Positions 1 through 64,000 of a DNA stretch of 64,000 nt are shown here, one piece after another. The position numbers and the translations under genes are program-made. Under the pieces are notes generated by a model. The model worked only from the letters and a program-made list of their open reading frames with translations, searched no databases and had not been told where the DNA came from. Position 1 is the stretch's first letter. The number at the start of each line of letters is the position of its first letter. The stretch comes from Lachnospiraceae bacterium 28-4 (GTDB taxonomy: Bacteria; Bacillota; Clostridia; Lachnospirales; Lachnospiraceae), in the NCBI GenBank assembly GCA_000403275.2, contig KE159599.1:62001-126000 (forward strand). The letters are read 5' to 3'.

Positions 1-1059
1 GAACAAAGAGGCTATGATCCTCTTCAGCATGGAAGCCGTTTCTTCGTCCAGGCCTTTAAAAGCTGCGGCCACCGCCATCATGCTTTTTTTCCAATCCGCG
101 GTAAAATCGATCAGCGTAACCGCCTTGGATGCCGAAACCACCTCATATAATGTATCCACAAACGAATGTATCTGTTCCTCATTCAAAGACAAAATCCATT
201 CGTTCAGCGTCTCATCCATAAATCTCCTGCCTTTATAGATATCTTTTACCCGGACGAATTCATCCTCCCTCACCAGCCAGCTATACGGATCATGCTGAAG
301 CAGCCCGAATGACCGGCTCTCCACCACCATATATCCCGCCGCATGGGACTCCAGAAGCATCCCTACCAAAGAAGAATGGGGAATAATCTTGACCACCTTT
401 CCGGCGATTTCGTCATAATTGCCCTGTTTCCTTATTTCCGGGCGAAAACCCGGTCCATCATGGTTGTAGATTTTTACAATCCGGTTCCTGATCTCTTCTT
501 TACAGTTCATCGCCGCATAGGTTGCAAAATTTCCCCCTTTCGAATGTCCTCCCATAAAAAAGGGTTTTTCAAATTCAGAAGCCACCTCGTTTAAATATTC
601 CACGCTCCGAAGCTGCCCTGTCACCGGTTTGGAAAAAGCCAGGTTAAAATCCTCTTTCCATCCGACAATCGTTTCGTCCGTCCCTCTGTATGCTGCATAT
701 ATCGTTCCGTCTTCCAGAAAAAACGTAACGGCTGAAAACTGCGTTTCCTTATCCGTTTCGATCATATTCACATAATAGTTCATGCGCAGGGTAGAAAAAC
801 GGGCGCTGTCCAGCATCCCCCGGAACAGCGCCGTATTATTTTCCCGATATCGTTCATCCGCAAAGAGCCTGTCCTTATCCTGATGGCTCTCTAAAAAACT
901 CATGGATACGGCATCCCCATGCTCTCCTGCCCCCGGTACGATGCCGTCGAATTTTAAATAAGCAAACTGGCACAAAACGAGGCTGTCCACCTCGTTCAGC
1001 GGCTTCTCGGAAAACGTATAATCCCCATATTCCCTGATATAATCCAATATCGTACCCAT
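1..1059 (-). CDS. DUF2974 (Mbeg1-like) alpha/beta hydrolase, C-terminus cut by window edge
   Basis: The reading frame opens at an ATG at 1059 and stays open to base 1, so 353 residues are visible and the C-terminus is missing. The protein has YRGTDET at about residues 124-130 and GHSKGGN at 171-177. The latter is a lipase-type nucleophile elbow with Ser173, as in the DUF2974/Mbeg1-like family of cytoplasmic alpha/beta hydrolases. No signal peptide or membrane segment is visible. The start lies 2 bases past the stop of the nucleoid-associated protein gene, so it is probably the last visible gene of the trkA-trkH operon. Family assignment is from motif memory; the substrate is unknown. Confidence 0.8.
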   Translation of the reverse strand, partial: MGTILDYIREYGDYTFSEKPLNEVDSLVLCQFAYLKFDGIVPGAGEHGDAVSMSFLESHQDKDRLFADERYRENNTALFRGMLDSARFSTLRMNYYVNMIETDKETQFSAVTFFLEDGTIYAAYRGTDETIVGWKEDFNLAFSKPVTGQLRSVEYLNEVASEFEKPFFMGGHSKGGNFATYAAMNCKEEIRNRIVKIYNHDGPGFRPEIRKQGNYDEIAGKVVKIIPHSSLVGMLLESHAAGYMVVESRSFGLLQHDPYSWLVREDEFVRVKDIYKGRRFMDETLNEWILSLNEEQIHSFVDTLYEVVSASKAVTLIDFTADWKKSMMAVAAAFKGLDEETASMLKRIIASLF

Positions 1060-1061
1060 AC

Positions 1062-2084
1062 TTAAAACCGCGCCTCCAAATGCCCGATGTTTTTAATCAG
1101 CACAGAAACCGTTCCGTCCTCGTTCGTTATGAACTCCACGCTCCCCGGATCTTTATACTGCTCCATGGGAATCTTAATCTCGATCCCCGTATCCGTAAAT
1201 AAATGCTGTTTCTGGTATTTCCTCGTCGTCGTCTCGCTCTGCGGAAGAACTTCTTCCTTTACCATATTATATTTTTCCATTTTATCCTGAAACGCCGTCT
1301 TTAATTCCGGTTTTTCCTCGAAGATCCTTTCCGCGATCTCCTCTACCACAAAACCGCCTTTTTCTTCCAGTTCTTCCTGAATAATACTTTTTGCCCTCAT
1401 CTGCGCCTCGTACTGCCCCGCCTCGCCGTATCCTTCTTTCTGCACGGCTTCCACCGCCTTCGTCACGATGGACAACTTGGATTTATGGGACATATGGGAA
1501 GAACATTTTAAGAATAAATAGGAAAAATAATCCGTTTTTTCCCCGTTCACTTCATACTTTTTTTCCACCACCTGCACCGACAGATCATCCAGTTTTATGA
1601 TAGCTGCTTCGCTCAACCTCTGGGATTCCGGCGGCAGAATGGATTTATGGCGGATAATCTCGTTTGTATTGCCGCCTTCCTCCAAAGCCATCGTCCTGTG
1701 CGTATAGAGCGATTTATAATTCATTTTCAGCAGCCCCAGATATTCCGTTTCCCCATACCGGAAGCGCACCACGATCAGATCGGCCGGCGGAATATCGATA
1801 TTGCTGTTCATGATGCTATATAAAAATTCCGCCATATCTTTGCTTGCATCCACAAAAAAATCATCGGAATATTGCGCCAGCATCCGGTAAACTTCCGATT
1901 CTTCCTTATAAAACCGGCAGCTCTTTCCGTCGTCCCCGGAAAATACCCGGGCGATATGCTCTTTTAAAAAATCCGCAAACTCCGATCCGAATTCCAGTTC
2001 CCCGTCCGACAGAACCGGCATTCCCACCGTAGAATCCAAAATATGCACAATCGCTTTTTTTATCCTTATCTCCTCTTTTATCAT
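1062..2084 (-). CDS. Nucleoid-associated protein (NdpA/YejK family, PF04245)
   Basis: 340 residues. The N-terminal pattern (IKKAIVHILDS, then a conserved block ending in NYKSLYTHRT near residues 120-130) is that of the 37-kDa nucleoid-associated protein family. Such proteins associate with DNA; their role in Clostridia is not defined. No membrane segment is seen. It lies 48 bp downstream of trkH and 2 bp upstream of the DUF2974 gene, so it is likely co-transcribed with both. Family recognition is good; the function beyond nucleoid association is unknown. Confidence 0.8.
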   Translation of the reverse strand: MIKEEIRIKKAIVHILDSTVGMPVLSDGELEFGSEFADFLKEHIARVFSGDDGKSCRFYKEESEVYRMLAQYSDDFFVDASKDMAEFLYSIMNSNIDIPPADLIVVRFRYGETEYLGLLKMNYKSLYTHRTMALEEGGNTNEIIRHKSILPPESQRLSEAAIIKLDDLSVQVVEKKYEVNGEKTDYFSYLFLKCSSHMSHKSKLSIVTKAVEAVQKEGYGEAGQYEAQMRAKSIIQEELEEKGGFVVEEIAERIFEEKPELKTAFQDKMEKYNMVKEEVLPQSETTTRKYQKQHLFTDTGIEIKIPMEQYKDPGSVEFITNEDGTVSVLIKNIGHLEARF

Positions 2085-2132
2085 CCTCTTTTGTCCTCTC
2101 TCTTCCCCGCTCCTTTCCCTCTTCCGCGGTTC

Positions 2133-3569
2133 CTATTTTCTCCACATCCTGGGGGAGAGCAAGACGATCATGGGAATCAGTTCCAGCCGCCCCGCCAGCA
2201 TGTCAAACATCAGCACCAACTTGGAAAAAACAGAAAAGGCGGAATAGTTTCCGGCAGGCCCCACCATATTGAAGCCGGGCCCCACATTATTAAAAGTCGT
2301 GGCCACCGCCGTTATGTTTGTCACAAAATCAAATTCATTCAGCGACACAAGCACGAAGGAACCGAGCAATATCATAACATAGATCATCGTATATACCTGA
2401 ATCGACTTGATCACCCCATCTTCCACAATACGCCCGTCCATATGCAGTTTTTTTATGCCCCTTGGATGAATTACGGAAAATATTTCATTTTTTATAGAAC
2501 GCAGCAGCACGATCAGCCTGGAAACCTTAAAACCGCCTCCCGTACTTCCCGCACAGGCTCCTAACAACGTCAGAAGAAATATTATGGCCCTGGAAAATTC
2601 CGGCCATACATTATAATCCAACGTGGCAAAACCCGTGGTGGTCATCACTGACACCACCTGAAACATGGAATGATGGAACGCTTCCCATCCGCTTGCAAAA
2701 AATCCCCTTACATTAAAAGCAATCAGTAAGGCCGCTGCCAGGACAATTCCGAGATAATACCTGAGTTCCTCGCTGCCAAATGCTTCCTTCGGTTTTTTGA
2801 TCAGCAATAGATAAAACACCTGGAAATTAATCCCGCACAGCAGCATAAATATAATGAATATCGTCTGTACCGTCATGGAATAACTTCCGATGCTGGAATT
2901 CAGCAGACCGAATCCGCCCGTTCCCACTGTGGAAAAAGTAAGGGTGGCTGCCTCATACAAATTTAAGCCGGCAAACATCAGGACGGTGATCTCGATCAGC
3001 GTGATCCCCAGATAGATTCCATAAAGGATCATCGCCGTGTTTTTTATCTTGGGCACCAGCTTTCCTACGCTCGGCCCCGGGCTTTCCGCCCTCATCAAAT
3101 GCATATTATAGCTTCCCGACAAAGGAAGCACCGCCAGAATCAGCACTAATACCCCCATGCCTCCGATCCAGTGGGTAAAACACCGCCAGAACTGGATACA
3201 CTTCGACAGTTTTTCCACATCGGTAAGTATCGTGGCCCCGGTCGTCGTCAGACCCGATATCGTTTCAAATAAAGCATCCGTATACGTAGGAAACTCACCG
3301 CTCAAATAAAAAGGCAGCGCCCCTACCAGGCTTAAAAGAATCCAGCTTAAAGACACCGTCACGAACCCTTCTTTTGCATACAACACCTGATTTTTTGGCT
3401 TAAACCTCCTGCCGATCAGGCTCACCGCCAGACAGCCCAAGATTACATACAGAAAATAAAAGGCGCTGCTTTCTCCATAAATCAATCCAACCAATAAAGG
3501 CAATGTCATAAATAAAGCGGCAAACTCCAATACTCTGCACAAGATATAACGGATCACCGAATAATTCAT
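2133..3569 (-). CDS. trkH: TrkH/KtrB-type potassium uptake channel subunit
   Basis: About 478 residues and ten or so membrane helices. It carries the repeated selectivity-filter signatures of the TrkH/KtrB superfamily (SGLTTTGAT, STVGTGGFG, MTTTGFA and TTFNNVGPG). It forms the membrane pore for K+ uptake and pairs with the cytosolic regulator TrkA encoded just upstream. The start is placed at the ATG at 3569, preceded by a GAGAGGGAAGAG purine run. The frame stays open 29 codons upstream to an ATG at 3656, but that extension translates the dispersed hairpin repeat at 3613-3722 and is not conserved-looking protein. Confidence 0.92.
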   Translation of the reverse strand: MNYSVIRYILCRVLEFAALFMTLPLLVGLIYGESSAFYFLYVILGCLAVSLIGRRFKPKNQVLYAKEGFVTVSLSWILLSLVGALPFYLSGEFPTYTDALFETISGLTTTGATILTDVEKLSKCIQFWRCFTHWIGGMGVLVLILAVLPLSGSYNMHLMRAESPGPSVGKLVPKIKNTAMILYGIYLGITLIEITVLMFAGLNLYEAATLTFSTVGTGGFGLLNSSIGSYSMTVQTIFIIFMLLCGINFQVFYLLLIKKPKEAFGSEELRYYLGIVLAAALLIAFNVRGFFASGWEAFHHSMFQVVSVMTTTGFATLDYNVWPEFSRAIIFLLTLLGACAGSTGGGFKVSRLIVLLRSIKNEIFSVIHPRGIKKLHMDGRIVEDGVIKSIQVYTMIYVMILLGSFVLVSLNEFDFVTNITAVATTFNNVGPGFNMVGPAGNYSAFSVFSKLVLMFDMLAGRLELIPMIVLLSPRMWRK

Positions 3570-3612
3570 ATCTCTTCCCTCTCTTTTCCGTACGCCGCTT
3601 TCCGGCGGCACC

Positions 3613-3722
3613 AATCGTCCACGAGAAGAATGCCCGTATTTTGGGCATTCTTCCAAACATTGAGAAACTCTTAGGCTGCGTCCCTTGCAGCCTTAGTGTT
3701 TCTTAATGTTTTTCTCACACTA
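3613..3722 (-). repeat. Dispersed hairpin repeat, family 2, copy 1
   Basis: The stretch between trkA and trkH has two hairpins. One pairs GAAGAATGCCC with GGGCATTCTTC (about 3624-3652). The other is a longer imperfect stem (about 3657-3709) with a GGCTGC/GCAGCC tip. The same GAAGAATGCCC hairpin, a flanking CCACG and a similar TTTCT-ACACTA end recur at 6778-6914. There is no U-run after either stem on either strand, so it is not a simple terminator. Nothing here codes for a plausible protein. Confidence 0.7.
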
Positions 3723-5078
3723 GGGCTTTAATATATCCTTAATATCATGTAGTCCCGTTATCGTTGTAACGATTACCACCGTGTCCCCTACGGCAATCTC
3801 GCTCTGCCCGCCCGGAGTTATGATGTTCCCTTTATGGTTGATGCTGCAAATAAGCATATTGGGTTTTAAACGCAGTTCCTGCAAAGGAATTCCCACCACC
3901 GGAGAATCCTCCTTAACGATAAACTCCAAAGCCTCCACCCTGTCATTGCTCATCCTGTAAAGCGTCTCAATATTGCTCCCTATGGAATTATGGAGGGCGC
4001 GAACATGCTTAACGATGGACTCCGCCGTAATATACTTCGGATAAATAACGGTGCCAAGCTCCAGTCCGCCGATAATTTCATCATACGCGATCCTGTGTAC
4101 TTTTGTAATCAGCTTCGCTTTGGAAATACTTTTCACAAAAAGGGAAAGCATGATGTTTTCCTCATCAAAATTCGTCAGCGCCACAAAGGACTCCGCTTTC
4201 GGGAGCCCCTCTTCCATCAACAAATTCCTGTCGGTGCCGTCTCCGTGAATAAGCATCGCCTGCGGCAGCAGCTCGCTCAATTCCTCGCATCTCGCTATAT
4301 CCCTTTCCACGATCTTTACGGACACTCCTATGGAGATCAGCTGTTTTGCAAGATAATACGCCGTTTCACCGCCTCCTACAATAAAAGCGCTCTTCGCCCT
4401 CATCGTAGGTACTCCCAGTTTTTTAAAAAACCGGACGCTGTTTTTCACCGATCCCACTACGGAAATTTCATCCTTTGCCCGTAATATAAAATTTCCGTCA
4501 GGAATATATACATTTTCTTCCCGCTCCACCATGCAGACGAGTACATCGCACTTCGTCCCGGCGGATACATCTTTTAACGCTTTATCGCAGAGGAAAGATC
4601 CCTCCTCTATTCGGTATTTCACCAGCTCAATCCGCCCTTTTGCAAAGGTATCGATCTTGATCGCCGACGGAAATTTCAACACCCTGGCAATCTCCATGGC
4701 CGCCGCATCTTCCGGATTAATAACCATGGAAAGCCCTAATTCTTCCTTGATAAAACTAATCTCCCTGCTGTAAACCGGATTGCGGACTCTCGCTATCGTA
4801 TGGCATCCGCCCGCTTTTTTCGCTATCAGGCAGCACAGCAGATTCAGCTCGTCCGATCCGGTCACGGCGATCATCAGATCCGCGCCTTCTATCCCGGCAT
4901 CCCTCTGCATGGAATAACCGGCTCCGTTTCCCACCATCCCCATAACATCGTAATTAATGGTAATATTTTTAATGGCATCGGCTTTCGTATCAATAACCGT
5001 TATATTATGTCCCTCTTTGCTCAACTTTTCCACGATTGTAGAACCTACGTTCCCACAACCAACAATAATGATCTGCAT
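3720..5078 (-). CDS. trkA: TrkA potassium uptake regulator with two RCK domains
   Basis: 452 residues, the usual length for a two-domain TrkA. Residues 1-40 carry a Rossmann GxGxxG (VGCGNVGSTI) with an acidic residue after the second strand. A second NAD-binding half starts near residue 226 (IVGGGETAYYLAKQL). Each half is followed by a TrkA-C/RCK-C region. The protein binds nucleotides (NAD(H)/ATP in the family) and gates TrkH. It is a cytosolic protein and starts 13 bp after the HD-GYP gene. trkH follows after the hairpin repeat, so both subunits are encoded together. Confidence 0.94.
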   Translation of the reverse strand: MQIIIVGCGNVGSTIVEKLSKEGHNITVIDTKADAIKNITINYDVMGMVGNGAGYSMQRDAGIEGADLMIAVTGSDELNLLCCLIAKKAGGCHTIARVRNPVYSREISFIKEELGLSMVINPEDAAAMEIARVLKFPSAIKIDTFAKGRIELVKYRIEEGSFLCDKALKDVSAGTKCDVLVCMVEREENVYIPDGNFILRAKDEISVVGSVKNSVRFFKKLGVPTMRAKSAFIVGGGETAYYLAKQLISIGVSVKIVERDIARCEELSELLPQAMLIHGDGTDRNLLMEEGLPKAESFVALTNFDEENIMLSLFVKSISKAKLITKVHRIAYDEIIGGLELGTVIYPKYITAESIVKHVRALHNSIGSNIETLYRMSNDRVEALEFIVKEDSPVVGIPLQELRLKPNMLICSINHKGNIITPGGQSEIAVGDTVVIVTTITGLHDIKDILKP

Positions 5079-5091
5079 AGCATCCTCCCCC

Positions 5092-6354
5092 CTAAGGCAC
5101 GATCCGCTTCAGCCTTTTGCTGATTTCTTCTTGCTGATGTTTAATGCTCAAATAAAGCCCTATGGTCTCATCCTTCTGTTCCTCATATTTTTCGATCACT
5201 TCATCGTAATGTTCCATCAGGCAGTCCACCGTCTGTTTGCTGATCTTATGGTTGTCCGCATCCTCCTGCAGAATCTTCCGTATCTTTCCGCTGTCAAAAG
5301 AATCCTTATAACTGCGCTTTCCATACAGGGCGCTTAACATATCGGCCACAGCCGCTATTTGCTGCGGAAGCGTCAAGTCCTTTTCCGTAAGTCCCTTGTG
5401 GTATCCCGTCCCGTCCAGCTTTTCATGATGCCTTGCCGCAATCTCCAGCACCTCCTCATCTACCAGACCGGAAAGAATCATCTCCGTGATCCTCACATGG
5501 GCCCTCATCACCCGCATGTCCTTTTCTTCCAGCCTTCCCGGCGATTCCAATATATCGAGCGGTATCGCCACTTTGCCCAGATCATGCAGAAGCGCGCCAT
5601 AATACAAGCTTTGCAGTTCCTTCGCCCCCAGCCCCATCAGCCGCCCGAGCTGCATGGCAAAATTCACCGTAGACATTGTATGTACTACCGTATGCTCGCT
5701 TCTGAAATCAATGCTGTAAACGAGCATCTCCAAAAATCCTCGTTTATATTCTTCCGAAAATACGCCCCGCGACATAATATCATTCAGTTCATCCCTGTAC
5801 GCCCCGCTCGCCAGCTTCGCCGTTATCCCGTATTTCTTTTCCGCCTTATGGAAAAGATCCAGCGCCTCCCCGGAAAACTGAGTGTTACGATATTTTGAAA
5901 AATAATCGTCCTTTATCTTCGTTTCGCTGCAACGCATAAAATTATCCATCTTATCCGCCAGGGCGAGGCATTCCGTAATATGGGAATACCGGCTTTTTAC
6001 CATCCCATACCGGCTGTAATTCAGATGATGGTAAAGCACTATTTCCGCCTTGTCCCCCATAGGAGATAAATATTTCAAAAAAAGAAAGCCATATATGGAA
6101 TGGGCCCAGGGACTTCCCGCCGTTTCAAAGTCTGCCACATTATGCAGGCCATCTTCCCGGTAAAGCCCTATATCATGCAGCATCCCAAGCATCGCATAAT
6201 CCAGAAGTTCCTGTTCGCCATAGCGCCCCTCGGACTCCAGCATCTTATAAACCATATAACCCACGATCTCCCCATGTGCTATGATTTTTGGATTAATAAT
6301 ACTCAGCGTCCTTCGGATGATTTCATTTACATTTTGACTGTCAATTACGCCCAT
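5092..6354 (-). CDS. Dual HD-domain / HD-GYP-type phosphohydrolase
   Basis: 420 residues with two HD modules. The first has HDIG at residues 60-63 and paired histidines at 109-110. The second has HDLGK at 257-261, HH at 309-310 and DGTGY at 314-318, a slight variant of the HD-GYP signature. HD-GYP proteins hydrolyse cyclic di-GMP; whether this variant does so is inferred. No membrane segment or sensory domain precedes the HD parts, so it is probably cytosolic. It starts 11 bp after the 124-aa gene and ends 13 bp before trkA, which suggests one operon. The window also holds a GGDEF protein (49990-51075) that could make the substrate. Confidence 0.85.
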   Translation of the reverse strand: MGVIDSQNVNEIIRRTLSIINPKIIAHGEIVGYMVYKMLESEGRYGEQELLDYAMLGMLHDIGLYREDGLHNVADFETAGSPWAHSIYGFLFLKYLSPMGDKAEIVLYHHLNYSRYGMVKSRYSHITECLALADKMDNFMRCSETKIKDDYFSKYRNTQFSGEALDLFHKAEKKYGITAKLASGAYRDELNDIMSRGVFSEEYKRGFLEMLVYSIDFRSEHTVVHTMSTVNFAMQLGRLMGLGAKELQSLYYGALLHDLGKVAIPLDILESPGRLEEKDMRVMRAHVRITEMILSGLVDEEVLEIAARHHEKLDGTGYHKGLTEKDLTLPQQIAAVADMLSALYGKRSYKDSFDSGKIRKILQEDADNHKISKQTVDCLMEHYDEVIEKYEEQKDETIGLYLSIKHQQEEISKRLKRIVP

Positions 6355-6365
6355 AGCTCCATCCC

Positions 6366-6740
6366 CTAATATTTTTCCGGATAATCCGTCCCTGTCTCCG
6401 TCTGCATCAGCTGCTTATATTTTTCCGGTTCTTTTTCCATCTTCAGCATCGTATCAAAGGCTCTTAATACCATTTTGCTTCCATTATTCCTCATACCGGT
6501 ATTTCCTCTATCCATCTGCGCCTTAAAATGATCAATCTGCCATACCAGAATATCCACCAAAGTATATCCTTCTATTTTTGCCTTACAGGAAAAATCTCCC
6601 GTTTCCGCAAAAAAAAGAAACTCCTCCCCTATCCCGGGGGAAGCCGCAAGGCCTGCCGCCAGCTCTTCCAGAAATTCTTCACTCTCTTCCGCCCCGCCGC
6701 CAAGCCTCTTCACCTCTTCTTTTACCTTCTGTCCATCCAT
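6366..6740 (-). CDS. Unknown 124-aa protein, first gene of the trk operon
   Basis: I do not recognise the family. The protein is soluble and acidic, with a helical N-terminal half and a central segment (CKAKIEGYTLVDILVWQIDHFK) that looks like a compact alpha/beta domain. The start is set at the ATG at 6740 because GGAGG lies 5 bases upstream. The frame is open to 6833, but those 31 codons translate the dispersed hairpin repeat and an alternative ATG at 6752 has a weaker site. The next gene begins 11 bp downstream, so co-expression with the HD-GYP and Trk proteins is likely. No function is proposed. Confidence 0.7.
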   Translation of the reverse strand: MDGQKVKEEVKRLGGGAEESEEFLEELAAGLAASPGIGEEFLFFAETGDFSCKAKIEGYTLVDILVWQIDHFKAQMDRGNTGMRNNGSKMVLRAFDTMLKMEKEPEKYKQLMQTETGTDYPEKY

Positions 6741-6777
6741 GCCAACCTCCATGCCGCCCTTTCCCAAAACACTAACC

Positions 6778-6914
6778 GGCCACGGGAAGAATGCCCTCAT
6801 TTGGGGCATTCTTCGGTGTAGAAAGACTTGCAAAGCAAGTCTAGAAGTTCTTAGCGAAACGCCCGCTGGCGTGAGCTTAAATTGCTAAAGCAATTAGAAC
6901 TTCTTTCTACACTA
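6778..6914 (-). repeat. Dispersed hairpin repeat, family 2, copy 2
   Basis: Contains the GAAGAATGCCC/GGGCATTCTTC hairpin (about 6786-6814) also found at 3613-3722. Next to it is a nested structure closed by GTGTAGAAAG (6817-6826) and CTTTCTACAC (6903-6912). Inside are an ACTTGC/GCAAGT hairpin and an AGAAGTTCT/AGAACTTCT stem. It sits directly upstream of a minus-strand gene, like copy 1. It is non-coding. Confidence 0.7.
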
Positions 6915-6989
6915 ATCATATCAAAAGCAAACATATATTACAAGTCACTCTTATATATTAGAAATAAGTAAACGTACAGGTGTTATATT

Positions 6990-8291
6990 TTGAAACTATT
7001 ATCCCTGATCAACGACTTCCTGTGGAGTTTCCCGCTTTTATTCCTGCTTATGGGAACCCATCTGTTCTTTACCTTAAAACTGCGTATTCCCCAACGCCGC
7101 ATTGGAAAAGCCCTGCTTCTGTCCGTCACTCCGGAAAAACAGAACGGTTCCGGCCGGAATCTTTCCTCCTTTGGAGCCCTGGCGACTACTCTTGCCGCAA
7201 CTCTCGGCACCGGCAATATCATAGGCGTCTCCACCGCCGTCGCCCTGGGCGGCCCCGGAGCCGTTTTCTGGTGCTGGCTCACAGGCATCCTCGGCATGGC
7301 TACTTCCTATGCGGAATGTTATTTAAGCGTCCTGTATAAAGAAAAGAATGAGGAGGGCCTTTTTGTCGGAGGCCCTATGTATGTGCTGAAAAACGGTCTG
7401 CATCATAAGGCTCTGGCAAAATTTTATGCATTGTCCACCGTATGCGCCGCTTTCGGTGTGGGATGCACTACCCAGGCCAATTCCCTGACACAGACCACCT
7501 CTTCCACCTGGGGACTCTCGCCCCATCTGGTAGGAATCGCCGCTGCCTTTATCTCCGGTCTTGTCATATTAGGAGGCATCCGCTCCATCGGAAATATTTG
7601 CATGAAGATCGTCCCCGTCCTCGGCATCCTCTACATCGGAGGCTGCTGCATCCTTCTTTTCCTTCATCATGATGTCCTCGCCCGTTCCATCCTCCTCATC
7701 CTAAAATGCGCTCTTGCGCCGAACGCCGTCATAGGCGGAGCCGCCGGCTATACTTTAAAACAGGCGGCAAGATATGGCATTGCCAGAGGACTCTTTACCA
7801 ACGAGGCTGGCATCGGCACTTCCGCCATTCCTGCGGCTGCTTCCGGCACTAAGAATCCCTCCCGGCAAGCTTACATATCCATGACCGCCGTATTCTGGGA
7901 CACCGTAGTCATGTGCCTCCTCTCCGGCCTGGTAATCGTCGCCAATATGCTGAAACACCCGGAATCTTTGCTCCATGTGAACGAAACCGGGCTCGCCGAC
8001 GCAGCTTTTTCTTATCTTCCCTTCGGCGGCAGCCAGTTTCTTTCCCTCGCCCTCGCCGCTTTTGCCATTACTACTCTGATCGGCTGGTCCTATTTTGGCG
8101 AAAAAGCATTCGCCTTTTTATGGGGCGACCGGAATATCGGCGTTTATAAGCTGATTTATATCGTCATGATCTATATCGGTGCAGTCATCCCCCTGAATCT
8201 CGTATGGGAATGCACGGATTTGATCAATGCTGTCATGGTACTCCCTAACGTTCTGACCCTCTTCCTGCTCCATGATAAAATAAAAACATAA
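6990..8291 (+). CDS. Sodium:alanine/glycine symporter (AGCS family)
   Basis: 433 residues with about ten membrane helices. The AGCS signature is present (ATTLAATLGTGNIIGVSTAVALGGPGA near residues 65-95, in two overlapping parts, and GLFTNEAGIGTSAIPAA near 270). The family imports alanine, glycine or glutamine with Na+ across the inner membrane; the exact substrate cannot be told. The start is a TTG at 6990, preceded by AGGTG with about seven bases of spacing; no in-frame ATG is near. It is transcribed away from the minus-strand trk operon and stands alone. Confidence 0.88.
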   Translation: MKLLSLINDFLWSFPLLFLLMGTHLFFTLKLRIPQRRIGKALLLSVTPEKQNGSGRNLSSFGALATTLAATLGTGNIIGVSTAVALGGPGAVFWCWLTGILGMATSYAECYLSVLYKEKNEEGLFVGGPMYVLKNGLHHKALAKFYALSTVCAAFGVGCTTQANSLTQTTSSTWGLSPHLVGIAAAFISGLVILGGIRSIGNICMKIVPVLGILYIGGCCILLFLHHDVLARSILLILKCALAPNAVIGGAAGYTLKQAARYGIARGLFTNEAGIGTSAIPAAASGTKNPSRQAYISMTAVFWDTVVMCLLSGLVIVANMLKHPESLLHVNETGLADAAFSYLPFGGSQFLSLALAAFAITTLIGWSYFGEKAFAFLWGDRNIGVYKLIYIVMIYIGAVIPLNLVWECTDLINAVMVLPNVLTLFLLHDKIKT

Positions 8292-8353
8292 GAAATTTAT
8301 AAATTTTCTTTTCCTCCCTAAAAAACGCAGAAGGCTTTTTGAATAGAGCCATT

Positions 8354-9673
8354 CTAAACGCCGAACGTAACCGTTATCCTCGTCCCCTTCCCCTGTTCGC
8401 TCTCCAGCGCCAGCACGGCGCGGTTCTTAGCCACGATATGTTTTACGATCGCCAGTCCAAGTCCCGTCCCGCCCGTGGATTTGGACCGGCTTTTATCTAC
8501 CCGGTAAAAACGTTCGAATATTCTCTCCTGATGTTCCTTCCCGATCCCAATCCCCGTATCTTCCACGCACAGAATGGCCCGGCCCTTTTCACTCCTTACC
8601 GCTACCCTTACCTTCCCCCCTTCACGGTTATAACGTATCGCATTATCGCATAAATTATAAACCAGTTCTTCCATCATCCGTTTTTCCGAATAAACAAAAC
8701 AGCCCTCTCCTTCAAACCGGAGATCCACCCCGTGTTTTTCCGCATGAACCTGCAGCATATTGACACAAGTCTCCGCGATCTCTCCCAGATCAACCATGCC
8801 AAATTCTTCTTCCCGTTCTGATGTATCCAGTTCCGAAAGCCGTATCACGTCGTCGATCAATGTCAGCAGCCTATTGGAATTCCTATGGATCTCTCCTGCA
8901 AACCGGACGATATCCTTCCCTGAGGCCATACCGTTTTCAATCAATTCCGAATAACCCGATATGACCGTCAGGGGCGTCTTCAGTTCATGGGATACGTTTG
9001 CCGTAAATTCCTGCCGTATTCCCGCATTTCTTAAAATATCCTCATGCTGCTTCCGTATGGTCGCCACAAAGGGGACAAGTTCTTCGTAAGCTTCCTCTTC
9101 CACAGGATCTTCCGCATTCTGCGCGATTCTTTCGATCGGTGCCAACAGGCTTTTAATCAAAAAGCGGGCGATCACCATACAGAGAATGAGCAGTGACGCC
9201 AGAATCGCCAGCATCGCCGGAAAAATTCCTGCAAAAACGCTCCATATGCTGTCCGCCTCTTTTGCTACGCGAACCACGCTTCCGTCTTCGAGCCTGACCG
9301 CATAATAAAAAGAATTCTTCTGCACCGTATGGGATCTCCGTACCGCCTCTCCTTCCCCCTCTTCCAGAGCCTGCACAATCTCGGGGCGGCCGCTGTGATT
9401 GTTCATCCCTGCGGCATCCGCATAATTTTCAAAAATAACCGCTCCCCGGCCATCCACCCATGTCACCCGTAACAATCGGCCGGAAACGATCTCATCGGAT
9501 TTAAAAATATTTTCCAGATTATCCGCTTCTTTTAATAAATAAGCATCTGTCCGCAAATCATCCAAAATCTGCCCGCAAAACAATTCGTAACAGACAAAAG
9601 CTACCAGCAGCATCGTCGCCAAACTGGCAATCGCCGCAATCGCCGTCATCTGTATATAAATTCTTCTCTTCAT
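8354..9673 (-). CDS. phoR: PhoR-like membrane sensor histidine kinase
   Basis: 439 residues. Membrane segments lie at about 7-30 and 147-172 with an extracellular domain of about 115 residues between them. A dimerisation/phosphoacceptor region follows with SHELKTPL (His229). The catalytic domain has an N box (CDNAIRYN), a G1 box (DTGIGIG), an F box (ERFYRVDKSRS) and a G2 box (GGTGLGLAI). It should autophosphorylate at His229 and pass phosphate to the regulator encoded 22 bp upstream. The phosphate role is inferred from the operon with a Na/Pi cotransporter and the Pho box at 12231-12269. Confidence 0.88.
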   Translation of the reverse strand: MKRRIYIQMTAIAAIASLATMLLVAFVCYELFCGQILDDLRTDAYLLKEADNLENIFKSDEIVSGRLLRVTWVDGRGAVIFENYADAAGMNNHSGRPEIVQALEEGEGEAVRRSHTVQKNSFYYAVRLEDGSVVRVAKEADSIWSVFAGIFPAMLAILASLLILCMVIARFLIKSLLAPIERIAQNAEDPVEEEAYEELVPFVATIRKQHEDILRNAGIRQEFTANVSHELKTPLTVISGYSELIENGMASGKDIVRFAGEIHRNSNRLLTLIDDVIRLSELDTSEREEEFGMVDLGEIAETCVNMLQVHAEKHGVDLRFEGEGCFVYSEKRMMEELVYNLCDNAIRYNREGGKVRVAVRSEKGRAILCVEDTGIGIGKEHQERIFERFYRVDKSRSKSTGGTGLGLAIVKHIVAKNRAVLALESEQGKGTRITVTFGV

Positions 9674-9695
9674 CCCGCCCCCTGCCGCAGCTTCG

Positions 9696-10367
9696 CTACA
9701 TCATAAACATATATCCAACGTTCCTCACCGTTCTGATCATCTCCCCTGCCCCTTTTAATTTCTGGCGCAAGGTCTTAATATGCATGTCCAGCGTCCTCGA
9801 CTCCCCTTCATAATCTGTTCCCCACACCCTGTCCAGAATCATATCCCTGGTTGTCACGATACCGGCCCTGTTCATCAGCAATTTCAACAACTCATATTCT
9901 TTGTAGGTAAGTTCGCAAGGCTCATCCCCTACCGTCACAAGCCGCCTTTCTTCGTCCAAACAGACCTTTCCTATTTGCAGGGACTTTTCCTGCGACGCCT
10001 GGCTCCGCCTGAGCAATGCTTTCACTCTCGATATGAGTTCCATCACCCCAAAAGGTTTCGTCATATAATCATCGGCCCCCGTATCCAGCCCCTTTACCTT
10101 ATCGATTTCCGACGTTTTTGCCGTTACCATAATAATTGGTATGTTCCTTGTTCCCGCCAGGCTTCTCAGCTTCTTTACTATCGCCAGGCCATCTTCATCG
10201 GGAAGCATAATATCCAGCAGGATAATGTCCGGCTTCTCCCGTTCCATTTCACGGTAAAAATCTTTTGCACATGCAAAATCCCGGATATCATATCCCGCAT
10301 TTTTTAATGCAAACGCCTCTATCTCCCTGATATTCCCATCATCCTCTACAATATATACCAAAGCCAT
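9696..10367 (-). CDS. phoP: PhoP/PhoB-like OmpR-family response regulator
   Basis: 223 residues. Receiver domain 1-120 has the acidic pair Asp9/Asp10, phosphoacceptor Asp52 and a Lys in the MTKPF motif near 102. A winged-helix OmpR/PhoB DNA-binding domain fills the rest (ELTYKEYELLKLL, then TLDMHIKTLRQKL). It lies between the Na/Pi cotransporter gene (14 bp away) and the kinase gene. It probably binds the TTTACA repeats ahead of the operon, giving autoregulation by phosphate supply. The paralogous assignment (PhoP against another OmpR regulator) rests on this context. Confidence 0.88.
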   Translation of the reverse strand: MALVYIVEDDGNIREIEAFALKNAGYDIRDFACAKDFYREMEREKPDIILLDIMLPDEDGLAIVKKLRSLAGTRNIPIIMVTAKTSEIDKVKGLDTGADDYMTKPFGVMELISRVKALLRRSQASQEKSLQIGKVCLDEERRLVTVGDEPCELTYKEYELLKLLMNRAGIVTTRDMILDRVWGTDYEGESRTLDMHIKTLRQKLKGAGEMIRTVRNVGYMFMM

Positions 10368-10381
10368 CCTTTTTCATTCCT

Positions 10382-12148
10382 TTATGGTAAAATATATTTT
10401 TCCCTCATTCGCTCCACATCTTCGCCGAATTCCGGATGATCCTCCCCACGGATCAGATCCAGATAGCCATGCGCTCCGAACTCTTCCTCCGCAACTTCGA
10501 ACAGACTGACCGCAAGATTGGAACAATGGTCTGCCACCCGCTCATAATTCGTCGTAATATCCGAAAGGATAAAGCCCATTTCGATCGTGCATTTTCCCTT
10601 TCGCAGCCTTTTAATATGCCGTTTTTTTATTGCCGCGTTTAAAGAATCGATCGCTTCTTCCAAAGGCTCCACCTTTCCCGCGATTTCAAGATCCTCTTCT
10701 TCCAGCGCTTTCCATGAAAGATCCACGATATCCCTTACCGCCTGGGAAAATACCTTCAATTCCTCCGATGCCTTATTAGAAAAACACAACTGCTTTTCCG
10801 CCAGCTCGGCCGCCGCTTCTTTAATATTCAACGCGTGATCGGAAATCCTCTCCAGGTCGCCGATATTATGCAGCAGAAGCGACAAAATACGGTTCTCCTT
10901 CGCCGACAGGTCTCCGCCGCTTAATTTTACCAGATAAGAACCCAGTTCATCCTCATAATCGTCCACTTTCTTTTCCAGCATTTCCACACGCTGCGCTTTT
11001 TCCTCATTATAACCGGAAATTAACGACATAGCCAGAAAAATCGCTTCCCTTGCGCAATCCGCCATATCTGCGGCAGCCGCCCGGCACTGCTCCAGCGCCA
11101 GCCCGGGCGTCGCAAGAAAACGGGCATCCAATATCTGTAATGTTTCTTCCCCATCGTCGGCAGCCGCCTTTTCCTCTTCCCGGATTGTCAGGCAGGCCAG
11201 TTTTTCCAGCCATGCAGAAAAAGGAAGCAAAACCACCGTGGCAAAAATATTAAATATAGTATGCACAACCGCTATCCCTGCCGCGTTTGCGCTGTTCCCC
11301 ATAAAATCAAACTCTACTATGGCATTCGCCCCATAAAATACGAGCATAAAAACCACCGTACCGATCAAATTAAAATAAAGGTGTATCAGCGCCGCCCGCT
11401 TCGCGTTTCTGCTTGCCCCGATTCCCGAAATCATAGCCGTCACACAGGTTCCGATGTTCTGTCCCATAATAATCGGAACGGCCGCTCCATAGGATACCGC
11501 CCCCGTTGCGCATAATGCCTGCAGGATGCCCACCGATGCCGAAGAAGACTGGATCACCGCCGTAAGAACCATCCCCGCCAGCACTCCGAGCGCCGGATTG
11601 GAAAATGCGGTCAATATGCCTGTAAATTCCGGGACTTCCGCCAAAGGCTTCACCGCCCCCGACATCGTTTCCATCCCGGACATCAGCACCGCAAAACCAA
11701 TAAAAACCATTCCCGCATTTTTCAATTTTTCCTTTTTGGAAAACAGGAAGAATATCACTCCGAGCGCCGCCAGCACCGGCGCAAAAGAAGAAGGCTTTAA
11801 AAGGCGCAGCCAGAAATCATTGCTCTCGATCCCCGCCAGGCTCAGGATCCAGGACGTCACCGTCGTTCCCACATTTGCCCCCATAATGATTCCCACTGCC
11901 GAAGACAATTTCATGATCCCCGCATTGACAAAGCCGACCACCATAACCGTTGTCGCGGAGGACGATTGGATTACCGCCGTCACCCCCGCGCCTAACAAAA
12001 CAGCTTTCCACCTGCTGTTCGTCAGCCTTTCCAGCAGCATTTCCAATCTGCCGCCGGATGCCCTGGAAAGCCCGCTGCCCATAACATCCATGCCATACAA
12101 AAAAAACGCCAGTCCTCCCGCCATGGTAAGAATCCCAAAAAAATCCAT
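10382..12148 (-). CDS. Na+/phosphate cotransporter (NptA/PF02690) with PhoU-like C-terminal domain
   Basis: 588 residues. The membrane half has two inverted Na/Pi repeats, each with a QSSSA motif (residues 61-65 and again near 200). The C-terminal 240 residues are helical and charged and resemble a PhoU domain, a common fusion in Firmicutes. It should import phosphate with sodium. It is the first gene of an operon with phoP and phoR and follows a Pho box, so phosphate starvation control is likely. The ATG at 12148 starts directly with the hydrophobic first helix. Confidence 0.9.
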   Translation of the reverse strand: MDFFGILTMAGGLAFFLYGMDVMGSGLSRASGGRLEMLLERLTNSRWKAVLLGAGVTAVIQSSSATTVMVVGFVNAGIMKLSSAVGIIMGANVGTTVTSWILSLAGIESNDFWLRLLKPSSFAPVLAALGVIFFLFSKKEKLKNAGMVFIGFAVLMSGMETMSGAVKPLAEVPEFTGILTAFSNPALGVLAGMVLTAVIQSSSASVGILQALCATGAVSYGAAVPIIMGQNIGTCVTAMISGIGASRNAKRAALIHLYFNLIGTVVFMLVFYGANAIVEFDFMGNSANAAGIAVVHTIFNIFATVVLLPFSAWLEKLACLTIREEEKAAADDGEETLQILDARFLATPGLALEQCRAAAADMADCAREAIFLAMSLISGYNEEKAQRVEMLEKKVDDYEDELGSYLVKLSGGDLSAKENRILSLLLHNIGDLERISDHALNIKEAAAELAEKQLCFSNKASEELKVFSQAVRDIVDLSWKALEEEDLEIAGKVEPLEEAIDSLNAAIKKRHIKRLRKGKCTIEMGFILSDITTNYERVADHCSNLAVSLFEVAEEEFGAHGYLDLIRGEDHPEFGEDVERMREKYILP

Positions 12149-12230
12149 AATGACCTCACATTCCGCCGCCCATTGCAGCCGTAAAACCGTTTCCCTTTAG
12201 TTTCTCATTTTTTTCATTCTATATTACTCA

Positions 12231-12269
12231 TGTAAAATCAAAAACATCTCCATGTAAAAACCATGTAAA
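12231..12269 (-). promoter_or_regulatory. Pho box (PhoP-binding direct repeats) before the Na/Pi operon
   Basis: On the minus strand TTTACA occurs at 12269-12264, 12258-12253 and 12236-12231, with a degenerate hexamer at 12247-12242. All four sit on one 11-bp register (hexamer plus 5-bp spacer), which is the known layout of Bacillus PhoP sites. An AT-rich stretch that could serve as the -10 follows (12226-12216). The nearest gene downstream is the Na/Pi cotransporter start at 12148. Binding is inferred. Confidence 0.75.
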
Positions 12270-12385
12270 ATCGTCAGGCCATAAACAATAATTTTTTTCC
12301 CTTACCAGTATATTTTTTATATAAGTTTCCTTTCATCTATGATATAATATAAAATATTCCAAACAAGTCAAAGGAGGGTTTACAT

Positions 12386-13027
12386 ATGGAAGCAAACATG
12401 CAGAAAATTCTCGCGAAAGCGGACCGGCGGATTAAAATGAAGGTATTTACCGGCCATTTCGTTACTCCCCACTCTCATATCACACGCTACCTCGATATGA
12501 CTACTTTGAAAACAAGGGCTTCGGAAGCTTCGGCCGTTGCCGAGACATTAGCGCAAAGATACACCATGCAGACAATCGTGGACACCATCGTCTGCCTTGA
12601 CAACACAGAAGTCATCGGCGCTTACCTGGCTGCAGAACTGACCAAAACCGGCATCGTATCCATGAACGCCCATCAGACCATATACGTCATCAAACCGGAA
12701 ATCATCAGCGGGCAGATCGTATTCCGTGACAATTACAAGCCTATGCTGGAAAAGAAAAATGTATTTATCCTGATGGGAACGGCTTCCACCGGCGAATCCC
12801 TGGAAAACTGCTACCACAGCGTGATTTACCATGGCGGCAAAGTAGCGGGTATTTCCGCCGTCTTCAGTGCTATCACAAAAATGGACGGGATACCTATTGA
12901 ATCTATTTTTTCCACACAGGACATCCCCAACTATGCCAGCCACAAGCCTAATGAATGCCCGCTTTGCAAACAAGGTGAGCCGATCACCGCGCTTGTGAAT
13001 GGGTATGGCTACTCTAAGTTACAATAA
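12386..13027 (+). CDS. Phosphoribosyltransferase-like protein (orotate PRTase-like)
   Basis: 213 residues with a type I PRTase fold pattern. VFILMGTASTGESLE (about 127-140) fits the PRPP-binding loop, although the usual acidic pair before it is replaced. The C-terminus has CPLCKQGEPI, a possible metal-binding pair of cysteines. It is commonly labelled orotate phosphoribosyltransferase, but no other pyrimidine gene is nearby and the substrate is uncertain. AAAGGAGG lies seven bases before the ATG. A TATAAT hexamer at 12343-12348 may be its -10. A strong terminator follows at 13051. Confidence 0.7.
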   Translation: MEANMQKILAKADRRIKMKVFTGHFVTPHSHITRYLDMTTLKTRASEASAVAETLAQRYTMQTIVDTIVCLDNTEVIGAYLAAELTKTGIVSMNAHQTIYVIKPEIISGQIVFRDNYKPMLEKKNVFILMGTASTGESLENCYHSVIYHGGKVAGISAVFSAITKMDGIPIESIFSTQDIPNYASHKPNECPLCKQGEPITALVNGYGYSKLQ

Positions 13028-13050
13028 CAATAGGATTCATTTCCACACAA

Positions 13051-13096
13051 AAAATGCTATGCAGCCGGCGAATCTTCTGCATAGCATTTTACTTTT
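13051..13096 (+). terminator. Rho-independent terminator after the PRTase gene
   Basis: A 14-bp stem AAAATGCTATGCAG / CTGCATAGCATTTT with a 12-base loop is followed by ACTTTTG on the plus strand. The stem starts with AAAA, so it could also stop the minus-strand gene that ends at 13131. Confidence 0.85.
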
Positions 13097-13130
13097 GTCT
13101 GTCTGATATTATTTGCCACTAAAACTTCTT

Positions 13131-13475
13131 CTAGTGATGTCCTCTCCCATGATGTCCTCCGCGTCCATGATGCCCTCTTCTGCCCGAACGGCTGCTTTGG
13201 GCAGCTGCCTGCTGGTTCACGCAATGATCACAGATTCCGTCTTCGTTTTCATCGATAAAATAACCGCAAGCATCATTCCCGTGGCCGCATACGCTGTTTC
13301 CTTCCGCATCCGTACACCAGCTGTTATCGCAGATCCCGTCTCCATCCTCATCGATAAAGCAATAATTCTCAGCACAATTCTGGCCGCCGCAATGATACGG
13401 CTCATGTGCAGATACCGGTAAGGACATGGAAAGCGCCGCTATACATGCAAGCCCTGCCATAACCACTTTCTTCAT
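13131..13475 (-). CDS. Small secreted Cys/His-rich protein with two DxDxDG-like acidic loops
   Basis: 114 residues. A signal peptide (Lys-Lys, hydrophobic core, then PVSA before HEPYHC) predicts export. The mature part has many cysteines and two repeats of the form F-I-D-E-D/N-x-D-G-I-C-D, resembling Ca2+-binding EF-hand or thrombospondin type 3 loops. The tail is Gly/Arg/His rich (GHHGRGGHHGRGHH). Metal binding is plausible but unproven. The ATG at 13475 is chosen because GGAGG lies nine bases upstream; an in-frame TTG at 13481 is too close to it. It has its own promoter. I know no named family. Confidence 0.75.
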   Translation of the reverse strand: MKKVVMAGLACIAALSMSLPVSAHEPYHCGGQNCAENYCFIDEDGDGICDNSWCTDAEGNSVCGHGNDACGYFIDENEDGICDHCVNQQAAAQSSRSGRRGHHGRGGHHGRGHH

Positions 13476-13562
13476 AACCAATAACCTCCAATCATACTAC
13501 CCTTGTCGCACTGTTTCCGCATACTACCTTACTCATAAATATGCGCCGTTACTTTTGTTCTC

Positions 13563-13591
13563 ATTATAGCACCCATACCACCTATATTCAA
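13563..13591 (-). promoter_or_regulatory. SigmaA-type promoter of the secreted protein gene
   Basis: Minus strand TTGAAT (13591-13586), 17-bp spacer, TATAAT (13568-13563). It lies about 90 bp before the start codon. Confidence 0.75.
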
Positions 13592-13644
13592 CCGCCCCTC
13601 GTATTTTTAATTGTATTTCATTGCGTACATTTGGAAAAAAATAC

Positions 13645-14011
13645 ATGGAAATTAATTTTGACAGAATGGGATAGGGCGGAACAGGACAGGGAAAGGAAGC
13701 GGCGGCGGCCTGGAACGAGCCTGGCTTGGGATGGGATTTTCTGCTGTTGTGCACAATCAGTCATTTCACTTATGAAATAGTCGAAAGCCCAGGGTGAAAT
13801 TGCCATGGAGGGCAATTTCAGGAAGCGCCGGGCAGGATGCCCGTTGCTTCCGACCCGATCGTTTTCACATCGTTTACCTATTTCATTAGTGAAATCTGAT
13901 TGGTAACTCCAGCAGAAAATCCCATCCCAAGCCAGGCTCGTTCCAGGCCGCCGCCGCTTCCTTTCCCTGTCCTGTTCCGCCCTATCCCATTCTGTCAAAA
14001 TTAATTTCCAT
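13645..14011. mobile_element. Foldback element A: 101-bp perfect inverted repeat around a 165-bp structured core
   Basis: Arms 13645-13745 and 13911-14011 are exact reverse complements over 101 bases. The element is flanked by a perfect 10-bp direct repeat AAAAAAATAC (13635-13644 and 14012-14021), as expected of a target-site duplication. The core (13746-13910) holds four hairpins: 13763-13778, 13796-13819, 13821-13851 and 13880-13895. The outer ends read GGAAATTAATTTT. The reading frames that cross it are artefacts of the palindrome. A related element lies at 59102-59486. No transposase is encoded, so it is non-autonomous if mobile. Confidence 0.85.
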
Positions 14012-14029
14012 AAAAAAATACACTTTCTG

Positions 14030-14058
14030 TTGACAATTCTTTTTAATTGCTATATGAT
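14030..14058 (+). promoter_or_regulatory. SigmaA-type promoter of the marR-degV unit
   Basis: TTGACA (14030-14035), 17-bp spacer, TATGAT (14053-14058). It begins eight bases beyond the right-hand flanking repeat of foldback element A. Confidence 0.8.
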
Positions 14059-14069
14059 ATGAATTGTTT

Positions 14070-14110
14070 TTCACATTGTGAACTTTTCACTTTATGAACT
14101 TTTTAAGTTC
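14070..14110 (+). promoter_or_regulatory. Palindromes, candidate MarR operators
   Basis: TTCACATTGTGAA (14070-14082) is a perfect 13-bp palindrome. TTCACTTTATGAA (14086-14098) resembles it, and GAACTT/AAGTTC (14096-14110) is a third. They lie between the -10 and the marR start, a typical place for autorepression. Binding by the MarR protein is inferred. Confidence 0.55.
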
Positions 14111-14142
14111 TATACAAGAAAAACGAAAGGCAGAGAATATAT

Positions 14143-14586
14143 ATGAATGAAGAATTATTGGAAGCATGGCTCAGGCTTTCTACCATACTGTGCAACGACA
14201 GGATCGTTTCTGAAATGCCTTATAACGAAGCGCTTATCTGCAATATCCTGCACCGGCGCCAACGGCTGGATAAAAACGGAACGACAACCGCCACCGATCT
14301 GTGCCGTCAGACGAAAATGCTGAAATCACAGATGAACCGGACATTGCAAAGCATGGAAGAAAAAAATATTATCACAAGACGCCGTTCCGACACGGATAAG
14401 AGGCAGGTCTTTATTTACCTGAATCCGAATGCAAAATCTTTTCAGGAACAGCACGCCAAAAGCTTGCAGCTGATCGACACGCTGGCCCAAAAAGCAGGGC
14501 CGGAAAAATCAAAGGAAGCAATGGAACTTTTCACTTTTATCGCCGATATGGCAGAAGAAATCATGGAAGATAAGATTGAAAATTAA
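14143..14586 (+). CDS. MarR-family transcriptional regulator
   Basis: 147 residues with a winged helix-turn-helix. The recognition region around residues 45-90 (TATDLCRQTKMLKSQMNRTLQSMEEKNIITRR, in overlapping parts) is followed by the wing RRSDTDKRQVFIYL. It is flanked by dimerisation helices. It probably represses its own promoter through the palindromes at 14070-14110 and may control the downstream DegV gene. The ligand is unknown. An AACGAAAGGCAGAG purine stretch precedes the ATG. Confidence 0.85.
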   Translation: MNEELLEAWLRLSTILCNDRIVSEMPYNEALICNILHRRQRLDKNGTTTATDLCRQTKMLKSQMNRTLQSMEEKNIITRRRSDTDKRQVFIYLNPNAKSFQEQHAKSLQLIDTLAQKAGPEKSKEAMELFTFIADMAEEIMEDKIEN

Positions 14587-14599
14587 AAATTTTCAATCC

Positions 14600-14668
14600 C
14601 AAGTTTGTGTCTGCGCGGCATCCACAAACTTGAAAGCCAGGCTGGCTTTGCGCAATAAAGCCGCGCAG
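14600..14668 (+). ncRNA. Predicted pseudoknot leader between marR and degV
   Basis: CAAGTTTGTG (14600-14609) pairs with CACAAACTTG (14623-14632). The loop holds CTGCGCGGC (14611-14619), which is exactly complementary to GCCGCGCAG (14660-14668). Between them AAAGCC/GGCTTT forms another hairpin. The set makes an H-type pseudoknot whose last strand ends just before the degV ribosome site (ATGGAG at 14671). It could act as a translation or transcription control element. No known RNA family is recognised. Confidence 0.55.
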
Positions 14669-14682
14669 AAATGGAGTAAACA

Positions 14683-15519
14683 ATGATTAAAATATTAGTA
14701 GATTCTTCTTCGGACTATGAATTAAAAGAAATTAAAGAAAATAATTTTGAATTTGTCCCAATCCACATTACTTTGGGAGACGAAGATTATATCGACGGAA
14801 TTTCCCTGAATAAAAATGAATTTTACGAAATACTGGAAAGCAGCGGAGACTTCCCTAAAACCTCCCAGCCTTCCCCCCAGGCGTTTCTGGAGATTTTTAA
14901 AACAGCGAAAGAAAATAAGGATACCCTCCTGTGCATCCTTCTCTCTTCTTCTTTGAGCGGCACATGCCAAAGCGCCCAGATCGCAAAGACGATGGCAGAC
15001 TATGACGATATCCATATTATCGATTCCTTGTCCGCCTCCTGCATGATCAAGATTTTGGCCGATTACGCATGTTCACTGGCAAAAGAAAATATGCCTGCCG
15101 GAGAAATTGTTGCCAGAGTGGAAGAATTAAAATCCAGAGTTACGCTCTTCGCCGGACTGGATACGCTGGAATATCTCTGCAAAGGAGGACGGCTTTCCAA
15201 ATCAGCCGCCGCTATCGGAGAACTGGCCAATATCAAGCCGGTAATTACCGTGACAAAAGAAGGATCTGTAGGCATTCTTGGCAAATGTCTTGGCAAAAAC
15301 AAAGCCATTACCCAGGTCTTCAAACATATACAAGAAACCGAAGCAGACAGCGCCTTCCCCTTATACACCATATATACCCATGGCACGGAAAACTGCAGCC
15401 TTCTGGAAGAAAAGCTCCGTGAAAACGGCTATGAAGTCAGCCAAAGGCTCCAGGTAGGAGCCACAATAGGCGCACATATCGGCCCGGAAGCCTTCGGCGT
15501 AGTATTCGTATCGAAATAA
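14683..15519 (+). CDS. DegV-family fatty-acid-binding protein
   Basis: 278 residues, the normal DegV length. Typical features are the N-terminal ILVDSSSDY, the SSSLSGTCQSA stretch near residue 92 and KPVITVTKEG near 185. DegV proteins bind a fatty acid and, as FakB, present it to the kinase FakA for lipid synthesis; a FakA gene is not in this window. It follows marR after a structured leader and its last 91 bases overlap the convergent lipoprotein gene on the other strand. Confidence 0.88.
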   Translation: MIKILVDSSSDYELKEIKENNFEFVPIHITLGDEDYIDGISLNKNEFYEILESSGDFPKTSQPSPQAFLEIFKTAKENKDTLLCILLSSSLSGTCQSAQIAKTMADYDDIHIIDSLSASCMIKILADYACSLAKENMPAGEIVARVEELKSRVTLFAGLDTLEYLCKGGRLSKSAAAIGELANIKPVITVTKEGSVGILGKCLGKNKAITQVFKHIQETEADSAFPLYTIYTHGTENCSLLEEKLRENGYEVSQRLQVGATIGAHIGPEAFGVVFVSK

Positions 15520-16814
15520 GCCAGTTTTTCTACATACCAAGTGGGTTCCGCGTTCTCATCGGATGGAATGACCCGATTGGATATATAACGGAACCCGCCG
15601 TTTTCCACAGGCCTGACCGTCACCTCATGGCAAAAGGCCCTCTCCATATTTTCTTTTGGCCAGACCGCATTGACTGTCAGGCAGACAGTCCCATCCTCAT
15701 TTTCCTCGTAAGAAACCACCTCGGGATATGGAATGTTTGGGGAACTGGCACAGTCGTAAAACCCTCTCGTCCTGTATTCATAAGCCTCTTTTTCTTCCAC
15801 ATATCCCTGCCGTATGCGCAAGGCTTTTTTATCTATGGAAAAATAAGACTGTATTACCGTTTCGTATTCTTTTTCCGGCACCAAATAAGAAGTCCCGTCC
15901 ACGGACTGCTCATAGGGAATCGGAACGCCGTAGGCACAGGAATACAACTTTGCAAACAAATCATCGAAATCCAATACTTCCCACTCCCCTTCCGTCCAAT
16001 CCTCCAAAAACATATCATTGGCTCCATATCCTATCGGAAGAATATATTTGCGGTTCCATTCCCTGCATTTTTCATCCAAAGGTTCCACACGGATAGCCGT
16101 ATATCCTTGAGATCCGTCATATCCTGCCGGAACTTCCTTTCGAAAAAACAGATAACCGTTCTGCGAATATTTCCACTCCCCCGCCGGATAACGTTCTGTA
16201 TAATCCACTTCCGGCATCCCGCCTTTCCAATGCAGAACACTCCTTGTCACAAAAATCGTTCCTTTCTCCGACTCCAGGTCAAAACGGATAAAACCTCCGT
16301 CATCCATAATCGAGAAAATGGTTTGTCTCCCGTCCTTTCCTTCCTCTGCCAGCCCGATCCACTCCTTTACCAGTTCCGGGTGTGTCAGATTCACCTGGTT
16401 CTTATTTTCCTGGTCGATCGCGCAATAGCCGTATTCCCCCATTCTGTCCACAATCGCCTTTGTCGTCTCCAGGCTTCCCAGCGCATTCTCCTGCACCGCC
16501 CTCTCATAAATATCCCGGTATGCTTCCGCCGCCTTTCCGGATGCTGTCTGCAAGTCTTCCTCCTGTCGGTCTAAGGCCATATCTTCGTCCACAGCTTCCT
16601 CTCCGCCGACTTCCCCATCCATGCCCGCATCCTCATAACCCGCTGCTTTCCCGTATCCGTCCGTTTTTCCGTTATTTCCGCACCCCCATACGGCCAGCGC
16701 CAGAATCGTACCGGCAAAAGCAACGTTAAGGCGTCTCTCCTTCCGCCGCTTTCCCGCCCTGGTACTCTTTTCGGAACCATACATCCAGCACTTGGCTGAC
16801 CTTTTCCACCACAT
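15429..16814 (-). CDS. Predicted lipoprotein, unknown function, C-terminus overlapping degV antisense
   Basis: 461 residues from the ATG at 16814, which has GGGGAGG eight bases upstream although this lies inside the PBP gene (89-bp overlap). A basic n-region and hydrophobic stretch end in the lipobox LAVWGC, so the mature protein should be membrane-anchored outside the cell. The body is acidic with no family I can name. The final 30 residues are read from the antisense strand of degV and look unlike protein selected for function. The original stop may have been lost near GCTTAT (about 15520). It is probably co-transcribed with the PBP gene. Confidence 0.7.
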   Translation of the reverse strand: MWWKRSAKCWMYGSEKSTRAGKRRKERRLNVAFAGTILALAVWGCGNNGKTDGYGKAAGYEDAGMDGEVGGEEAVDEDMALDRQEEDLQTASGKAAEAYRDIYERAVQENALGSLETTKAIVDRMGEYGYCAIDQENKNQVNLTHPELVKEWIGLAEEGKDGRQTIFSIMDDGGFIRFDLESEKGTIFVTRSVLHWKGGMPEVDYTERYPAGEWKYSQNGYLFFRKEVPAGYDGSQGYTAIRVEPLDEKCREWNRKYILPIGYGANDMFLEDWTEGEWEVLDFDDLFAKLYSCAYGVPIPYEQSVDGTSYLVPEKEYETVIQSYFSIDKKALRIRQGYVEEKEAYEYRTRGFYDCASSPNIPYPEVVSYEENEDGTVCLTVNAVWPKENMERAFCHEVTVRPVENGGFRYISNRVIPSDENAEPTWYVEKLAYFDTNTTPKASGPICAPIVAPTWSLWLTS

Positions 16815-18912
16815 AACCGCTTCCTCCCCTCTCTTTCACATCCTCCACCATGCTTACGATCAATATAGGGTTTTCCTCATCCTCCCCGGCGCTGAATACC
16901 GCGAACCAGCCAAGTTCCGTGCCGGTTGTATCCTCTTTGGAGTCTTTGATTTCCGCTGTTCCTGTCTTTCCCGCCAGAAGCACATCCTCCCTGCGGGCGG
17001 CATATCCCGTCCCTTCCGAATCATTCACCACTCCTTTCAGCCCTTCCAGCACCCGACCCGCAGTATCCGTGGAAATCGCCCCGGATATCCACTGTTGCGG
17101 CTGCGCATCCTCCTGATATACCAAATAGGGCTTTACCATATTTCCCCCATTGCGAAAAGCAGTATAAATACAGGCGAGATGCAGCGGATTTACCAATATC
17201 TGTCCTTGCCCGTATCCGCTGTCCGCCAGCTGTATCTCCGTTCCTATCGTCTCACCGTTGGAATATTTGGAAGCGGACATATTTATTTCAAAAGGAACCG
17301 CTTCATTAAAACCAAGTTTATCCAGATATTCCTGCATATTTTCTGCCCCGATTTTTAAAGCCGCTTTTGCAAAATATATATTGTCGGAGCAAATCAGCGC
17401 ATTTTCCAACACCGAAGGATCATACTCGTGAAGCGTCGTAATATAATAATCACCCCAGGAGCTATCCTTCTGCCAGCTCAATCCCTCCTGCCCGTAATCC
17501 TCCTCAGGATCGACCATCCCGCTTTCCAACCCCACCGCCGCCGTCACAGGTTTGAAAGAAGACCCCGGACACCATACCTGGCGGAACCTATTATATAAAG
17601 GCTGACTTTCGTCTCCATTCAGCGCATCCCACTGCGTCTGGGACATTCCCAGAATAAACTGGTTATTGTCATATGCCGGAGTGCTGACCAGGGCAAGCAC
17701 TTCCCCCGTCTCAGGATCCATTGCCACACTGCAGCTTTCATCTGCTTTAAACTGTCCATACAAAAGAGACTGCACTTGTATATCGATGGTCAGCCTGATA
17801 TCAAATCCATTTTCCACCTCTCTGTCAGCCAGTTCCTGTTTCACTCCCCCGTCTTCATTCTCTATATAAATCCGACAGCCGTTTTTCCCTTTCAATTCTT
17901 TTTCAAAAAGGCTCTCCATACCGCTTCTTCCAATCACACTGTTGGCCGTATAACCTTCCCCCGCATGTTTTTCCAGATCTTCCGCCGTCACATTCTGCAC
18001 ATAGCCAATCAAATGTGATGCGATCTTCCCAAAAGGATATTCCCTCACTTCCGTATCGGAAATCATAACTCCCGGAATAGCGAGCAGCTTGTCCTGCCGT
18101 TCCTTTTCCCTTATCAAATCATCCTCCGGCTCCAACGCCATCAAATCCAGTTCTTCTACCTTGGCTACCGTTTTTATTGGAACAAAATAATCATCTTTTA
18201 CCCAAGAAGCCGATAGCTTTTTTTCTATCGTCTCCCGCTTTACTTCCAGCAATTCCGCAATTTCGTCGATCGCCTGTTCCTTATTCTCCAGTTTGCCCGG
18301 CACGATTCCAACGGAAGAAGCAACTCCTTTTCCTGCCAGAAGCACCCCATTCCTGTCATAAATGCTGCCCCTTTCTGCCTGTTCCGTTGATACCCTGACT
18401 TTATCCCCTTTTTCCAGACCGGGAAAGATCAGCCCGTCATTCCATGACAGCCAATATCCTTCCTCCCCTTTTATAAAACATGCCTCGTTGTCAAAACTGA
18501 TATTTCCTGCCGCTGTTTCACAGGAACTGTGGTATTTTACCGCCATCCTTTCTTCATCGTACTCCACCGCGCTTATCCCCAGTGACCGGATTTCGATTCC
18601 TTTATAAATCGCCTCATTCCTTTCTATAAAGTCCTCTAAACTCACATTCCCCGAAGTCTCCGCATCCAATATCCCGTACATCTTTTCATATTCTCCATCC
18701 AGGACATAGGCCATATATTCTGTTAAAAGTTCCGGCGGTTTCTTCCATCCTCTCTCTTTATTAAAAAAAAGAAAACCTAAAACTGCGCCTCCTGCAAGCA
18801 GCACCAATGCAAAAGTCGCAGCCGCCCATAGAAATAAGCGTTTTCCACGTCCGTTCTTCCTCTTTCCACCCCTTTTCCGGTTTCTGTTTCCGCTTTTCCA
18901 CTTTTTTTTCAT
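16726..18912 (-). CDS. Class B penicillin-binding protein (PBP2a/PBP3-like) with MecA_N domain
   Basis: 728 residues. A basic cytoplasmic tail and one membrane anchor (about 26-50) are followed by an NTF2-like MecA_N region (about 57-165), a PBP dimerisation domain and a transpeptidase domain. The active site motifs are SSFK, SDN and KTGTAE in order, all intact. It should cross-link peptidoglycan outside the membrane. The MecA_N domain is shared with low-affinity PBPs such as PBP2a and PbpC; drug resistance cannot be inferred. The start has AGGAGACC ahead of ATG. The lipoprotein gene follows with overlap. Confidence 0.9.
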   Translation of the reverse strand: MKKKWKSGNRNRKRGGKRKNGRGKRLFLWAAATFALVLLAGGAVLGFLFFNKERGWKKPPELLTEYMAYVLDGEYEKMYGILDAETSGNVSLEDFIERNEAIYKGIEIRSLGISAVEYDEERMAVKYHSSCETAAGNISFDNEACFIKGEEGYWLSWNDGLIFPGLEKGDKVRVSTEQAERGSIYDRNGVLLAGKGVASSVGIVPGKLENKEQAIDEIAELLEVKRETIEKKLSASWVKDDYFVPIKTVAKVEELDLMALEPEDDLIREKERQDKLLAIPGVMISDTEVREYPFGKIASHLIGYVQNVTAEDLEKHAGEGYTANSVIGRSGMESLFEKELKGKNGCRIYIENEDGGVKQELADREVENGFDIRLTIDIQVQSLLYGQFKADESCSVAMDPETGEVLALVSTPAYDNNQFILGMSQTQWDALNGDESQPLYNRFRQVWCPGSSFKPVTAAVGLESGMVDPEEDYGQEGLSWQKDSSWGDYYITTLHEYDPSVLENALICSDNIYFAKAALKIGAENMQEYLDKLGFNEAVPFEINMSASKYSNGETIGTEIQLADSGYGQGQILVNPLHLACIYTAFRNGGNMVKPYLVYQEDAQPQQWISGAISTDTAGRVLEGLKGVVNDSEGTGYAARREDVLLAGKTGTAEIKDSKEDTTGTELGWFAVFSAGEDEENPILIVSMVEDVKERGGSGYVVEKVSQVLDVWFRKEYQGGKAAEGETP

Positions 18913-18927
18913 CCTGGTCTCCTATAC

Positions 18928-18963
18928 AAAAATGCTCTGAACAGCCAAACCGCTGTCCAGAGC
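18928..18963 (-). terminator. Terminator after the flagellin gene
   Basis: Minus strand stem GCTCTGGACAGC / GCTGTTCAGAGC with a 6-base loop, then ATTTTTG. It separates flagellin from the PBP transcript. Confidence 0.8.
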
Positions 18964-19009
18964 GTCTATTTTCTTATCTTCCTGCCACCCATCCGTTACC
19001 GCCGGCATC

Positions 19010-19768
19010 CTACATGCCGAACAGCTTCGTTATCATGGAATCATTCTGCATTTTCCTGCGGGTGAACATCATGCGGTAATCCTGTAAGAGTTTGTTCTTT
19101 TTCTGCTCCGAAACCGCTTTCGGAATATCCAGATCTTCAATACGGCTCCTTGCTCCGACAGTTTCCAATGACGTCCTTGTATTGGAATTGTACGCATGTT
19201 CCATAGCGTTCGTCCTTGCCCCTGTCGCGCTTCTGGCAGAACTGATCTTATCCATCGCCGACTCAATCCTGCTAAGATCGAATTTGCCTGTGACATTATA
19301 TCCGTCAATCCCCAAAGATTTTAACGTCACGTTCTCCATCTGGATCTTCATGCCCGTGCCGTCGGCATTCGATGCAATATGCATATCCGCCATGCTGCCG
19401 TCCATCAGCTTCATTTCGTTATATTTGGTTCCTACTGCGGTACTTTCTATATCTTGTAAAAGCTGGTCAACCTCATCCTGGATCATCTGTTTTTCAGAAT
19501 CTCCGTACATGCTGTTCGATGCCTTGATGCTAAGTTCATAAATCCGTTGCAAGGAATCCTGCATGGTACCCAATGCGCCGTCCTTAATATTGGCAACGCC
19601 GATACCGTCCATAATATTATCAGCCGCCACGTCCAATCCGTTGCTTTGGCGTTTCATAATATTCGCAATGGCAAGCCCTGCCGCATCGTCAGCCGCCGTC
19701 TGGATCCTTTTTCCGCTGGCTATCTTGCCATATATGGAATTGTAGCCATTGATCGCCGATATCCTCAT
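19010..19768 (-). CDS. Flagellin-like protein, short and isolated
   Basis: 252 residues. The N-terminal D0/D1 flagellin core is clear (SGKRIQTAADDAAGLAIA at about 20-37, then a long helix), and a C-terminal helix begins RIEDLDIPKAVSEQKKNKLL. The end of the protein (DYRMMFTRRKMQNDSMITKLFGM, in part) lacks the usual hydrophobic C-terminal signature of exported flagellins. There is almost no variable central domain. The ATG at 19768 has AAAGGAGAGG upstream; ten earlier codons are open but lack a site. No other flagellar gene is in the window, so a filament role is uncertain. Confidence 0.8.
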   Translation of the reverse strand: MRISAINGYNSIYGKIASGKRIQTAADDAAGLAIANIMKRQSNGLDVAADNIMDGIGVANIKDGALGTMQDSLQRIYELSIKASNSMYGDSEKQMIQDEVDQLLQDIESTAVGTKYNEMKLMDGSMADMHIASNADGTGMKIQMENVTLKSLGIDGYNVTGKFDLSRIESAMDKISSARSATGARTNAMEHAYNSNTRTSLETVGARSRIEDLDIPKAVSEQKKNKLLQDYRMMFTRRKMQNDSMITKLFGM

Positions 19769-19835
19769 AACCTCTCCTTTCTGACACAAGCCCTTCACGC
19801 TTATGCCACCTCAATACACTTCTCCTTATATGCTT

Positions 19836-19864
19836 AGTATAATACACCTGCCCTTTCCATGCAA
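19836..19864 (-). promoter_or_regulatory. SigmaA-type promoter of the flagellin-like gene
   Basis: Minus strand TTGCAT (19864-19859), 17-bp spacer, TATACT (19841-19836). I see no sigma-28 motif here, which is unusual for a flagellin gene. Confidence 0.65.
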
Positions 19865-19914
19865 GACTTTTTGTCATATTCTCCCTGATTTTTTATATAC
19901 CGCTCACTCTTTCG

Positions 19915-21105
19915 CTATGCCTTCCTTACTTCATCCACCGCTTGCTTTATCCTAAGAAGAGCTTCTTCCAAAATTTTTCTCGGACAGGCAGCATTCACTC
20001 TTTGGAAACCTTCTCCGCTTTTTCCGAACATCCTTCCGTCGTCCAGCCAGAGCCTTGCCTTATGGACCATCATTTCCTCCAATTCCTTTGCTGACAATCC
20101 CAATTTTCTGAAATCCAGCCAGGCCAAATATGTCCCCTCATGCTCTGCCATAACGACTCCCGCTATATTTTTTTCCACATATTCTTTTATAAACTCCAGA
20201 TTGGCTTTTACATACCTGCGCATGGCTTCATACCATTCATCGCCGTCCCTGTAGGCCGCCTCACAGGCTGCAAGACCCATCACGTTCACTTCGCCGTACC
20301 CCGACAGATCCATTTGTCTGCAAAACGCTTTCCTCATTTCAGGATTGCTGATAAAAATATTGGACAACTGCAGACCCGCCAGATTAAAAGTCTTGCTGGG
20401 TGCGGTACATGTCACCGTGATTTCTCCGTACTCTTTCTTCAGATCGGCGAACACATAATGTTTTCTTTCAAAAGCAAAGTCTTGGTGAATCTCATCGCTT
20501 ACTACGAGTACATGATGTTTGCAGCAAATATCGCCCAGCTTTATCAATTCCTCCGGCGTCCATACCCGTCCCACGGGATTGTGTGGATTACAGAGGATAA
20601 ACATTTTTACGTTTTGTTTTACAATTTTTTCCTCAAAATCTTCAAAGTCGATATGATACCGCCCAGCCTCATATACGAGATCGCTGCTGACCATCTTTCT
20701 CCCGTTTACATCCACAATATTCTGAAAAGGATAATAAACCGGCTGCTGTATCAGCACGCTGTCTCCTGGTTCCGTAAAGGCTTTTACCGCCAGTGCCAGG
20801 GCGAAAACAACACTCGGCGTTTTTACGAGCCAGTCCTCGGAAACCTTCCAGCCGTGTTTTCTCTCCATCCATCCTTTTACGATCTCAAAATAGGTCTCCT
20901 GTACATCGCTGTATCCAAAGATCCCATGCTCCGTCTGCCGGGCCAATGCCTCCTGTATATAGGACGATACTTGAAAGTCCATGTCCGCCACCCATAAAGG
21001 CAGCGTGTCCTCCGGCATTCCCTTTTTTGCTATCCAGTCATATTTGATCGATTTCGTATTTCTTCTGTCTATTATTCTGTCAAAATCCAGATTCTTCTCT
21101 GCCAT
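19915..21105 (-). CDS. malY: MalY/PatB-type PLP-dependent C-S lyase (cystathionine beta-lyase)
   Basis: 396 residues from the ATG at 21105, which has GGAG five bases upstream; the frame is open to 21129. Fold type I aminotransferase features are visible: NPHNPVGRVW, VSDEIHQDFAF and the PLP lysine in APSKTFNLAGL. LPLWVADMDF near the N-terminus is typical of MalY/PatB. Such enzymes cleave cystathionine or related thioethers to give homocysteine, pyruvate and ammonia in the cytosol. MetA is encoded about 115 bp upstream, which fits methionine synthesis. Confidence 0.88.
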   Translation of the reverse strand: MAEKNLDFDRIIDRRNTKSIKYDWIAKKGMPEDTLPLWVADMDFQVSSYIQEALARQTEHGIFGYSDVQETYFEIVKGWMERKHGWKVSEDWLVKTPSVVFALALAVKAFTEPGDSVLIQQPVYYPFQNIVDVNGRKMVSSDLVYEAGRYHIDFEDFEEKIVKQNVKMFILCNPHNPVGRVWTPEELIKLGDICCKHHVLVVSDEIHQDFAFERKHYVFADLKKEYGEITVTCTAPSKTFNLAGLQLSNIFISNPEMRKAFCRQMDLSGYGEVNVMGLAACEAAYRDGDEWYEAMRRYVKANLEFIKEYVEKNIAGVVMAEHEGTYLAWLDFRKLGLSAKELEEMMVHKARLWLDDGRMFGKSGEGFQRVNAACPRKILEEALLRIKQAVDEVRKA

Positions 21106-21219
21106 AGTATCTCCATATCCTTTCCGCAATTTTCCAACATCTGCATAATTTCTGCCCCTGTAAAAGCAGGTCTTCCATCTTTTTAAATTTTTCTCTTTTC
21201 AGGCCCATCGTATGCCCGC

Positions 21220-22128
21220 CTACCCAAGCACATAATCCGTAATCTGGTACACATAATAATTCAACCAGTTGGTATACAAATTATTGCTGTGGGAACGCCA
21301 TTGCAGCTTCGGGCGTTCCGAAGGGTCATTATCAGGATAATAGTTCTTCGGTATATCGATGGGAAGTCCCTTTTCTTTATCCCGCACATATTCATTATGT
21401 AACGTCATACGGTCATACTCAGGATGTCCCATAACAAAAATCTGCTTTCCCTCTCCTGCCATACATAAAAGCACACCGGCTTCCTCGGACTCCGCTAGCA
21501 CAAGCAGCTCCCTGCATCCATGGATGGCGTCTGCCGGAATGGCCGTGTGCCGGCTATGGGGAATCAGAAAATAATCGTCAAACCCTCTTACTAGAGGAAT
21601 CTTCCGGTTCATTACCTTATGTTCATAAATGCCGAACAGCTTTTGGGGCAGGAGCACTTTATCCAGGCCAAAATGATAATAAAGCCCCGCCTGAGCCCCC
21701 CAGCAGATATGAAGGGCGGAGGTCACTTTTCTTTTGGACCATTCCATAATTTCGCACAATTCATCCCAATAATCCACCTCCTGAAAAGGAATCTGCTCCA
21801 CAGGCGCACCGGTGATCATCAGGCCGTCATATCTGTTTTCCTTCAATTCGTCAAAGGTATGGTAAAACTGATTCAAATGGTTCATGGAAGTGTTCATGGA
21901 ACGATGACTGTTCATCTTCATGAACGTAACGTTCACCTGGAGCGGCGTATTGGACAAAGCTCTTAAAATCTGCAGCTCCGTATCCTGCTTCACCGGCATC
22001 AGATTTAAAATGCATATTTGCAGCGGGCGGATGTCCTGATGGATCGCCCTGTTTTCATCCATAACGAAGATATTCTCATTTTCCAATATCCCCTTAGCCG
22101 GCAGACTGTTTTGTGTTTTAATCGGCAT
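21220..22128 (-). CDS. metA: Homoserine O-acetyltransferase (MetA family)
   Basis: 302 residues, the usual MetA length. The catalytic nucleophile Cys142 lies in HICWGAQAGL, and His235 and Glu237 are in MGHPEYD. Residue 111 is Glu, which in characterised MetA enzymes marks acetyl-CoA rather than succinyl-CoA use, so the product should be O-acetylhomoserine. It starts inside the last 11 bases of ligA, suggesting coupled translation, and is followed by malY. Together these serve methionine synthesis. Confidence 0.92.
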   Translation of the reverse strand: MPIKTQNSLPAKGILENENIFVMDENRAIHQDIRPLQICILNLMPVKQDTELQILRALSNTPLQVNVTFMKMNSHRSMNTSMNHLNQFYHTFDELKENRYDGLMITGAPVEQIPFQEVDYWDELCEIMEWSKRKVTSALHICWGAQAGLYYHFGLDKVLLPQKLFGIYEHKVMNRKIPLVRGFDDYFLIPHSRHTAIPADAIHGCRELLVLAESEEAGVLLCMAGEGKQIFVMGHPEYDRMTLHNEYVRDKEKGLPIDIPKNYYPDNDPSERPKLQWRSHSNNLYTNWLNYYVYQITDYVLG

Positions 22129-24127
22129 CGCTTTGCCCTCCTAAATATTGCTCTATGAATTCCTCTTCCGTAAGAACCGGTATTTGCAGTTCCCTTGCTT
22201 TTTTGTTCTTGGATGAAGAGGAAGTATTATCGTTATTGATCAGGCAGACCGTTTTGGAAGTTACGCTCCCCGTTACCTTCCCGCCCTTCTTCTCAATCTC
22301 TTCTTTTAACTCTTTCCTGCTTTCATAATGGTTCAGGCTCCCCGTCACCACAAAGGACATACCCGACAGTGTCTGCGTGCTTTCATCGATCTGCTCCTTC
22401 TCAATCTCTACTTCTTTCAACAGATTTTCCCACCGTCTCTGATTTTCCTCTTTCTGAAAATATTCGTAAAACCCGGTGGCGATCACTTCGCCCACTCCGT
22501 CTATCCCGTTCAGATCTTCCACATCCGCCGAAAGCATTTCTTTCCAGTCGTTATGATAATGCCGGCAGATCATTTTCGCGTTGGCCAGGCCAATATTTGC
22601 AATGCCCAAACTGAAAATAAGTCTGGCAAGCGTCGTCTTTCTCGCCGCTTCCACACTGTTCATCAGGTTTTGATAAGATTTCTCCCCAAAACCTTCCATC
22701 TCCACAATCTCCTCCTGAAAGCGGTCCAGATGAAAAATATCCGCAAATTCATGGATGTAACCCCTGGCGATAAACTTCTCCAGCGTCGCCTCCGACAGTC
22801 CTTCAATATTCATCGCGTCCCGGCTCACAAAAAGGGTGAAAGATTTGATTTTTTTCGCTTCGCATTCTTCGTTGGTGCAATATAATGACTGGACGTCGTT
22901 GATCTGGCTGATCTTTGTCTCTCCATGGCATACCGGACATCTTCCCGGTATTTCCACCGTGCCGCTGCCCGTCAGGTTTTCCGCTATCTGAGGAATGATC
23001 ATATTCGCCTTATATACCGTGATCCGGTCTCCAATTCCCAGCTTCAGGCTTTTCAAAATACTGATATTATGCACGGAAGCGCGGCTGACCGTAGTCCCTT
23101 CCAATTCCACCGGTTCAAAAATAGCCACCGGATTGATCAGGCCGGTCCGGCTGGGACTCCATTCGATCTCCTTAAGCACCGTTTCTTTCACCTCATCCGC
23201 CCATTTAAAAGCAATGGAATCCCTTGGGAACTTGGCTGTCGTCCCCAGTGACTGCCCATAGGCAATATCATCATAAACCAAAACAAGGCCGTCCGACGGC
23301 ACATCATAGCTTTCTATTTTCTTTTCAAACTCTCCCACAACCTCCCCGACATTGCTGCTGTCCACCATCCGGTATTCCACCGTTTCAAATCCTAATTTCT
23401 GCAAAAAAAGGAACTGTTCTTCCCTGGAATTGTGGAAATCTGCCTCCTCCGCTTTCACTAGGGAAAAAGCAAAAAATTTCACATTCCTCCCCGCCGTCAC
23501 CTCATTATTCAGCTGTCTGACCGACCCGCTGCAAAGATTTCTGGGATTTTTATATTTGGCGTCGGTATCTTCTATCCGCTTGTTAATCTGTTCAAAATCC
23601 GAATAAGTAATAACCGCCTCGCCTCTGAGAACGAGTTCACCGGCATAGGAAATGGAAACCGGAAGGTTATGGAACACTTTTGCATTGTTCGTTACCACTT
23701 CTCCGACTTCTCCGTTTCCTCTCGTGACCGCCTTCGCCAATTTTCCATCCTTATAAGTCAGCACTACGGTAAGTCCATCCAGCTTCCATGACAATAGAGC
23801 CTTCTGCTCCCCGAGCCATTCCGCCAGTTCTTCCCTGCTTTTCGTCTTCCCGAGGGAAAGCATCGGCCGCTCATGGCGTTCTTTCGGCAGTTCATCCACC
23901 GCTTCATAGCCTACGTGAAGAGTAGGGCTGTTAGACAAAATAATCCCTGTCTCCCTTTCCAACGCCTCCAGTTCATCATAGAGCCTGTCATATTCATAAT
24001 TGCTCATGATCTCCCTGTCTTCCGCATAATATGCCAGAGAAGCCTTATTCAAAAGCTGCGTCAGTTCCCTGATCCGCTCTGCTGTTTTATCCTGTTGGCA
24101 ATTTTCGTTCTCCATTTCCATAACCAC
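22118..24127 (-). CDS. ligA: NAD+-dependent DNA ligase, divergent
   Basis: 669 residues with the LigA domain order: Ia domain (NYEYDRLYDELEALE), adenylation domain with the lysine in SWKLDG, OB fold, four-cysteine zinc finger (CPVC...CTNEEC), helix-hairpin-helix repeats and a C-terminal BRCT domain (about 590-665). It seals nicks using NAD+. The adenylation motif reads LSWKLDGLTVV, unlike the common E-x-K-x-D-G form, so this may be a divergent lineage or second ligase. metA overlaps its end by 11 bases. Confidence 0.9.
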   Translation of the reverse strand: MVMEMENENCQQDKTAERIRELTQLLNKASLAYYAEDREIMSNYEYDRLYDELEALERETGIILSNSPTLHVGYEAVDELPKERHERPMLSLGKTKSREELAEWLGEQKALLSWKLDGLTVVLTYKDGKLAKAVTRGNGEVGEVVTNNAKVFHNLPVSISYAGELVLRGEAVITYSDFEQINKRIEDTDAKYKNPRNLCSGSVRQLNNEVTAGRNVKFFAFSLVKAEEADFHNSREEQFLFLQKLGFETVEYRMVDSSNVGEVVGEFEKKIESYDVPSDGLVLVYDDIAYGQSLGTTAKFPRDSIAFKWADEVKETVLKEIEWSPSRTGLINPVAIFEPVELEGTTVSRASVHNISILKSLKLGIGDRITVYKANMIIPQIAENLTGSGTVEIPGRCPVCHGETKISQINDVQSLYCTNEECEAKKIKSFTLFVSRDAMNIEGLSEATLEKFIARGYIHEFADIFHLDRFQEEIVEMEGFGEKSYQNLMNSVEAARKTTLARLIFSLGIANIGLANAKMICRHYHNDWKEMLSADVEDLNGIDGVGEVIATGFYEYFQKEENQRRWENLLKEVEIEKEQIDESTQTLSGMSFVVTGSLNHYESRKELKEEIEKKGGKVTGSVTSKTVCLINNDNTSSSSKNKKARELQIPVLTEEEFIEQYLGGQSDAD

Positions 24128-24165
24128 GCCCTTTTCATAATCTGCAAACTTTCACTCCTGCCGTC

Positions 24166-24900
24166 TTATTCAGATACTTCTTTCGCGACGGCACACTGTT
24201 CATAAAGCTCCCTCAATTCGTCTCCCTCCAATACACGATACTGGCCAGGCTCCAAATCCCCCAGCGTAATGTTCAATACCCTGCTCCGTTTCAATGCCCT
24301 GACTCTGTAGCCAAAGCTCTCCGTCATCCGCCGCACCTGCCTGTTCAAGCCCTGCGTCAACACCATGCTGAATGAATATCTTCCTCTCCGCCTCACCTTG
24401 CACTTTCTCGTTGTCACATCCAGATCCTCCAGATATACTCCCGATGCCATCCCCTGTAAAAAGGAATCCGTCACCACCTTATCGACCCTTACCTGATACT
24501 CTTTTTCATGGCAGTTCGCCCCCCGCATCATCCGCTCGATCAGATCCCCGTCGTTCGTCATGATCAATAGCCCCTCCGAATCCTTATCCAGACGGCCAGC
24601 ATAGGTCAGCCTGACCGGATAATTCAGTTCATCGCATATTTTTCGTTCCGCATGTCTGTCTTTTTCCGTACAGGTAACGCCGACCGGTTTATAATAAGCA
24701 AGCACTACTTTTTCATTCTTTCCAAAAACGGGTTTCTTATTAACTATAATCTTTTCCTGCCCGTTGACCTGCATTCCCATCGTAGCCGTTTCGCCGTCCA
24801 CCGTCACTTTTCCAGCCTCAATCAGCCGGTCTGCTTCCCTTCTGGAACAGACGCCGCAAGCCGCCAGATATTTATTTAAGCGCTCTTTTTTTTCTTCCAT
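24166..24900 (-). CDS. rluF: RsuA/RluF-family 23S rRNA pseudouridine synthase
   Basis: 244 residues from the ATG at 24900, placed six bases after GGAGG; open codons continue to 24915. An S4 RNA-binding domain (ERLNKYLAACGVCSRREADR) is followed by the catalytic domain with the aspartate in AGRLDKDSEGLL and the NRQVRRM motif. It isomerises uridine in rRNA; RluF is the nearest type by overall pattern, though RluB/RsuA is possible. It overlaps the end of the acyltransferase gene by 25 bases and precedes ligA. Confidence 0.85.
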   Translation of the reverse strand: MEEKKERLNKYLAACGVCSRREADRLIEAGKVTVDGETATMGMQVNGQEKIIVNKKPVFGKNEKVVLAYYKPVGVTCTEKDRHAERKICDELNYPVRLTYAGRLDKDSEGLLIMTNDGDLIERMMRGANCHEKEYQVRVDKVVTDSFLQGMASGVYLEDLDVTTRKCKVRRRGRYSFSMVLTQGLNRQVRRMTESFGYRVRALKRSRVLNITLGDLEPGQYRVLEGDELRELYEQCAVAKEVSE

Positions 24901-25907
24901 TTCCATCCTCCACATTCATTAAAAATATAAATTAAAAATCCTGTTGCTGCCGTTAAGGCAACAGTCAATAGAAACTTAGGCGTAGCAGTAATTTCCTTAT
25001 GCACCACCCGAAATACTGCCAAAGACAAAGCTTCCATGTAAAGCGGATGCGAATAATAGGTAAAGTCGGCCAAAACCGCACATTTACCGGAAAAATCCTT
25101 ATAGGCGGGCAAAGGATTTTTCAGCAGAATAAGCATCGTTACCACTACTAAGGGATACAGCCCAAAAGTAAGAATAATGTTGTTCTCCCATTGAAACGCA
25201 CGCACTATGTAAATCTCCGCCAGCCATATCCCTGTAATAATAACTGCCGGAAAATATAACCTTTTACCTGCTGCCAGACTTTCTATTTTATATACCAGAT
25301 AGCCGCATAAGAAAAACGGAAGCCCCATGAGCAAGACACGTCTGACCAGATCAAACTGCGGCATCAGAAACAATCCGCCAAGCCCGGGTATCTTTACTGC
25401 CAGCTTGTAATAAGAACATCCAAGACAGCCAATCCCATACAAAAAAATGCCTATGGGAATCAGCAGCTTCCCGCCTCCGATTTTAAATAACAGCGTAGTG
25501 CAGCAAACGGCAAACAAAAGCGCAGGAAAAAACCAGAAATGCTCATAAGTCCCGGTAATTACAAACCGGTAGACACAACCCGCCAGAAAATGTTTCATAT
25601 CCGGCTGTTCCCTTGCTATAAAATCCACAATATCATAAATTATGCTCCAGATAAAATAAGGGATCAACAACCTTTTGATATATGGAAAAAAGGGTTTTTG
25701 CCCCCTTTCCAGCTTTTGCACATAAAAATATCCTGCCGCTGCAAAAAAGAAAGGTACCGCAATTCTTGGAACAATATTGCTGAATATATAACCTGCCTCA
25801 TAGCTAAACTCCGACAAGGGCTGCGTATGGATCCCGACAACCATGATTGCGCACACATACCGGAAAATATCTATGGAGCAGTTCCGCACCTTTTCTTTTG
25901 CCCTCAC
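24876..25907 (-). CDS. Membrane acyltransferase (Acyltransferase_3 family)
   Basis: 343 residues with about ten membrane helices. The N-terminus CSIDIFRYVCAIMVVGIHT has the conserved helix and histidine of the acyltransferase 3 family, which moves acyl groups onto sugars or other cell-surface molecules. The start is a GTG at 25907 with GGAGGAG upstream. Open codons continue to 25982 but run into the tandem repeats at 25961-26034. Substrate unknown. Confidence 0.8.
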   Translation of the reverse strand: MRAKEKVRNCSIDIFRYVCAIMVVGIHTQPLSEFSYEAGYIFSNIVPRIAVPFFFAAAGYFYVQKLERGQKPFFPYIKRLLIPYFIWSIIYDIVDFIAREQPDMKHFLAGCVYRFVITGTYEHFWFFPALLFAVCCTTLLFKIGGGKLLIPIGIFLYGIGCLGCSYYKLAVKIPGLGGLFLMPQFDLVRRVLLMGLPFFLCGYLVYKIESLAAGKRLYFPAVIITGIWLAEIYIVRAFQWENNIILTFGLYPLVVVTMLILLKNPLPAYKDFSGKCAVLADFTYYSHPLYMEALSLAVFRVVHKEITATPKFLLTVALTAATGFLIYIFNECGGWKWKKKKSA

Positions 25908-25960
25908 AATCTCTCCTCCCGTCCGGTTTCCCGCTTTTTCTCCACAAGGCAAATACCGGC

Positions 25961-26034
25961 TTATCGCAACAAACGCTGTCACGCTTTGCGAGCCAGCTTA
26001 TTGTAACAAACGCTGTCACGCTTTGCGCGCCAGC
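25961..26034. repeat. Two tandem 37-bp repeats
   Basis: Copies at 25961-25997 and 25998-26034 differ at only a few positions; both contain AACAAACGCTGTCACGCTTTG. A third partial unit starts TTATTGTA. They lie between the acyltransferase and the tRNA fragment. No coding role is seen. Confidence 0.85.
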
Positions 26035-26097
26035 TTATTGTATATAACAAAAGCTTCCCGAAGCCATATACCTCGAAAAGCCTTTATTTTCTATAGT

Positions 26098-26143
26098 CAG
26101 AGCTGCTAACCAGAATCGAACTGGTGACCTCAACACTACCAAT
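26098..26143 (-). repeat. Copy of the 3' half of tRNA-Thr (attachment-site-like direct repeat)
   Basis: About 46 bases, starting CAGAGCTGCTAACC and ending at CACTACCAAT, are identical to 27256-27301, the 3' half of the tRNA-Thr gene and its flank. GAAAAGCCTTTATTTTC a little further out is also shared. The rest of the tRNA is missing here. This is the pattern left when an element integrates into a tRNA 3' end. Confidence 0.8.
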
Positions 26144-26404
26144 TATAGATATTATTCTGCGTAGTTTTGCTTCTCTCTGCGGAATTTCTTATTTTATGGT
26201 CTTTTTCAACGGTCAACTCAGCTTATTCCTGCGTACTTCATCATACCACAGTATAACCTTAGTATGGTGATAGTATGACGTCTATACTAAGGTAGTATAT
26301 CAAAAAGAAGTCTCAACTGCAATAGGTCAAGACTTCTTTTTCTTCAATCCGAAAGTCCCCTGACATTCTGTGAGACGAATATCCAAATACATCCCCAATT
26401 CTAT
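26144..26404. other. Left part of the tRNA-Thr islet, non-coding
   Basis: AT-rich and without a plausible gene. It contains the inverted repeat ACCTTAGTAT (26256-26265) / ATACTAAGGT (26284-26293) and a terminator at 26302-26342. No integrase remnant is seen. Confidence 0.6.
26302..26342. terminator. Bidirectional terminator downstream of vapC
   Basis: AAAAAGAAGTCT pairs with AGACTTCTTTTT and gives a U-run on both strands. It closes the vapBC transcript on the minus strand. Confidence 0.75.
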
Positions 26405-26785
26405 TTACCATAAAACCTTGATATTATACATCGGTATTGTTCCGTCCTTTGTAATAATTACCAAGTCTTCTGAAATGGCCTGTGAAATAATCAGTCGGTC
26501 AAATGGGTCTCCATGAATTGTGGGCAGTCGTCCGATTTCGTCCAGATGAAACGGTTTTATGGGAAGAATTTCAAATTGTTCATTTTCACAAGTTTCCACA
26601 ATCTTAGAAATTGAACTTTTAATTTCCAATTTTCCAATGCTTGATTTAATGGCAATTTCCCACATGGAAACGATGCTTACACTGATTTGTTCATCACTAT
26701 GATAAATTATGTCTGATGCTCTTTTTGAAAGCTTTTCACTATCATATAAAAAGTATAACAGGGCATTGGTGTCCAATAGATACAT
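26405..26785 (-). CDS. vapC: VapC-like PIN-domain toxin
   Basis: 126 residues. The PIN acidic residues are in place: Asp5 in LLDTNALL, Glu43 in SMWEIAIK, and Asp93/Asp96 in GDPFDRLI. PIN toxins are Mg2+-dependent RNases that cleave tRNA or rRNA. Its ATG overlaps the stop of the antitoxin gene (TAATG), the usual coupling of toxin-antitoxin pairs. Base composition is more AT-rich than neighbouring genes and it sits between tRNA-Thr repeats, so it was probably acquired. Confidence 0.88.
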   Translation of the reverse strand: MYLLDTNALLYFLYDSEKLSKRASDIIYHSDEQISVSIVSMWEIAIKSSIGKLEIKSSISKIVETCENEQFEILPIKPFHLDEIGRLPTIHGDPFDRLIISQAISEDLVIITKDGTIPMYNIKVLW

Positions 26786-27015
26786 TATATATACTCCTTA
26801 AAGCATTCTGGTGTTTCGTCAAAATCTTCTGCAATAGAAATAAATTCATCCGCTAACGGATTTACCGATCTGTGAAATACGACATCATTACTTATAGAAG
26901 GCTTTGTCTGTTTCTTTTTCGATGTGTATTTCAAAAATCTCATAAAATCAATTACCTGCTCTATCATATCTTCTGGAAGGTCTCTCGCTTCTCTGACCAG
27001 CGTATCATATGCCAT
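26785..27015 (-). CDS. DUF2281-type antitoxin
   Basis: 76 residues. The N-terminal AYDTLVREARDLPEDMIEQVIDFMRFLK region matches (in overlapping parts) the DUF2281/VapB-like antitoxin family, and the acidic C-terminal tail would bind the toxin. It probably also binds the pair's own promoter. The ATG at 27015 is chosen because AAAGGA lies nine bases upstream; a TTG at 27033 would overlap that site. It overlaps vapC by one base. Confidence 0.8.
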   Translation of the reverse strand: MAYDTLVREARDLPEDMIEQVIDFMRFLKYTSKKKQTKPSISNDVVFHRSVNPLADEFISIAEDFDETPECFKEYI

Positions 27016-27258
27016 AAAAACACATCCTTTCAACTATATCTGTATTTATATGCTTTAAGAGCGATATAGGAATCTAAAACGACACACAAAATATACTTGC
27101 TGCTATTTCATAATTCTATACATTATCAATTAAATTATATCAAACCAATGCAGGAAAAACAATAAACCTGTAGTAAGATGATCTTCGATGATCTAATAAA
27201 AATAAAGACGTTTCAAAGAATAATTTCCTTGAAAAGCCTTTATTTTCAACCATTACAG

Positions 27259-27331
27259 AGCTGCTAACCAGAATCGAACTGGTGACCTCAACACTACCAA
27301 TGTTGCGCACTACCGACTGTGCTATAGCAGC
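27259..27331 (-). tRNA. tRNA-Thr (anticodon GGT)
   Basis: A 73-base cloverleaf. The acceptor stem is GCTGCTA/TAGCAGC, the D stem GCAC/GTGC, and the anticodon stem CAACA/TGTTG with loop TTGGTAG. The T arm is ACCAG/CTGGT with TTCGATT. The discriminator is U and CCA is not encoded. The 3' half is duplicated at 26098-26143. Confidence 0.93.
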
Positions 27332-27387
27332 TTATATCCGGTTCTGTATAGACGCCTCGTCTGCACGTCACCGGACTACCGAAAGCT

Positions 27388-27417
27388 ATTGTATCATATA
27401 TGAATTTGCTTTGTCAA
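27388..27417 (-). promoter_or_regulatory. Promoter of tRNA-Thr
   Basis: Minus strand TTGACA (27417-27412), 18-bp spacer, TACAAT (27393-27388), about 57 bp upstream of the tRNA 5' end. Confidence 0.75.
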
Positions 27418-27451
27418 CGTATAAATAAACGATTATAAGAAATCCCAAATT

Positions 27452-29143
27452 CTATTGAGCTTTCAGCTTAAACTGCCCAACCAAATCTTCCAGGCTCGTT
27501 GACTGTGCGGAAAGTTCCTCGCTTGTCGCTGAGGTTTCCTCGGCAGATGCCGAATTGTTCTGTATAACTTCTGCGATTTGTTCCACGCCAATCTCCAGCT
27601 GTTTCATTGCATCTGCCTGTGCAACGGACAGGTCGCTGATTTCTTTTGTCGATACGGCCAGCATTTTAATGCCTCCGATTACGGATTCGATCGCCGCAGT
27701 CGTTTTCATCGTAATCTCGTTGCCATGTTCAATCTCATGGATAGAATTCTCGATCAGCTTCTTCGTATTGATCGCCGAAGTCGCGCTGTCTGCAGCCAAT
27801 TTTCCGATCTGGTCAGCCACGACGGCAAAGCCTTTGCCCGCTTCTCCCGCTCTCGCCGCTTCAATGGAAGCATTCAGTGATAACAGGTTTGTCTGGGAAG
27901 CGATATCCTCAATCGCCGCAATAATATTAGCGATCTCCTTGGATGTATTGTTAATGCGCTCCATCGCCTGGTTCAGCTCCATAATATCTTCGTTGCTGCG
28001 CTCCGCTTCTTGTTCAAACTCCTGCGCGCTGACATATGATTTGTTTGCCTTTTCCGAAGTATCCACTACATTTTCCGTAATATTCTGGATCGTTGCGGTC
28101 AGCTCTTCCACCGAACCGGCCTGATCCGTCGCGCCTTCTGCCAGCGCCTGTGCGCTCTCTGCCATCTGAGCAGCCCCCAGCGCCACCTGCTCGGACGCCT
28201 CGTTGATCTGCTTTAACGTATAGCTCAAAGATCCTGTAATCTTTACAATGGATTCCTCCAATGCTTTAAAATTGCCTTTAAAATCCACATCCGTATAAAT
28301 ATCAAAGTTGCCTTCGGCAATCTCTCCCAGCCCCCTTGACAATTCTTTGATATAAAGTTTCAACATATTAGCGGCTTCCTTGAAAGATTCCGTCATCTCT
28401 CCGATCTCATCCGGATACATTTTCTCAATTTCGATATCGAGATTGCCTTTTGCCAGTTCCGCGGAAGCATCCCTTACCTTGGCGATAGGCTCTGAAAAAA
28501 GCCTCGCCACAAAAGCCGCAAAGCGCATGGAAATAATCACTGTGACCAGAATAACGACAGCCATAGCGCCTATCAATATGTAACTTTGGATCGTCAGGTT
28601 ATCGGAAACTTCATATCCCATCTCCACATTCAGGTCAATCAAGCCCTCCACAGCATCGGTCAGCTTTTTCAATGTAGGCTTCCCCTCCGCTATCAGCAGG
28701 TCAAAAGCTTCTTCATCCTGGTTATTCAACGCATATTCCTTTACCTGGTCAAAAATATCCCTGTATAAAGGCAATGTTTCTTTAATCACATTAATATATT
28801 CCGCTTCTTCCGGCTTATTACAGTTCGCTATCATCGTCATTGCCGCAGCATTTGTCAATTCCTGTATCTGTGCTAATTCCGCATCCGACTCTTTCATTTC
28901 CGCCTCGTCATGCTGCAATATCATTTCCCTGACGATCGAAGGCTCCTTATTCAAATAAGTACTGAAAATTCCTATCTCTCCCTGTGAAAAGCCATTAACA
29001 ATCAAAGCATTGCTATACGCAATATCGCTGCGCAACAGCATCCCCATGCCTATCACTCCTGAAATACTGGATATGATAACAATTAAAGTAAAACAAAATT
29101 TTAGTTTTTCCTCAACCTTCATTCCTTTAATTTTGTCTAACAT
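27452..29143 (-). CDS. Methyl-accepting chemotaxis protein
   Basis: 563 residues. Membrane segments at about 15-37 and 188-210 flank a helical extracellular domain of the four-helix-bundle MCP type. A HAMP domain and a long coiled-coil signalling domain follow, with the hairpin tip [20 protein letters not shown] (about 410-430). It should signal to CheA/CheW; none of those genes is in the window. The ligand is unknown. It is monocistronic. GAGAGGAAAG lies before the ATG, and a GCCGATAA box at 29199-29206 may be a sigma-28 -10 element. Confidence 0.92.
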
Positions 29144-29506
29144 AAGCTTTCCTCTCTCCTCTTTGTATCTTCTCTAACTGCAATCTTATAATTTGTCATT
29201 ATCGGCAGCACAAAATATTATAATATTTTATCGTATATGCTTATATATAAATATCGTATTTTTTTCTTTTGAACAGCTCATATGCAACACCTTATTTTTA
29301 TGTCAAGGTTCTAATACCCCATTTTAAATATATTAATATTTTCATTTTTTATGGTTATGATTTTACTTTACGAGTATAACATTTTTTACCAAACTAAACA
29401 ACTGTATTTCAAGTGTTTACAACAAATAAATGGAAAAAAATTTTTTCACCATCAAAAAGAGGACATTTTTCCACAAATGTCCTCCTTTTCGCTTCTTTCT
29501 TTGCAA
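29144..29506. other. AT-rich intergenic stretch between the chemoreceptor and tetR
   Basis: Holds the probable chemoreceptor promoter region (GCCGATAA on the minus strand at 29206-29199) and the tetR terminator. I see no small gene in the rest. Confidence 0.6.
29454..29489 (-). terminator. Terminator of the RND-tetR transcript
   Basis: AGGACATTT (29460-29468) pairs with AAATGTCCT (29475-29483). The minus strand continues CTTTTTG, so it ends the tetR message; the plus strand also has a T-rich tail. Confidence 0.8.
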
Positions 29507-30115
29507 TTATTGTAATGTTTTTAATAATCCGCTGCAAATCAAATGATGCATCTGGAGTTTGCTGCAGCTTTCTTTCCCCTCTTCATTTAAAATATAAATA
29601 ATGTAGGTCAATACGCTGGAGGCGATTTCCATGCTGATATAGCTGAAAGGCAGCTCTTTGCTGATTTCGCCGCTTGCCGTTCCTATTTCTATCATCCGTG
29701 CGATGACGTCTCTCGGCATGCAGACCTCCTGGTCTTTTTCCCTGATCTTATTTTGAAGCGCTTTTCCAATCGGGCCGTTATCCGATACCAGATGGATAAA
29801 CTGGACAAAGCAATCCCTTTTCCTGATTTCCGCATCTATGCTGCACAGGATAAATTGCATCGTTTTTTCGAAATCTTTCAGTTCTTCCGCCTTTTCCACC
29901 ATCTGCCGGCATATCAGGTCGATATGATACAGCAGGGCGCTGCTTATAATCTCTTCCTTATTCCGAAAATATTCATAAGCAGTTCCCTTTCCGATACCGG
30001 CTCTTTCCGTGATATCCGAAACCTTAATTCCCTTTACGTCAATATTTTCAAAAATCAGCTCTTCCACCGCTTCATACAGTGCCTTTACTTTCGGAGACAA
30101 CGTTTTTTCCTTCAT
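29507..30115 (-). CDS. TetR-family repressor
   Basis: 202 residues from the ATG at 30115, which has AAGGAG eight bases upstream. The N-terminal helix-turn-helix is typical (ISDITERAGIGKGTAYEYFRNKEEI, in overlapping parts, about residues 32-58). It overlaps the end of the RND permease gene by 44 bases, so it is expressed from the same promoter, where a GACC-N4-GGTC operator overlaps the start region. This suggests it represses the permease and itself until a ligand binds. Confidence 0.85.
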   Translation of the reverse strand: MKEKTLSPKVKALYEAVEELIFENIDVKGIKVSDITERAGIGKGTAYEYFRNKEEIISSALLYHIDLICRQMVEKAEELKDFEKTMQFILCSIDAEIRKRDCFVQFIHLVSDNGPIGKALQNKIREKDQEVCMPRDVIARMIEIGTASGEISKELPFSYISMEIASSVLTYIIYILNEEGKESCSKLQMHHLICSGLLKTLQ

Positions 30116-33100
30116 TTTTCTTTCTCCTTTTCTCCCGCATAAAGATATCATAAATGCAGGGAACTACAACCAATGTCAGCAAAGTACCGTATACCAATCC
30201 CCCGATCGTAACGACGGCCATGGGCCTTCCCATTTCAGAACCCATGTCATTGCCGAATACCATAGTGGAAAGAGCCAGTATCGTCGTCAGCGCCGTCATG
30301 AGTACCGGGCGCAGTCTCGTGCGTCCCGCCTCCATAATCGCCTCTTTCTTTTCCATTCCAGCTTCTCTCAACTGGTTAATATAATCCACCAATACAATAC
30401 CGTTATTTACAATAATACCGGACAGCATGACGAAACCGATCAATGCAATGACGCTCACCTCGCTTCCGCTCAGATAAAGTCCGAAAAACCCTCCGGTAAA
30501 TGCCAGTGGTACGGTAAACATAATAATAAAAGGCGAGAGCAGCGACTGGAACTGGGCTACCATAATCAAATACATAAACAGCAATGCCAAAACCAGCATC
30601 AAAGATACCTGCTCCATCGCTTCGGTAATCATTTCATTTTCCCCGCTCATCACAAGGGTATATCCTTCCGGCATCTCATAAGCATCCAATTTCTTTTGCA
30701 GTTCCTGGGATACCAACCCGATATTATATCCGTCCGCTATAGCGGCGCTTACTCCTATGTAACGGTTCTGATCCGCACGGTTCACCGCATTCGGAGACTG
30801 CTTCGTTTCAAAATCAGCAATATCGGCAAGGGTTATTTTTTCCTTCGTTCCATCCTTTTTCGTCACATCTATTTTGATCTTTTTAACCGTATCTCTCGTC
30901 AGGGCAATATCGTTCGCATTTCTTACATAAACGTCGTACTCCCTGATTTCCGTTTCCAGCGTAGTCGCACTGGAAGCATCCGCCAGCTTGGCCGATATCT
31001 GCTGGAAGATCTGCGCTACGGTCAATCCATGTCCGATGGCCTTATCCCTGTCAATAATAATCCTCAGTTCTTCGGTGGAGTCCTCCATTCCGTCCGATAC
31101 TTCCGTCGTCCCTTCCGTATCCCGGACAATTTGGGCGATGTCCGCCGCAATCGTCTGCAAGGTATCGATCTCACGGCCCCTCACCTGAATCGATATACCG
31201 CTTCCTCCCAAAGCGCTCATATCCATGGAAGAAGTATTGATCACCAGCTCCGCCTCTTCGATATCCGCCGTCAGCTCCTCGATCTTTTTCGCCAGCTCGT
31301 CCCCTGTCAGTTCCTTATCTTCCCTCAAAGTAACATAAATTTCCGTAGCATTTTTAACACTGTCTCCTCCCCCTGTCAGCAGGAAAAGGCTGGATGTACT
31401 CGCCATGGCCCCCACGTCTTCCACATCTTCCAACGTCCTGATCCTTTCGATAATATCATCCGTCGTCCTTGCAGTTTCTTCCAGGGGCGTTCCTTCCGGC
31501 ATAGTCACGCTGACCGTCATCTGCGTACTTTCCATATCCGGCATAAACGCAGTTCCCCGGGAAACAGCTGCAGCCGCACTGACCGCCAGCAGCACGAGGA
31601 CGCCGGTCAGAACGACCGGTTTCCACCGCAGGGAAATCTCCAGCACTTTCCCGTATCCGTCAATCACTTTCGTAAAGAACTTATCCTCTTTTTGCTCCTT
31701 TGTTTTGGTCAGCATCTTGGAAGCCATAGCCGGAACTACCGTCAGAGCTATAAACAGGCTGGCCAGCAGGGAATAAGCAATGGTCAGTCCCATATCCACA
31801 AAAAGCTGCCTTGTAATGCCTTCTGTAAAAACAATAGGCAAAAATACGCAGACGGTCGTCAGCGTGGAAGCCATAATCGCCCCTGCCACTTCCCTTGCCC
31901 CCTCTATAGAGGCATCCCGCATACTCTTTCCCTCGCTTCTCATACGGTATATATTCTCGATCACCACGATAGAATTATCCACCAGCATCCCGACGCCCAG
32001 CGCCAGCCCTGAAAGGGAAATAATATTCAATGTAATCCCGCTGAAATACATGCATACTACTGCCGTCACAAGGCTGACCGGAATGGAGAGCGCGATAACG
32101 AGCGTAGGGCGGATATCCTTTAAAAATATGATCAATATCAGTATGGCAAGCACTGCGCCGAAAAGCACGTTGCTGATTACGGAATCAACGACCATATCGA
32201 TATAAATGCCCTGATCCATCAGTATGATCATAGACAGGCTTTCATCTTCCGACATCATCTCTTCAAATCTATCCTTTAATTTGTCGGACACATCGCCCGT
32301 GGAATATCCGGTCTGCTTCTGTATGGTAAGAAGGACGCCGGGGCTTCCGTTGATGTTTGTATAGATTTCCGCGGAATTATCGGTCATAAACACATCGGCC
32401 ACATCCGCAAGAGTAATGATATCCACTCCATCCATATCGGGATTCATGATGGGCATCGCCGCCAATTCCTTAATATCCTGTGTTTTATCCCCCACACGAA
32501 CCAGATAATCAATGCCGTCCTCCGTTACATAACCTCCCGGCATGGAAAAATTCTGTGCCGCAAGCAAGGATTTCACGGTATCTACCGTAAGGATATCGTT
32601 CATATCCGCGCTGGCATAAGCATCCTCTCTTGCCTCTTCCAGCTGCTTTGCCCCGTCTTCCAGCTGTTCTTCCCCTTCTTTTAACTGTTCCAGTGCATCT
32701 TTCAGCTGTTTAAATCCATCGTCGATTTGTTCCTGTCCGGCCTCGATCTGCTTTTCCCCTGCTTCCAGCTGGGTCTCTGCCAAGTCCATCTGAAACTCTC
32801 CCAGATCGATTTTGGACTGGGCATTGGCAAGCTCTGCCGCCGCCTTCAGATTTCCTTTATACAGCTCCTTTAAACCCGCATTGACTTTCTCCAGGTTTTC
32901 TTCGATCATACCGAGCGGTTCTCTTATTTTATTCTTTATTTCATCAAAATTAAAATTAAAGTTGGTAATATCGATACCCGCTTGCTGAAGCTGGGATTCG
33001 ATTTCCTCTTTGATAGCCTCGACCTGCTTCTTTTGCAGTTCCAGTTCCATCTTTTCCTCCTCCAGCTGGATTTTGCTCTCCTCCAGTTCAAGGATTTTCA

Positions 33101-34412
33101 TATCCAGAGCGCTTTTTTCTTCTTCCTTTGCCGCTTTGCGCCCTTCCAGGCTATCGATCAGTTCTCCCACGGACATGTCATTAGGGTATTCATTCAGTAC
33201 GCCGTCGATCTCTTCCACCGACCCGGAAGAAGGCGGATCGATTTTTAGGTACTCCTGTACATAACCTACCGTCTGATCCGAATAGTTTCCTGCATATTCG
33301 ATCACCGCATTATAAGTTCCGATCTCTCCATCAATCCGCGCGATCTCCTCCTTTGTCTGGGCAATCTCGCTTTCTGTCTGGGCAATCTGTCCATCTTTTT
33401 CGGCGATCTGTTCATCAAACCGGTTCAGCCCGTCCGTCCCTCCTGAATCCTCCAACGCCTCCTCTAATTTCTTCTGCAATTCATCCAACAAGGTAATCTG
33501 GGAAGTAATGTTGATTTTTGCCGCTTCCAGATCCGCCTTCGCCGTCAGCAATTCGGCCTCCGCCTCTGCCAGCTTGCTTACCGCCTCTTCCTTTTTCTCC
33601 TCCAGCTCCCTCTTTCCGTCCTCCAGTTCCTGCTTTCCTTTTTCCAAATCCGCTTTATTCTCTTCGATTTCCTGCCTGGAGTCCTTCAATTCATTCTGGG
33701 CATCTACGAGATCGGCCCTTCCGTCTTCAATTTCCTTCTTGCCGTCTTCTATCTCCTTTCTGGCATCCTCAATCTCCTGTTCCTTCTCCCCCAGTTCGCT
33801 GTCTATGTATCCGAAAACCTGCCGGTTAATGGCATCTATCTTGTCCTGCCGGATAATCACATTCACGCTTTCTTCCAAAAGCCCTGTCGCACTCGCCGAA
33901 GCAACGCCTTCGATACTTTCCAGTTCGGGTACAATAGTATTTTTCGCCAGATCGCTGATCCCGGCATCATCGACCCCTTCCTGGCCGACCGCGGCAACCA
34001 TAATCGGCATCATATCGGGATTCATTTTCATAATAATAGGACTTCCCACAGAATCATCCCAATAACTTTTGATCTGATCCAGATTCTCCCTGATTTCCAG
34101 CGAAACGGAATTCATATCCGCGTTCTGGGCAAACTCCAGAATAACCATGGAATAATTCTCACCGGATATGGAACTGATATTTTCAATGTTGCTCACCGTA
34201 GCCATGGAAGATTCCACCGGCTTTGTCACAACCATTTCCACCGTTTCCGGACTCGCGCCGATATATGTCGTCATTACGATCACATATGGCAGACTGAGAT
34301 TGGGCAGAAGATCCGTCGTCATCTTTGTGAACGAAACAACTCCCAGCACGATAGCCATAACCACTCCTACCAATACCGTATAAGGTTTTTTTACACTGAA
34401 TTTTGAAATCAT
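30072..34412 (-). CDS. RND-superfamily efflux permease with a 400-residue coiled-coil insert
   Basis: 1446 residues against about 1020-1050 for standard HAE1 permeases. Residues 1-200 hold the first helix and porter subdomain. Residues about 205-600 are a charged heptad-rich insert (repeated EIEDGK/QLEDG units). After that come six helices, a second porter domain and six more helices, with the Asp-containing TM4 motif LGVGMLVDNSIVVIENI. The insert may replace the separate adaptor protein of Gram-negative pumps; no adaptor or outer-membrane gene is nearby. It is likely driven by proton or ion flux. A strong promoter and a TetR operator precede it. Confidence 0.88.
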   Translation of the reverse strand: MISKFSVKKPYTVLVGVVMAIVLGVVSFTKMTTDLLPNLSLPYVIVMTTYIGASPETVEMVVTKPVESSMATVSNIENISSISGENYSMVILEFAQNADMNSVSLEIRENLDQIKSYWDDSVGSPIIMKMNPDMMPIMVAAVGQEGVDDAGISDLAKNTIVPELESIEGVASASATGLLEESVNVIIRQDKIDAINRQVFGYIDSELGEKEQEIEDARKEIEDGKKEIEDGRADLVDAQNELKDSRQEIEENKADLEKGKQELEDGKRELEEKKEEAVSKLAEAEAELLTAKADLEAAKINITSQITLLDELQKKLEEALEDSGGTDGLNRFDEQIAEKDGQIAQTESEIAQTKEEIARIDGEIGTYNAVIEYAGNYSDQTVGYVQEYLKIDPPSSGSVEEIDGVLNEYPNDMSVGELIDSLEGRKAAKEEEKSALDMKILELEESKIQLEEEKMELELQKKQVEAIKEEIESQLQQAGIDITNFNFNFDEIKNKIREPLGMIEENLEKVNAGLKELYKGNLKAAAELANAQSKIDLGEFQMDLAETQLEAGEKQIEAGQEQIDDGFKQLKDALEQLKEGEEQLEDGAKQLEEAREDAYASADMNDILTVDTVKSLLAAQNFSMPGGYVTEDGIDYLVRVGDKTQDIKELAAMPIMNPDMDGVDIITLADVADVFMTDNSAEIYTNINGSPGVLLTIQKQTGYSTGDVSDKLKDRFEEMMSEDESLSMIILMDQGIYIDMVVDSVISNVLFGAVLAILILIIFLKDIRPTLVIALSIPVSLVTAVVCMYFSGITLNIISLSGLALGVGMLVDNSIVVIENIYRMRSEGKSMRDASIEGAREVAGAIMASTLTTVCVFLPIVFTEGITRQLFVDMGLTIAYSLLASLFIALTVVPAMASKMLTKTKEQKEDKFFTKVIDGYGKVLEISLRWKPVVLTGVLVLLAVSAAAAVSRGTAFMPDMESTQMTVSVTMPEGTPLEETARTTDDIIERIRTLEDVEDVGAMASTSSLFLLTGGGDSVKNATEIYVTLREDKELTGDELAKKIEELTADIEEAELVINTSSMDMSALGGSGISIQVRGREIDTLQTIAADIAQIVRDTEGTTEVSDGMEDSTEELRIIIDRDKAIGHGLTVAQIFQQISAKLADASSATTLETEIREYDVYVRNANDIALTRDTVKKIKIDVTKKDGTKEKITLADIADFETKQSPNAVNRADQNRYIGVSAAIADGYNIGLVSQELQKKLDAYEMPEGYTLVMSGENEMITEAMEQVSLMLVLALLFMYLIMVAQFQSLLSPFIIMFTVPLAFTGGFFGLYLSGSEVSVIALIGFVMLSGIIVNNGIVLVDYINQLREAGMEKKEAIMEAGRTRLRPVLMTALTTILALSTMVFGNDMGSEMGRPMAVVTIGGLVYGTLLTLVVVPCIYDIFMREKRRKKNEGKNVVSESKGTV

Positions 34413-34474
34413 AAGAACCTGGCCTTTCCATAAGCTGCAAATGCTTACTCTATGATCTTCTCATATATTTCTGT

Positions 34475-34490
34475 CCGACCAGTCGGTCGG
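34475..34490 (-). promoter_or_regulatory. TetR operator
   Basis: CCGACC-AGTC-GGTCGG, an inverted repeat with the GACC-N4-GGTC core seen in several TetR operators. It lies about ten bases past the -10 box of the RND promoter, so repressor binding would block initiation. Confidence 0.75.
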
Positions 34491-34500
34491 CATCGCATAA

Positions 34501-34529
34501 ATTATAATCATTCCTTTTATGTAAGTCAA
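34501..34529 (-). promoter_or_regulatory. Promoter of the RND-tetR operon
   Basis: Minus strand TTGACT (34529-34524), exact 17-bp spacer, consensus TATAAT (34506-34501). Confidence 0.85.
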
Positions 34530-34560
34530 GAAACCATTCCAAAAAAAGTATAAACTTAGC

Positions 34561-34596
34561 ATAAAATTAACCCGGGCGCCTTCTGCCGCCCGGGCT
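34561..34596 (-). terminator. Terminator of the sigH operon
   Basis: CCCGGGCG / CGCCCGGG stem with an 8-base loop, followed on the minus strand by TTAATTTTAT. It lies 22 bp after the sigH stop. Confidence 0.75.
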
Positions 34597-34617
34597 GAAT
34601 ACGGACTGTTCCATTTC

Positions 34618-35235
34618 TCATCCGATCACTTTTTTTAGTTTCCCTTTAATTCTCTGCAACGCGTTATCTGCGGACTTCTCGTCCTTCCCCAGCACCTTCG
34701 CGATCTGCGCATAACCCATTCCCGTCAGATGCAGATCCAGGACCTCCTTTTCAAAGGTACTCAGTTCTTTTTCTATCGTCCGTTCCAGATTTTTTACGTT
34801 TTCCCGGTCTATCACCATCTCTTCCGGGCTAAGTTCTGCCCGGGCGGCAAGGATATTCACCAGTTCAGCCTCTTCCTCCTGTCCTTTTTCCGAAGCCACA
34901 CGGCTGTATAAGGAAATATAGGAATTCAACGGCGCATGTTTCTGCCGCCTGGACGCCTGTACTGCCGTATACATCTGCCTGGAAATGCACAGATCCGCAA
35001 AGGTGAAAAAACTGGCGTCCCTTCCGCTGTCATAATCCCTGACCGCCTTAAACAGACCTATCATTCCTTCCTGAATCAGATCATCGCTGTCCGCGCCAAG
35101 AATATACATGGATCTTGCCTTGCTTTTTACCAGATTTTTATATTTATCCATAATATAATCGGTAATATTTTCTTCTCCGTCCCGTAGGCGCAATATCAAT
35201 TCCTCATCGCCGCACTGACCGTAAAAATCCTGCAT
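34618..35235 (-). CDS. sigH: RNA polymerase sigma-H factor
   Basis: 205 residues from the ATG at 35235, after a GGGGGA site. A GTG at 35259 overlaps the upstream stop (GTGA) and would add eight residues by coupling. Region 2 contains DDLIQEGMIGLFKAVRDYD and the C-terminal region 4 contains YAQIAKVLGKDEKSADNALQRIK (both in overlapping parts). SigH drives early sporulation genes. It ends the cysE-cysS-mrnC-rlmB cluster, as in Bacillus, which supports the name. Confidence 0.9.
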   Translation of the reverse strand: MQDFYGQCGDEELILRLRDGEENITDYIMDKYKNLVKSKARSMYILGADSDDLIQEGMIGLFKAVRDYDSGRDASFFTFADLCISRQMYTAVQASRRQKHAPLNSYISLYSRVASEKGQEEEAELVNILAARAELSPEEMVIDRENVKNLERTIEKELSTFEKEVLDLHLTGMGYAQIAKVLGKDEKSADNALQRIKGKLKKVIG

Positions 35236-35255
35236 CCGCTTCTTTCCCCCGTTTT

Positions 35256-37247
35256 TCACTGGATAACAATCGCTTCCCCGTCATACTCATAATCGATCAT
35301 CGGAGCTTCTTCCTCCTCCGGTTTTGTCGAAGAAGCTCCGGGGGCATTTGCCGAAGAGCCTTCCTGTCCTTCTGCCGCCGGACTGTTGTTTTCCGCCGCA
35401 GGTTCCACTACCATTGCCTCCTGGGCCGCTTTTTTATTGTTTTCTTCCGCCCTCTGCGCCTCCCGGTCCCGTTCTTCCTCGGACATCATTTCTTCGTCAA
35501 TCCATTTGCCGTCCTCCATATGGGAAATATTGGTTCCATTGCCGCTGACAGCTTCCCCGCCTTCCGTCACAGGAACACCCGAACTGTTTCCGCTGACGCT
35601 TTCATCGATAATGATTCCCTCATTCTCCACATTGTTCCCGCTGACCGTAGGATTTTCCACGGCTTCTTCCTGCATAATCCGTATTACCTGGCTCGCCATA
35701 TGTTCTGCCAATACCTGGTATCCCGCCGGGTTTCCGTGTACGCCGTCAGGCATATATGTGGAAATAACCTGTACGTCATGGGTATCCAGCAGATTTGAAT
35801 TATACAGGTCGATCACATCGATGTCATACTGAGCTGCCAGTTCCTTGACCGCATTGGCAAATGTCGCCTGGGGCAGCAGATAATCCCTTTGCTTTCTCAG
35901 GTAATCATGAAGTATATTTGGCAAAGGAGTGGCAAAAATGATCTTAGCCTCAGGGTAATTCTCCTTCAGCCCTCTCATCAGCTCATCCACATCGCCATAA
36001 AAAGTCGCAGGTTTCTTTTCCGACAGACTCCCAAGTTCTTTTTCCGATGCCGCAAAGCCGTCGTTGGTTCCCCCCATAACCAGAATAATATCCGTATCTG
36101 CCGGTATTTCTTTATATCTCTCTACGAACGGCTTATCCCAGTATCTTCCATAAGAAGAACCTCCGATTCCCAAATTATAAACTTCTTCCGCTCCCAAAAT
36201 ATTCTTTAAAACGGAGGGATAGGAATACTGCTTATAATTTTCCATCTTATCCAAATTGCTTCCTTCCGTGATGCTGTCGCCCAGACAGGCAATTTTCTTA
36301 TTTGAAAAATCATAAGAACTGCTACTTATAATATAACGGTCTTTCCCATTCATCTGTTCCGTTTCCGCATAGGAAGAACGAATGTTACGTCTGGCCTCCA
36401 GCGTCAGTTCCGCTTCATCATAGTGAAAAGGAATCACTTTTCCGTCCACGACAGCATTGCCCGATATTGTCTTATAAGGATCTTGTTCCTGGCCGCCGGC
36501 CGCATTGCCGGAGATCGTTTCTTCCTCCGGTTCCTGCGTGCTGTTATTGCCGGATACGGTTTCTTCTTCCGGCAATAGCATATTGCCGTTCCCGGATACT
36601 GTCTCTTCTTCCGGCAGTGGCGCATTGCCGTTCCCGGATACCGTCTCTTCCTCCGGTAATGGCACAACGCTGTTATCGGATACCGTCTCTTCCTCCGGTA
36701 ATGGCACAACACTGTTATCGGATACCGCTTCTTCTTCCGGCAATGCCGGCTGCTGAGGCAGCGCCATCTCCGGGATATCGATCAAAATCGCATCCCCGCT
36801 TTGCGTCATCCCGTCCCATTCCGCCCCGACAGAGGCATTTTCTTCCGTTGCCTGTCCTTCAGGCAATGCTTCCGCTTCCTGCGAGGGTTCCGCTTCTATT
36901 CCCGTAATAGCCTCCGGCTCCGAAACCTCTTCCGGCTCCGCGCCTTCCCCCTGTTCCTGTAGTTCCTCTGAATCCGGAGCCATCCCCGTTTCCCCTTCGT
37001 CCATTTTCAGGCTCTCTTCCAAAAAAGTCTGCAAGGCTTCGCTGTCCTCTGACAATTCCTGTATCTTCATACGGACATCATCCACCTCCGCCTGCACTTC
37101 CACATGCCTGACTTCCCATTCCTCTTTTTGCAGTTTTTCCTGATGAATCTCATGAACCTTCAGTACCAACACTGCCATAAGCATAATCGATAATATGCCG
37201 ATCATGAGAAGCAATATCTTTTGCACCAAATGAATATCTTTTTTCAT
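35256..37247 (-). CDS. Exported SGNH/GDSL hydrolase with VSGN-type repeats
   Basis: 663 residues. An N-terminal anchor (about 10-30) and a coiled coil precede an acidic low-complexity region. This includes six 14-residue repeats of the PLPEEETVSGNGNA type (about 168-251). The SGNH domain (about 315-535) has GDSITEG with Ser325, GIGGSS, GGTND and DGVHGN, so all four blocks are present and it should be an active esterase or deacetylase. The tail again has VSGN motifs and is acidic. The substrate is probably a surface polymer. It lies where yacP stands in Bacillus. Confidence 0.85.
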   Translation of the reverse strand: MKKDIHLVQKILLLMIGILSIMLMAVLVLKVHEIHQEKLQKEEWEVRHVEVQAEVDDVRMKIQELSEDSEALQTFLEESLKMDEGETGMAPDSEELQEQGEGAEPEEVSEPEAITGIEAEPSQEAEALPEGQATEENASVGAEWDGMTQSGDAILIDIPEMALPQQPALPEEEAVSDNSVVPLPEEETVSDNSVVPLPEEETVSGNGNAPLPEEETVSGNGNMLLPEEETVSGNNSTQEPEEETISGNAAGGQEQDPYKTISGNAVVDGKVIPFHYDEAELTLEARRNIRSSYAETEQMNGKDRYIISSSSYDFSNKKIACLGDSITEGSNLDKMENYKQYSYPSVLKNILGAEEVYNLGIGGSSYGRYWDKPFVERYKEIPADTDIILVMGGTNDGFAASEKELGSLSEKKPATFYGDVDELMRGLKENYPEAKIIFATPLPNILHDYLRKQRDYLLPQATFANAVKELAAQYDIDVIDLYNSNLLDTHDVQVISTYMPDGVHGNPAGYQVLAEHMASQVIRIMQEEAVENPTVSGNNVENEGIIIDESVSGNSSGVPVTEGGEAVSGNGTNISHMEDGKWIDEEMMSEEERDREAQRAEENNKKAAQEAMVVEPAAENNSPAAEGQEGSSANAPGASSTKPEEEEAPMIDYEYDGEAIVIQ
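36495..36746 (-). repeat. 42-bp tandem repeats within the SGNH hydrolase gene
   Basis: Six units of 42 bp encode x-LPEEETVSxN-xxx. The copies differ slightly in the last five codons. The length may vary between strains. Confidence 0.8.
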
Positions 37248-37272
37248 AAATTACCTACTCCAGCTCTATCGC

Positions 37273-38025
37273 TTACTTGCCTGTTCCGATCCTTTGTCTC
37301 ACGATCTCATAAGCCAGCACGCCTGCCGCTACCGATGCGTTCAGCGAGTCGATATCTCCTTTCATGGGAATGGCCGCCGAAAAATCGCAAGCCTTTTTCA
37401 CCATCCTTCCTACGCCCTCTCCTTCGCTGCCGATTACCATGCCGACCGGCCCCTTCAAATCCAGCTGATACATCGATGTGCCGTCCATATCCGCACATAC
37501 GAACCAGAGGCCGCGCTTCTTCAAGTCTTCGATAGTTTTCGTCAGATTTGTCACCTTTGCCACAGGAGTATAATTTAACGCTCCTGCGGACGCCCTTGCC
37601 ACGGAAGCTGTCAGGCCAACGGCTCTGTTCTTGGGAATAACCACTCCATGGGCCCCTGCCAGATTCGCTGTCCTGATAATTGCTCCAAGATTATAAGGAT
37701 CTTCTATATTATCCAGCAAAAAGAGAAACGGAGGCTCCCCTTTTTCCTCCGCTATTCGGAGAATATCTTCCACTTCCGCATATTCATACGCAGCCGCATA
37801 GGCGATCACCCCTTGATGCTTTCCGGTTTCCGACATCTGGCCCAGCCGTTCTTTTGTGACAAATCGAACGATACAGTCATGCCTCTTCGCTTCTCTTTTG
37901 ATCGTTTCTATGGGGCCGTCTTTGCATCCATCCAAAATAAACAGCTTGTCTATCGTTTTTCCCGAACGAAACGCCTCAATTACTGCATGTCTGCCTTCGA
38001 TTGTAAATTCTTCGTATCTCATTCC
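37273..38025 (-). CDS. rlmB: 23S rRNA (guanosine-2'-O-)-methyltransferase RlmB (TrmH/SpoU family)
   Basis: 250 residues from the ATG at 38025; open codons run up to 38070 but have no good site. An N-terminal substrate-binding domain (IEGRHAVIEAF) is followed by a SpoU knot domain with DNIEDPYNLGAIIRTANLAG, GSEGEGVGRM and SLNASVAAGVLAYE. It methylates 23S rRNA with S-adenosylmethionine. It sits between mrnC and the SGNH gene as in the conserved cluster; an SpoU methyltransferase of other specificity is possible. Confidence 0.88.
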   Translation of the reverse strand, partial: GMRYEEFTIEGRHAVIEAFRSGKTIDKLFILDGCKDGPIETIKREAKRHDCIVRFVTKERLGQMSETGKHQGVIAYAAAYEYAEVEDILRIAEEKGEPPFLFLLDNIEDPYNLGAIIRTANLAGAHGVVIPKNRAVGLTASVARASAGALNYTPVAKVTNLTKTIEDLKKRGLWFVCADMDGTSMYQLDLKGPVGMVIGSEGEGVGRMVKKACDFSAAIPMKGDIDSLNASVAAGVLAYEIVRQRIGTGK

Positions 38026-38151
38026 CTTATCCTGTTCCTTTCCTGATTGGACATTATTTCTATATCTCAATATCAGCTATCTCATTATATAACCGTATCC
38101 TGTAAAACATCCACATATTTTTCGAATATTAAAACATTCTTAAGCAAATAT

Positions 38152-38592
38152 TCATATTTCCAGCCCCAAATACGCGAGTCCCTGTTTTACCAGTTCCACC
38201 GCTCTGTCCATCCGGTCCTGCAGGTAAAGATAGCCTATCAAGGCTTCCATCCCCGTCGCCTTTCGATAATCGGTCACGGAAGCATTTTTTGCCGTGGAAT
38301 TAGATTTTGCATTTCTTCCCCGCCGGTACACCTCTTTCTCTTCTTCCGTCATAATCTCCTGAAGCGCCTCCGCCATCCTCGCCTGAGTACCCGCATTCAC
38401 ATACCGGACCGCCGTTCTGTGAAGCTTCTTTGCGCTTTGGTTTCCCCGTTCCACCACTACGGTACGAATGACCACATCATAAATGCTGTCTCCTATATAG
38501 GCAAGCGCAAGGGGGGAATATGTCCGAATATCCACCTCTCTGCAGTCAAATTCTTTTTTTAATTGTCTTAACAGACTTAAGCTCTCTTCCAT
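38152..38592 (-). CDS. mrnC: Mini-ribonuclease III
   Basis: 146 residues. The RNase III catalytic core without a dsRNA-binding domain is visible (LALAYIGDSIYDVVIR near 27-42 and TGMEALIGYLYLQ near 113-125). Mini-III matures the ends of 23S rRNA in Bacillus. It overlaps the end of cysS by 16 bases, as in many Firmicutes. Confidence 0.92.
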   Translation of the reverse strand: MEESLSLLRQLKKEFDCREVDIRTYSPLALAYIGDSIYDVVIRTVVVERGNQSAKKLHRTAVRYVNAGTQARMAEALQEIMTEEEKEVYRRGRNAKSNSTAKNASVTDYRKATGMEALIGYLYLQDRMDRAVELVKQGLAYLGLEI

Positions 38593-39989
38593 TTCACACC
38601 TTCGCGGGTATCTTCCAGAATGATCCCTTTCTCTAACAGTTCTTTGCGGATTTCATCCGCCCTGGCAAAATTTTTCGCCTTGCGCGCCGCCTGGCGTTCT
38701 TCGATCAGCCCTTCGATCTCCTCATCCAGCATCCCCTCTTCTTTCTTTTCCACCAAAAGGCCGCAAATATCCGACAATTCCACAATTTTTTCTTTCAAAG
38801 CAGTCAGGAAGGCAGCGCTGCTCTTTTCATTTCCATAAGTATTCGCAAACTTCACCAGCTCAAAAATTGCCGCAATCGCATCCGCCGTATTAAAATCATC
38901 GTCCATAGCTTCGTCAAACTTTGCTTCAAAATTCCCGGCCTCTGCCAAAAGCTTCTTTTCTTCCCCGCTCATGTCACCCTGTGCCGCATTTCCTGCCAGA
39001 TAATTCAGATTGCCCACGCTGGTGACGATCCTCTCATAACCGTTTTTCGCCGCCTCCATCAACTCGGCGCTGAAGTTAAGCGGACTCCTGTAGTGGGCGG
39101 AAAGCATAAAAAATCTTAAGACCTGCAAATCATACTTCTCGCTAATATCGCGCACCGTAAAAAAGTTTCCTGCCGATTTCGACATCTTTCTATTATCAAT
39201 ATTTAAAAAAGCATTGTGCATCCAATATCTGGCAAAAGTTTTGCCGTTCGCGGCCTCTGACTGCGCGATCTCATTTTCATGATGAGGGAATACCAGGTCT
39301 TCCCCTCCCGCATGAATATCGATCTCATCTCCCAGATACCGTTTGCTCATGACGGAACATTCGATATGCCATCCGGGACGCCCGTTGCACCAGGGCGACT
39401 CCCAATAAGGCTCGCCCTCTTTCTTCGGCTTCCATAACACGAAATCGAGCCCATCCTCCTTTTGCCCTTCCCCCGACACAAGGAGGGAACGGTTCCCGCC
39501 CTGCAAGTCATCCAGATTTTTGTGGGACAGCTTTCCATATTCCTTAAAATTACGAGTTCTGAAATAAACCGTTCCGTCTTCTGCCTTATAAGCATATCCC
39601 TGTTCTACCAATTTTCCGATCATATCCAGCATGCCGTCGATCTCTTCCGTCGCAAGCGGATGCATGGTCGCCGGCCTTACATTCATCGCCTCCATATCTT
39701 TCTTGCATTCTTCGATATAGCGCTTTGAAATTACCGCAGCATCCACGCCCTCTTCCACCGCTTTTTTAATGATCTTATCATCCACATCGGTGAAATTCGA
39801 TACATAATTAACCTCAAGCCCCTTATGCTCCATATACCTTCTGACCGTATCGAATACGATCATCGGCCTGGCATTCCCGATGTGGATCAGATTATAAACC
39901 GTGGGCCCGCACACATACATCCTTACTTTTCCTTCCTCAATCGGTACAAATTCTTCTTTTTTCTTCGACAACGTATTATAAATTTTCAT
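38577..39989 (-). CDS. cysS: Cysteinyl-tRNA synthetase
   Basis: 470 residues, the usual length. CGPTVYNLIHIGNARP holds a zinc cysteine and the HIGH-type motif; KMSKSAGN is intact. The zinc ligands continue in IECSVMS and in GGEDLVFPHHENEIAQSE. It charges tRNA-Cys in the cytosol. It follows cysE by about 40 bp and both lie behind a T-box leader, so their expression should rise when tRNA-Cys is uncharged. Confidence 0.96.
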   Translation of the reverse strand: MKIYNTLSKKKEEFVPIEEGKVRMYVCGPTVYNLIHIGNARPMIVFDTVRRYMEHKGLEVNYVSNFTDVDDKIIKKAVEEGVDAAVISKRYIEECKKDMEAMNVRPATMHPLATEEIDGMLDMIGKLVEQGYAYKAEDGTVYFRTRNFKEYGKLSHKNLDDLQGGNRSLLVSGEGQKEDGLDFVLWKPKKEGEPYWESPWCNGRPGWHIECSVMSKRYLGDEIDIHAGGEDLVFPHHENEIAQSEAANGKTFARYWMHNAFLNIDNRKMSKSAGNFFTVRDISEKYDLQVLRFFMLSAHYRSPLNFSAELMEAAKNGYERIVTSVGNLNYLAGNAAQGDMSGEEKKLLAEAGNFEAKFDEAMDDDFNTADAIAAIFELVKFANTYGNEKSSAAFLTALKEKIVELSDICGLLVEKKEEGMLDEEIEGLIEERQAARKAKNFARADEIRKELLEKGIILEDTREGVKWKRA

Positions 39990-40029
39990 CTTGCTAAAAC
40001 GCTCCTTTCTTTATCCCTCGTGAAAAATT

Positions 40030-40695
40030 TTAATTTTTTATTTTCCGTATTTCCCTCTCCAGATCCAGCAGCCGGTTCGTCAATTCGCTGTTCGCCTTCT
40101 GGAGATTGGCAATATCCTCTTTTACCGGATCCGGCAGATTAATATGATCCATTTCTTCCTGGGGCAAATTCTTCTTTTTCCTCTTTACTACCCTTCCCGG
40201 CACACCCACTACCGTAGAACCTGGAGGCACCTCCTCTAAAACTACGCTTCCTGCCCCTATTTTGGAATTATCTCCAATTTTAAAGGAACCTAACACTTTT
40301 GCCCCTGCGCTTATCATCACGTTATTTCCCACCGTAGGATGGCGCTTTCCATGTTCTTTTCCCGTTCCTCCCAAAGTCACCCCCTGATACAGCGTCACAT
40401 TATCTCCAATGATTGTCGTCTCGCCGATAATAACTCCGTTCCCATGATCGATAAAAAACCCTTTTCCTATCACTGCTCCCGGATGGATCTCGATTCCTGT
40501 CTTTCTTACTCCCCTCTGCGATATCCACCTTGCCAGAAAATAATGTTTTTTCAAATATAACTTATGGGCCAGCCTGTAATGCAGCATTACTTTAAAGCTG
40601 GGATATAAAAATACTTCCATTGCCGTATGAATGGCGGGATCTCTCTGCCTGATCACGGCAATTTCCTCCTTCAGCCTTTTGATTACTCCCATCAT
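40030..40695 (-). CDS. cysE: Serine O-acetyltransferase
   Basis: 221 residues. A short helical N-terminal region is followed by a left-handed beta helix of hexapeptide repeats with the CysE signature DHGNGVIIGETTIIGDNV and GKRHPTVGNNVMISAGAKVLG (both in overlapping parts). It makes O-acetylserine for cysteine synthesis. The first of two ATGs (40695) has GGAGG five bases upstream. It is the first gene after the T-box terminator. Confidence 0.94.
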   Translation of the reverse strand: MMGVIKRLKEEIAVIRQRDPAIHTAMEVFLYPSFKVMLHYRLAHKLYLKKHYFLARWISQRGVRKTGIEIHPGAVIGKGFFIDHGNGVIIGETTIIGDNVTLYQGVTLGGTGKEHGKRHPTVGNNVMISAGAKVLGSFKIGDNSKIGAGSVVLEEVPPGSTVVGVPGRVVKRKKKNLPQEEMDHINLPDPVKEDIANLQKANSELTNRLLDLEREIRKIKN

Positions 40696-40735
40696 TTATG
40701 CCTCCATTTTTTCATTTTTACGCCATAACGCATAT

Positions 40736-41023
40736 AAAAAACTCCGCCTCCATTTCAACCTTTGTTAAAATCAAGAGACGAAGCTGATCCGCGGTTCCAC
40801 TCTTATTAAAGATGATATTCTCACCCTTCCCTCATAAAACGTAACGTGTCTTCCCCGTATGCGGATACCGGGAAAAAATATGCTTCCTTTCCCCGCATCA
40901 GCTCACAGACGCACTTCCGCTGCCTTCCCATCGGAACTGCTCTCAGCCAACGGCAATTCCTCTCTGTTATCTTCCGGCTGCGTACTCTTTCTGCTCATAG
41001 CCTTTTCTATTCTGACTTCTTCT
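40736..41023 (-). promoter_or_regulatory. T-box riboswitch leader, probably tRNA-Cys specific
   Basis: On the minus strand the leader has the stem I AAAGAGTA-type motif, an AGAGAG motif, and a TGAGAGC loop. A candidate specifier TGC (Cys) follows in GGAAGTGCG. The T-box core GTGGAACCGCGG is at 40800-40789. The terminator pairs CTTCGTCTC (40783-40775) with GAGGCGGAG before TTTTTT (ending about 40736). The downstream genes cysE and cysS agree with a cysteine specifier. The exact specifier position was not modelled. Confidence 0.88.
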
Positions 41024-41029
41024 AATCAC

Positions 41030-41058
41030 AGAATATGCAATATGGCCTGTTTTGTCAA
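41030..41058 (-). promoter_or_regulatory. Promoter of the T-box/cysE operon
   Basis: Minus strand TTGACA (41058-41053), 17-bp spacer, TATTCT (41035-41030). Confidence 0.75.
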
Positions 41059-41116
41059 CCATAATTTTCCTACATCTGTTTGCGGCCAATTACCCATTTC
41101 CATCCTGACATTCAAC

Positions 41117-41164
41117 TGGGTGGTCGATTGGGTAGCTGATTGGGTGGTCGATTGGGTGGCAAAT
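41117..41164. repeat. Four 12-bp tandem repeats upstream of the cysE promoter
   Basis: Units TGGGTGGTCGAT, TGGGTAGCTGAT, TGGGTGGTCGAT and TGGGTGGCAAAT. They lie about 60 bp upstream of the -35 box. An open frame through them is low-complexity and not a credible gene. Confidence 0.85.
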
Positions 41165-41237
41165 GGAGTCCCATAACCTGAATAAACATCATTCACCAAT
41201 TATCATTTCGATATTTAGCATTTAAAGGAACAATAAA

Positions 41238-42038
41238 TCAAAGAGAAATTACTTCCAGATCGTCAGGAATATACAGCTTCCCATGAAAATACCGGCTTCC
41301 TTCCTCTCCATACAGCTTTTTTCTTTCCTTCAGATTCCGATCCTCCGTATGATAAAGAATCAAATGCTTCACTCCAAGCTTTTCTGCGATTTCGCATGCC
41401 TCCTTAACCGTCGAATGATGCTTTTCATAAGGAGAAAATATGTCCGCCTGGGTATACAGGCAGTATGCCTCATGCATGAGCCATTCGCTGTTTTCCACAT
41501 ACGCGCCCGCACAGGGATGGAAGGATTCGTCGCCGCAGCAAGTCAGCTTCTTCCCATTATCCAGCTCCATGCAGAAGCCGAACTGCTTTTCTTTTATCGA
41601 TCCTATATCAAAGAATGTCGTTTTCCTTCCAAGAATATTCTTCGTTTCCCCATCTTCAACGGCAATCAAATGAATATGACTGCCCGCCTTCTCCCACTGT
41701 TCTCTCCACAACAACTTTTTCAGCAGATCCCCGATCAGAACAATGACCTCCACATGGGCATAGATATTCACATCTATCATAGCCGTGCCCTGGGCTATAC
41801 GCTGACAGATCGTCCGAACCACCCAGACAACTCCTAATAAATGGTCAATATGTTTATGAGTGACAAAAATATCTCTAATATCCGTACAATGATATCCCGC
41901 ACATTTTAACTGACGCAATATCCCATTTCCGCCACCGCCGTCTACAAGGAAGTTCCGATCGCCCTCCGTCAATAAAAAGCACGTATTATAACATTCCGTC
42001 ACCATAGCATGTCCCGTTCCCAGCATCGTGATCTGCAT
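41238..42038 (-). CDS. MBL-fold metallo-hydrolase (RNase Z-like)
   Basis: 266 residues. The N-terminus MLGTGHA and the metal motif THKHIDH (about 60-66) place it in the metallo-beta-lactamase superfamily. Further metal ligands are likely in CCGDES and the late LILYHTED. The general form is that of RNase Z-like hydrolases, but a bona fide RNase Z exosite is not obvious. It is cytosolic; the substrate is unknown. It lies 29 bp after hemW on the same strand. Confidence 0.8.
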   Translation of the reverse strand: MQITMLGTGHAMVTECYNTCFLLTEGDRNFLVDGGGGNGILRQLKCAGYHCTDIRDIFVTHKHIDHLLGVVWVVRTICQRIAQGTAMIDVNIYAHVEVIVLIGDLLKKLLWREQWEKAGSHIHLIAVEDGETKNILGRKTTFFDIGSIKEKQFGFCMELDNGKKLTCCGDESFHPCAGAYVENSEWLMHEAYCLYTQADIFSPYEKHHSTVKEACEIAEKLGVKHLILYHTEDRNLKERKKLYGEEGSRYFHGKLYIPDDLEVISL

Positions 42039-42067
42039 TTTCCACCCTCACATTCCTTGCAGCCCTG

Positions 42068-43249
42068 TCACTGCAAAAACTCCGCCATTACATAATTGCT
42101 GATATCCCGTCCATAAGGAGTCAGCCTTACGCTGTCTCCATCCGTCAGCAAGCCCTGCGCGCACAGTTTTTCTATGATTTCCCCATACACGTCCTCTAGG
42201 CTCTTTCCAAAAGCATTATAAAAATCTTTTTTTCCGACCCCTTCCGACATCCGCAGCCCAAGGAACATAAATTCCTCCATCTGGTCTCCGATACTCAAAA
42301 CGCATCGCTCTTCCTTAATATCCCCGGATCCTTCCTCCATACAGCAAAGATAATTTCCCATATCCGCACTGTTCTTCCAACGCACATTTTCTACCATGGA
42401 CGAGGCCCCCAGGCCAAATCCCGCATAATCACCGCGCCTCCAATATCTTATATTATGCCTACACTCGTATCCGGGCCTTGCATAGTTGGATATCTCATAT
42501 CTGTAATATCCGCCGGCCTCCAGAATCTCCCCTGTCCGCTCATACATCTCCCGTTCTTCCTCTTCCGTAGGAAGAGCCGAAGGAAGGGCCGAAGGAAGGT
42601 GCGTAACAATCCCATCCTTTCTTTTTCCGTCCTCCCCATACCATTCATAAAAAGGGGTTCCCTCTTCCACCATCAGGCTATAGGCCGAAATATGCGCCGG
42701 CCCAAGATCAATGACTCTCTTCAAACCGTTCAGATAGCTTTCCGGGTTCTGTCCCGGCAGCGCCGCCATAATGTCCACATTTACATTACGAAATCCCGCT
42801 TTCCCCGCCAGGCCGTATGCCTCCAGAAAATCTTTTGCAGAATGCACCCTTCCAAGCAAAGCCAATTCCCCGTCGTCCAAAGACTGCGCGCCGATACTGA
42901 TCCTGTTTATTCCCGCCCTCCGGCAGCTTTCCAGTTTTTCGATATCCACTGTTCCGGGATTCGCTTCTATGGTGATCTCCGCTTCCTCTCCAAAAGAAAA
43001 ACCGGCCCTCAGTCCATCCATGATCCTTCCAATCTGTCCTCCTGAAAGAACCGTAGGCGTTCCTCCCCCAAGAAAAACGCTTTCCACTTCATATTTTCCA
43101 TACCGGGCGGATTCCTTATTAATCTCGCGAAGCAATCCGCTTACATATCTCTCCCGCTCTTTTTCTCCTGCCGGAAAGGAAAGAAAATCACAATAAAAAC
43201 ATTTCCGCACACAAAACGGCACATGAACATAGATCCCTATCTTCTTCAC
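42068..43249 (-). CDS. hemW: HemW-type radical SAM heme chaperone
   Basis: 393 residues. The cluster motif CVRKCFYC (CxxxCxxC) near residue 12 comes after VHVPF, and GGGTPT and a HemN C-terminal domain follow. It lacks the extra N-terminal part of true coproporphyrinogen oxidase HemN, which fits HemW. It lies just after lepA, the common Firmicute order. A small in-frame duplication (SALPSALP) near residue 215 falls in a variable loop. Confidence 0.9.
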   Translation of the reverse strand: MKKIGIYVHVPFCVRKCFYCDFLSFPAGEKERERYVSGLLREINKESARYGKYEVESVFLGGGTPTVLSGGQIGRIMDGLRAGFSFGEEAEITIEANPGTVDIEKLESCRRAGINRISIGAQSLDDGELALLGRVHSAKDFLEAYGLAGKAGFRNVNVDIMAALPGQNPESYLNGLKRVIDLGPAHISAYSLMVEEGTPFYEWYGEDGKRKDGIVTHLPSALPSALPTEEEEREMYERTGEILEAGGYYRYEISNYARPGYECRHNIRYWRRGDYAGFGLGASSMVENVRWKNSADMGNYLCCMEEGSGDIKEERCVLSIGDQMEEFMFLGLRMSEGVGKKDFYNAFGKSLEDVYGEIIEKLCAQGLLTDGDSVRLTPYGRDISNYVMAEFLQ

Positions 43250-43267
43250 GAAATGAGTATCCTCCGT

Positions 43268-45082
43268 CTATCTGTCGTCCAGTTTCAAAACGCTCATAAA
43301 TGCTTTCTGCGGAATCTCCACATTTCCTATCTGGCGCATTCTCTTCTTTCCTTCTTTCTGCTTCTCCAACAGCTTCTTCTTTCGGGTAATGTCGCCGCCA
43401 TAACATTTTGCCAAAACATCCTTACGCATCGCTTTTACCGTTTCCCTGGCGATGATTTTTCCACCCACCGCCGCCTGGATAGGTATCTCGAACAAATGTC
43501 TCGGGATCTCGTCTTTCAACTTCTCGCACATCTTCCGCCCTCTCTCATAAGCGCTGTCCGCATGCACAATAAACGAAAGAGCATCCACTTCCTCCCGGTT
43601 GATCAAAATATCCAGTTTTACCAGCTTCGATTCCTCATATCCTTTCAAATCATAATCAAATGACGCATATCCCCTGGAACGGGATTTCAAGGCATCAAAG
43701 AAATCGTAAATAATTTCATTCAAGGGAAGTTCGTATTTGAGCAGCGCCCTTGTTTCCTCGATATATTCCATGCCAAGGTAACGCCCTCTTCTCTCCTGGC
43801 ACAGCTCCATGATCGGCCCTATAAACTCCGTTGTTACCATAATCTCCGCGCTGACCACCGGTTCTTCCATATAAGCGATCTCCGAAGGATCCGGCAGATT
43901 TGTCGGATTCGTCAGTTCGATCATTTCTCCGTTATTTTTATATACCCGGTAAATAACCCCCGGAGCTGTCGTCACCAAATCCAGATTATATTCCCGCTCA
44001 AGCCTTTCCTGGATAATTTCCAGATGAAGAAGACCAAGAAAACCGCAGCGGAAACCGAACCCGAGAGCCACCGATGTCTCCGGTTCATATTGCAGAGCCG
44101 CATCGTTCAACTGAAGCTTTTCAAGGGCATCCCGCAGATCCGGGTATTTCGCCCCATCCGCCGGATACACACCGCAAAACACCATGGAATTTACTTTTTT
44201 ATAACCGGGCAGCGGTTCCGCACAGGGATTGGCCGCATCCGTCACCGTATCGCCCACCGCCGTATCCTTTACATTTTTAATGGAAGCCGTAATATATCCT
44301 ACCATGCCGGCAGATAGTTCTTCACAGGGAATGAACTGCCCCGGCCCGAAATAGCCCACTTCCACCACTTCCGCCTTCGCTCCCGTGGCCATCATCAGGA
44401 TCTGGGTTCCTTTTTTCACCCTTCCTTCCTTGATACGGCAGAATACAATAACTCCTTTATAGGAATCGTACAGGGAATCGAAAATCAAAGCCTGTAAAGG
44501 GTTGTCCGGGCTGCCCGAAGGAGCCGGTATCTTATTGACCACCGCTTCCAGCACCTCTTCGATGCCGATCCCGTTCTTCGCGGAAATCATAGGCGCATCC
44601 TGCGCTTCCAGGCCAATCACGTCTTCGATTTCATCTTTTACCCACTGGGGCTGGGCGCTTGGCAGGTCGATCTTGTTGATCACCGGAAATACATCCAGAT
44701 CATGATCCAGCGCCAAATATACATTGGCAAGAGTCTGAGCCTCGATCCCCTGGGCCGCATCCACTACCAGGATCGCACCGTCGCAGGCCGCAAGGCTTCT
44801 GCTCACTTCGTAGTTAAAATCCACGTGTCCCGGCGTATCGATCAGATTCAGAATATACTCTTCCCCGTCGTTTGCCTTATAAATGATGCGGACAGTCTGG
44901 GCCTTGATCGTAATGCCCCTCTCCCTTTCCAAATCCATATTATCCAATACCTGTGACTGCATTTCCCTGCTCGTCAAAAGTCCTGTTTTTTCTATAATGC
45001 GGTCCGCCAGCGTGGACTTTCCGTGGTCGATATGCGCTACAATACAAAAATTCCTTATTTTGCTCTGATCTATACCCGACAT
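43268..45082 (-). CDS. lepA: Elongation factor 4 (LepA)
   Basis: 604 residues. The GTPase motifs are [17 protein letters not shown] and NKIDLPSA. The C-terminal LepA-specific domain ends in the expected [15 protein letters not shown]-like stretch. It back-translocates or rescues stalled ribosomes. It lies between spoIIP and hemW, a conserved order. Confidence 0.96.
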
Positions 45083-45187
45083 TTGTTTCCTCCGTATGTT
45101 CCGCCCTTCCGGTCTCCATGGGCGGTTCCTTTATAATCGGAGTAAGTATATCATATATCTGCGGTTATTGTCTATTGTCTGTTTTGT

Positions 45188-46570
45188 TCACTCCTCCAGC
45201 TCCACTCCCGCAGCCTCCCGGGCCTGGGTACCTGTCTCCCCGTAAAGCACCTTGGCCAGCACATGGGCCAATGGATCGCAGGCATTCATGATCTCCTCTA
45301 CCGTATTGGTCTGCGCGCCCAGTTCGATCAGCATGCATCTTGCCCGCAAATGCATATTATAACGGTATGCCTTCAGATATATCCTTCTGGCAAGCCCCGG
45401 ATAATATTCGTTACAGGCGATCTGGGCCTGGAACGAAAAGGCCAGGTTATCGTCCACATAAGGGTTCTCCAGATAAGCAATATCCCCGTTTTTCCTTGTT
45501 CTGCTCAGGCCGTTGAAAAACATGAACTGGGCTGTCGGCCTCCCTTGCAGGTTCACCGCCAGTTTCCTCCCCTCCGCCACCGCATCCCGGTGCAGGTCGA
45601 TCACTACCTCAATCGAAGGATTTTCGGCAAGTATCCGTTCAATCGCCGGAAGAGAATTGGAATAAGCATAATCCCTCGCCTCCACATCATATTCCCCCTT
45701 ATGATGCAATACGTTGAACCCGTATTCTTCCGTCAGTATCTGGGCCAGCCTGTCACCGGCCCCCACGATCGTCGTAGACGCGTCCCCCGCCACGGAATCT
45801 ACAAAGCCTTCCTGGGAATGGGTGTGGTAAATCAATATCTGGGGAGCCTCCGCCCCTCCCTTTAACGCCATATCCTTTCCAAGAAGATTCTCCAGGTTCA
45901 ACTGTTCATCCGTGATCGAAGTAGTGCTGTCAATGGCATAAAAAGCGGAAACGATATCATCATATTCCCGCAATCCGCTCCAATCATATGTATAACTTTT
46001 ATCCAAAGCCTTCCTGAATTCCTTTTCCTCCTCCGGTTCCTCTTCCTCTTCCGGAACCTCTTCCTCCTTTATGTTCTCGTTATAGGAATTATTTTCCTCT
46101 CTCATAGCCCTTTCCAGATCCCCGTCTATATGAAGCGCATCCTCACCATATTCCAGCGAACCATCCTCCACTCCCTTGCGATCCTCGTCGGTTCCCTCCT
46201 CGCGGATCAACAGATCATAAGTATCCTCGTCTTCTATGCTGATCTGTAATCCCGCCTGTTCTTCGCTGTATCTGTAAAGGGGTGCCTGCCCCAATATCAG
46301 TCCTTCCAACAAATCCGGCAGATTCCCATGTATGCCTGTCTCCTCCTCCATAAAAGCAAAAACAGGCAGATATGTCCTGTTCATCTGCCCCTGAATCCAT
46401 ACGGCCGCTTTTTCCCGTAACCCGTTCTCCTTCCCCTTTTTTTCAAAGGGAAATGCGGAAAACAGGGTGCAGAGAACCGCCATCCCCACCAGGCCCCCTA
46501 TGCAGCCGCTCACTATTTTTTGCTTTATCTTCTTCCTTTTCTCTTTATCTCCCAAATACAACCACGCCAC
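45188..46570 (-). CDS. spoIIP: Stage II sporulation protein P
   Basis: 460 residues. One membrane anchor (about 16-42) is followed by an acidic linker (EEEVPEEEEEPEEE near 185-205) and the SpoIIP amidase/endopeptidase domain. The metal-binding motifs are IYHTHSQEGFVD, VIDLHRD and LIELGAQTN. It digests septal peptidoglycan during engulfment in the sporulating mother cell. It follows gpr. Confidence 0.93.
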   Translation of the reverse strand: MAWLYLGDKEKRKKIKQKIVSGCIGGLVGMAVLCTLFSAFPFEKKGKENGLREKAAVWIQGQMNRTYLPVFAFMEEETGIHGNLPDLLEGLILGQAPLYRYSEEQAGLQISIEDEDTYDLLIREEGTDEDRKGVEDGSLEYGEDALHIDGDLERAMREENNSYNENIKEEEVPEEEEEPEEEKEFRKALDKSYTYDWSGLREYDDIVSAFYAIDSTTSITDEQLNLENLLGKDMALKGGAEAPQILIYHTHSQEGFVDSVAGDASTTIVGAGDRLAQILTEEYGFNVLHHKGEYDVEARDYAYSNSLPAIERILAENPSIEVVIDLHRDAVAEGRKLAVNLQGRPTAQFMFFNGLSRTRKNGDIAYLENPYVDDNLAFSFQAQIACNEYYPGLARRIYLKAYRYNMHLRARCMLIELGAQTNTVEEIMNACDPLAHVLAKVLYGETGTQAREAAGVELEE

Positions 46571-46621
46571 CTCTTTGCCTGTACATAAACTGTACCAGGT
46601 AATTATATGCCGGAAAAGAGG

Positions 46622-47488
46622 TTATAATTCCAATGCCTCGTTGATCGCGTCGCATATGATATGGCTGATCTGCTTCACCTGATAGTCCACATCCTTGCTC
46701 GTCACGTACATATTATTCAATTCCGCCAGATTGGAAGGCGCTTTATCCGCCAGGGCATCGTTGACAATCGTAGCCGCATCCACCACGGTAGGAACGCCGA
46801 TGGCGATCACGGGTGCTCCCAGACTATCCTCCGTCAAAGCATTTCTATGGTTTCCAACCCCGGAGCCGGGATGTATCCCCGTATTGGTAATCTGTATGGT
46901 GCGGTTCAGACGTTTCGTGGATCTGGCCGCCAGGGCGTCTATCACAATCACGATATCCGGTTTTGTCTGCTCTACCACGCCTTTTATGATCTCTGCGCTC
47001 TCCATCCCTGTCTTGGCCATGACGCCCGGCACAATGCTGCTCACCATATGCATGCGGGCCTTGCTGTACGCCGCCTTTCCATACTCCTTTACCACATGGC
47101 GCGTAATAAATAAGTTATCCGCCACATTCGGCCCCAAAGCGTCAGCTGTCACATCCCGGTTCCCAAGCCCAACGATCAATATGGACTGCTCCTTTTCCGC
47201 ATCCGGTATGATATCTTTTAATTGCTTTGCCAGTTCCGAAGATATTTCCTGATGGTAATTTTCTTCCGGCTCCACCATCCCGGGCGCTTCCAGCGTCACA
47301 TACACCCCCATAGGTTTTCCCATGGCTTTTGCGCCGTTTTTTGACTCTATTACTACTTTGGTCACTTTGATCTCACTTTTTTCGTTATAGGTCTCTTCCA
47401 CCCTGACTCCCCGGATGCCGTCTTTCGATTCTTTAATGCCTTCCCGGGCCTCCAGAGCCAGATCCGTCCTTACCTGAAAACAACTCAT
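46622..47488 (-). CDS. gpr: Germination protease GPR
   Basis: 288 residues. RTDLALEA at the N-terminus and VGLGNRDVTADALGPNVADN (A25 peptidase family) identify it. It degrades small acid-soluble spore proteins when spores germinate and is made as a proenzyme in the forespore. It is upstream of spoIIP and divergent from rpsT. Confidence 0.94.
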   Translation of the reverse strand: MSCFQVRTDLALEAREGIKESKDGIRGVRVEETYNEKSEIKVTKVVIESKNGAKAMGKPMGVYVTLEAPGMVEPEENYHQEISSELAKQLKDIIPDAEKEQSILIVGLGNRDVTADALGPNVADNLFITRHVVKEYGKAAYSKARMHMVSSIVPGVMAKTGMESAEIIKGVVEQTKPDIVIVIDALAARSTKRLNRTIQITNTGIHPGSGVGNHRNALTEDSLGAPVIAIGVPTVVDAATIVNDALADKAPSNLAELNNMYVTSKDVDYQVKQISHIICDAINEALEL

Positions 47489-47596
47489 CTGTCCGCTCCC
47501 AAACCTTTTCTTTGTTTAATCTATGCAGGCTAAAAATTGATTGCCCCAAAAAACTTTCAATAGCCATATTTTTTGCAAAAATGAGCAAAATATGTA

Positions 47597-47625
47597 TTGA
47601 CATACCGAAAGTCTTACTCTACAAT
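47597..47625 (+). promoter_or_regulatory. Promoter of rpsT
   Basis: TTGACA (47597-47602), 17-bp spacer, TACAAT (47620-47625), about 95 bp upstream of the start. Confidence 0.8.
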
Positions 47626-47719
47626 ATTATACGTATGTTTGCATTAAAACGTCCGTGTCCGCATTTAATGAAACATTCCCGTAAAACTGACGAATCAATC
47701 ACAATAGGAGGTGTGGGTC

Positions 47720-47983
47720 TTGGCTAACATCAAATCTGCTAAAAAAAGAATTTTAGTAAACAGAACAAAAGCTGCTAGAAATAAGTCGATCAAAACCGGC
47801 GTAAAAACAGCTGTTAAAAAAGTAAGAGTTGCGATCGAAGCGAACGATAAGGCGGCAGCAAGCGCTGCTTTACTGGCCGCTACTTCAACGATCGACAAAG
47901 CGGTTACAAAAGGCGTATTCCATAAGAATACCGCTTCCAGAAAAATATCCCGTCTTGCTCAGGCTGTAAACAAGATGGCTTAA
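47720..47983 (+). CDS. rpsT: Ribosomal protein S20
   Basis: 87 residues. The start is a TTG at 47720 with AGGAGGTG upstream, giving the standard N-terminus MANIKSAKKRI; an upstream GTG at 47711 lies in the ribosome site. The protein is Lys/Ala rich and binds 16S rRNA. It is divergent from gpr, a common Firmicute arrangement, and is closed by a strong terminator. Confidence 0.96.
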   Translation: MANIKSAKKRILVNRTKAARNKSIKTGVKTAVKKVRVAIEANDKAAASAALLAATSTIDKAVTKGVFHKNTASRKISRLAQAVNKMA

Positions 47984-48021
47984 CTTTAAGTCTCAAAACC
48001 GGATTCTAAAATATAAACAAA

Positions 48022-48052
48022 CCCTCCATACCGTCATGTGGAGGGCTTTTTA
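48022..48052 (+). terminator. Terminator of rpsT
   Basis: CCCTCCA / TGGAGGG stem followed by CTTTTTA. Confidence 0.85.
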
Positions 48053-48080
48053 CTGTCTTTTTTATTCTCTTCTCTTACGG

Positions 48081-48944
48081 CTACCTGCTGTGACCGCCGC
48101 CGCCATGATGACCGCCGTGGCTTCTTCCCCCGCCGTGACTGCCTCCCCCGCCTCCGCTGCTTCTCTGGATATGCCTTTTCGTGACGATCTTATTGATAAA
48201 AACATCCTCTCTCCTGTACATTTGCGGACTCCCGTTCACATAAGCAGTAGGAACCACCGTCTTTTTACCCTTTTTATAGCTCCAGTGAACCATGACAAAA
48301 AGAACCATGGACAAAGCCGCTGCCGCTAGCGGAAGCCAATAAGGCAGATAAAAGGTAAATACTCCGCCGCCCGCCATATCATGATAGAATTCGTTAATAT
48401 AAGCCTTATACGCCCGATAAGGATCCCTCTCCACATAGCGGTATACGTTATCCAGCAAATGGTTGATTCTGGCCGCCGTATATTTTTTCTCCGCCCTGCC
48501 AATGGCAGCCAGCCATGTATACACTCTTCCATCCTCTTCCCTATACCAATTATCCACCAGAACAACGCCATCGCCGATGGGGCCGTTATATCCAAAGGCA
48601 TTGGAATCATAAAAATCCTCGGCATAAACGCGGACGAATTCCTCATACGGCACATAAGGTTCCTTTCCTCTCGCATATTCCTTTAACGATTCGTTCAACG
48701 TAACGAGAACAATATCACAGCCCGTCTGTTTTTCCCTCTTCGCGATCAGGCCGGCCAGCTTTTTTTCCTCCTCCGCGGAAAGCACATCGCCATAATCAAA
48801 AACTCTCTGTTGTGTCAGACATTCTTCATTTGTCCGTTCCGGAAATGTCCGTAAGCCATGCAGCAGATTCAATCCTGCATAAATTATGGCAAAGGCTCCC
48901 GTTATTATAAATATCCATCGAAAATAACGAACATATTGTTTCAT
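48081..48944 (-). CDS. TPM-domain membrane protein with Gly/His-rich tail
   Basis: 287 residues. Membrane segment at about 10-30, then a TPM domain (VFDYGDVLSAEEEKKLAGLIAKREKQTGCDIVLVTL, in overlapping parts; PF04536). A second membrane segment lies near 203-222 and the C-terminus is Ser/Gly/His rich (SSGGGGGSHGGGRSHGG). The TPM domain would face outside. Related proteins are implicated in photosystem repair or membrane protein quality control; the role here is unknown. It lies 45 bp after the zinc-ribbon gene. Confidence 0.78.
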   Translation of the reverse strand: MKQYVRYFRWIFIITGAFAIIYAGLNLLHGLRTFPERTNEECLTQQRVFDYGDVLSAEEEKKLAGLIAKREKQTGCDIVLVTLNESLKEYARGKEPYVPYEEFVRVYAEDFYDSNAFGYNGPIGDGVVLVDNWYREEDGRVYTWLAAIGRAEKKYTAARINHLLDNVYRYVERDPYRAYKAYINEFYHDMAGGGVFTFYLPYWLPLAAAALSMVLFVMVHWSYKKGKKTVVPTAYVNGSPQMYRREDVFINKIVTKRHIQRSSGGGGGSHGGGRSHGGHHGGGGHSR

Positions 48945-48989
48945 TCCGCTCCTCCATACCGTCCCCGGTCCCTCTTCCTTTTCCGCCTT

Positions 48990-49973
48990 CTATAAGATCT
49001 CCATAATTCCGATCAGAAAGGACAATGCCATCCATACGGCCGCAAATACCGTCCCGCCATACGCCAGCACCTTCTTTTTCGATACCGGAGTGGAGCCGAT
49101 GATCTTGCCGGTCTGCCCATTCACATAAAAAGGATAGTCCTTTCCCTGATATTTATAAATGTAGCGCCATACAGGGAGAAGCGTATAGCTGACCTCCTTC
49201 CTGTTTAAACGGATATCTTTATGCTCCGGCATAAGGGAAGTATAACCGGTCAGCGTTTCTCTCAGCAATGTATCCGCATCGCTTTCCGCTTTCCTTTTCG
49301 CCCTTTCCTCCAGGATATCCGCACCTTCGTTATAGATTTCGCCATAAAAGCCCGACATATATTCCGCCTGAAATTCTTTCAATACATTATAATCAAACGG
49401 CTCCATCAGATCCATCACATCATCCGGCATCGCTATGGAAGCATCTACGGGTACCTTTCTAAAATCGATCCCCATGTTCCGTCCCACCCGGTAATAAGAT
49501 GTTTCCGTATACTCCGTGTCCCCTCCGGTCCACACTCTGACTTTCGTTCCTTTTCCTGCATAATCCACATCCGCCTTATAATCATACAGCCAAAAAGGAA
49601 CATACATCCCTTTCATTTCTTCCAACGTGGACTCTGCCAAAAAAGTACCAGGCGTAAACACGCGGCTTTTAAACTCCTTCTTCAGAAGTTCTACTGCGTG
49701 TTTCATCCCAATTTGAAAAGGCAGCACCAGATGAGGTTCGTATTCCCCTTCCACCCTTTCGTCCAATATAATATAACTCCCGCAATACTCGCATTTGCAG
49801 GTAGAATTGTACTCTTTGATTTCTAAAGGCGCGCCGCAGTTGACGCACTCCGTCCTCTTTCCGGCACCTTCCGCCTCTCCGCTGTCAATCCCGTCGCAAT
49901 GAGGGCAGTACATCTTCCCCCTCTCCGGGCTGTACACCGTATTCCCCCCGCAGTTCTTACATCGAAACAGCAT
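48990..49973 (-). CDS. Zinc-ribbon membrane protein (TFIIB-type ribbon)
   Basis: 327 residues. Three CxxC-type pairs at the N-terminus (CKNCGG, CPHCDG, then CVNCGAP and CEYCGS) form two zinc ribbons. A central beta-rich domain and one C-terminal membrane helix (about 300-322) follow. It probably pairs with the TPM protein encoded next. Such pairs are common in Clostridia but have no established function. Confidence 0.75.
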   Translation of the reverse strand: MLFRCKNCGGNTVYSPERGKMYCPHCDGIDSGEAEGAGKRTECVNCGAPLEIKEYNSTCKCEYCGSYIILDERVEGEYEPHLVLPFQIGMKHAVELLKKEFKSRVFTPGTFLAESTLEEMKGMYVPFWLYDYKADVDYAGKGTKVRVWTGGDTEYTETSYYRVGRNMGIDFRKVPVDASIAMPDDVMDLMEPFDYNVLKEFQAEYMSGFYGEIYNEGADILEERAKRKAESDADTLLRETLTGYTSLMPEHKDIRLNRKEVSYTLLPVWRYIYKYQGKDYPFYVNGQTGKIIGSTPVSKKKVLAYGGTVFAAVWMALSFLIGIMEIL

Positions 49974-49989
49974 ACTCCTCCCCCTTATC

Positions 49990-51075
49990 TTAGTAAATCG
50001 TCCTGTCTCTCCCCGCTTCTTTTCCCCTGTAAAGCTTCTTATCCACGTCGTTCACGGAATAATCAATGCCCCTTTCAAAGTCAAATTCGCTCAACCCAAA
50101 CGTCATCGTCACCTTTATCATGTGTTCCTTGTAATGTATCTCCATCTTTTTCATCTTCCTGTTCAAGTCATTCAGAACCATCATCGCTTCATCACCATTC
50201 ATATGATGAAATGCGAAAAGGAATTCCTCTCCGCCCCAACGGCTTATTGTTCCTTTATTCTCCAGATTGCTCAGAAAAAAACTGGACAGGCGCTTTAACA
50301 CCACGTCGCCGCACTCATGCCCATATGTATCATTAATCTTTTTAAAAAAATCAATATCTCCTATGGCGATCGACATGCCTTCTATATGCCCGTCTTTATA
50401 TGCCCGTATCTTTTTTTCCAGAAATTCCCTCATACTCCGCCTGTTCAGCAGCCCTGTCAGCGGATCCACGGAGGCCAGCCTGTGAAGCTTTTCGTTATAC
50501 TGGATCAGTTTCTGCTCCATTTCGATAGAGTCCTTGGTAAATACCGATAAAATCCCTGTAATGCCGATAAATACGAATATTGTATTCGTAATTTGGTAAA
50601 TAACGCTTATTTCATTTCCCAATAGATACCTCGGTTCATACTGCCTGGTATATGCATACAGGGAAAGCCGGAATAAACAGGCGATGGCGCTCATCAAAAG
50701 TTTCCATGACAACTTGCGGTAGCTGATGGTAAACCCAAGCACAATGAGGACGAATATAAAATGCTGTATCCCGCAATCCCATCCGAACTGTCTGATAAAA
50801 ATAAAAATCCATATAGTGGTAAATAACACCGAAAAATATACTGCCAGTTTCGTATCGTTCAAATATGTAGTATAAAACGCCAATCCATATACGCAAAAAC
50901 ACATCAACAGCATGATCAGGGGGGTGCTTTCCCCCACTGTCAGAAAAATTCCCAGCAGACACAGGAAATAAACACACATAATAAGCGCATTCAGCCGCAA
51001 TATGACCGATACCTTTTTCGTCTCATTTTCATTTTCCACATCTTTAAATATCATTGCGATGAATCTCTGAATCAT
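49990..51075 (-). CDS. Membrane diguanylate cyclase (GGDEF)
   Basis: 361 residues from the ATG at 51075 (GGAGG seven bases upstream; frame open to 51123). About six membrane helices fill residues 25-190. A GGDEF domain follows with DPLTGLLNRRSM and the active-site GGEEF. An inhibitory RxxD site is not obvious. It should make cyclic di-GMP, possibly the substrate of the HD-GYP protein at 5092-6354. Confidence 0.9.
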   Translation of the reverse strand: MIQRFIAMIFKDVENENETKKVSVILRLNALIMCVYFLCLLGIFLTVGESTPLIMLLMCFCVYGLAFYTTYLNDTKLAVYFSVLFTTIWIFIFIRQFGWDCGIQHFIFVLIVLGFTISYRKLSWKLLMSAIACLFRLSLYAYTRQYEPRYLLGNEISVIYQITNTIFVFIGITGILSVFTKDSIEMEQKLIQYNEKLHRLASVDPLTGLLNRRSMREFLEKKIRAYKDGHIEGMSIAIGDIDFFKKINDTYGHECGDVVLKRLSSFFLSNLENKGTISRWGGEEFLFAFHHMNGDEAMMVLNDLNRKMKKMEIHYKEHMIKVTMTFGLSEFDFERGIDYSVNDVDKKLYRGKEAGRDRTIY

Positions 51076-51217
51076 TTCCTGTCCTCCGAACTTTCCACTC
51101 CCCGATGCCTTATCGATATTCAACGACTATTATAACTCAACTGACAAAGTTTATCAATTTTCTTTTCATATTTATTCAAAATAAAACTTTTTATTGCCGC
51201 GCTCTGGTCCCCATCCG

Positions 51218-51246
51218 AAAAAGCAGCGGTCTCCCAACCGCTGCCC
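51218..51246 (-). terminator. Terminator of the bgl operon
   Basis: GCAGCGGT / ACCGCTGC stem with a 6-base loop and TTTTT on the minus strand, about 45 bp after the GH1 stop. Confidence 0.85.
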
Positions 51247-51292
51247 GGACAAATTTTGTTTCATCCTTTTTGAATGTTTCCTGATATTTTCC

Positions 51293-54676
<3,384 letters not shown>

Positions 54677-54698
54677 TTAAAATAAATATTTTTATGAA

Positions 54699-54725
54699 GG
54701 TTTGGCCAACTGAATGTCACCATCC
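54699..54725 (-). promoter_or_regulatory. Second RAT-like antiterminator site, between licT and the PTS gene
   Basis: The minus strand reads GGATGGTGACATTCAG and then TTGGCCAAACC, close to the site at 55688-55714. No strong terminator overlaps it, so it may be a remnant or act differently. Confidence 0.6.
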
Positions 54726-54743
54726 TGGCATACATGAGAATTG

Positions 54744-55589
54744 TTACCGCCTGACCTTATTCACTACCCGTTCAATATGAATGGTCAGATAAAGCTGCTC
54801 CTCTTTGGAAAGCAAATAATTGTATTTCGATTCGATAAACTTTGTGATCTTTTCCACGCAGTTGTACGCTTTCGGATATTTTTCCCTGATAACTCCCCAC
54901 AAATCCTCCATCTCATCCTCTTCATAAATCCTGCGTTCCACCAGCCGCTGCGCAAAAAATTTCAAATGCGTAATAAAACGGAAGTAATACACATCCTCTT
55001 CATCAAAATCTATTTTAAAGAAATATTTTACGATATTAACCACTTCCTGTATAATCCGGGTAATTTCATACATATTATGCATACTCTCCTGATCCATCTG
55101 CCCGTTTGCCAGATGAAGGGCGATAAAACCGGCCTCATCTTCCGGAAGCCGTACCTTGCACTTTTCCTGGATCAAATCGAGCGCCCAGAGCCCCACCCGG
55201 AATTCTTCCTTATAAAATCTGCGGATATCCCATAAAAGAACATTTTTTACCGTCACGCCCTCCAGAAAACGGACGATAGAAGTATGTACGTGGTCGATCA
55301 GGGAAATATAAAGCGTATCATTTAATTTCTTGTCAAGACGCCTCTTTGCCTCCGCAATAATCTCCTCTCCCACCGCTATATGTTCTATCGGAATATCCTG
55401 TATCATCGTCTGGAATTTATTATTAGCATCCGCCGTAGAAAGGCAGAAAGTCTTATCCACCGTATCTTCCCCGATCTCCTCCCCCGCCTTTTTATGGAAG
55501 CAGATCCCTCTTCCCATAACGATTTTTTCCTGCCCGTTTTCGTCCATGATCACGGCCACATTATTATTCAGAATCTTATATATCCTCAT
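54744..55589 (-). CDS. licT: BglG/LicT-family transcription antiterminator
   Basis: 281 residues. The RNA-binding CAT domain fills residues 1-60 (KILNNNVAVI, GRGICFHKK). PRD1 (about 70-170) holds IDHVHTSIVRF and FIALHLAN, and PRD2 (about 180-281) holds FITHLKFFAQR and YLTIHIERV, so all four regulatory histidines are present. When unphosphorylated by the permease it binds RAT RNA and lets transcription pass the leader terminator. It is the first gene of the bgl operon. Confidence 0.93.
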   Translation of the reverse strand: MRIYKILNNNVAVIMDENGQEKIVMGRGICFHKKAGEEIGEDTVDKTFCLSTADANNKFQTMIQDIPIEHIAVGEEIIAEAKRRLDKKLNDTLYISLIDHVHTSIVRFLEGVTVKNVLLWDIRRFYKEEFRVGLWALDLIQEKCKVRLPEDEAGFIALHLANGQMDQESMHNMYEITRIIQEVVNIVKYFFKIDFDEEDVYYFRFITHLKFFAQRLVERRIYEEDEMEDLWGVIREKYPKAYNCVEKITKFIESKYNYLLSKEEQLYLTIHIERVVNKVRR

Positions 55590-55624
55590 AACACTACCCT
55601 GCCACAGCCTTTCTTTTTTGCATT

Positions 55625-55714
55625 AAAAAACCTATATGCACAAATATATCCTGAATCATCCGAGTCAAGAAATATTTTCACATATAGGTTTGGCTTGCTT
55701 AACAATCACCATCC
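55625..55714 (-). promoter_or_regulatory. LicT-responsive leader: RAT and overlapping terminator
   Basis: RAT at 55714-55688 (minus strand, ends AAGCCAAACC). Its last bases form the 5' arm of a terminator, AACCTATATG (55690-55681), that pairs with CATATAGGTT (55638-55629) before a T-run. This is the known LicT layout. Confidence 0.85.
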
Positions 55715-55727
55715 TGAAGATATAAAA

Positions 55728-55756
55728 ATAGTAACATCATTCAGAACATAAGTCAA
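55728..55756 (-). promoter_or_regulatory. Promoter of the bgl operon
   Basis: Minus strand TTGACT (55756-55751), 17-bp spacer, TACTAT (55733-55728), directly before the RAT leader. Confidence 0.8.
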
Positions 55757-55826
55757 TGATATTTTCTACGTTATTTTATCTAAAAAGCCCCTGGCAATAT
55801 TAGATATTTTGCATAAATCCTGTCGT

Positions 55827-56390
55827 TTAACACTCCTCCAACAGCATCCGAAGCAGCATGATATGATACTCTTCGTCCTTGACGATCCTTTCCAGCACCG
55901 CATTGACACAATCGTCTTTTATCATTTTCATATGCATTTCATACTGGCGGATCGCTTCCTTTTCCGATTCTATGCCCGCCAGAAGCATCTTCTTCATCTG
56001 TTCCGGTAAGACCAGATATTCCGGAGTCCACATGACCGGCCTCCCATTGCGGCCCTTTGCGGTAAAATCCACCGTGCCGCCGAGCAAAACAATCAGTTCG
56101 CCCAGTTTCTGCAAGTGCATCATCTCCGCCATGGCGATTCCAAGAATCGTCTTCGCGATCGAACAGTTTTCACCGGATATTCTGTTTTCATTATTAATAT
56201 ACTGCGCGATCGCCGAGAGTTCCGACACCGCCCCGCAATAATCCGCGCGGAGAAGATCCGCATATCCCTGGTTTTCTCCTCTGACCTGAACCGGCGGATA
56301 TGGGAGGTCTGCCATCACCGGCCTTATTCCTGCAAAATTGCATGTATTGATAAACGGGTTCCTTTTTTCTTCCAAACGAATAATCTCCAA
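55827..56390 (-). CDS. Ferritin-like di-iron protein
   Basis: 187 residues forming a four-helix bundle. Candidate metal ligands are in GAVSELSAIAQY, AMAEMMHLQKLGEL, ESEKEAIRQYE and KDEEYHIMLL, the ferritin/bacterioferritin-like pattern of two E-x-x-H type sites. A role in iron storage, peroxide defence or spore coat (CotJC-like) is possible; none is proven. It appears monocistronic. Confidence 0.75.
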   Translation of the reverse strand: MEIIRLEEKRNPFINTCNFAGIRPVMADLPYPPVQVRGENQGYADLLRADYCGAVSELSAIAQYINNENRISGENCSIAKTILGIAMAEMMHLQKLGELIVLLGGTVDFTAKGRNGRPVMWTPEYLVLPEQMKKMLLAGIESEKEAIRQYEMHMKMIKDDCVNAVLERIVKDEEYHIMLLRMLLEEC

Positions 56391-56441
56391 TATACTATTT
56401 TATAAGATAATATATTGGAGATTGCAAAAAGTGTACCTTTT

Positions 56442-57638
56442 TTACCAGCTTTTCTGTAATTTTATATTCCAATCCAGATGATAGGGGCTGTCCGGTTCCT
56501 CCAGCAGCATCTCATAAACCATCCTTCGAAAATCGCTGCCTTCTCCCGCCCAATATTCATAGCCCATCATATAGCTGTCCGTAAAATCATCCCAGGAGTC
56601 AAATTTACTCTGTGCAAGCACCGCTACTTCCAATGATTTGTCCAGCGCTTCCTCCGCTTCATAATAGCCCACGTAATAAAAGCTGGACATCAGCATGATA
56701 GCCCGGCTGTAATCCCAGGCCGATATGGCGTCTTCGCCTTTTTCTTCATAAGCCTTATAGAACCGGGCATAGCGTTCCGCTTCCGTTTCATCCATTTCAT
56801 AATGCTCGCGGAAAAACCTTTCTCTTTCCTCTTCCGCCACATCGCCAAGCCCGTCCGCTTTCAGGCTTTCCATTTCTTCCACAAAAGCTCCCCGGTGTCC
56901 TCTGCTTGCCAGCTTGTCCCATTTTTCTTCGGCCGAGGCCCGATCCGTAATTCCCCACTGCCTGGAAAGCATATTTTTATCCATTTCTATCAGTTCCGTA
57001 TCGGCCGGCGCTCCTCCAAACATCGTATATTCCATCCCGTTCAGACTTGTCAGCACCGCATGGGTTCCATTCATCCAAAGAATCGTATCTGTCATTTCCA
57101 CAACAGTCCGTTCGGCCTCCTCCGGCGCATTTTCCTCCAGAGAAGCGCATATTTCCTGAATATGGCCCATCTTATCCTCATCGATCTTCTTTGCCGTATA
57201 AATGATGGCATAATAAGCATAATCGGTTTCTCCATATACGATATAGCCTTCCCCGTCTACGCCCCCCATATCCAGCTTGCATCGATAGGCTTCCAGCCCT
57301 GTCAGCCCCGGTACTGTGCCGGCCCCATCCAGCTTTTCCAGTTCCGAAACCCGGCAGACGGTTTTTACCGCCTCCTGCATATCCTCCGGGCCGGAAAAAT
57401 CCCTTCCTTTCACGGACTGCAGCACCATAATCCCATCCTGTCCGTTTCTGCCGGCCGCTCCGATCCAGTTATCCGTTCCGGCATCCCTTTCCTGCCAGTC
57501 CTCTGCCAGCATAATACTGATGCTTCCGTCCACAGAATAAAATCTCTTCCCGGGAATATCTCCCTTCCCGCATCCGCCCAATGCCAACGCTGCAAAAAGG
57601 ACGATCATTGCCGCCCGGATCTTCCTGCTTCTCTTCAT
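56442..57638 (-). CDS. DUF1266-type lipoprotein, paralogue 1
   Basis: 398 residues from the ATG at 57638 (AAGGAG upstream). The signal peptide ends in the lipobox LALGGC. The N-terminal half is a beta-rich domain (SIMLAEDW). The C-terminal half (about 220-398) has the WGITD, AWDYSRA and YEYW pattern of DUF1266. It is the downstream member of a tandem pair with the gene at 57780-58985. Surface-anchored; function unknown. Confidence 0.78.
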   Translation of the reverse strand: MKRSRKIRAAMIVLFAALALGGCGKGDIPGKRFYSVDGSISIMLAEDWQERDAGTDNWIGAAGRNGQDGIMVLQSVKGRDFSGPEDMQEAVKTVCRVSELEKLDGAGTVPGLTGLEAYRCKLDMGGVDGEGYIVYGETDYAYYAIIYTAKKIDEDKMGHIQEICASLEENAPEEAERTVVEMTDTILWMNGTHAVLTSLNGMEYTMFGGAPADTELIEMDKNMLSRQWGITDRASAEEKWDKLASRGHRGAFVEEMESLKADGLGDVAEEERERFFREHYEMDETEAERYARFYKAYEEKGEDAISAWDYSRAIMLMSSFYYVGYYEAEEALDKSLEVAVLAQSKFDSWDDFTDSYMMGYEYWAGEGSDFRRMVYEMLLEEPDSPYHLDWNIKLQKSW

Positions 57639-57679
57639 CCCCCGCTCCTTCACAAATACATGCTGTCCATTTTTCCATA

Positions 57680-57724
57680 AAAAGAAGATTTGCCGGGAAA
57701 ATCATCAAATTTCCCCGGCAAATT
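57680..57724 (-). terminator. Terminator between the two DUF1266 lipoprotein genes
   Basis: TTTGCCGGG / CCCGGCAAA stem with CTTCTTTTT on the minus strand. A second hairpin (AGATTTTCC/GGAAAATCT) lies just upstream. Confidence 0.75.
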
Positions 57725-57779
57725 TTAGATTTTCCAAGACATCGTCTTTCGGATTCTTCGGAAAATCTCTTTACTTTAT

Positions 57780-58985
57780 TTACCAATTTTTTTCCAATGT
57801 CAGATTCCAATCCAACTGGTAAGGACTGTCGGGCGCAGCTTTCAGTTCTTCATAAACCGTTCTTCTTTCATCGCTGCTTTCTTCCGCCCAATACTCATAT
57901 CCAACCATGTAACTGTCGATAAAAGCATCCCAGGAGCCATAAGCGGTCTGGATCACGCTTGCTACTTCCAAAGCCTTATCCAAAGCTTCCGTCTCCGTGT
58001 AATATCCGGCAATATAGCAGTTTGCGATCACAGATACCGCGCGGCTGTAATCCCATGCGGACATAACATCTATTCCTTTTTCATCATAACCAGCATAAAA
58101 CGCTGCATACTGCTGCGCGATCTCATCCGTCATATTCGTATAATTGTTGAGCAGGTAATCCGCCCTTTCCGCTTCCGGCATATCGCCGAATCCATCTTCT
58201 GTCAGCATATCCATCATTTCCGCAAAATCCATACGGTGTCCTTCGCTGATCAGCCATTCGATCGTCTCATCCGCCGACGCCTTGTCCGTTACATCCCACC
58301 ACTCGGACAGCATCGACTGCTGTATCGCCATAGACTCGTCATTAGCAGGCATACCGCCGAACATATTATAATCCCATCCGTTAAGCGCCGTCAGAACCGC
58401 ATAAGTTCCGTTGATCCAGCGAATCGTATCCGATACTTCCACAGTGGAATTGTTCTCGATTTCCGGTGCATTTTCTTTAAAGCTGCCACATACATTGCGT
58501 ACATAAGCAATCTTATCGTCGTTCATCTTCTCCGACACATATAATATGGCATAATAAGCGTAATCCGTCTCGCCGTACACGAAATATCCGTCCCCTTTGG
58601 TTCCATCTACGCTCATCTTGCATTTATAAGCCTCTATATTTTCGAGTCCCGGCACCAGACCGTTTCCGTCCTCCGCCGTCATTTCCGAAGCGCTGTATGT
58701 ATCCTCAAAAGCAACCTTTATGTCCTCCAGGGCAGCCGCATCCACACCTTTTACAAACTGTGCGATAATCAGCCCGTCCCTTTCGTCCTTGCTGACCGCT
58801 CCGATCCATCCGTCCACTCCTGCGTCTTCCGTTTTCCAGTCTTCCGCCAGCATAACGCTCACGACTCCGTCCGAAGATGCAAATTCCTTCGTAGGCTTCT
58901 CCGCCTCTTTTGTTCCGCAGCCAGCCAAAGCCGTCACAAGAAGGACAGCGGCCAGCCACACCAATGCTTTTCTTGCTGTTTTCAT
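57780..58985 (-). CDS. DUF1266-type lipoprotein, paralogue 2
   Basis: 401 residues. Lipobox LAGC at about residues 20-23. It aligns with its neighbour along the whole length, sharing MLAEDW, VYGETDYAYYAI, MFGG-P-, AWDYSRA and DSPY-LDWN. The two arose by tandem duplication and have since diverged. Its own sigmaA-type promoter lies at 59046-59074. Function unknown. Confidence 0.8.
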   Translation of the reverse strand: MKTARKALVWLAAVLLVTALAGCGTKEAEKPTKEFASSDGVVSVMLAEDWKTEDAGVDGWIGAVSKDERDGLIIAQFVKGVDAAALEDIKVAFEDTYSASEMTAEDGNGLVPGLENIEAYKCKMSVDGTKGDGYFVYGETDYAYYAILYVSEKMNDDKIAYVRNVCGSFKENAPEIENNSTVEVSDTIRWINGTYAVLTALNGWDYNMFGGMPANDESMAIQQSMLSEWWDVTDKASADETIEWLISEGHRMDFAEMMDMLTEDGFGDMPEAERADYLLNNYTNMTDEIAQQYAAFYAGYDEKGIDVMSAWDYSRAVSVIANCYIAGYYTETEALDKALEVASVIQTAYGSWDAFIDSYMVGYEYWAEESSDERRTVYEELKAAPDSPYQLDWNLTLEKNW

Positions 58986-59045
58986 TATTCTCTACCTCAC
59001 TTCTCCTTATTTTCTGATTGTCCCATAAAATTTAAGCCGGTCAAT

Positions 59046-59074
59046 ATTATACTCCATTTCGTTATTATATGCAA
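59046..59074 (-). promoter_or_regulatory. Promoter of the DUF1266 lipoprotein genes
   Basis: Minus strand TTGCAT (59074-59069), 17-bp spacer, TATAAT (59051-59046). Confidence 0.7.
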
Positions 59075-59101
59075 TCTTTATTATATATTATATACAATCC
59101 A

Positions 59102-59486
59102 CGGAAATCAATTTTTCTAATTTTTCTAAACGTCATGCCAGACGAAGCGAAACGAAGACAAGCGGTGGCGAGGCAGCGGGGAAAGGGGCTGGCGGGGCTT
59201 CGGTTTTCTGCTGTTGCGTACAATCAGCAATTTCACTTATGAAATGGTCAATACCCAGAGCGAAACCGCCAGGACGGCGGTTTCAGGAAGCGCAGGACAG
59301 GATGTCCGTTGCTTCCGGCTCGTCCGGTTGGATACCATATATCCATTTCATTAGTGAAATCTGATTGGACGCTCCAGCAGAAAACCGAAGCCCCGCCAGC
59401 CCCTTTCCCCGCTGCCCCACCCCCATTTGTCTCCGTTTCGCTTCGTCTACCACGGCGCTTAGAAAAATTAGAAAAATTGATTCCCG
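59102..59486. mobile_element. Foldback element B: 111-bp imperfect inverted repeat around the shared core
   Basis: Arms 59102-59212 and 59376-59486 are complementary at 99 of 111 positions. The 163-bp core (59213-59375) aligns to the core of element A in the same orientation, with the same four hairpins. The outer end GGAAATCAATTTT also matches, but the middle of the arms is unlike that of element A. No flanking direct repeat is seen, so this copy is probably older. Non-coding. Confidence 0.82.
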
Positions 59487-59499
59487 TAACCCCCCTCTT

Positions 59500-60681
59500 T
59501 TATAACGGCGGAATCTCACCCGCATACTGCGGATAGCTTTGCGCCAGTTCCTTCATCTCCCCTTTTGTTTTTTCCACGATCATCTCTCTGTTGTAGTCGA
59601 TCCTCTTTCTAAGCGACTGTCTGCGGATAATCAGGCCGTGGCGGATTTCCACCATTTCCTTGTTGTCCAGAATGGCCGCCGTCTGATGCAGCCAGATAGC
59701 AGGATCTTTGACCTGATAACACTTTAATATGTTTAGAAGCTCCCTCTGGCATTCGTCCAGTTCCAGTTCCGCCTCTCTGTAACGCCTCCGCTCCTCCTTT
59801 TCCACCTTGTATTTCTCCCACAGGCTTTGGAATTCTTTTGCAGACTTTACCTGATATTTCATGTAAAGATAATCCAGGAGATTTGTATTGTTTACATAAC
59901 GTATCTTCACCCGGTTATGCAGCATAATGATCCGGTTGATGCCTTTTTCCACCCGCTTCAGTTCTTTTACCGAATCCGTATATTTCAGAAAAACAAGGAC
60001 GATCACGAGAGCGGCCAAACCCGTAACAAGCAAAAAGCCCAGCTGGATATCCATCCGAAGGGCATATTTCAGCGTAAACAGCACCACATAGCATACCACC
60101 AGCGCCACCGAGCAAATCACGGCCATCCCTTTTGCATCCGCGATAATTCCCTTCAATTCGTCCTTGCGGTACAAATAGGCATGTTTCTCCCCGTCCAGCC
60201 TTGACATATCCTTCCGTATCAGGTTCTGGTAATCTTCCGTTTCCAGCAGTTTACGGCAGCCCGTTTCGGCATCCTCTTCCATCCGTTCCATCTGATGGTA
60301 TTTTTCATCGCTCATCCGGTTTCTCTTTTCCAGATAGACGCCCCTCCGGTTTTCCAGCTCCTGGATCTTTTCCGCACTGGCGTTCAATTCCTTGCGTTCT
60401 TCTTCCGGCAAAGCCTCTATCTCCTCCATGTCCTTCAGATAAGACGTTACCTTTCCATATTCAAAAGTCAGGTTCTTCAACTCTTCCTGCGCTTCCCGTA
60501 TACGATCCATGCTGTCTTTTATATATTCTCTCCGCTGCTCCCTGTCATGAATATTCCATTCTTTTCTGTCGTTTTCAATTTTTTCCCAGTCGTCCTCTTC
60601 GAATCCTGTTTCATCGATATCCCATCCCTGCCTGGGGCGGAATATTTTTTTCCATAGCTTCATTTCTTTCAATAATTTCAT
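59500..60681 (-). CDS. Coiled-coil membrane protein of the ASKHA operon, unknown
   Basis: About 393 residues from the ATG at 60681 (GAGGAG just upstream). An ATG at 60693 overlaps the previous stop as ATGA and is also possible. Residues 40-180 are a highly charged coiled coil, then two membrane helices (about 188-209 and 215-236), then another charged coiled coil to the end. Both ends probably face the cytoplasm. No family is recognised. It is the last gene of a four-gene operon. Confidence 0.72.
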   Translation of the reverse strand: MKLLKEMKLWKKIFRPRQGWDIDETGFEEDDWEKIENDRKEWNIHDREQRREYIKDSMDRIREAQEELKNLTFEYGKVTSYLKDMEEIEALPEEERKELNASAEKIQELENRRGVYLEKRNRMSDEKYHQMERMEEDAETGCRKLLETEDYQNLIRKDMSRLDGEKHAYLYRKDELKGIIADAKGMAVICSVALVVCYVVLFTLKYALRMDIQLGFLLVTGLAALVIVLVFLKYTDSVKELKRVEKGINRIIMLHNRVKIRYVNNTNLLDYLYMKYQVKSAKEFQSLWEKYKVEKEERRRYREAELELDECQRELLNILKCYQVKDPAIWLHQTAAILDNKEMVEIRHGLIIRRQSLRKRIDYNREMIVEKTKGEMKELAQSYPQYAGEIPPL

Positions 60682-60689
60682 ACTTCTCC

Positions 60690-61523
60690 TCATCCCGTTA
60701 CCATATTCCGATACTGTTCTTTCAATTCGTCGGTAATTTTCCGCACTTCCTCCTCATAAGAAACGGAATTATCCTCCTCTCCGCACACCTTAAGAGTAAA
60801 AAGCATCCTGCTTTCCTGCGTACCCTCAAACGTTTCCAATGCCTCTTCCATGAGTTTTTCCACTTTCAGCGCCAGTTTATGCCCCTGTCCTCCCACCGCC
60901 GTAAAGTTCAAATATTCTGCTTCTTCCATATACATGCGGCAGGCTGCAAGATAACCAATGTAAGCATCCTCCCTTTCCACTTGCTCATAAGACTGGCGGA
61001 AGCTCTCCGCCGCGTCCCGGAAACGGAACAATCCGGCATATATGACGCCTCTGTTGTACAGGATGTCGGCCCTCAGCTCCTTTTCCCCCTCCGGAAGTTC
61101 TTCCACCAATCCCTCATAGACTTTTAAAGCGGAAGCCAGCTTTTTGCTCTCCGCCAGATGATCCGCCCTCGCCTTCCTCTTTTCGTAAAGGCTCAAACCG
61201 GTTCCTTTGTTCATCTCCTCCCTGGCTTGCCCGATCTCCTCCCTGCTGCCATAACCGACATAATCCAGAATCGTACCGGCATAATCGCCGGGGCTTTCCC
61301 CGGCCTCCTTCACCTGTCGGAGTTTCTCTGCCAGATTCTTCAGCCCGCATTCCCTCTCCAGCCAGTCAGGCAGATTTTCATCCATGATCTCTTCATCTAC
61401 AAGATAAGCATTCCTGATCAGACAGTAACACAATTCTTCCACCGAATAAACGTTGACATATGCGCGTTCTACAAAATAGGGATTCCTGGCATATCTGCCA
61501 AGACAAAGCAATACTCTGCCCAA
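60690..61523 (-). CDS. TPR-like helical protein of the ASKHA operon
   Basis: 277 residues from a TTG at 61523, which has GGAGG six bases upstream. The open frame continues to 61655, but those 44 codons are low-quality. The middle (about 150-230) shows helix-turn-helix repeats like TPRs (LASALKVYEGLVEELPEGEK, ADILYNRGVIYAGLFRFRDA). The N-terminal 60 residues are a conserved-looking helical domain. It may bridge the ASKHA protein to the membrane partner. No signal peptide. Confidence 0.7.
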   Translation of the reverse strand: MGRVLLCLGRYARNPYFVERAYVNVYSVEELCYCLIRNAYLVDEEIMDENLPDWLERECGLKNLAEKLRQVKEAGESPGDYAGTILDYVGYGSREEIGQAREEMNKGTGLSLYEKRKARADHLAESKKLASALKVYEGLVEELPEGEKELRADILYNRGVIYAGLFRFRDAAESFRQSYEQVEREDAYIGYLAACRMYMEEAEYLNFTAVGGQGHKLALKVEKLMEEALETFEGTQESRMLFTLKVCGEEDNSVSYEEEVRKITDELKEQYRNMVTG

Positions 61524-61593
61524 TGTTCTCCTCCTTCCCAGGGGATATTTCCCGCCTCCGTCCCTTGCTCCTCCCGGTATGCCTTCCGGCCGT

Positions 61594-63015
61594 TTATATT
61601 TCAAATACCTTATTCCACTCCCCGCCGGAAGCGGGGAAGAAACTGCCAAAGCCAAGATCCTTCACCCTGACGCTCAGTTCCCTTTCCGAAAGCATCTCCG
61701 TTTTTATCTCCAGCCTTGTCGTCCATCGGGGACGTTTCTCAATACTTTCCAATATCATATCTACCTGCTTCGGCTCCTGCCCGTCCAAAGGCGTCAGCAG
61801 CAGAGACAAGGCATCCCCATCCTCCAAAATCACATGGAACTCCTTTTTCGTTTCAAACCAGTTGACTCCGGCATCCATCAGGGCGAAGTAAGACTCCTCT
61901 CCCCGCCGGAGTACCCGCATACCGATATTGGCTTTCAGCTTATCCAGCCCGAGAAACACATATTCTTCACCGATCGGTTCAATCCCCAATTTTTCTCTGA
62001 TTCCATAACAAGCGCCTTTGCTGTACAGGTTATTCCCCTGGAATACCCTTCTGCCCCTGCATAGATAGCGCAGGGATTCCGACGCCCAGCCGTCCTTGTA
62101 TCCGTCGCCGATCAGATATACACAGGAAACCGAAGAAGCGCTGCATCTGTTTTGTACGATTTCCAGAAAGGTTCTGTCCAGCCGGCTCTTTTCCATCTCT
62201 TCCATCTCTGTCTTCTCTGCCGCAGGTTCCCCGCGCTCCATCCCTTCGTATTCATTGATATCGATCAGCGCCACCTTCGGGGTTGTCCTGTTATTAACGC
62301 CAAATCCGTATATTTTCAGCCTTCTGTTATCATAGTCGCATAAAAGGACTTCCTGCATCCAAAGTTCTTTCGGCTGGTGCAGCATATAATAATAATAACT
62401 TTCCACATGGCTCTGGAAATAAACCTGATCCGTCTTTAATTGAAGATTGGCTCCTACCTGTGATAATATTTCCACCATTCGCCCGTCCAGCCGGTCTATG
62501 GTAAACATCACCCCTTCCAGGTAATCGGGGGATGCGATCAAAGTAAGAAGCGACAGGCTCCGTTTGATAAACAGAGTCAGAAGCGCCACAGGGTCAAATC
62601 TTTCTTCGCCCGCCTCCACCCATTCCCCGGCCCTTGCCAGGCTCACCAGGTTTTTGATTAGAAAGCATTCCCCTTCTTCGGCAAACTTGACCGCCTCTCG
62701 GCCAAACAGCCACTGTTTCACTTCCTTTTTCCGGCAAAGAACCGCCGGAATATTATACTGTTCCGTTCCCGCCACCACTGCAAGGGTTTCCACGTCTCCA
62801 TCCGGGGTCCCCCTCCGTGAACTATCTTTTTTGGAAGCCTCCTTTTGCAGAGCATCTTTGCGGGAATCTTCTCCGCCGGACATATCATCCGCCCTTTGCG
62901 CATCTCTATGGAGAAAATAGTAGCTGATCTGTGCATGGGTATCGCCCAGATCATACCCTATCACAATCCGGCCTTTCTTCTTTTTTCCGGCTCCGTCTTT
63001 TCTTTCCAAAAGCAT
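61594..63015 (-). CDS. DUF5716-like protein with Hsp70/actin (ASKHA) fold
   Basis: 473 residues. The N-terminus GYDLGDTHAQISYY matches a phosphate-1 loop of actin/Hsp70 ATPases. A later LIGDGYKDGW...RGRRVFQGNNLYSKGACYG resembles the adenosine motif. A disordered insert (about 40-75) and a beta-rich C-terminal domain complete it. From memory it fits Pfam DUF5716, found in Clostridia. It should bind a nucleotide and may act as a chaperone-like or filament protein. It starts 10 bp after the DUF5717 gene. Confidence 0.7.
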   Translation of the reverse strand: MLLERKDGAGKKKKGRIVIGYDLGDTHAQISYYFLHRDAQRADDMSGGEDSRKDALQKEASKKDSSRRGTPDGDVETLAVVAGTEQYNIPAVLCRKKEVKQWLFGREAVKFAEEGECFLIKNLVSLARAGEWVEAGEERFDPVALLTLFIKRSLSLLTLIASPDYLEGVMFTIDRLDGRMVEILSQVGANLQLKTDQVYFQSHVESYYYYMLHQPKELWMQEVLLCDYDNRRLKIYGFGVNNRTTPKVALIDINEYEGMERGEPAAEKTEMEEMEKSRLDRTFLEIVQNRCSASSVSCVYLIGDGYKDGWASESLRYLCRGRRVFQGNNLYSKGACYGIREKLGIEPIGEEYVFLGLDKLKANIGMRVLRRGEESYFALMDAGVNWFETKKEFHVILEDGDALSLLLTPLDGQEPKQVDMILESIEKRPRWTTRLEIKTEMLSERELSVRVKDLGFGSFFPASGGEWNKVFEI

Positions 63016-63025
63016 TCTTTCTCCC

Positions 63026-64000
63026 TTACGCTTCCCTTCCGCTCCCGTTTATTTTCCCTGTCCTTAACCGGAACGTCCTGGAAACGATATACTCCTTCTT
63101 ATAATAATCTTCCAACAAACGGCTCTGCGCCTCGTGATCCTGCAGCGCTCCCGCCGCTATGATCCCGTTCAGCAGACCAAAACGTCCTTCCCCCTCTTCT
63201 TGAAAGCTGTCTCCGCCGTTCACGGAAAAACTTTCGCTGAACCTTTTTTCCCCTTCCGACTCCTCCATAATATAATACTGAAGCTGTTCTCCGAAAAAGA
63301 GAATAAACGCCTTCGCATAAATGCCCCCGTACATATCCTTCATATCTTCCTGCCGGTACTCGCCTTCCGTATAATTTCCCCGTTCTATTTTATAATGGAT
63401 CGCCACCCGGCTTCCCGATTCTGCCCGGTACTCGACCACCGTTTTATCCTCAAATCTTTCCATCCCCGGCAATTCCTTCACATATTCCTTAAAAAAGGCA
63501 AAGTAAATGCCGGCCTCCTCCAGATCCGATAAAAACAGCCTTGCCGCCATCCGTATTTTCGGAGTAATCTCCTCCTTATTCGCTGCAAAATATTTTAAGA
63601 AAGCCATTTTGCATACTTTATGGAGCCTCTCCCCTCTCTCGTATACCCGGACTGCATCTGCAAAAAGATAAGGATCTATCGTTTTATCCTTTACAAAATA
63701 ATCATAGGAGCATTGTGCCAGAAAAGCCGTTTCCACTTCCGGCTTTGCCCCGCCGGATACATAGGTGCGGAAAACTTCCGCCCTTTCCCCGATAGAAGCG
63801 CCTGAAAACAGCATCTGTATGAGCATTCTCTCGCAGATCGCGTAAGTATCCACCTCAAAAGCGGATGCCGATTTCCAGATTTTTTTCAACTGCCAAAGCA
63901 TCCCTTTATAAAAACAGACCAAGTAGGACAGCAGGTTTCCATCGTATTTCCCTTTATGAAAAGCATAATAAACCATATGCGTCATATCCCGGTCCTCGAT
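63026..64000 (-). CDS. DUF5717-like protein, N-terminus cut by window edge
   Basis: The frame is open to base 64000, so only the C-terminal 324 residues are seen; an ATG at 63985 is internal. From memory this fits the C-terminus of DUF5717, a large protein usually next to DUF5716. The visible part is helical at first (YVSGGAKPEVETAFLAQCSYDYFVKD, in overlapping parts) and then beta-rich (about 200-310). It is the first visible gene of the operon. Function unknown. Confidence 0.68.
   Translation of the reverse strand: MEDRDMTHMVYYAFHKGKYDGNLLSYLVCFYKGMLWQLKKIWKSASAFEVDTYAICERMLIQMLFSGASIGERAEVFRTYVSGGAKPEVETAFLAQCSYDYFVKDKTIDPYLFADAVRVYERGERLHKVCKMAFLKYFAANKEEITPKIRMAARLFLSDLEEAGIYFAFFKEYVKELPGMERFEDKTVVEYRAESGSRVAIHYKIERGNYTEGEYRQEDMKDMYGGIYAKAFILFFGEQLQYYIMEESEGEKRFSESFSVNGGDSFQEEGEGRFGLLNGIIAAGALQDHEAQSRLLEDYYKKEYIVSRTFRLRTGKINGSGREA

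Follow-up and report, generated by a model that had tools for sequence, protein, structure and literature searches.

Arms that appear to drift in concert flank a TwoAYGGAY core in a dispersed, transposon-like hairpin element of a gut-bacterial genome

Approximately 100 copies of a hairpin element are dispersed in one Lachnospiraceae-type, gut-bacterial genome, and two of these, A and B, lie in the 64-kb stretch of DNA analysed here in its entirety (the window). Judged by their sequences, the elements are transposon-like, with a recognisable 9-bp target duplication, and their arms constitute one family that has drifted in concert. We consider it likely that the copies are non-autonomous foldback/MITE-like elements with a structured tip, the arms of which would be self-homogenised by template switching after insertion.

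A and B are the sole long inverted repeats found in the window, the next longest pair measuring 30 nt. The arms of A (116 nt, 96% complementary) stand 135 nt apart and those of B (127 nt, 88% complementary) 133 nt apart. An earlier note on this DNA had described A and B as a family with self-complementary arms, an observation confirmed by the inverted repeats in the window as well as by the genome-wide copies. The features are as follows, in window coordinates.

13645–14011, + strand: element A (core subfamily SF2), transposon-like hairpin element; core sense on the + strand; inverted repeat, RNA folding z-score −27
13635–13644, no strand: left direct repeat of A, AAAAAAATAC, a probable target-site duplication, read from the window sequence
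14012–14021, no strand: right direct repeat of A, AAAAAAATAC, read from the window sequence
13645–13760, + strand: 5' arm of A, from the inverted-repeat search
13896–14011, + strand: 3' arm of A, from the inverted-repeat search
13747–13909, + strand: TwoAYGGAY core of A (RF01731, 76.8 bits), converted from positions 1510–1672 of locus L001
13796–13819, + strand: first core hairpin of A, loop ATGGAG, from sequence and fold; TTG/CAA is CCG/CGG in B
13821–13851, + strand: second core hairpin of A, from sequence and fold; B carries a G-C to A-T swap
59101–59487, + strand: element B (SF2); core sense on the + strand; inverted repeat, RNA folding z-score −25
59101–59227, + strand: 5' arm of B, from the inverted-repeat search
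59361–59487, + strand: 3' arm of B, from the inverted-repeat search
59214–59374, + strand: TwoAYGGAY core of B (RF01731, 84.5 bits), converted from positions 1510–1670 of locus L010

Both core changes listed between A and B had been quoted previously and are readable in the sequence. Matches to MIR1437 on locus L010 fell below that family's cut-off and occurred on both strands, as expected from a long hairpin, and were rejected.

Genome-wide, the SF2 core pattern was found at 77 places and that of a second core subfamily, SF1, at 25, while reversed control patterns gave no match in the genome. The terminus CACGGAAATCAATTTT is common to both subfamilies, and the element ends read CAYGGAAATCAATTTT; in the 47 copies with both termini, position conservation across these terminal inverted repeats is 0.73–0.97. 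Copies span ~300–400 bp, with arms of ~60–160 nt around a core of 130–170 nt. Of 101 extracted copies, 17 were left out because their 5' core half could not be recognised, an IS interrupting 8 of these; arms were measurable (score ≥30) in 78 of the 84 with both core halves, and pairwise tests used the 73 copies scoring ≥45. With the first 30 columns adjoining the core skipped in all arm mismatch counts, 11 of the 78 copies have no arm mismatch; A (copy C2:75880) likewise has none, and B has 12 in 97 columns. For five of the six pairs of adjacent copies compared (a member of the sixth lay below the score limit), core identity fell at percentiles 0.99, 0.92, 0.62, 0.88 and 0.80, which is at most suggestive of adjacent copies being duplicates.

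Insertion is indicated by the sequences beside the copies. Among the 47 copies with both termini, 9-bp direct repeats occur at a fixed register (z 11.5), with 12 copies matching at ≥7 of the 9 positions against 0.42 expected; the direct repeat AAAAAAATAC flanking A fits this common register at 6 of 9 positions, and B has no recognisable target duplication at its flanks. In two relatives, G004 and G001, the mean match was 4.73 versus 2.44 ± 0.31 (22 copies) and included three exact 9-mers; the clear cases in this set are all from G001, with G004 copies never exceeding 5/9. Within the subset of sites examined, G004 lacks the element at three, with junctions that are not base-precise at 86% identity. 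The place in G004 that corresponds to B is vacant (G004:C79:16343-16344), and that of A holds just a 13-nt stretch similar to the terminus. Neither an autonomous partner nor a transposase came to light beside the copies; the IS in the loop was the one transposase family that recurred there. The exact 19-nt end was present at 9 of 290 loci, each near an element core. Capture of the arms from phage or plasmid DNA was also considered and rejected: the A core had no match in phages and plasmids, nor did a string of terminus plus arm in plasmids, and exact core and terminus patterns had none in IMG/VR contigs. Given the shared termini and the arm family of G001, where arms remain 85% alike from copy to copy (8 copies), such capture is unnecessary.

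The core matches Rfam family RF01731 (TwoAYGGAY) at 77–87 bits, above the gathering cut-off of 43, which 62 of 63 among the matches listed in the genome exceed; the core is thus a known candidate family and not the novel structured RNA that had been proposed. By the criterion of at least two Watson-Crick types, each in at least two copies, 13 of 32 SF2 core pairs covary, in agreement with the covariation noted earlier from A and B, though just 2 of 38 SF1 pairs do so. Mismatches in core stems are G·U in 53 cases and A·C in 14 (32:11 without one doubtful pair that holds 21 of the 53), the cells counted being non-independent. This preference of ~3:1, together with covariation, suggests that the fold of one strand has been selected.

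The arms, on the other hand, drift. The earlier note had seen no clear similarity between the arms of A and B; copy-specific they are, and self-complementary, but arms of different SF2 copies reach a mean local score of 15.1 versus 9.4 for dinucleotide-shuffled sequence, and 30% of 1540 SF2 arm pairs score above the shuffled 99th percentile, as also accords with the likeness among G001 arms. Median identity between copies in G000 is 80% for the core and 72% for the arms (39 copies). Drift has nonetheless been shared between the two arms of a copy: across nine sites that carry the element in both of two species, 203 columns show a change common to both arms and 1 a change in one arm only. Five of these sites are clearly orthologous by sequence (arm rank 1–3 of 56, with the core also the best or a near-best relative), and there 98 columns are concerted versus 1 arm-specific. 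At 2 of the 9 shared sites the core is inverted. The arms are a single drifted family, an outcome that the earlier note had named as counting against its view, but the drift was concerted, and their continued self-matching points to one arm having been copied onto the other. Within-copy arm identity is 93% in G001 and 96% in G000, although the G001 copies look younger, so the efficiency of homogenisation varies.

Could selection for RNA pairing instead keep the arms matched through compensatory mutations, the whole hairpin acting as a functional long double-stranded RNA? The very strong predicted folds of A and B, the Rfam match of the core and its covarying, G·U-preferring stems would all be in keeping with this, yet the arms themselves carry no such preference, with G·U and A·C mismatches at 136 each (78 copies) and at 71 and 86, respectively, in other genera (14 copies). 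Concerted changes comprise 30 transitions and 12 transversions, a spectrum like that of the flanks (1779 and 605); concerted indels are present (e.g., L145/L020), and the core flips noted above likewise speak against this reading. We therefore regard a long double-stranded RNA as improbable. The symmetric mismatches and flank-like spectrum are better accommodated by template switching than by RNA selection, and the earlier suggestion that the fold is what is kept is, as regards RNA pairing, not supported for the arms. Arm mismatches are also clustered, which may in part stem from small alignment indels, and those of SF2 are rarer near the core.

A further possibility is that copies are re-made at each transposition via a hairpin intermediate whose one arm serves as template for both, such that elements are born perfect and then decay, with shared sites representing re-insertions. 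Perfect arms in 11 of the 78 copies speak for this, and at 3 of the 9 shared sites the copies are not mutual best relatives, the partner ranking 31–54 of 56; moreover, two additional sites hold different subfamilies in the two species. These low ranks and differing subfamilies indicate that site turnover happens besides in-situ copying. Still, near-best relatives at the five orthologous sites differ by concerted changes almost exclusively, and since G001 copies share arms, moving brings no new arms; re-making at transposition is accordingly unlikely to be the source of arm matching. Least probable is a cis-regulatory leader or CsrA-binding small RNA gene multiplied by duplication: RF01731 is typed as Cis-reg in Rfam and CsrA binding through its loop motifs is proposed in PMC4333381, but co-directional neighbours reveal no bias in core sense (22 vs 24 of 73 copies; a rough, ORF-based count), the core is flipped at 2 of the 9 shared sites, target duplications indicate insertion, and distribution is patchy: among 295 genomes from this order, at least 17 have matches and at least 15 of these have two or more, when at most 9 candidates per genome were scored.

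Across 28 loci, two of them truncated and unscorable, long arms stand out clearly in G004 and one other genus. A mixed-flank control for arm scores had a mean of 1.0 with one value up to 36.8, and weak scores in other genera were consequently not counted as arms. A universally long-armed TwoAYGGAY is ruled out by copies with an SF1-like core in G178, which have no long arms (L251, L267). SF2-pattern matches in Pseudobutyrivibrio and one MAG (L209, L227, L246, L237) had no RF01731 match and were taken as chance.

Under template switching after insertion, the ends CAYGGAAATCAATTTT would presumably have served a trans-acting transposase as recognition sites, with insertion duplicating 9 bp of target. 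One strand of the centre would keep its TwoAYGGAY fold, in the form of RNA or of single-stranded DNA, while the long arms would be largely free to drift. Because the arms lie opposite each other with a folding core between them, template switching during replication (quasi-palindrome correction) could copy a change from one arm to the other and sometimes flip the core; every copy would therefore end with its own, still self-matching arm sequence. Homogenisation of arms within a copy between species and inversion of the spacer, the hallmarks of a palindrome maintained in this manner, are both present. Of the earlier interpretation as a whole, copy-specific self-complementary arms and core covariation stand, an RNA fold for the arms is not supported, the core is no new RNA, and the suggested hairpin DNA substrate with a variable stem comes close to the present findings. 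More speculatively, and against the odds as we see them, the core may be a selfish-element adaptation, its strand-specific fold joining the arms at the replication fork as a template-switch hotspot, such that the ends are mutually repaired and stay readable by the transposase despite arm drift. If true, the transposon would be proofreading its own ends by means of TwoAYGGAY.

Ultimately, a candidate RNA family that has stood on record as an orphan since 2010 gains a concrete context as the tip of a dispersed transposon-like hairpin. According to PMC8794818, it is "less clear" what part template switching plays in the upkeep of short RNA stems; here, arms of ~100 nt are kept matched with no sign of RNA-level selection, and many independent loci in one genome provide a natural experiment on how long perfect stems stay perfect in RNA evolution. 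Covariation by itself is no proof that an RNA stem is functional. What tells core and arms apart is the ratio of G·U to A·C mismatches: in the core one strand is apparently selected, whereas the arms are apparently copied.

REP elements with a Y1 (RAYT-type) transposase are, like the present elements, multicopy, intergenic and palindromic. REPs are shorter, described as 20–40 bp in PMC3733652, whereas the present elements are 300–400 bp, have target duplications and show no Y1 association; mobilisation of that type was rejected, as PF01797 matches (E 1e-10) number zero in carriers G001 and G004 and three in G000, versus five and four in non-carriers G009 and G012 (draft genomes). MITEAba12, as characterised in PMC6382973, is similarly small, non-coding and multicopy, with inverted ends and a 9-bp target-site duplication, but its ends measure 16 bp and its copies have diverged little, whereas here long copy-specific arms surround a conserved folded centre. 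The contrast with MITEs drawn by the earlier note is softened by the conserved ends and 9-bp duplications; the unusually conserved centre still differs from the ordinary pattern of conserved ends and variable centre, the G000 core being more alike between copies than the arms. TwoAYGGAY itself appears as a table entry for a candidate RNA in PMC2864571, and its external stem is called "not well conserved" where it is described (PMC4333381, PMC11701678, PMC7657543). Both subfamily cores match the RF01731 model over its full length, including the two hairpins with AYGGAY-like loops, but here they sit at the tip of an element that is dispersed, has conserved termini and target duplications, and carries long arms that match each other. 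Galileo of Drosophila, according to PMC3573991, also has long inverted repeats that are 98–100% identical within a copy and variable between copies; it is eukaryotic, far larger and P element-related, whereas the present element has an RNA-like core and no transposase gene. Closest in process is quasi-palindrome correction by template switching, for which homogenised arms, clustered changes and inversion of the spacer or loop are the published marks (PMC8604942, PMC8794818); the cases presented there concern short repeats or stems, whereas here arms of ~100 nt are matched across a 130–170-nt core at many loci of one genome.

Elements A and B, each a conserved core between self-complementary arms, are the only long inverted repeats found in the 64 kb window, with fold z-scores against shuffled sequence of -27 (A) and -25 (B). 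Annotated features are as follows:

13645-14011, element A (core subfamily SF2), long inverted repeat
40771-41007, minus strand, T-box leader (RF00230), 109.5 bits
56442-57653, minus strand, ORF with a lipoprotein-like product
57780-58985, minus strand, neighbouring ORF, its lipoprotein-like product visibly similar to the preceding one
59101-59487, element B (SF2), long inverted repeat

The ORF pair adjoins element B and is probably a tandem duplication. Between MarR-type and DegV genes (about 14563-14687) lies another intergenic repeat, some 120 nt long and unrelated to the elements; it recurs at 93-98% identity in at least 7 more places in the window's genome (G000) and many times in G001, G002, G003 and G014. 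Its stems, judged by eye, may be nested or knotted, and comparison with Rfam gave no convincing match.

The cores of both subfamilies, SF1 and SF2, match the Rfam family TwoAYGGAY (RF01731; cut-off, 43), A with 76.8 bits and B with 84.5 bits, both having been missed by the default fast Rfam search of the window; 62 places in G000 exceed the cut-off. In the open-access portions of the literature, a table entry of 2010 gives TwoAYGGAY as probably an RNA, from the human gut, gamma-Proteobacteria and Clostridiales (PMC2864571), and the family reappears in 2014 with proposed CsrA binding and an external stem "not well conserved" (PMC4333381); those portions (PMC2864571, PMC4333381, PMC11701678, PMC7657543) mention neither dispersed repeats, nor mobility, nor long matching arms.

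In G000 (4.28 Mb, seven contigs), a pattern based on the SF2 core's 3' half occurs at 77 places and one for the second, dissimilar SF1 core, located via the Rfam model, at 25 (1 weak, with 3 mismatches); reversed controls of both gave 0 matches. The subfamilies share an identical outer terminus, a G-rich 5' arm and a C-rich 3' arm. Both core halves are present in 84 of the 101 extracted copies, a recognisable 5' half being missing in 17. Elsewhere, the SF2 pattern occurs at 29 places in G001, 26 in G004, 11 in G002 and 7 in G003; it is absent from G005, G010, G014 and G015, and a single match in G013 was taken as chance. The remaining genus members were screened with core DNA only. Database entries named "Lachnospiraceae bacterium" that carry SF2 are MAG S10_Bin3, strain 526-35, MAG S4_Bin4 and IMSAGC_002. 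Among adjacent G000 elements less than 2.2 kb apart, 10 of 11 pairs run minus then plus, with core 5' sides facing (e.g., C1:1031200/1031685, C3:179923/180472 and C3:653055/653565).

Of 295 genomes from the order, 17 have RF01731 matches, 15 of them at least two; such counts are lower bounds, reflecting stricter filters and the scoring of at most 9 candidates per genome. In g55, another genus of the same family, self-complementary arms, 207-305 nt long, were seen in 8 of 10 scorable copies, whose ends show no visible target duplication; around the SF1-like core of G178, long arms were not found. Long arms are thus widespread in TwoAYGGAY, not universal, and mobility is shown in the window's genus only.

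The core changes between A and B quoted in the earlier note are legible in the sequence itself, and its claim of covarying core hairpins holds across copies: at least two Watson-Crick types occur at 13 of 32 SF2 pairs (2 of 38 in SF1). Predicted core stems contain 6 G·U versus 2 A·C in SF1 (21 copies) and 47 versus 12 in SF2 (63 copies), or 32 versus 11 overall once one possibly misassigned SF2 pair is removed. Because these cells are not independent, this constitutes moderate evidence that the fold of one core strand is under selection, as RNA or single-stranded DNA. A role as leader of particular genes is disfavoured, since core sense showed no preference relative to co-directional neighbours (22 versus 24 of 73 copies, a rough count).

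The elements are transposon-like. Among the 47 copies with both termini placeable, a 9-bp direct repeat lies at a single fixed register immediately outside CAC|GG...CC|GTG (identity, 0.51; z, 11.5 against permuted flanks); 12 copies, from both subfamilies, agree in at least 7 of the 9 positions versus 0.42 expected; about a quarter of the 47 show a recognisable target duplication. For 22 copies of G004 and G001, the mean was 4.73 versus 2.44 +/- 0.31, and three repeats are exact over the 9 bp; matches of 7 or more come solely from G001, with no G004 copy above 5. Element A is flanked by AAAAAAATAC as a direct repeat of 10 bp and reaches only 6/9 in the common register; the ends of B carry no recognisable direct repeat. 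G004 lacks the element at three sites (B, C1:594634 and C1:609054), flanks of common sites being 85-91% identical to those of G000. At the A site, G004 retains a 13-nt piece resembling the terminus and nothing more of the element, which suggests loss there. Around the element copies, no autonomous partner with the same ends was found.

The core itself receives insertions. Eight SF2 copies on G000 contigs C1 and C2 (L093, L097, L100/L121, L103, L119, L122, L125 and L126) are split precisely at the first AYGGAY loop by an IS that ends in TAATGTCATTAAGTTAGGCTTTG and encodes a DDE_Tnp_1 (PF01609) transposase; at L100/L121, where both sides were read, a 10-bp duplication, CCATGGATGG, surrounds the IS. 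Two further IS copies located elsewhere (L278 and L279) also have 10-bp duplications. The first AYGGAY loop looks like a preferred target of this IS.

The earlier note saw no clear similarity between the arms of different copies. Their self-complementarity within each copy stands; the dissimilarity holds only in part: arms of different G000 copies out-align dinucleotide shuffles and those of G001 reach 85%.

Median identities of arms and cores (shuffled-arm baseline in the same kind of alignment, about 63%)
G001 (8 copies): between-copy arms 85%, cores 91%; within-copy arms 93%
G000 (39 copies): between-copy arms 72%, cores 80%; within-copy arms 96%
G004 (12 copies): between-copy arms 69%, cores 83%; within-copy arms 95%

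The lower within-copy value in G001 than in G000 counts against a simple picture. The four arms were aligned at each of nine sites bearing SF2 in both G000 and G004, in a between-species comparison of largely draft genomes. In 203 columns, both arms agree within each genome while the genomes differ; of the others, 1 is arm-shared across genomes, 0 crossed, 356 invariant, 55 single/other and 239 gapped. Judged by sequence, five loci (L145, L149, L153, L155 and L165) hold an element that the two genomes inherited in common: their partner ranks 1-3 of 56 by arm, and they account for 98 concerted columns versus 1. At L152, L161 and L163 (ranks 51, 31 and 54), replacement or turnover of the element seems to have taken place, with L164 (rank 7) intermediate. 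The arms are thus one family, as the earlier note's alternative of mere drift had it, drifting in concert on both sides.

At two further sites (L148/L073 and L180/L066), one species has SF2 and the other SF1. The inner arm of L148, GCATGGATTT, resembles that of its SF1 counterpart L073, suggestive of a core exchange inside old arms.

Were pairing kept for sense-RNA folding, arm G·U mismatches would be expected to exceed A·C. They do not: counts are 42 versus 45 in SF1 (20 copies), 94 versus 91 in SF2 (58 copies) and 71 versus 86 in other genera (14 copies), and the proposal that fold rather than sequence is kept is thus not supported for the arms as RNA. Among concerted changes, the two best-aligned sites show 30 transitions and 12 transversions, near the proportions of the flanks (1779 and 605). 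Arm mismatches are clustered (SF1, 44 versus 25.9 +/- 4.1; SF2, 215 versus 91.3 +/- 8.4; reached by 0 of 500 permutations in either), to which small alignment indels may contribute, and become commoner with distance from the core in SF2, the SF1 trend being weak. The arms are apparently kept matched by copying rather than RNA selection, with polymerase template switching between them as the probable agent. According to the accessible portions of PMC8604942 and PMC8794818, template switching between inverted repeats leaves homogenised arms, clusters of changes and an inverted spacer; these elements bear the same marks, the core being inverted relative to its flanks at 2 of the 9 common sites (L149 and L153).
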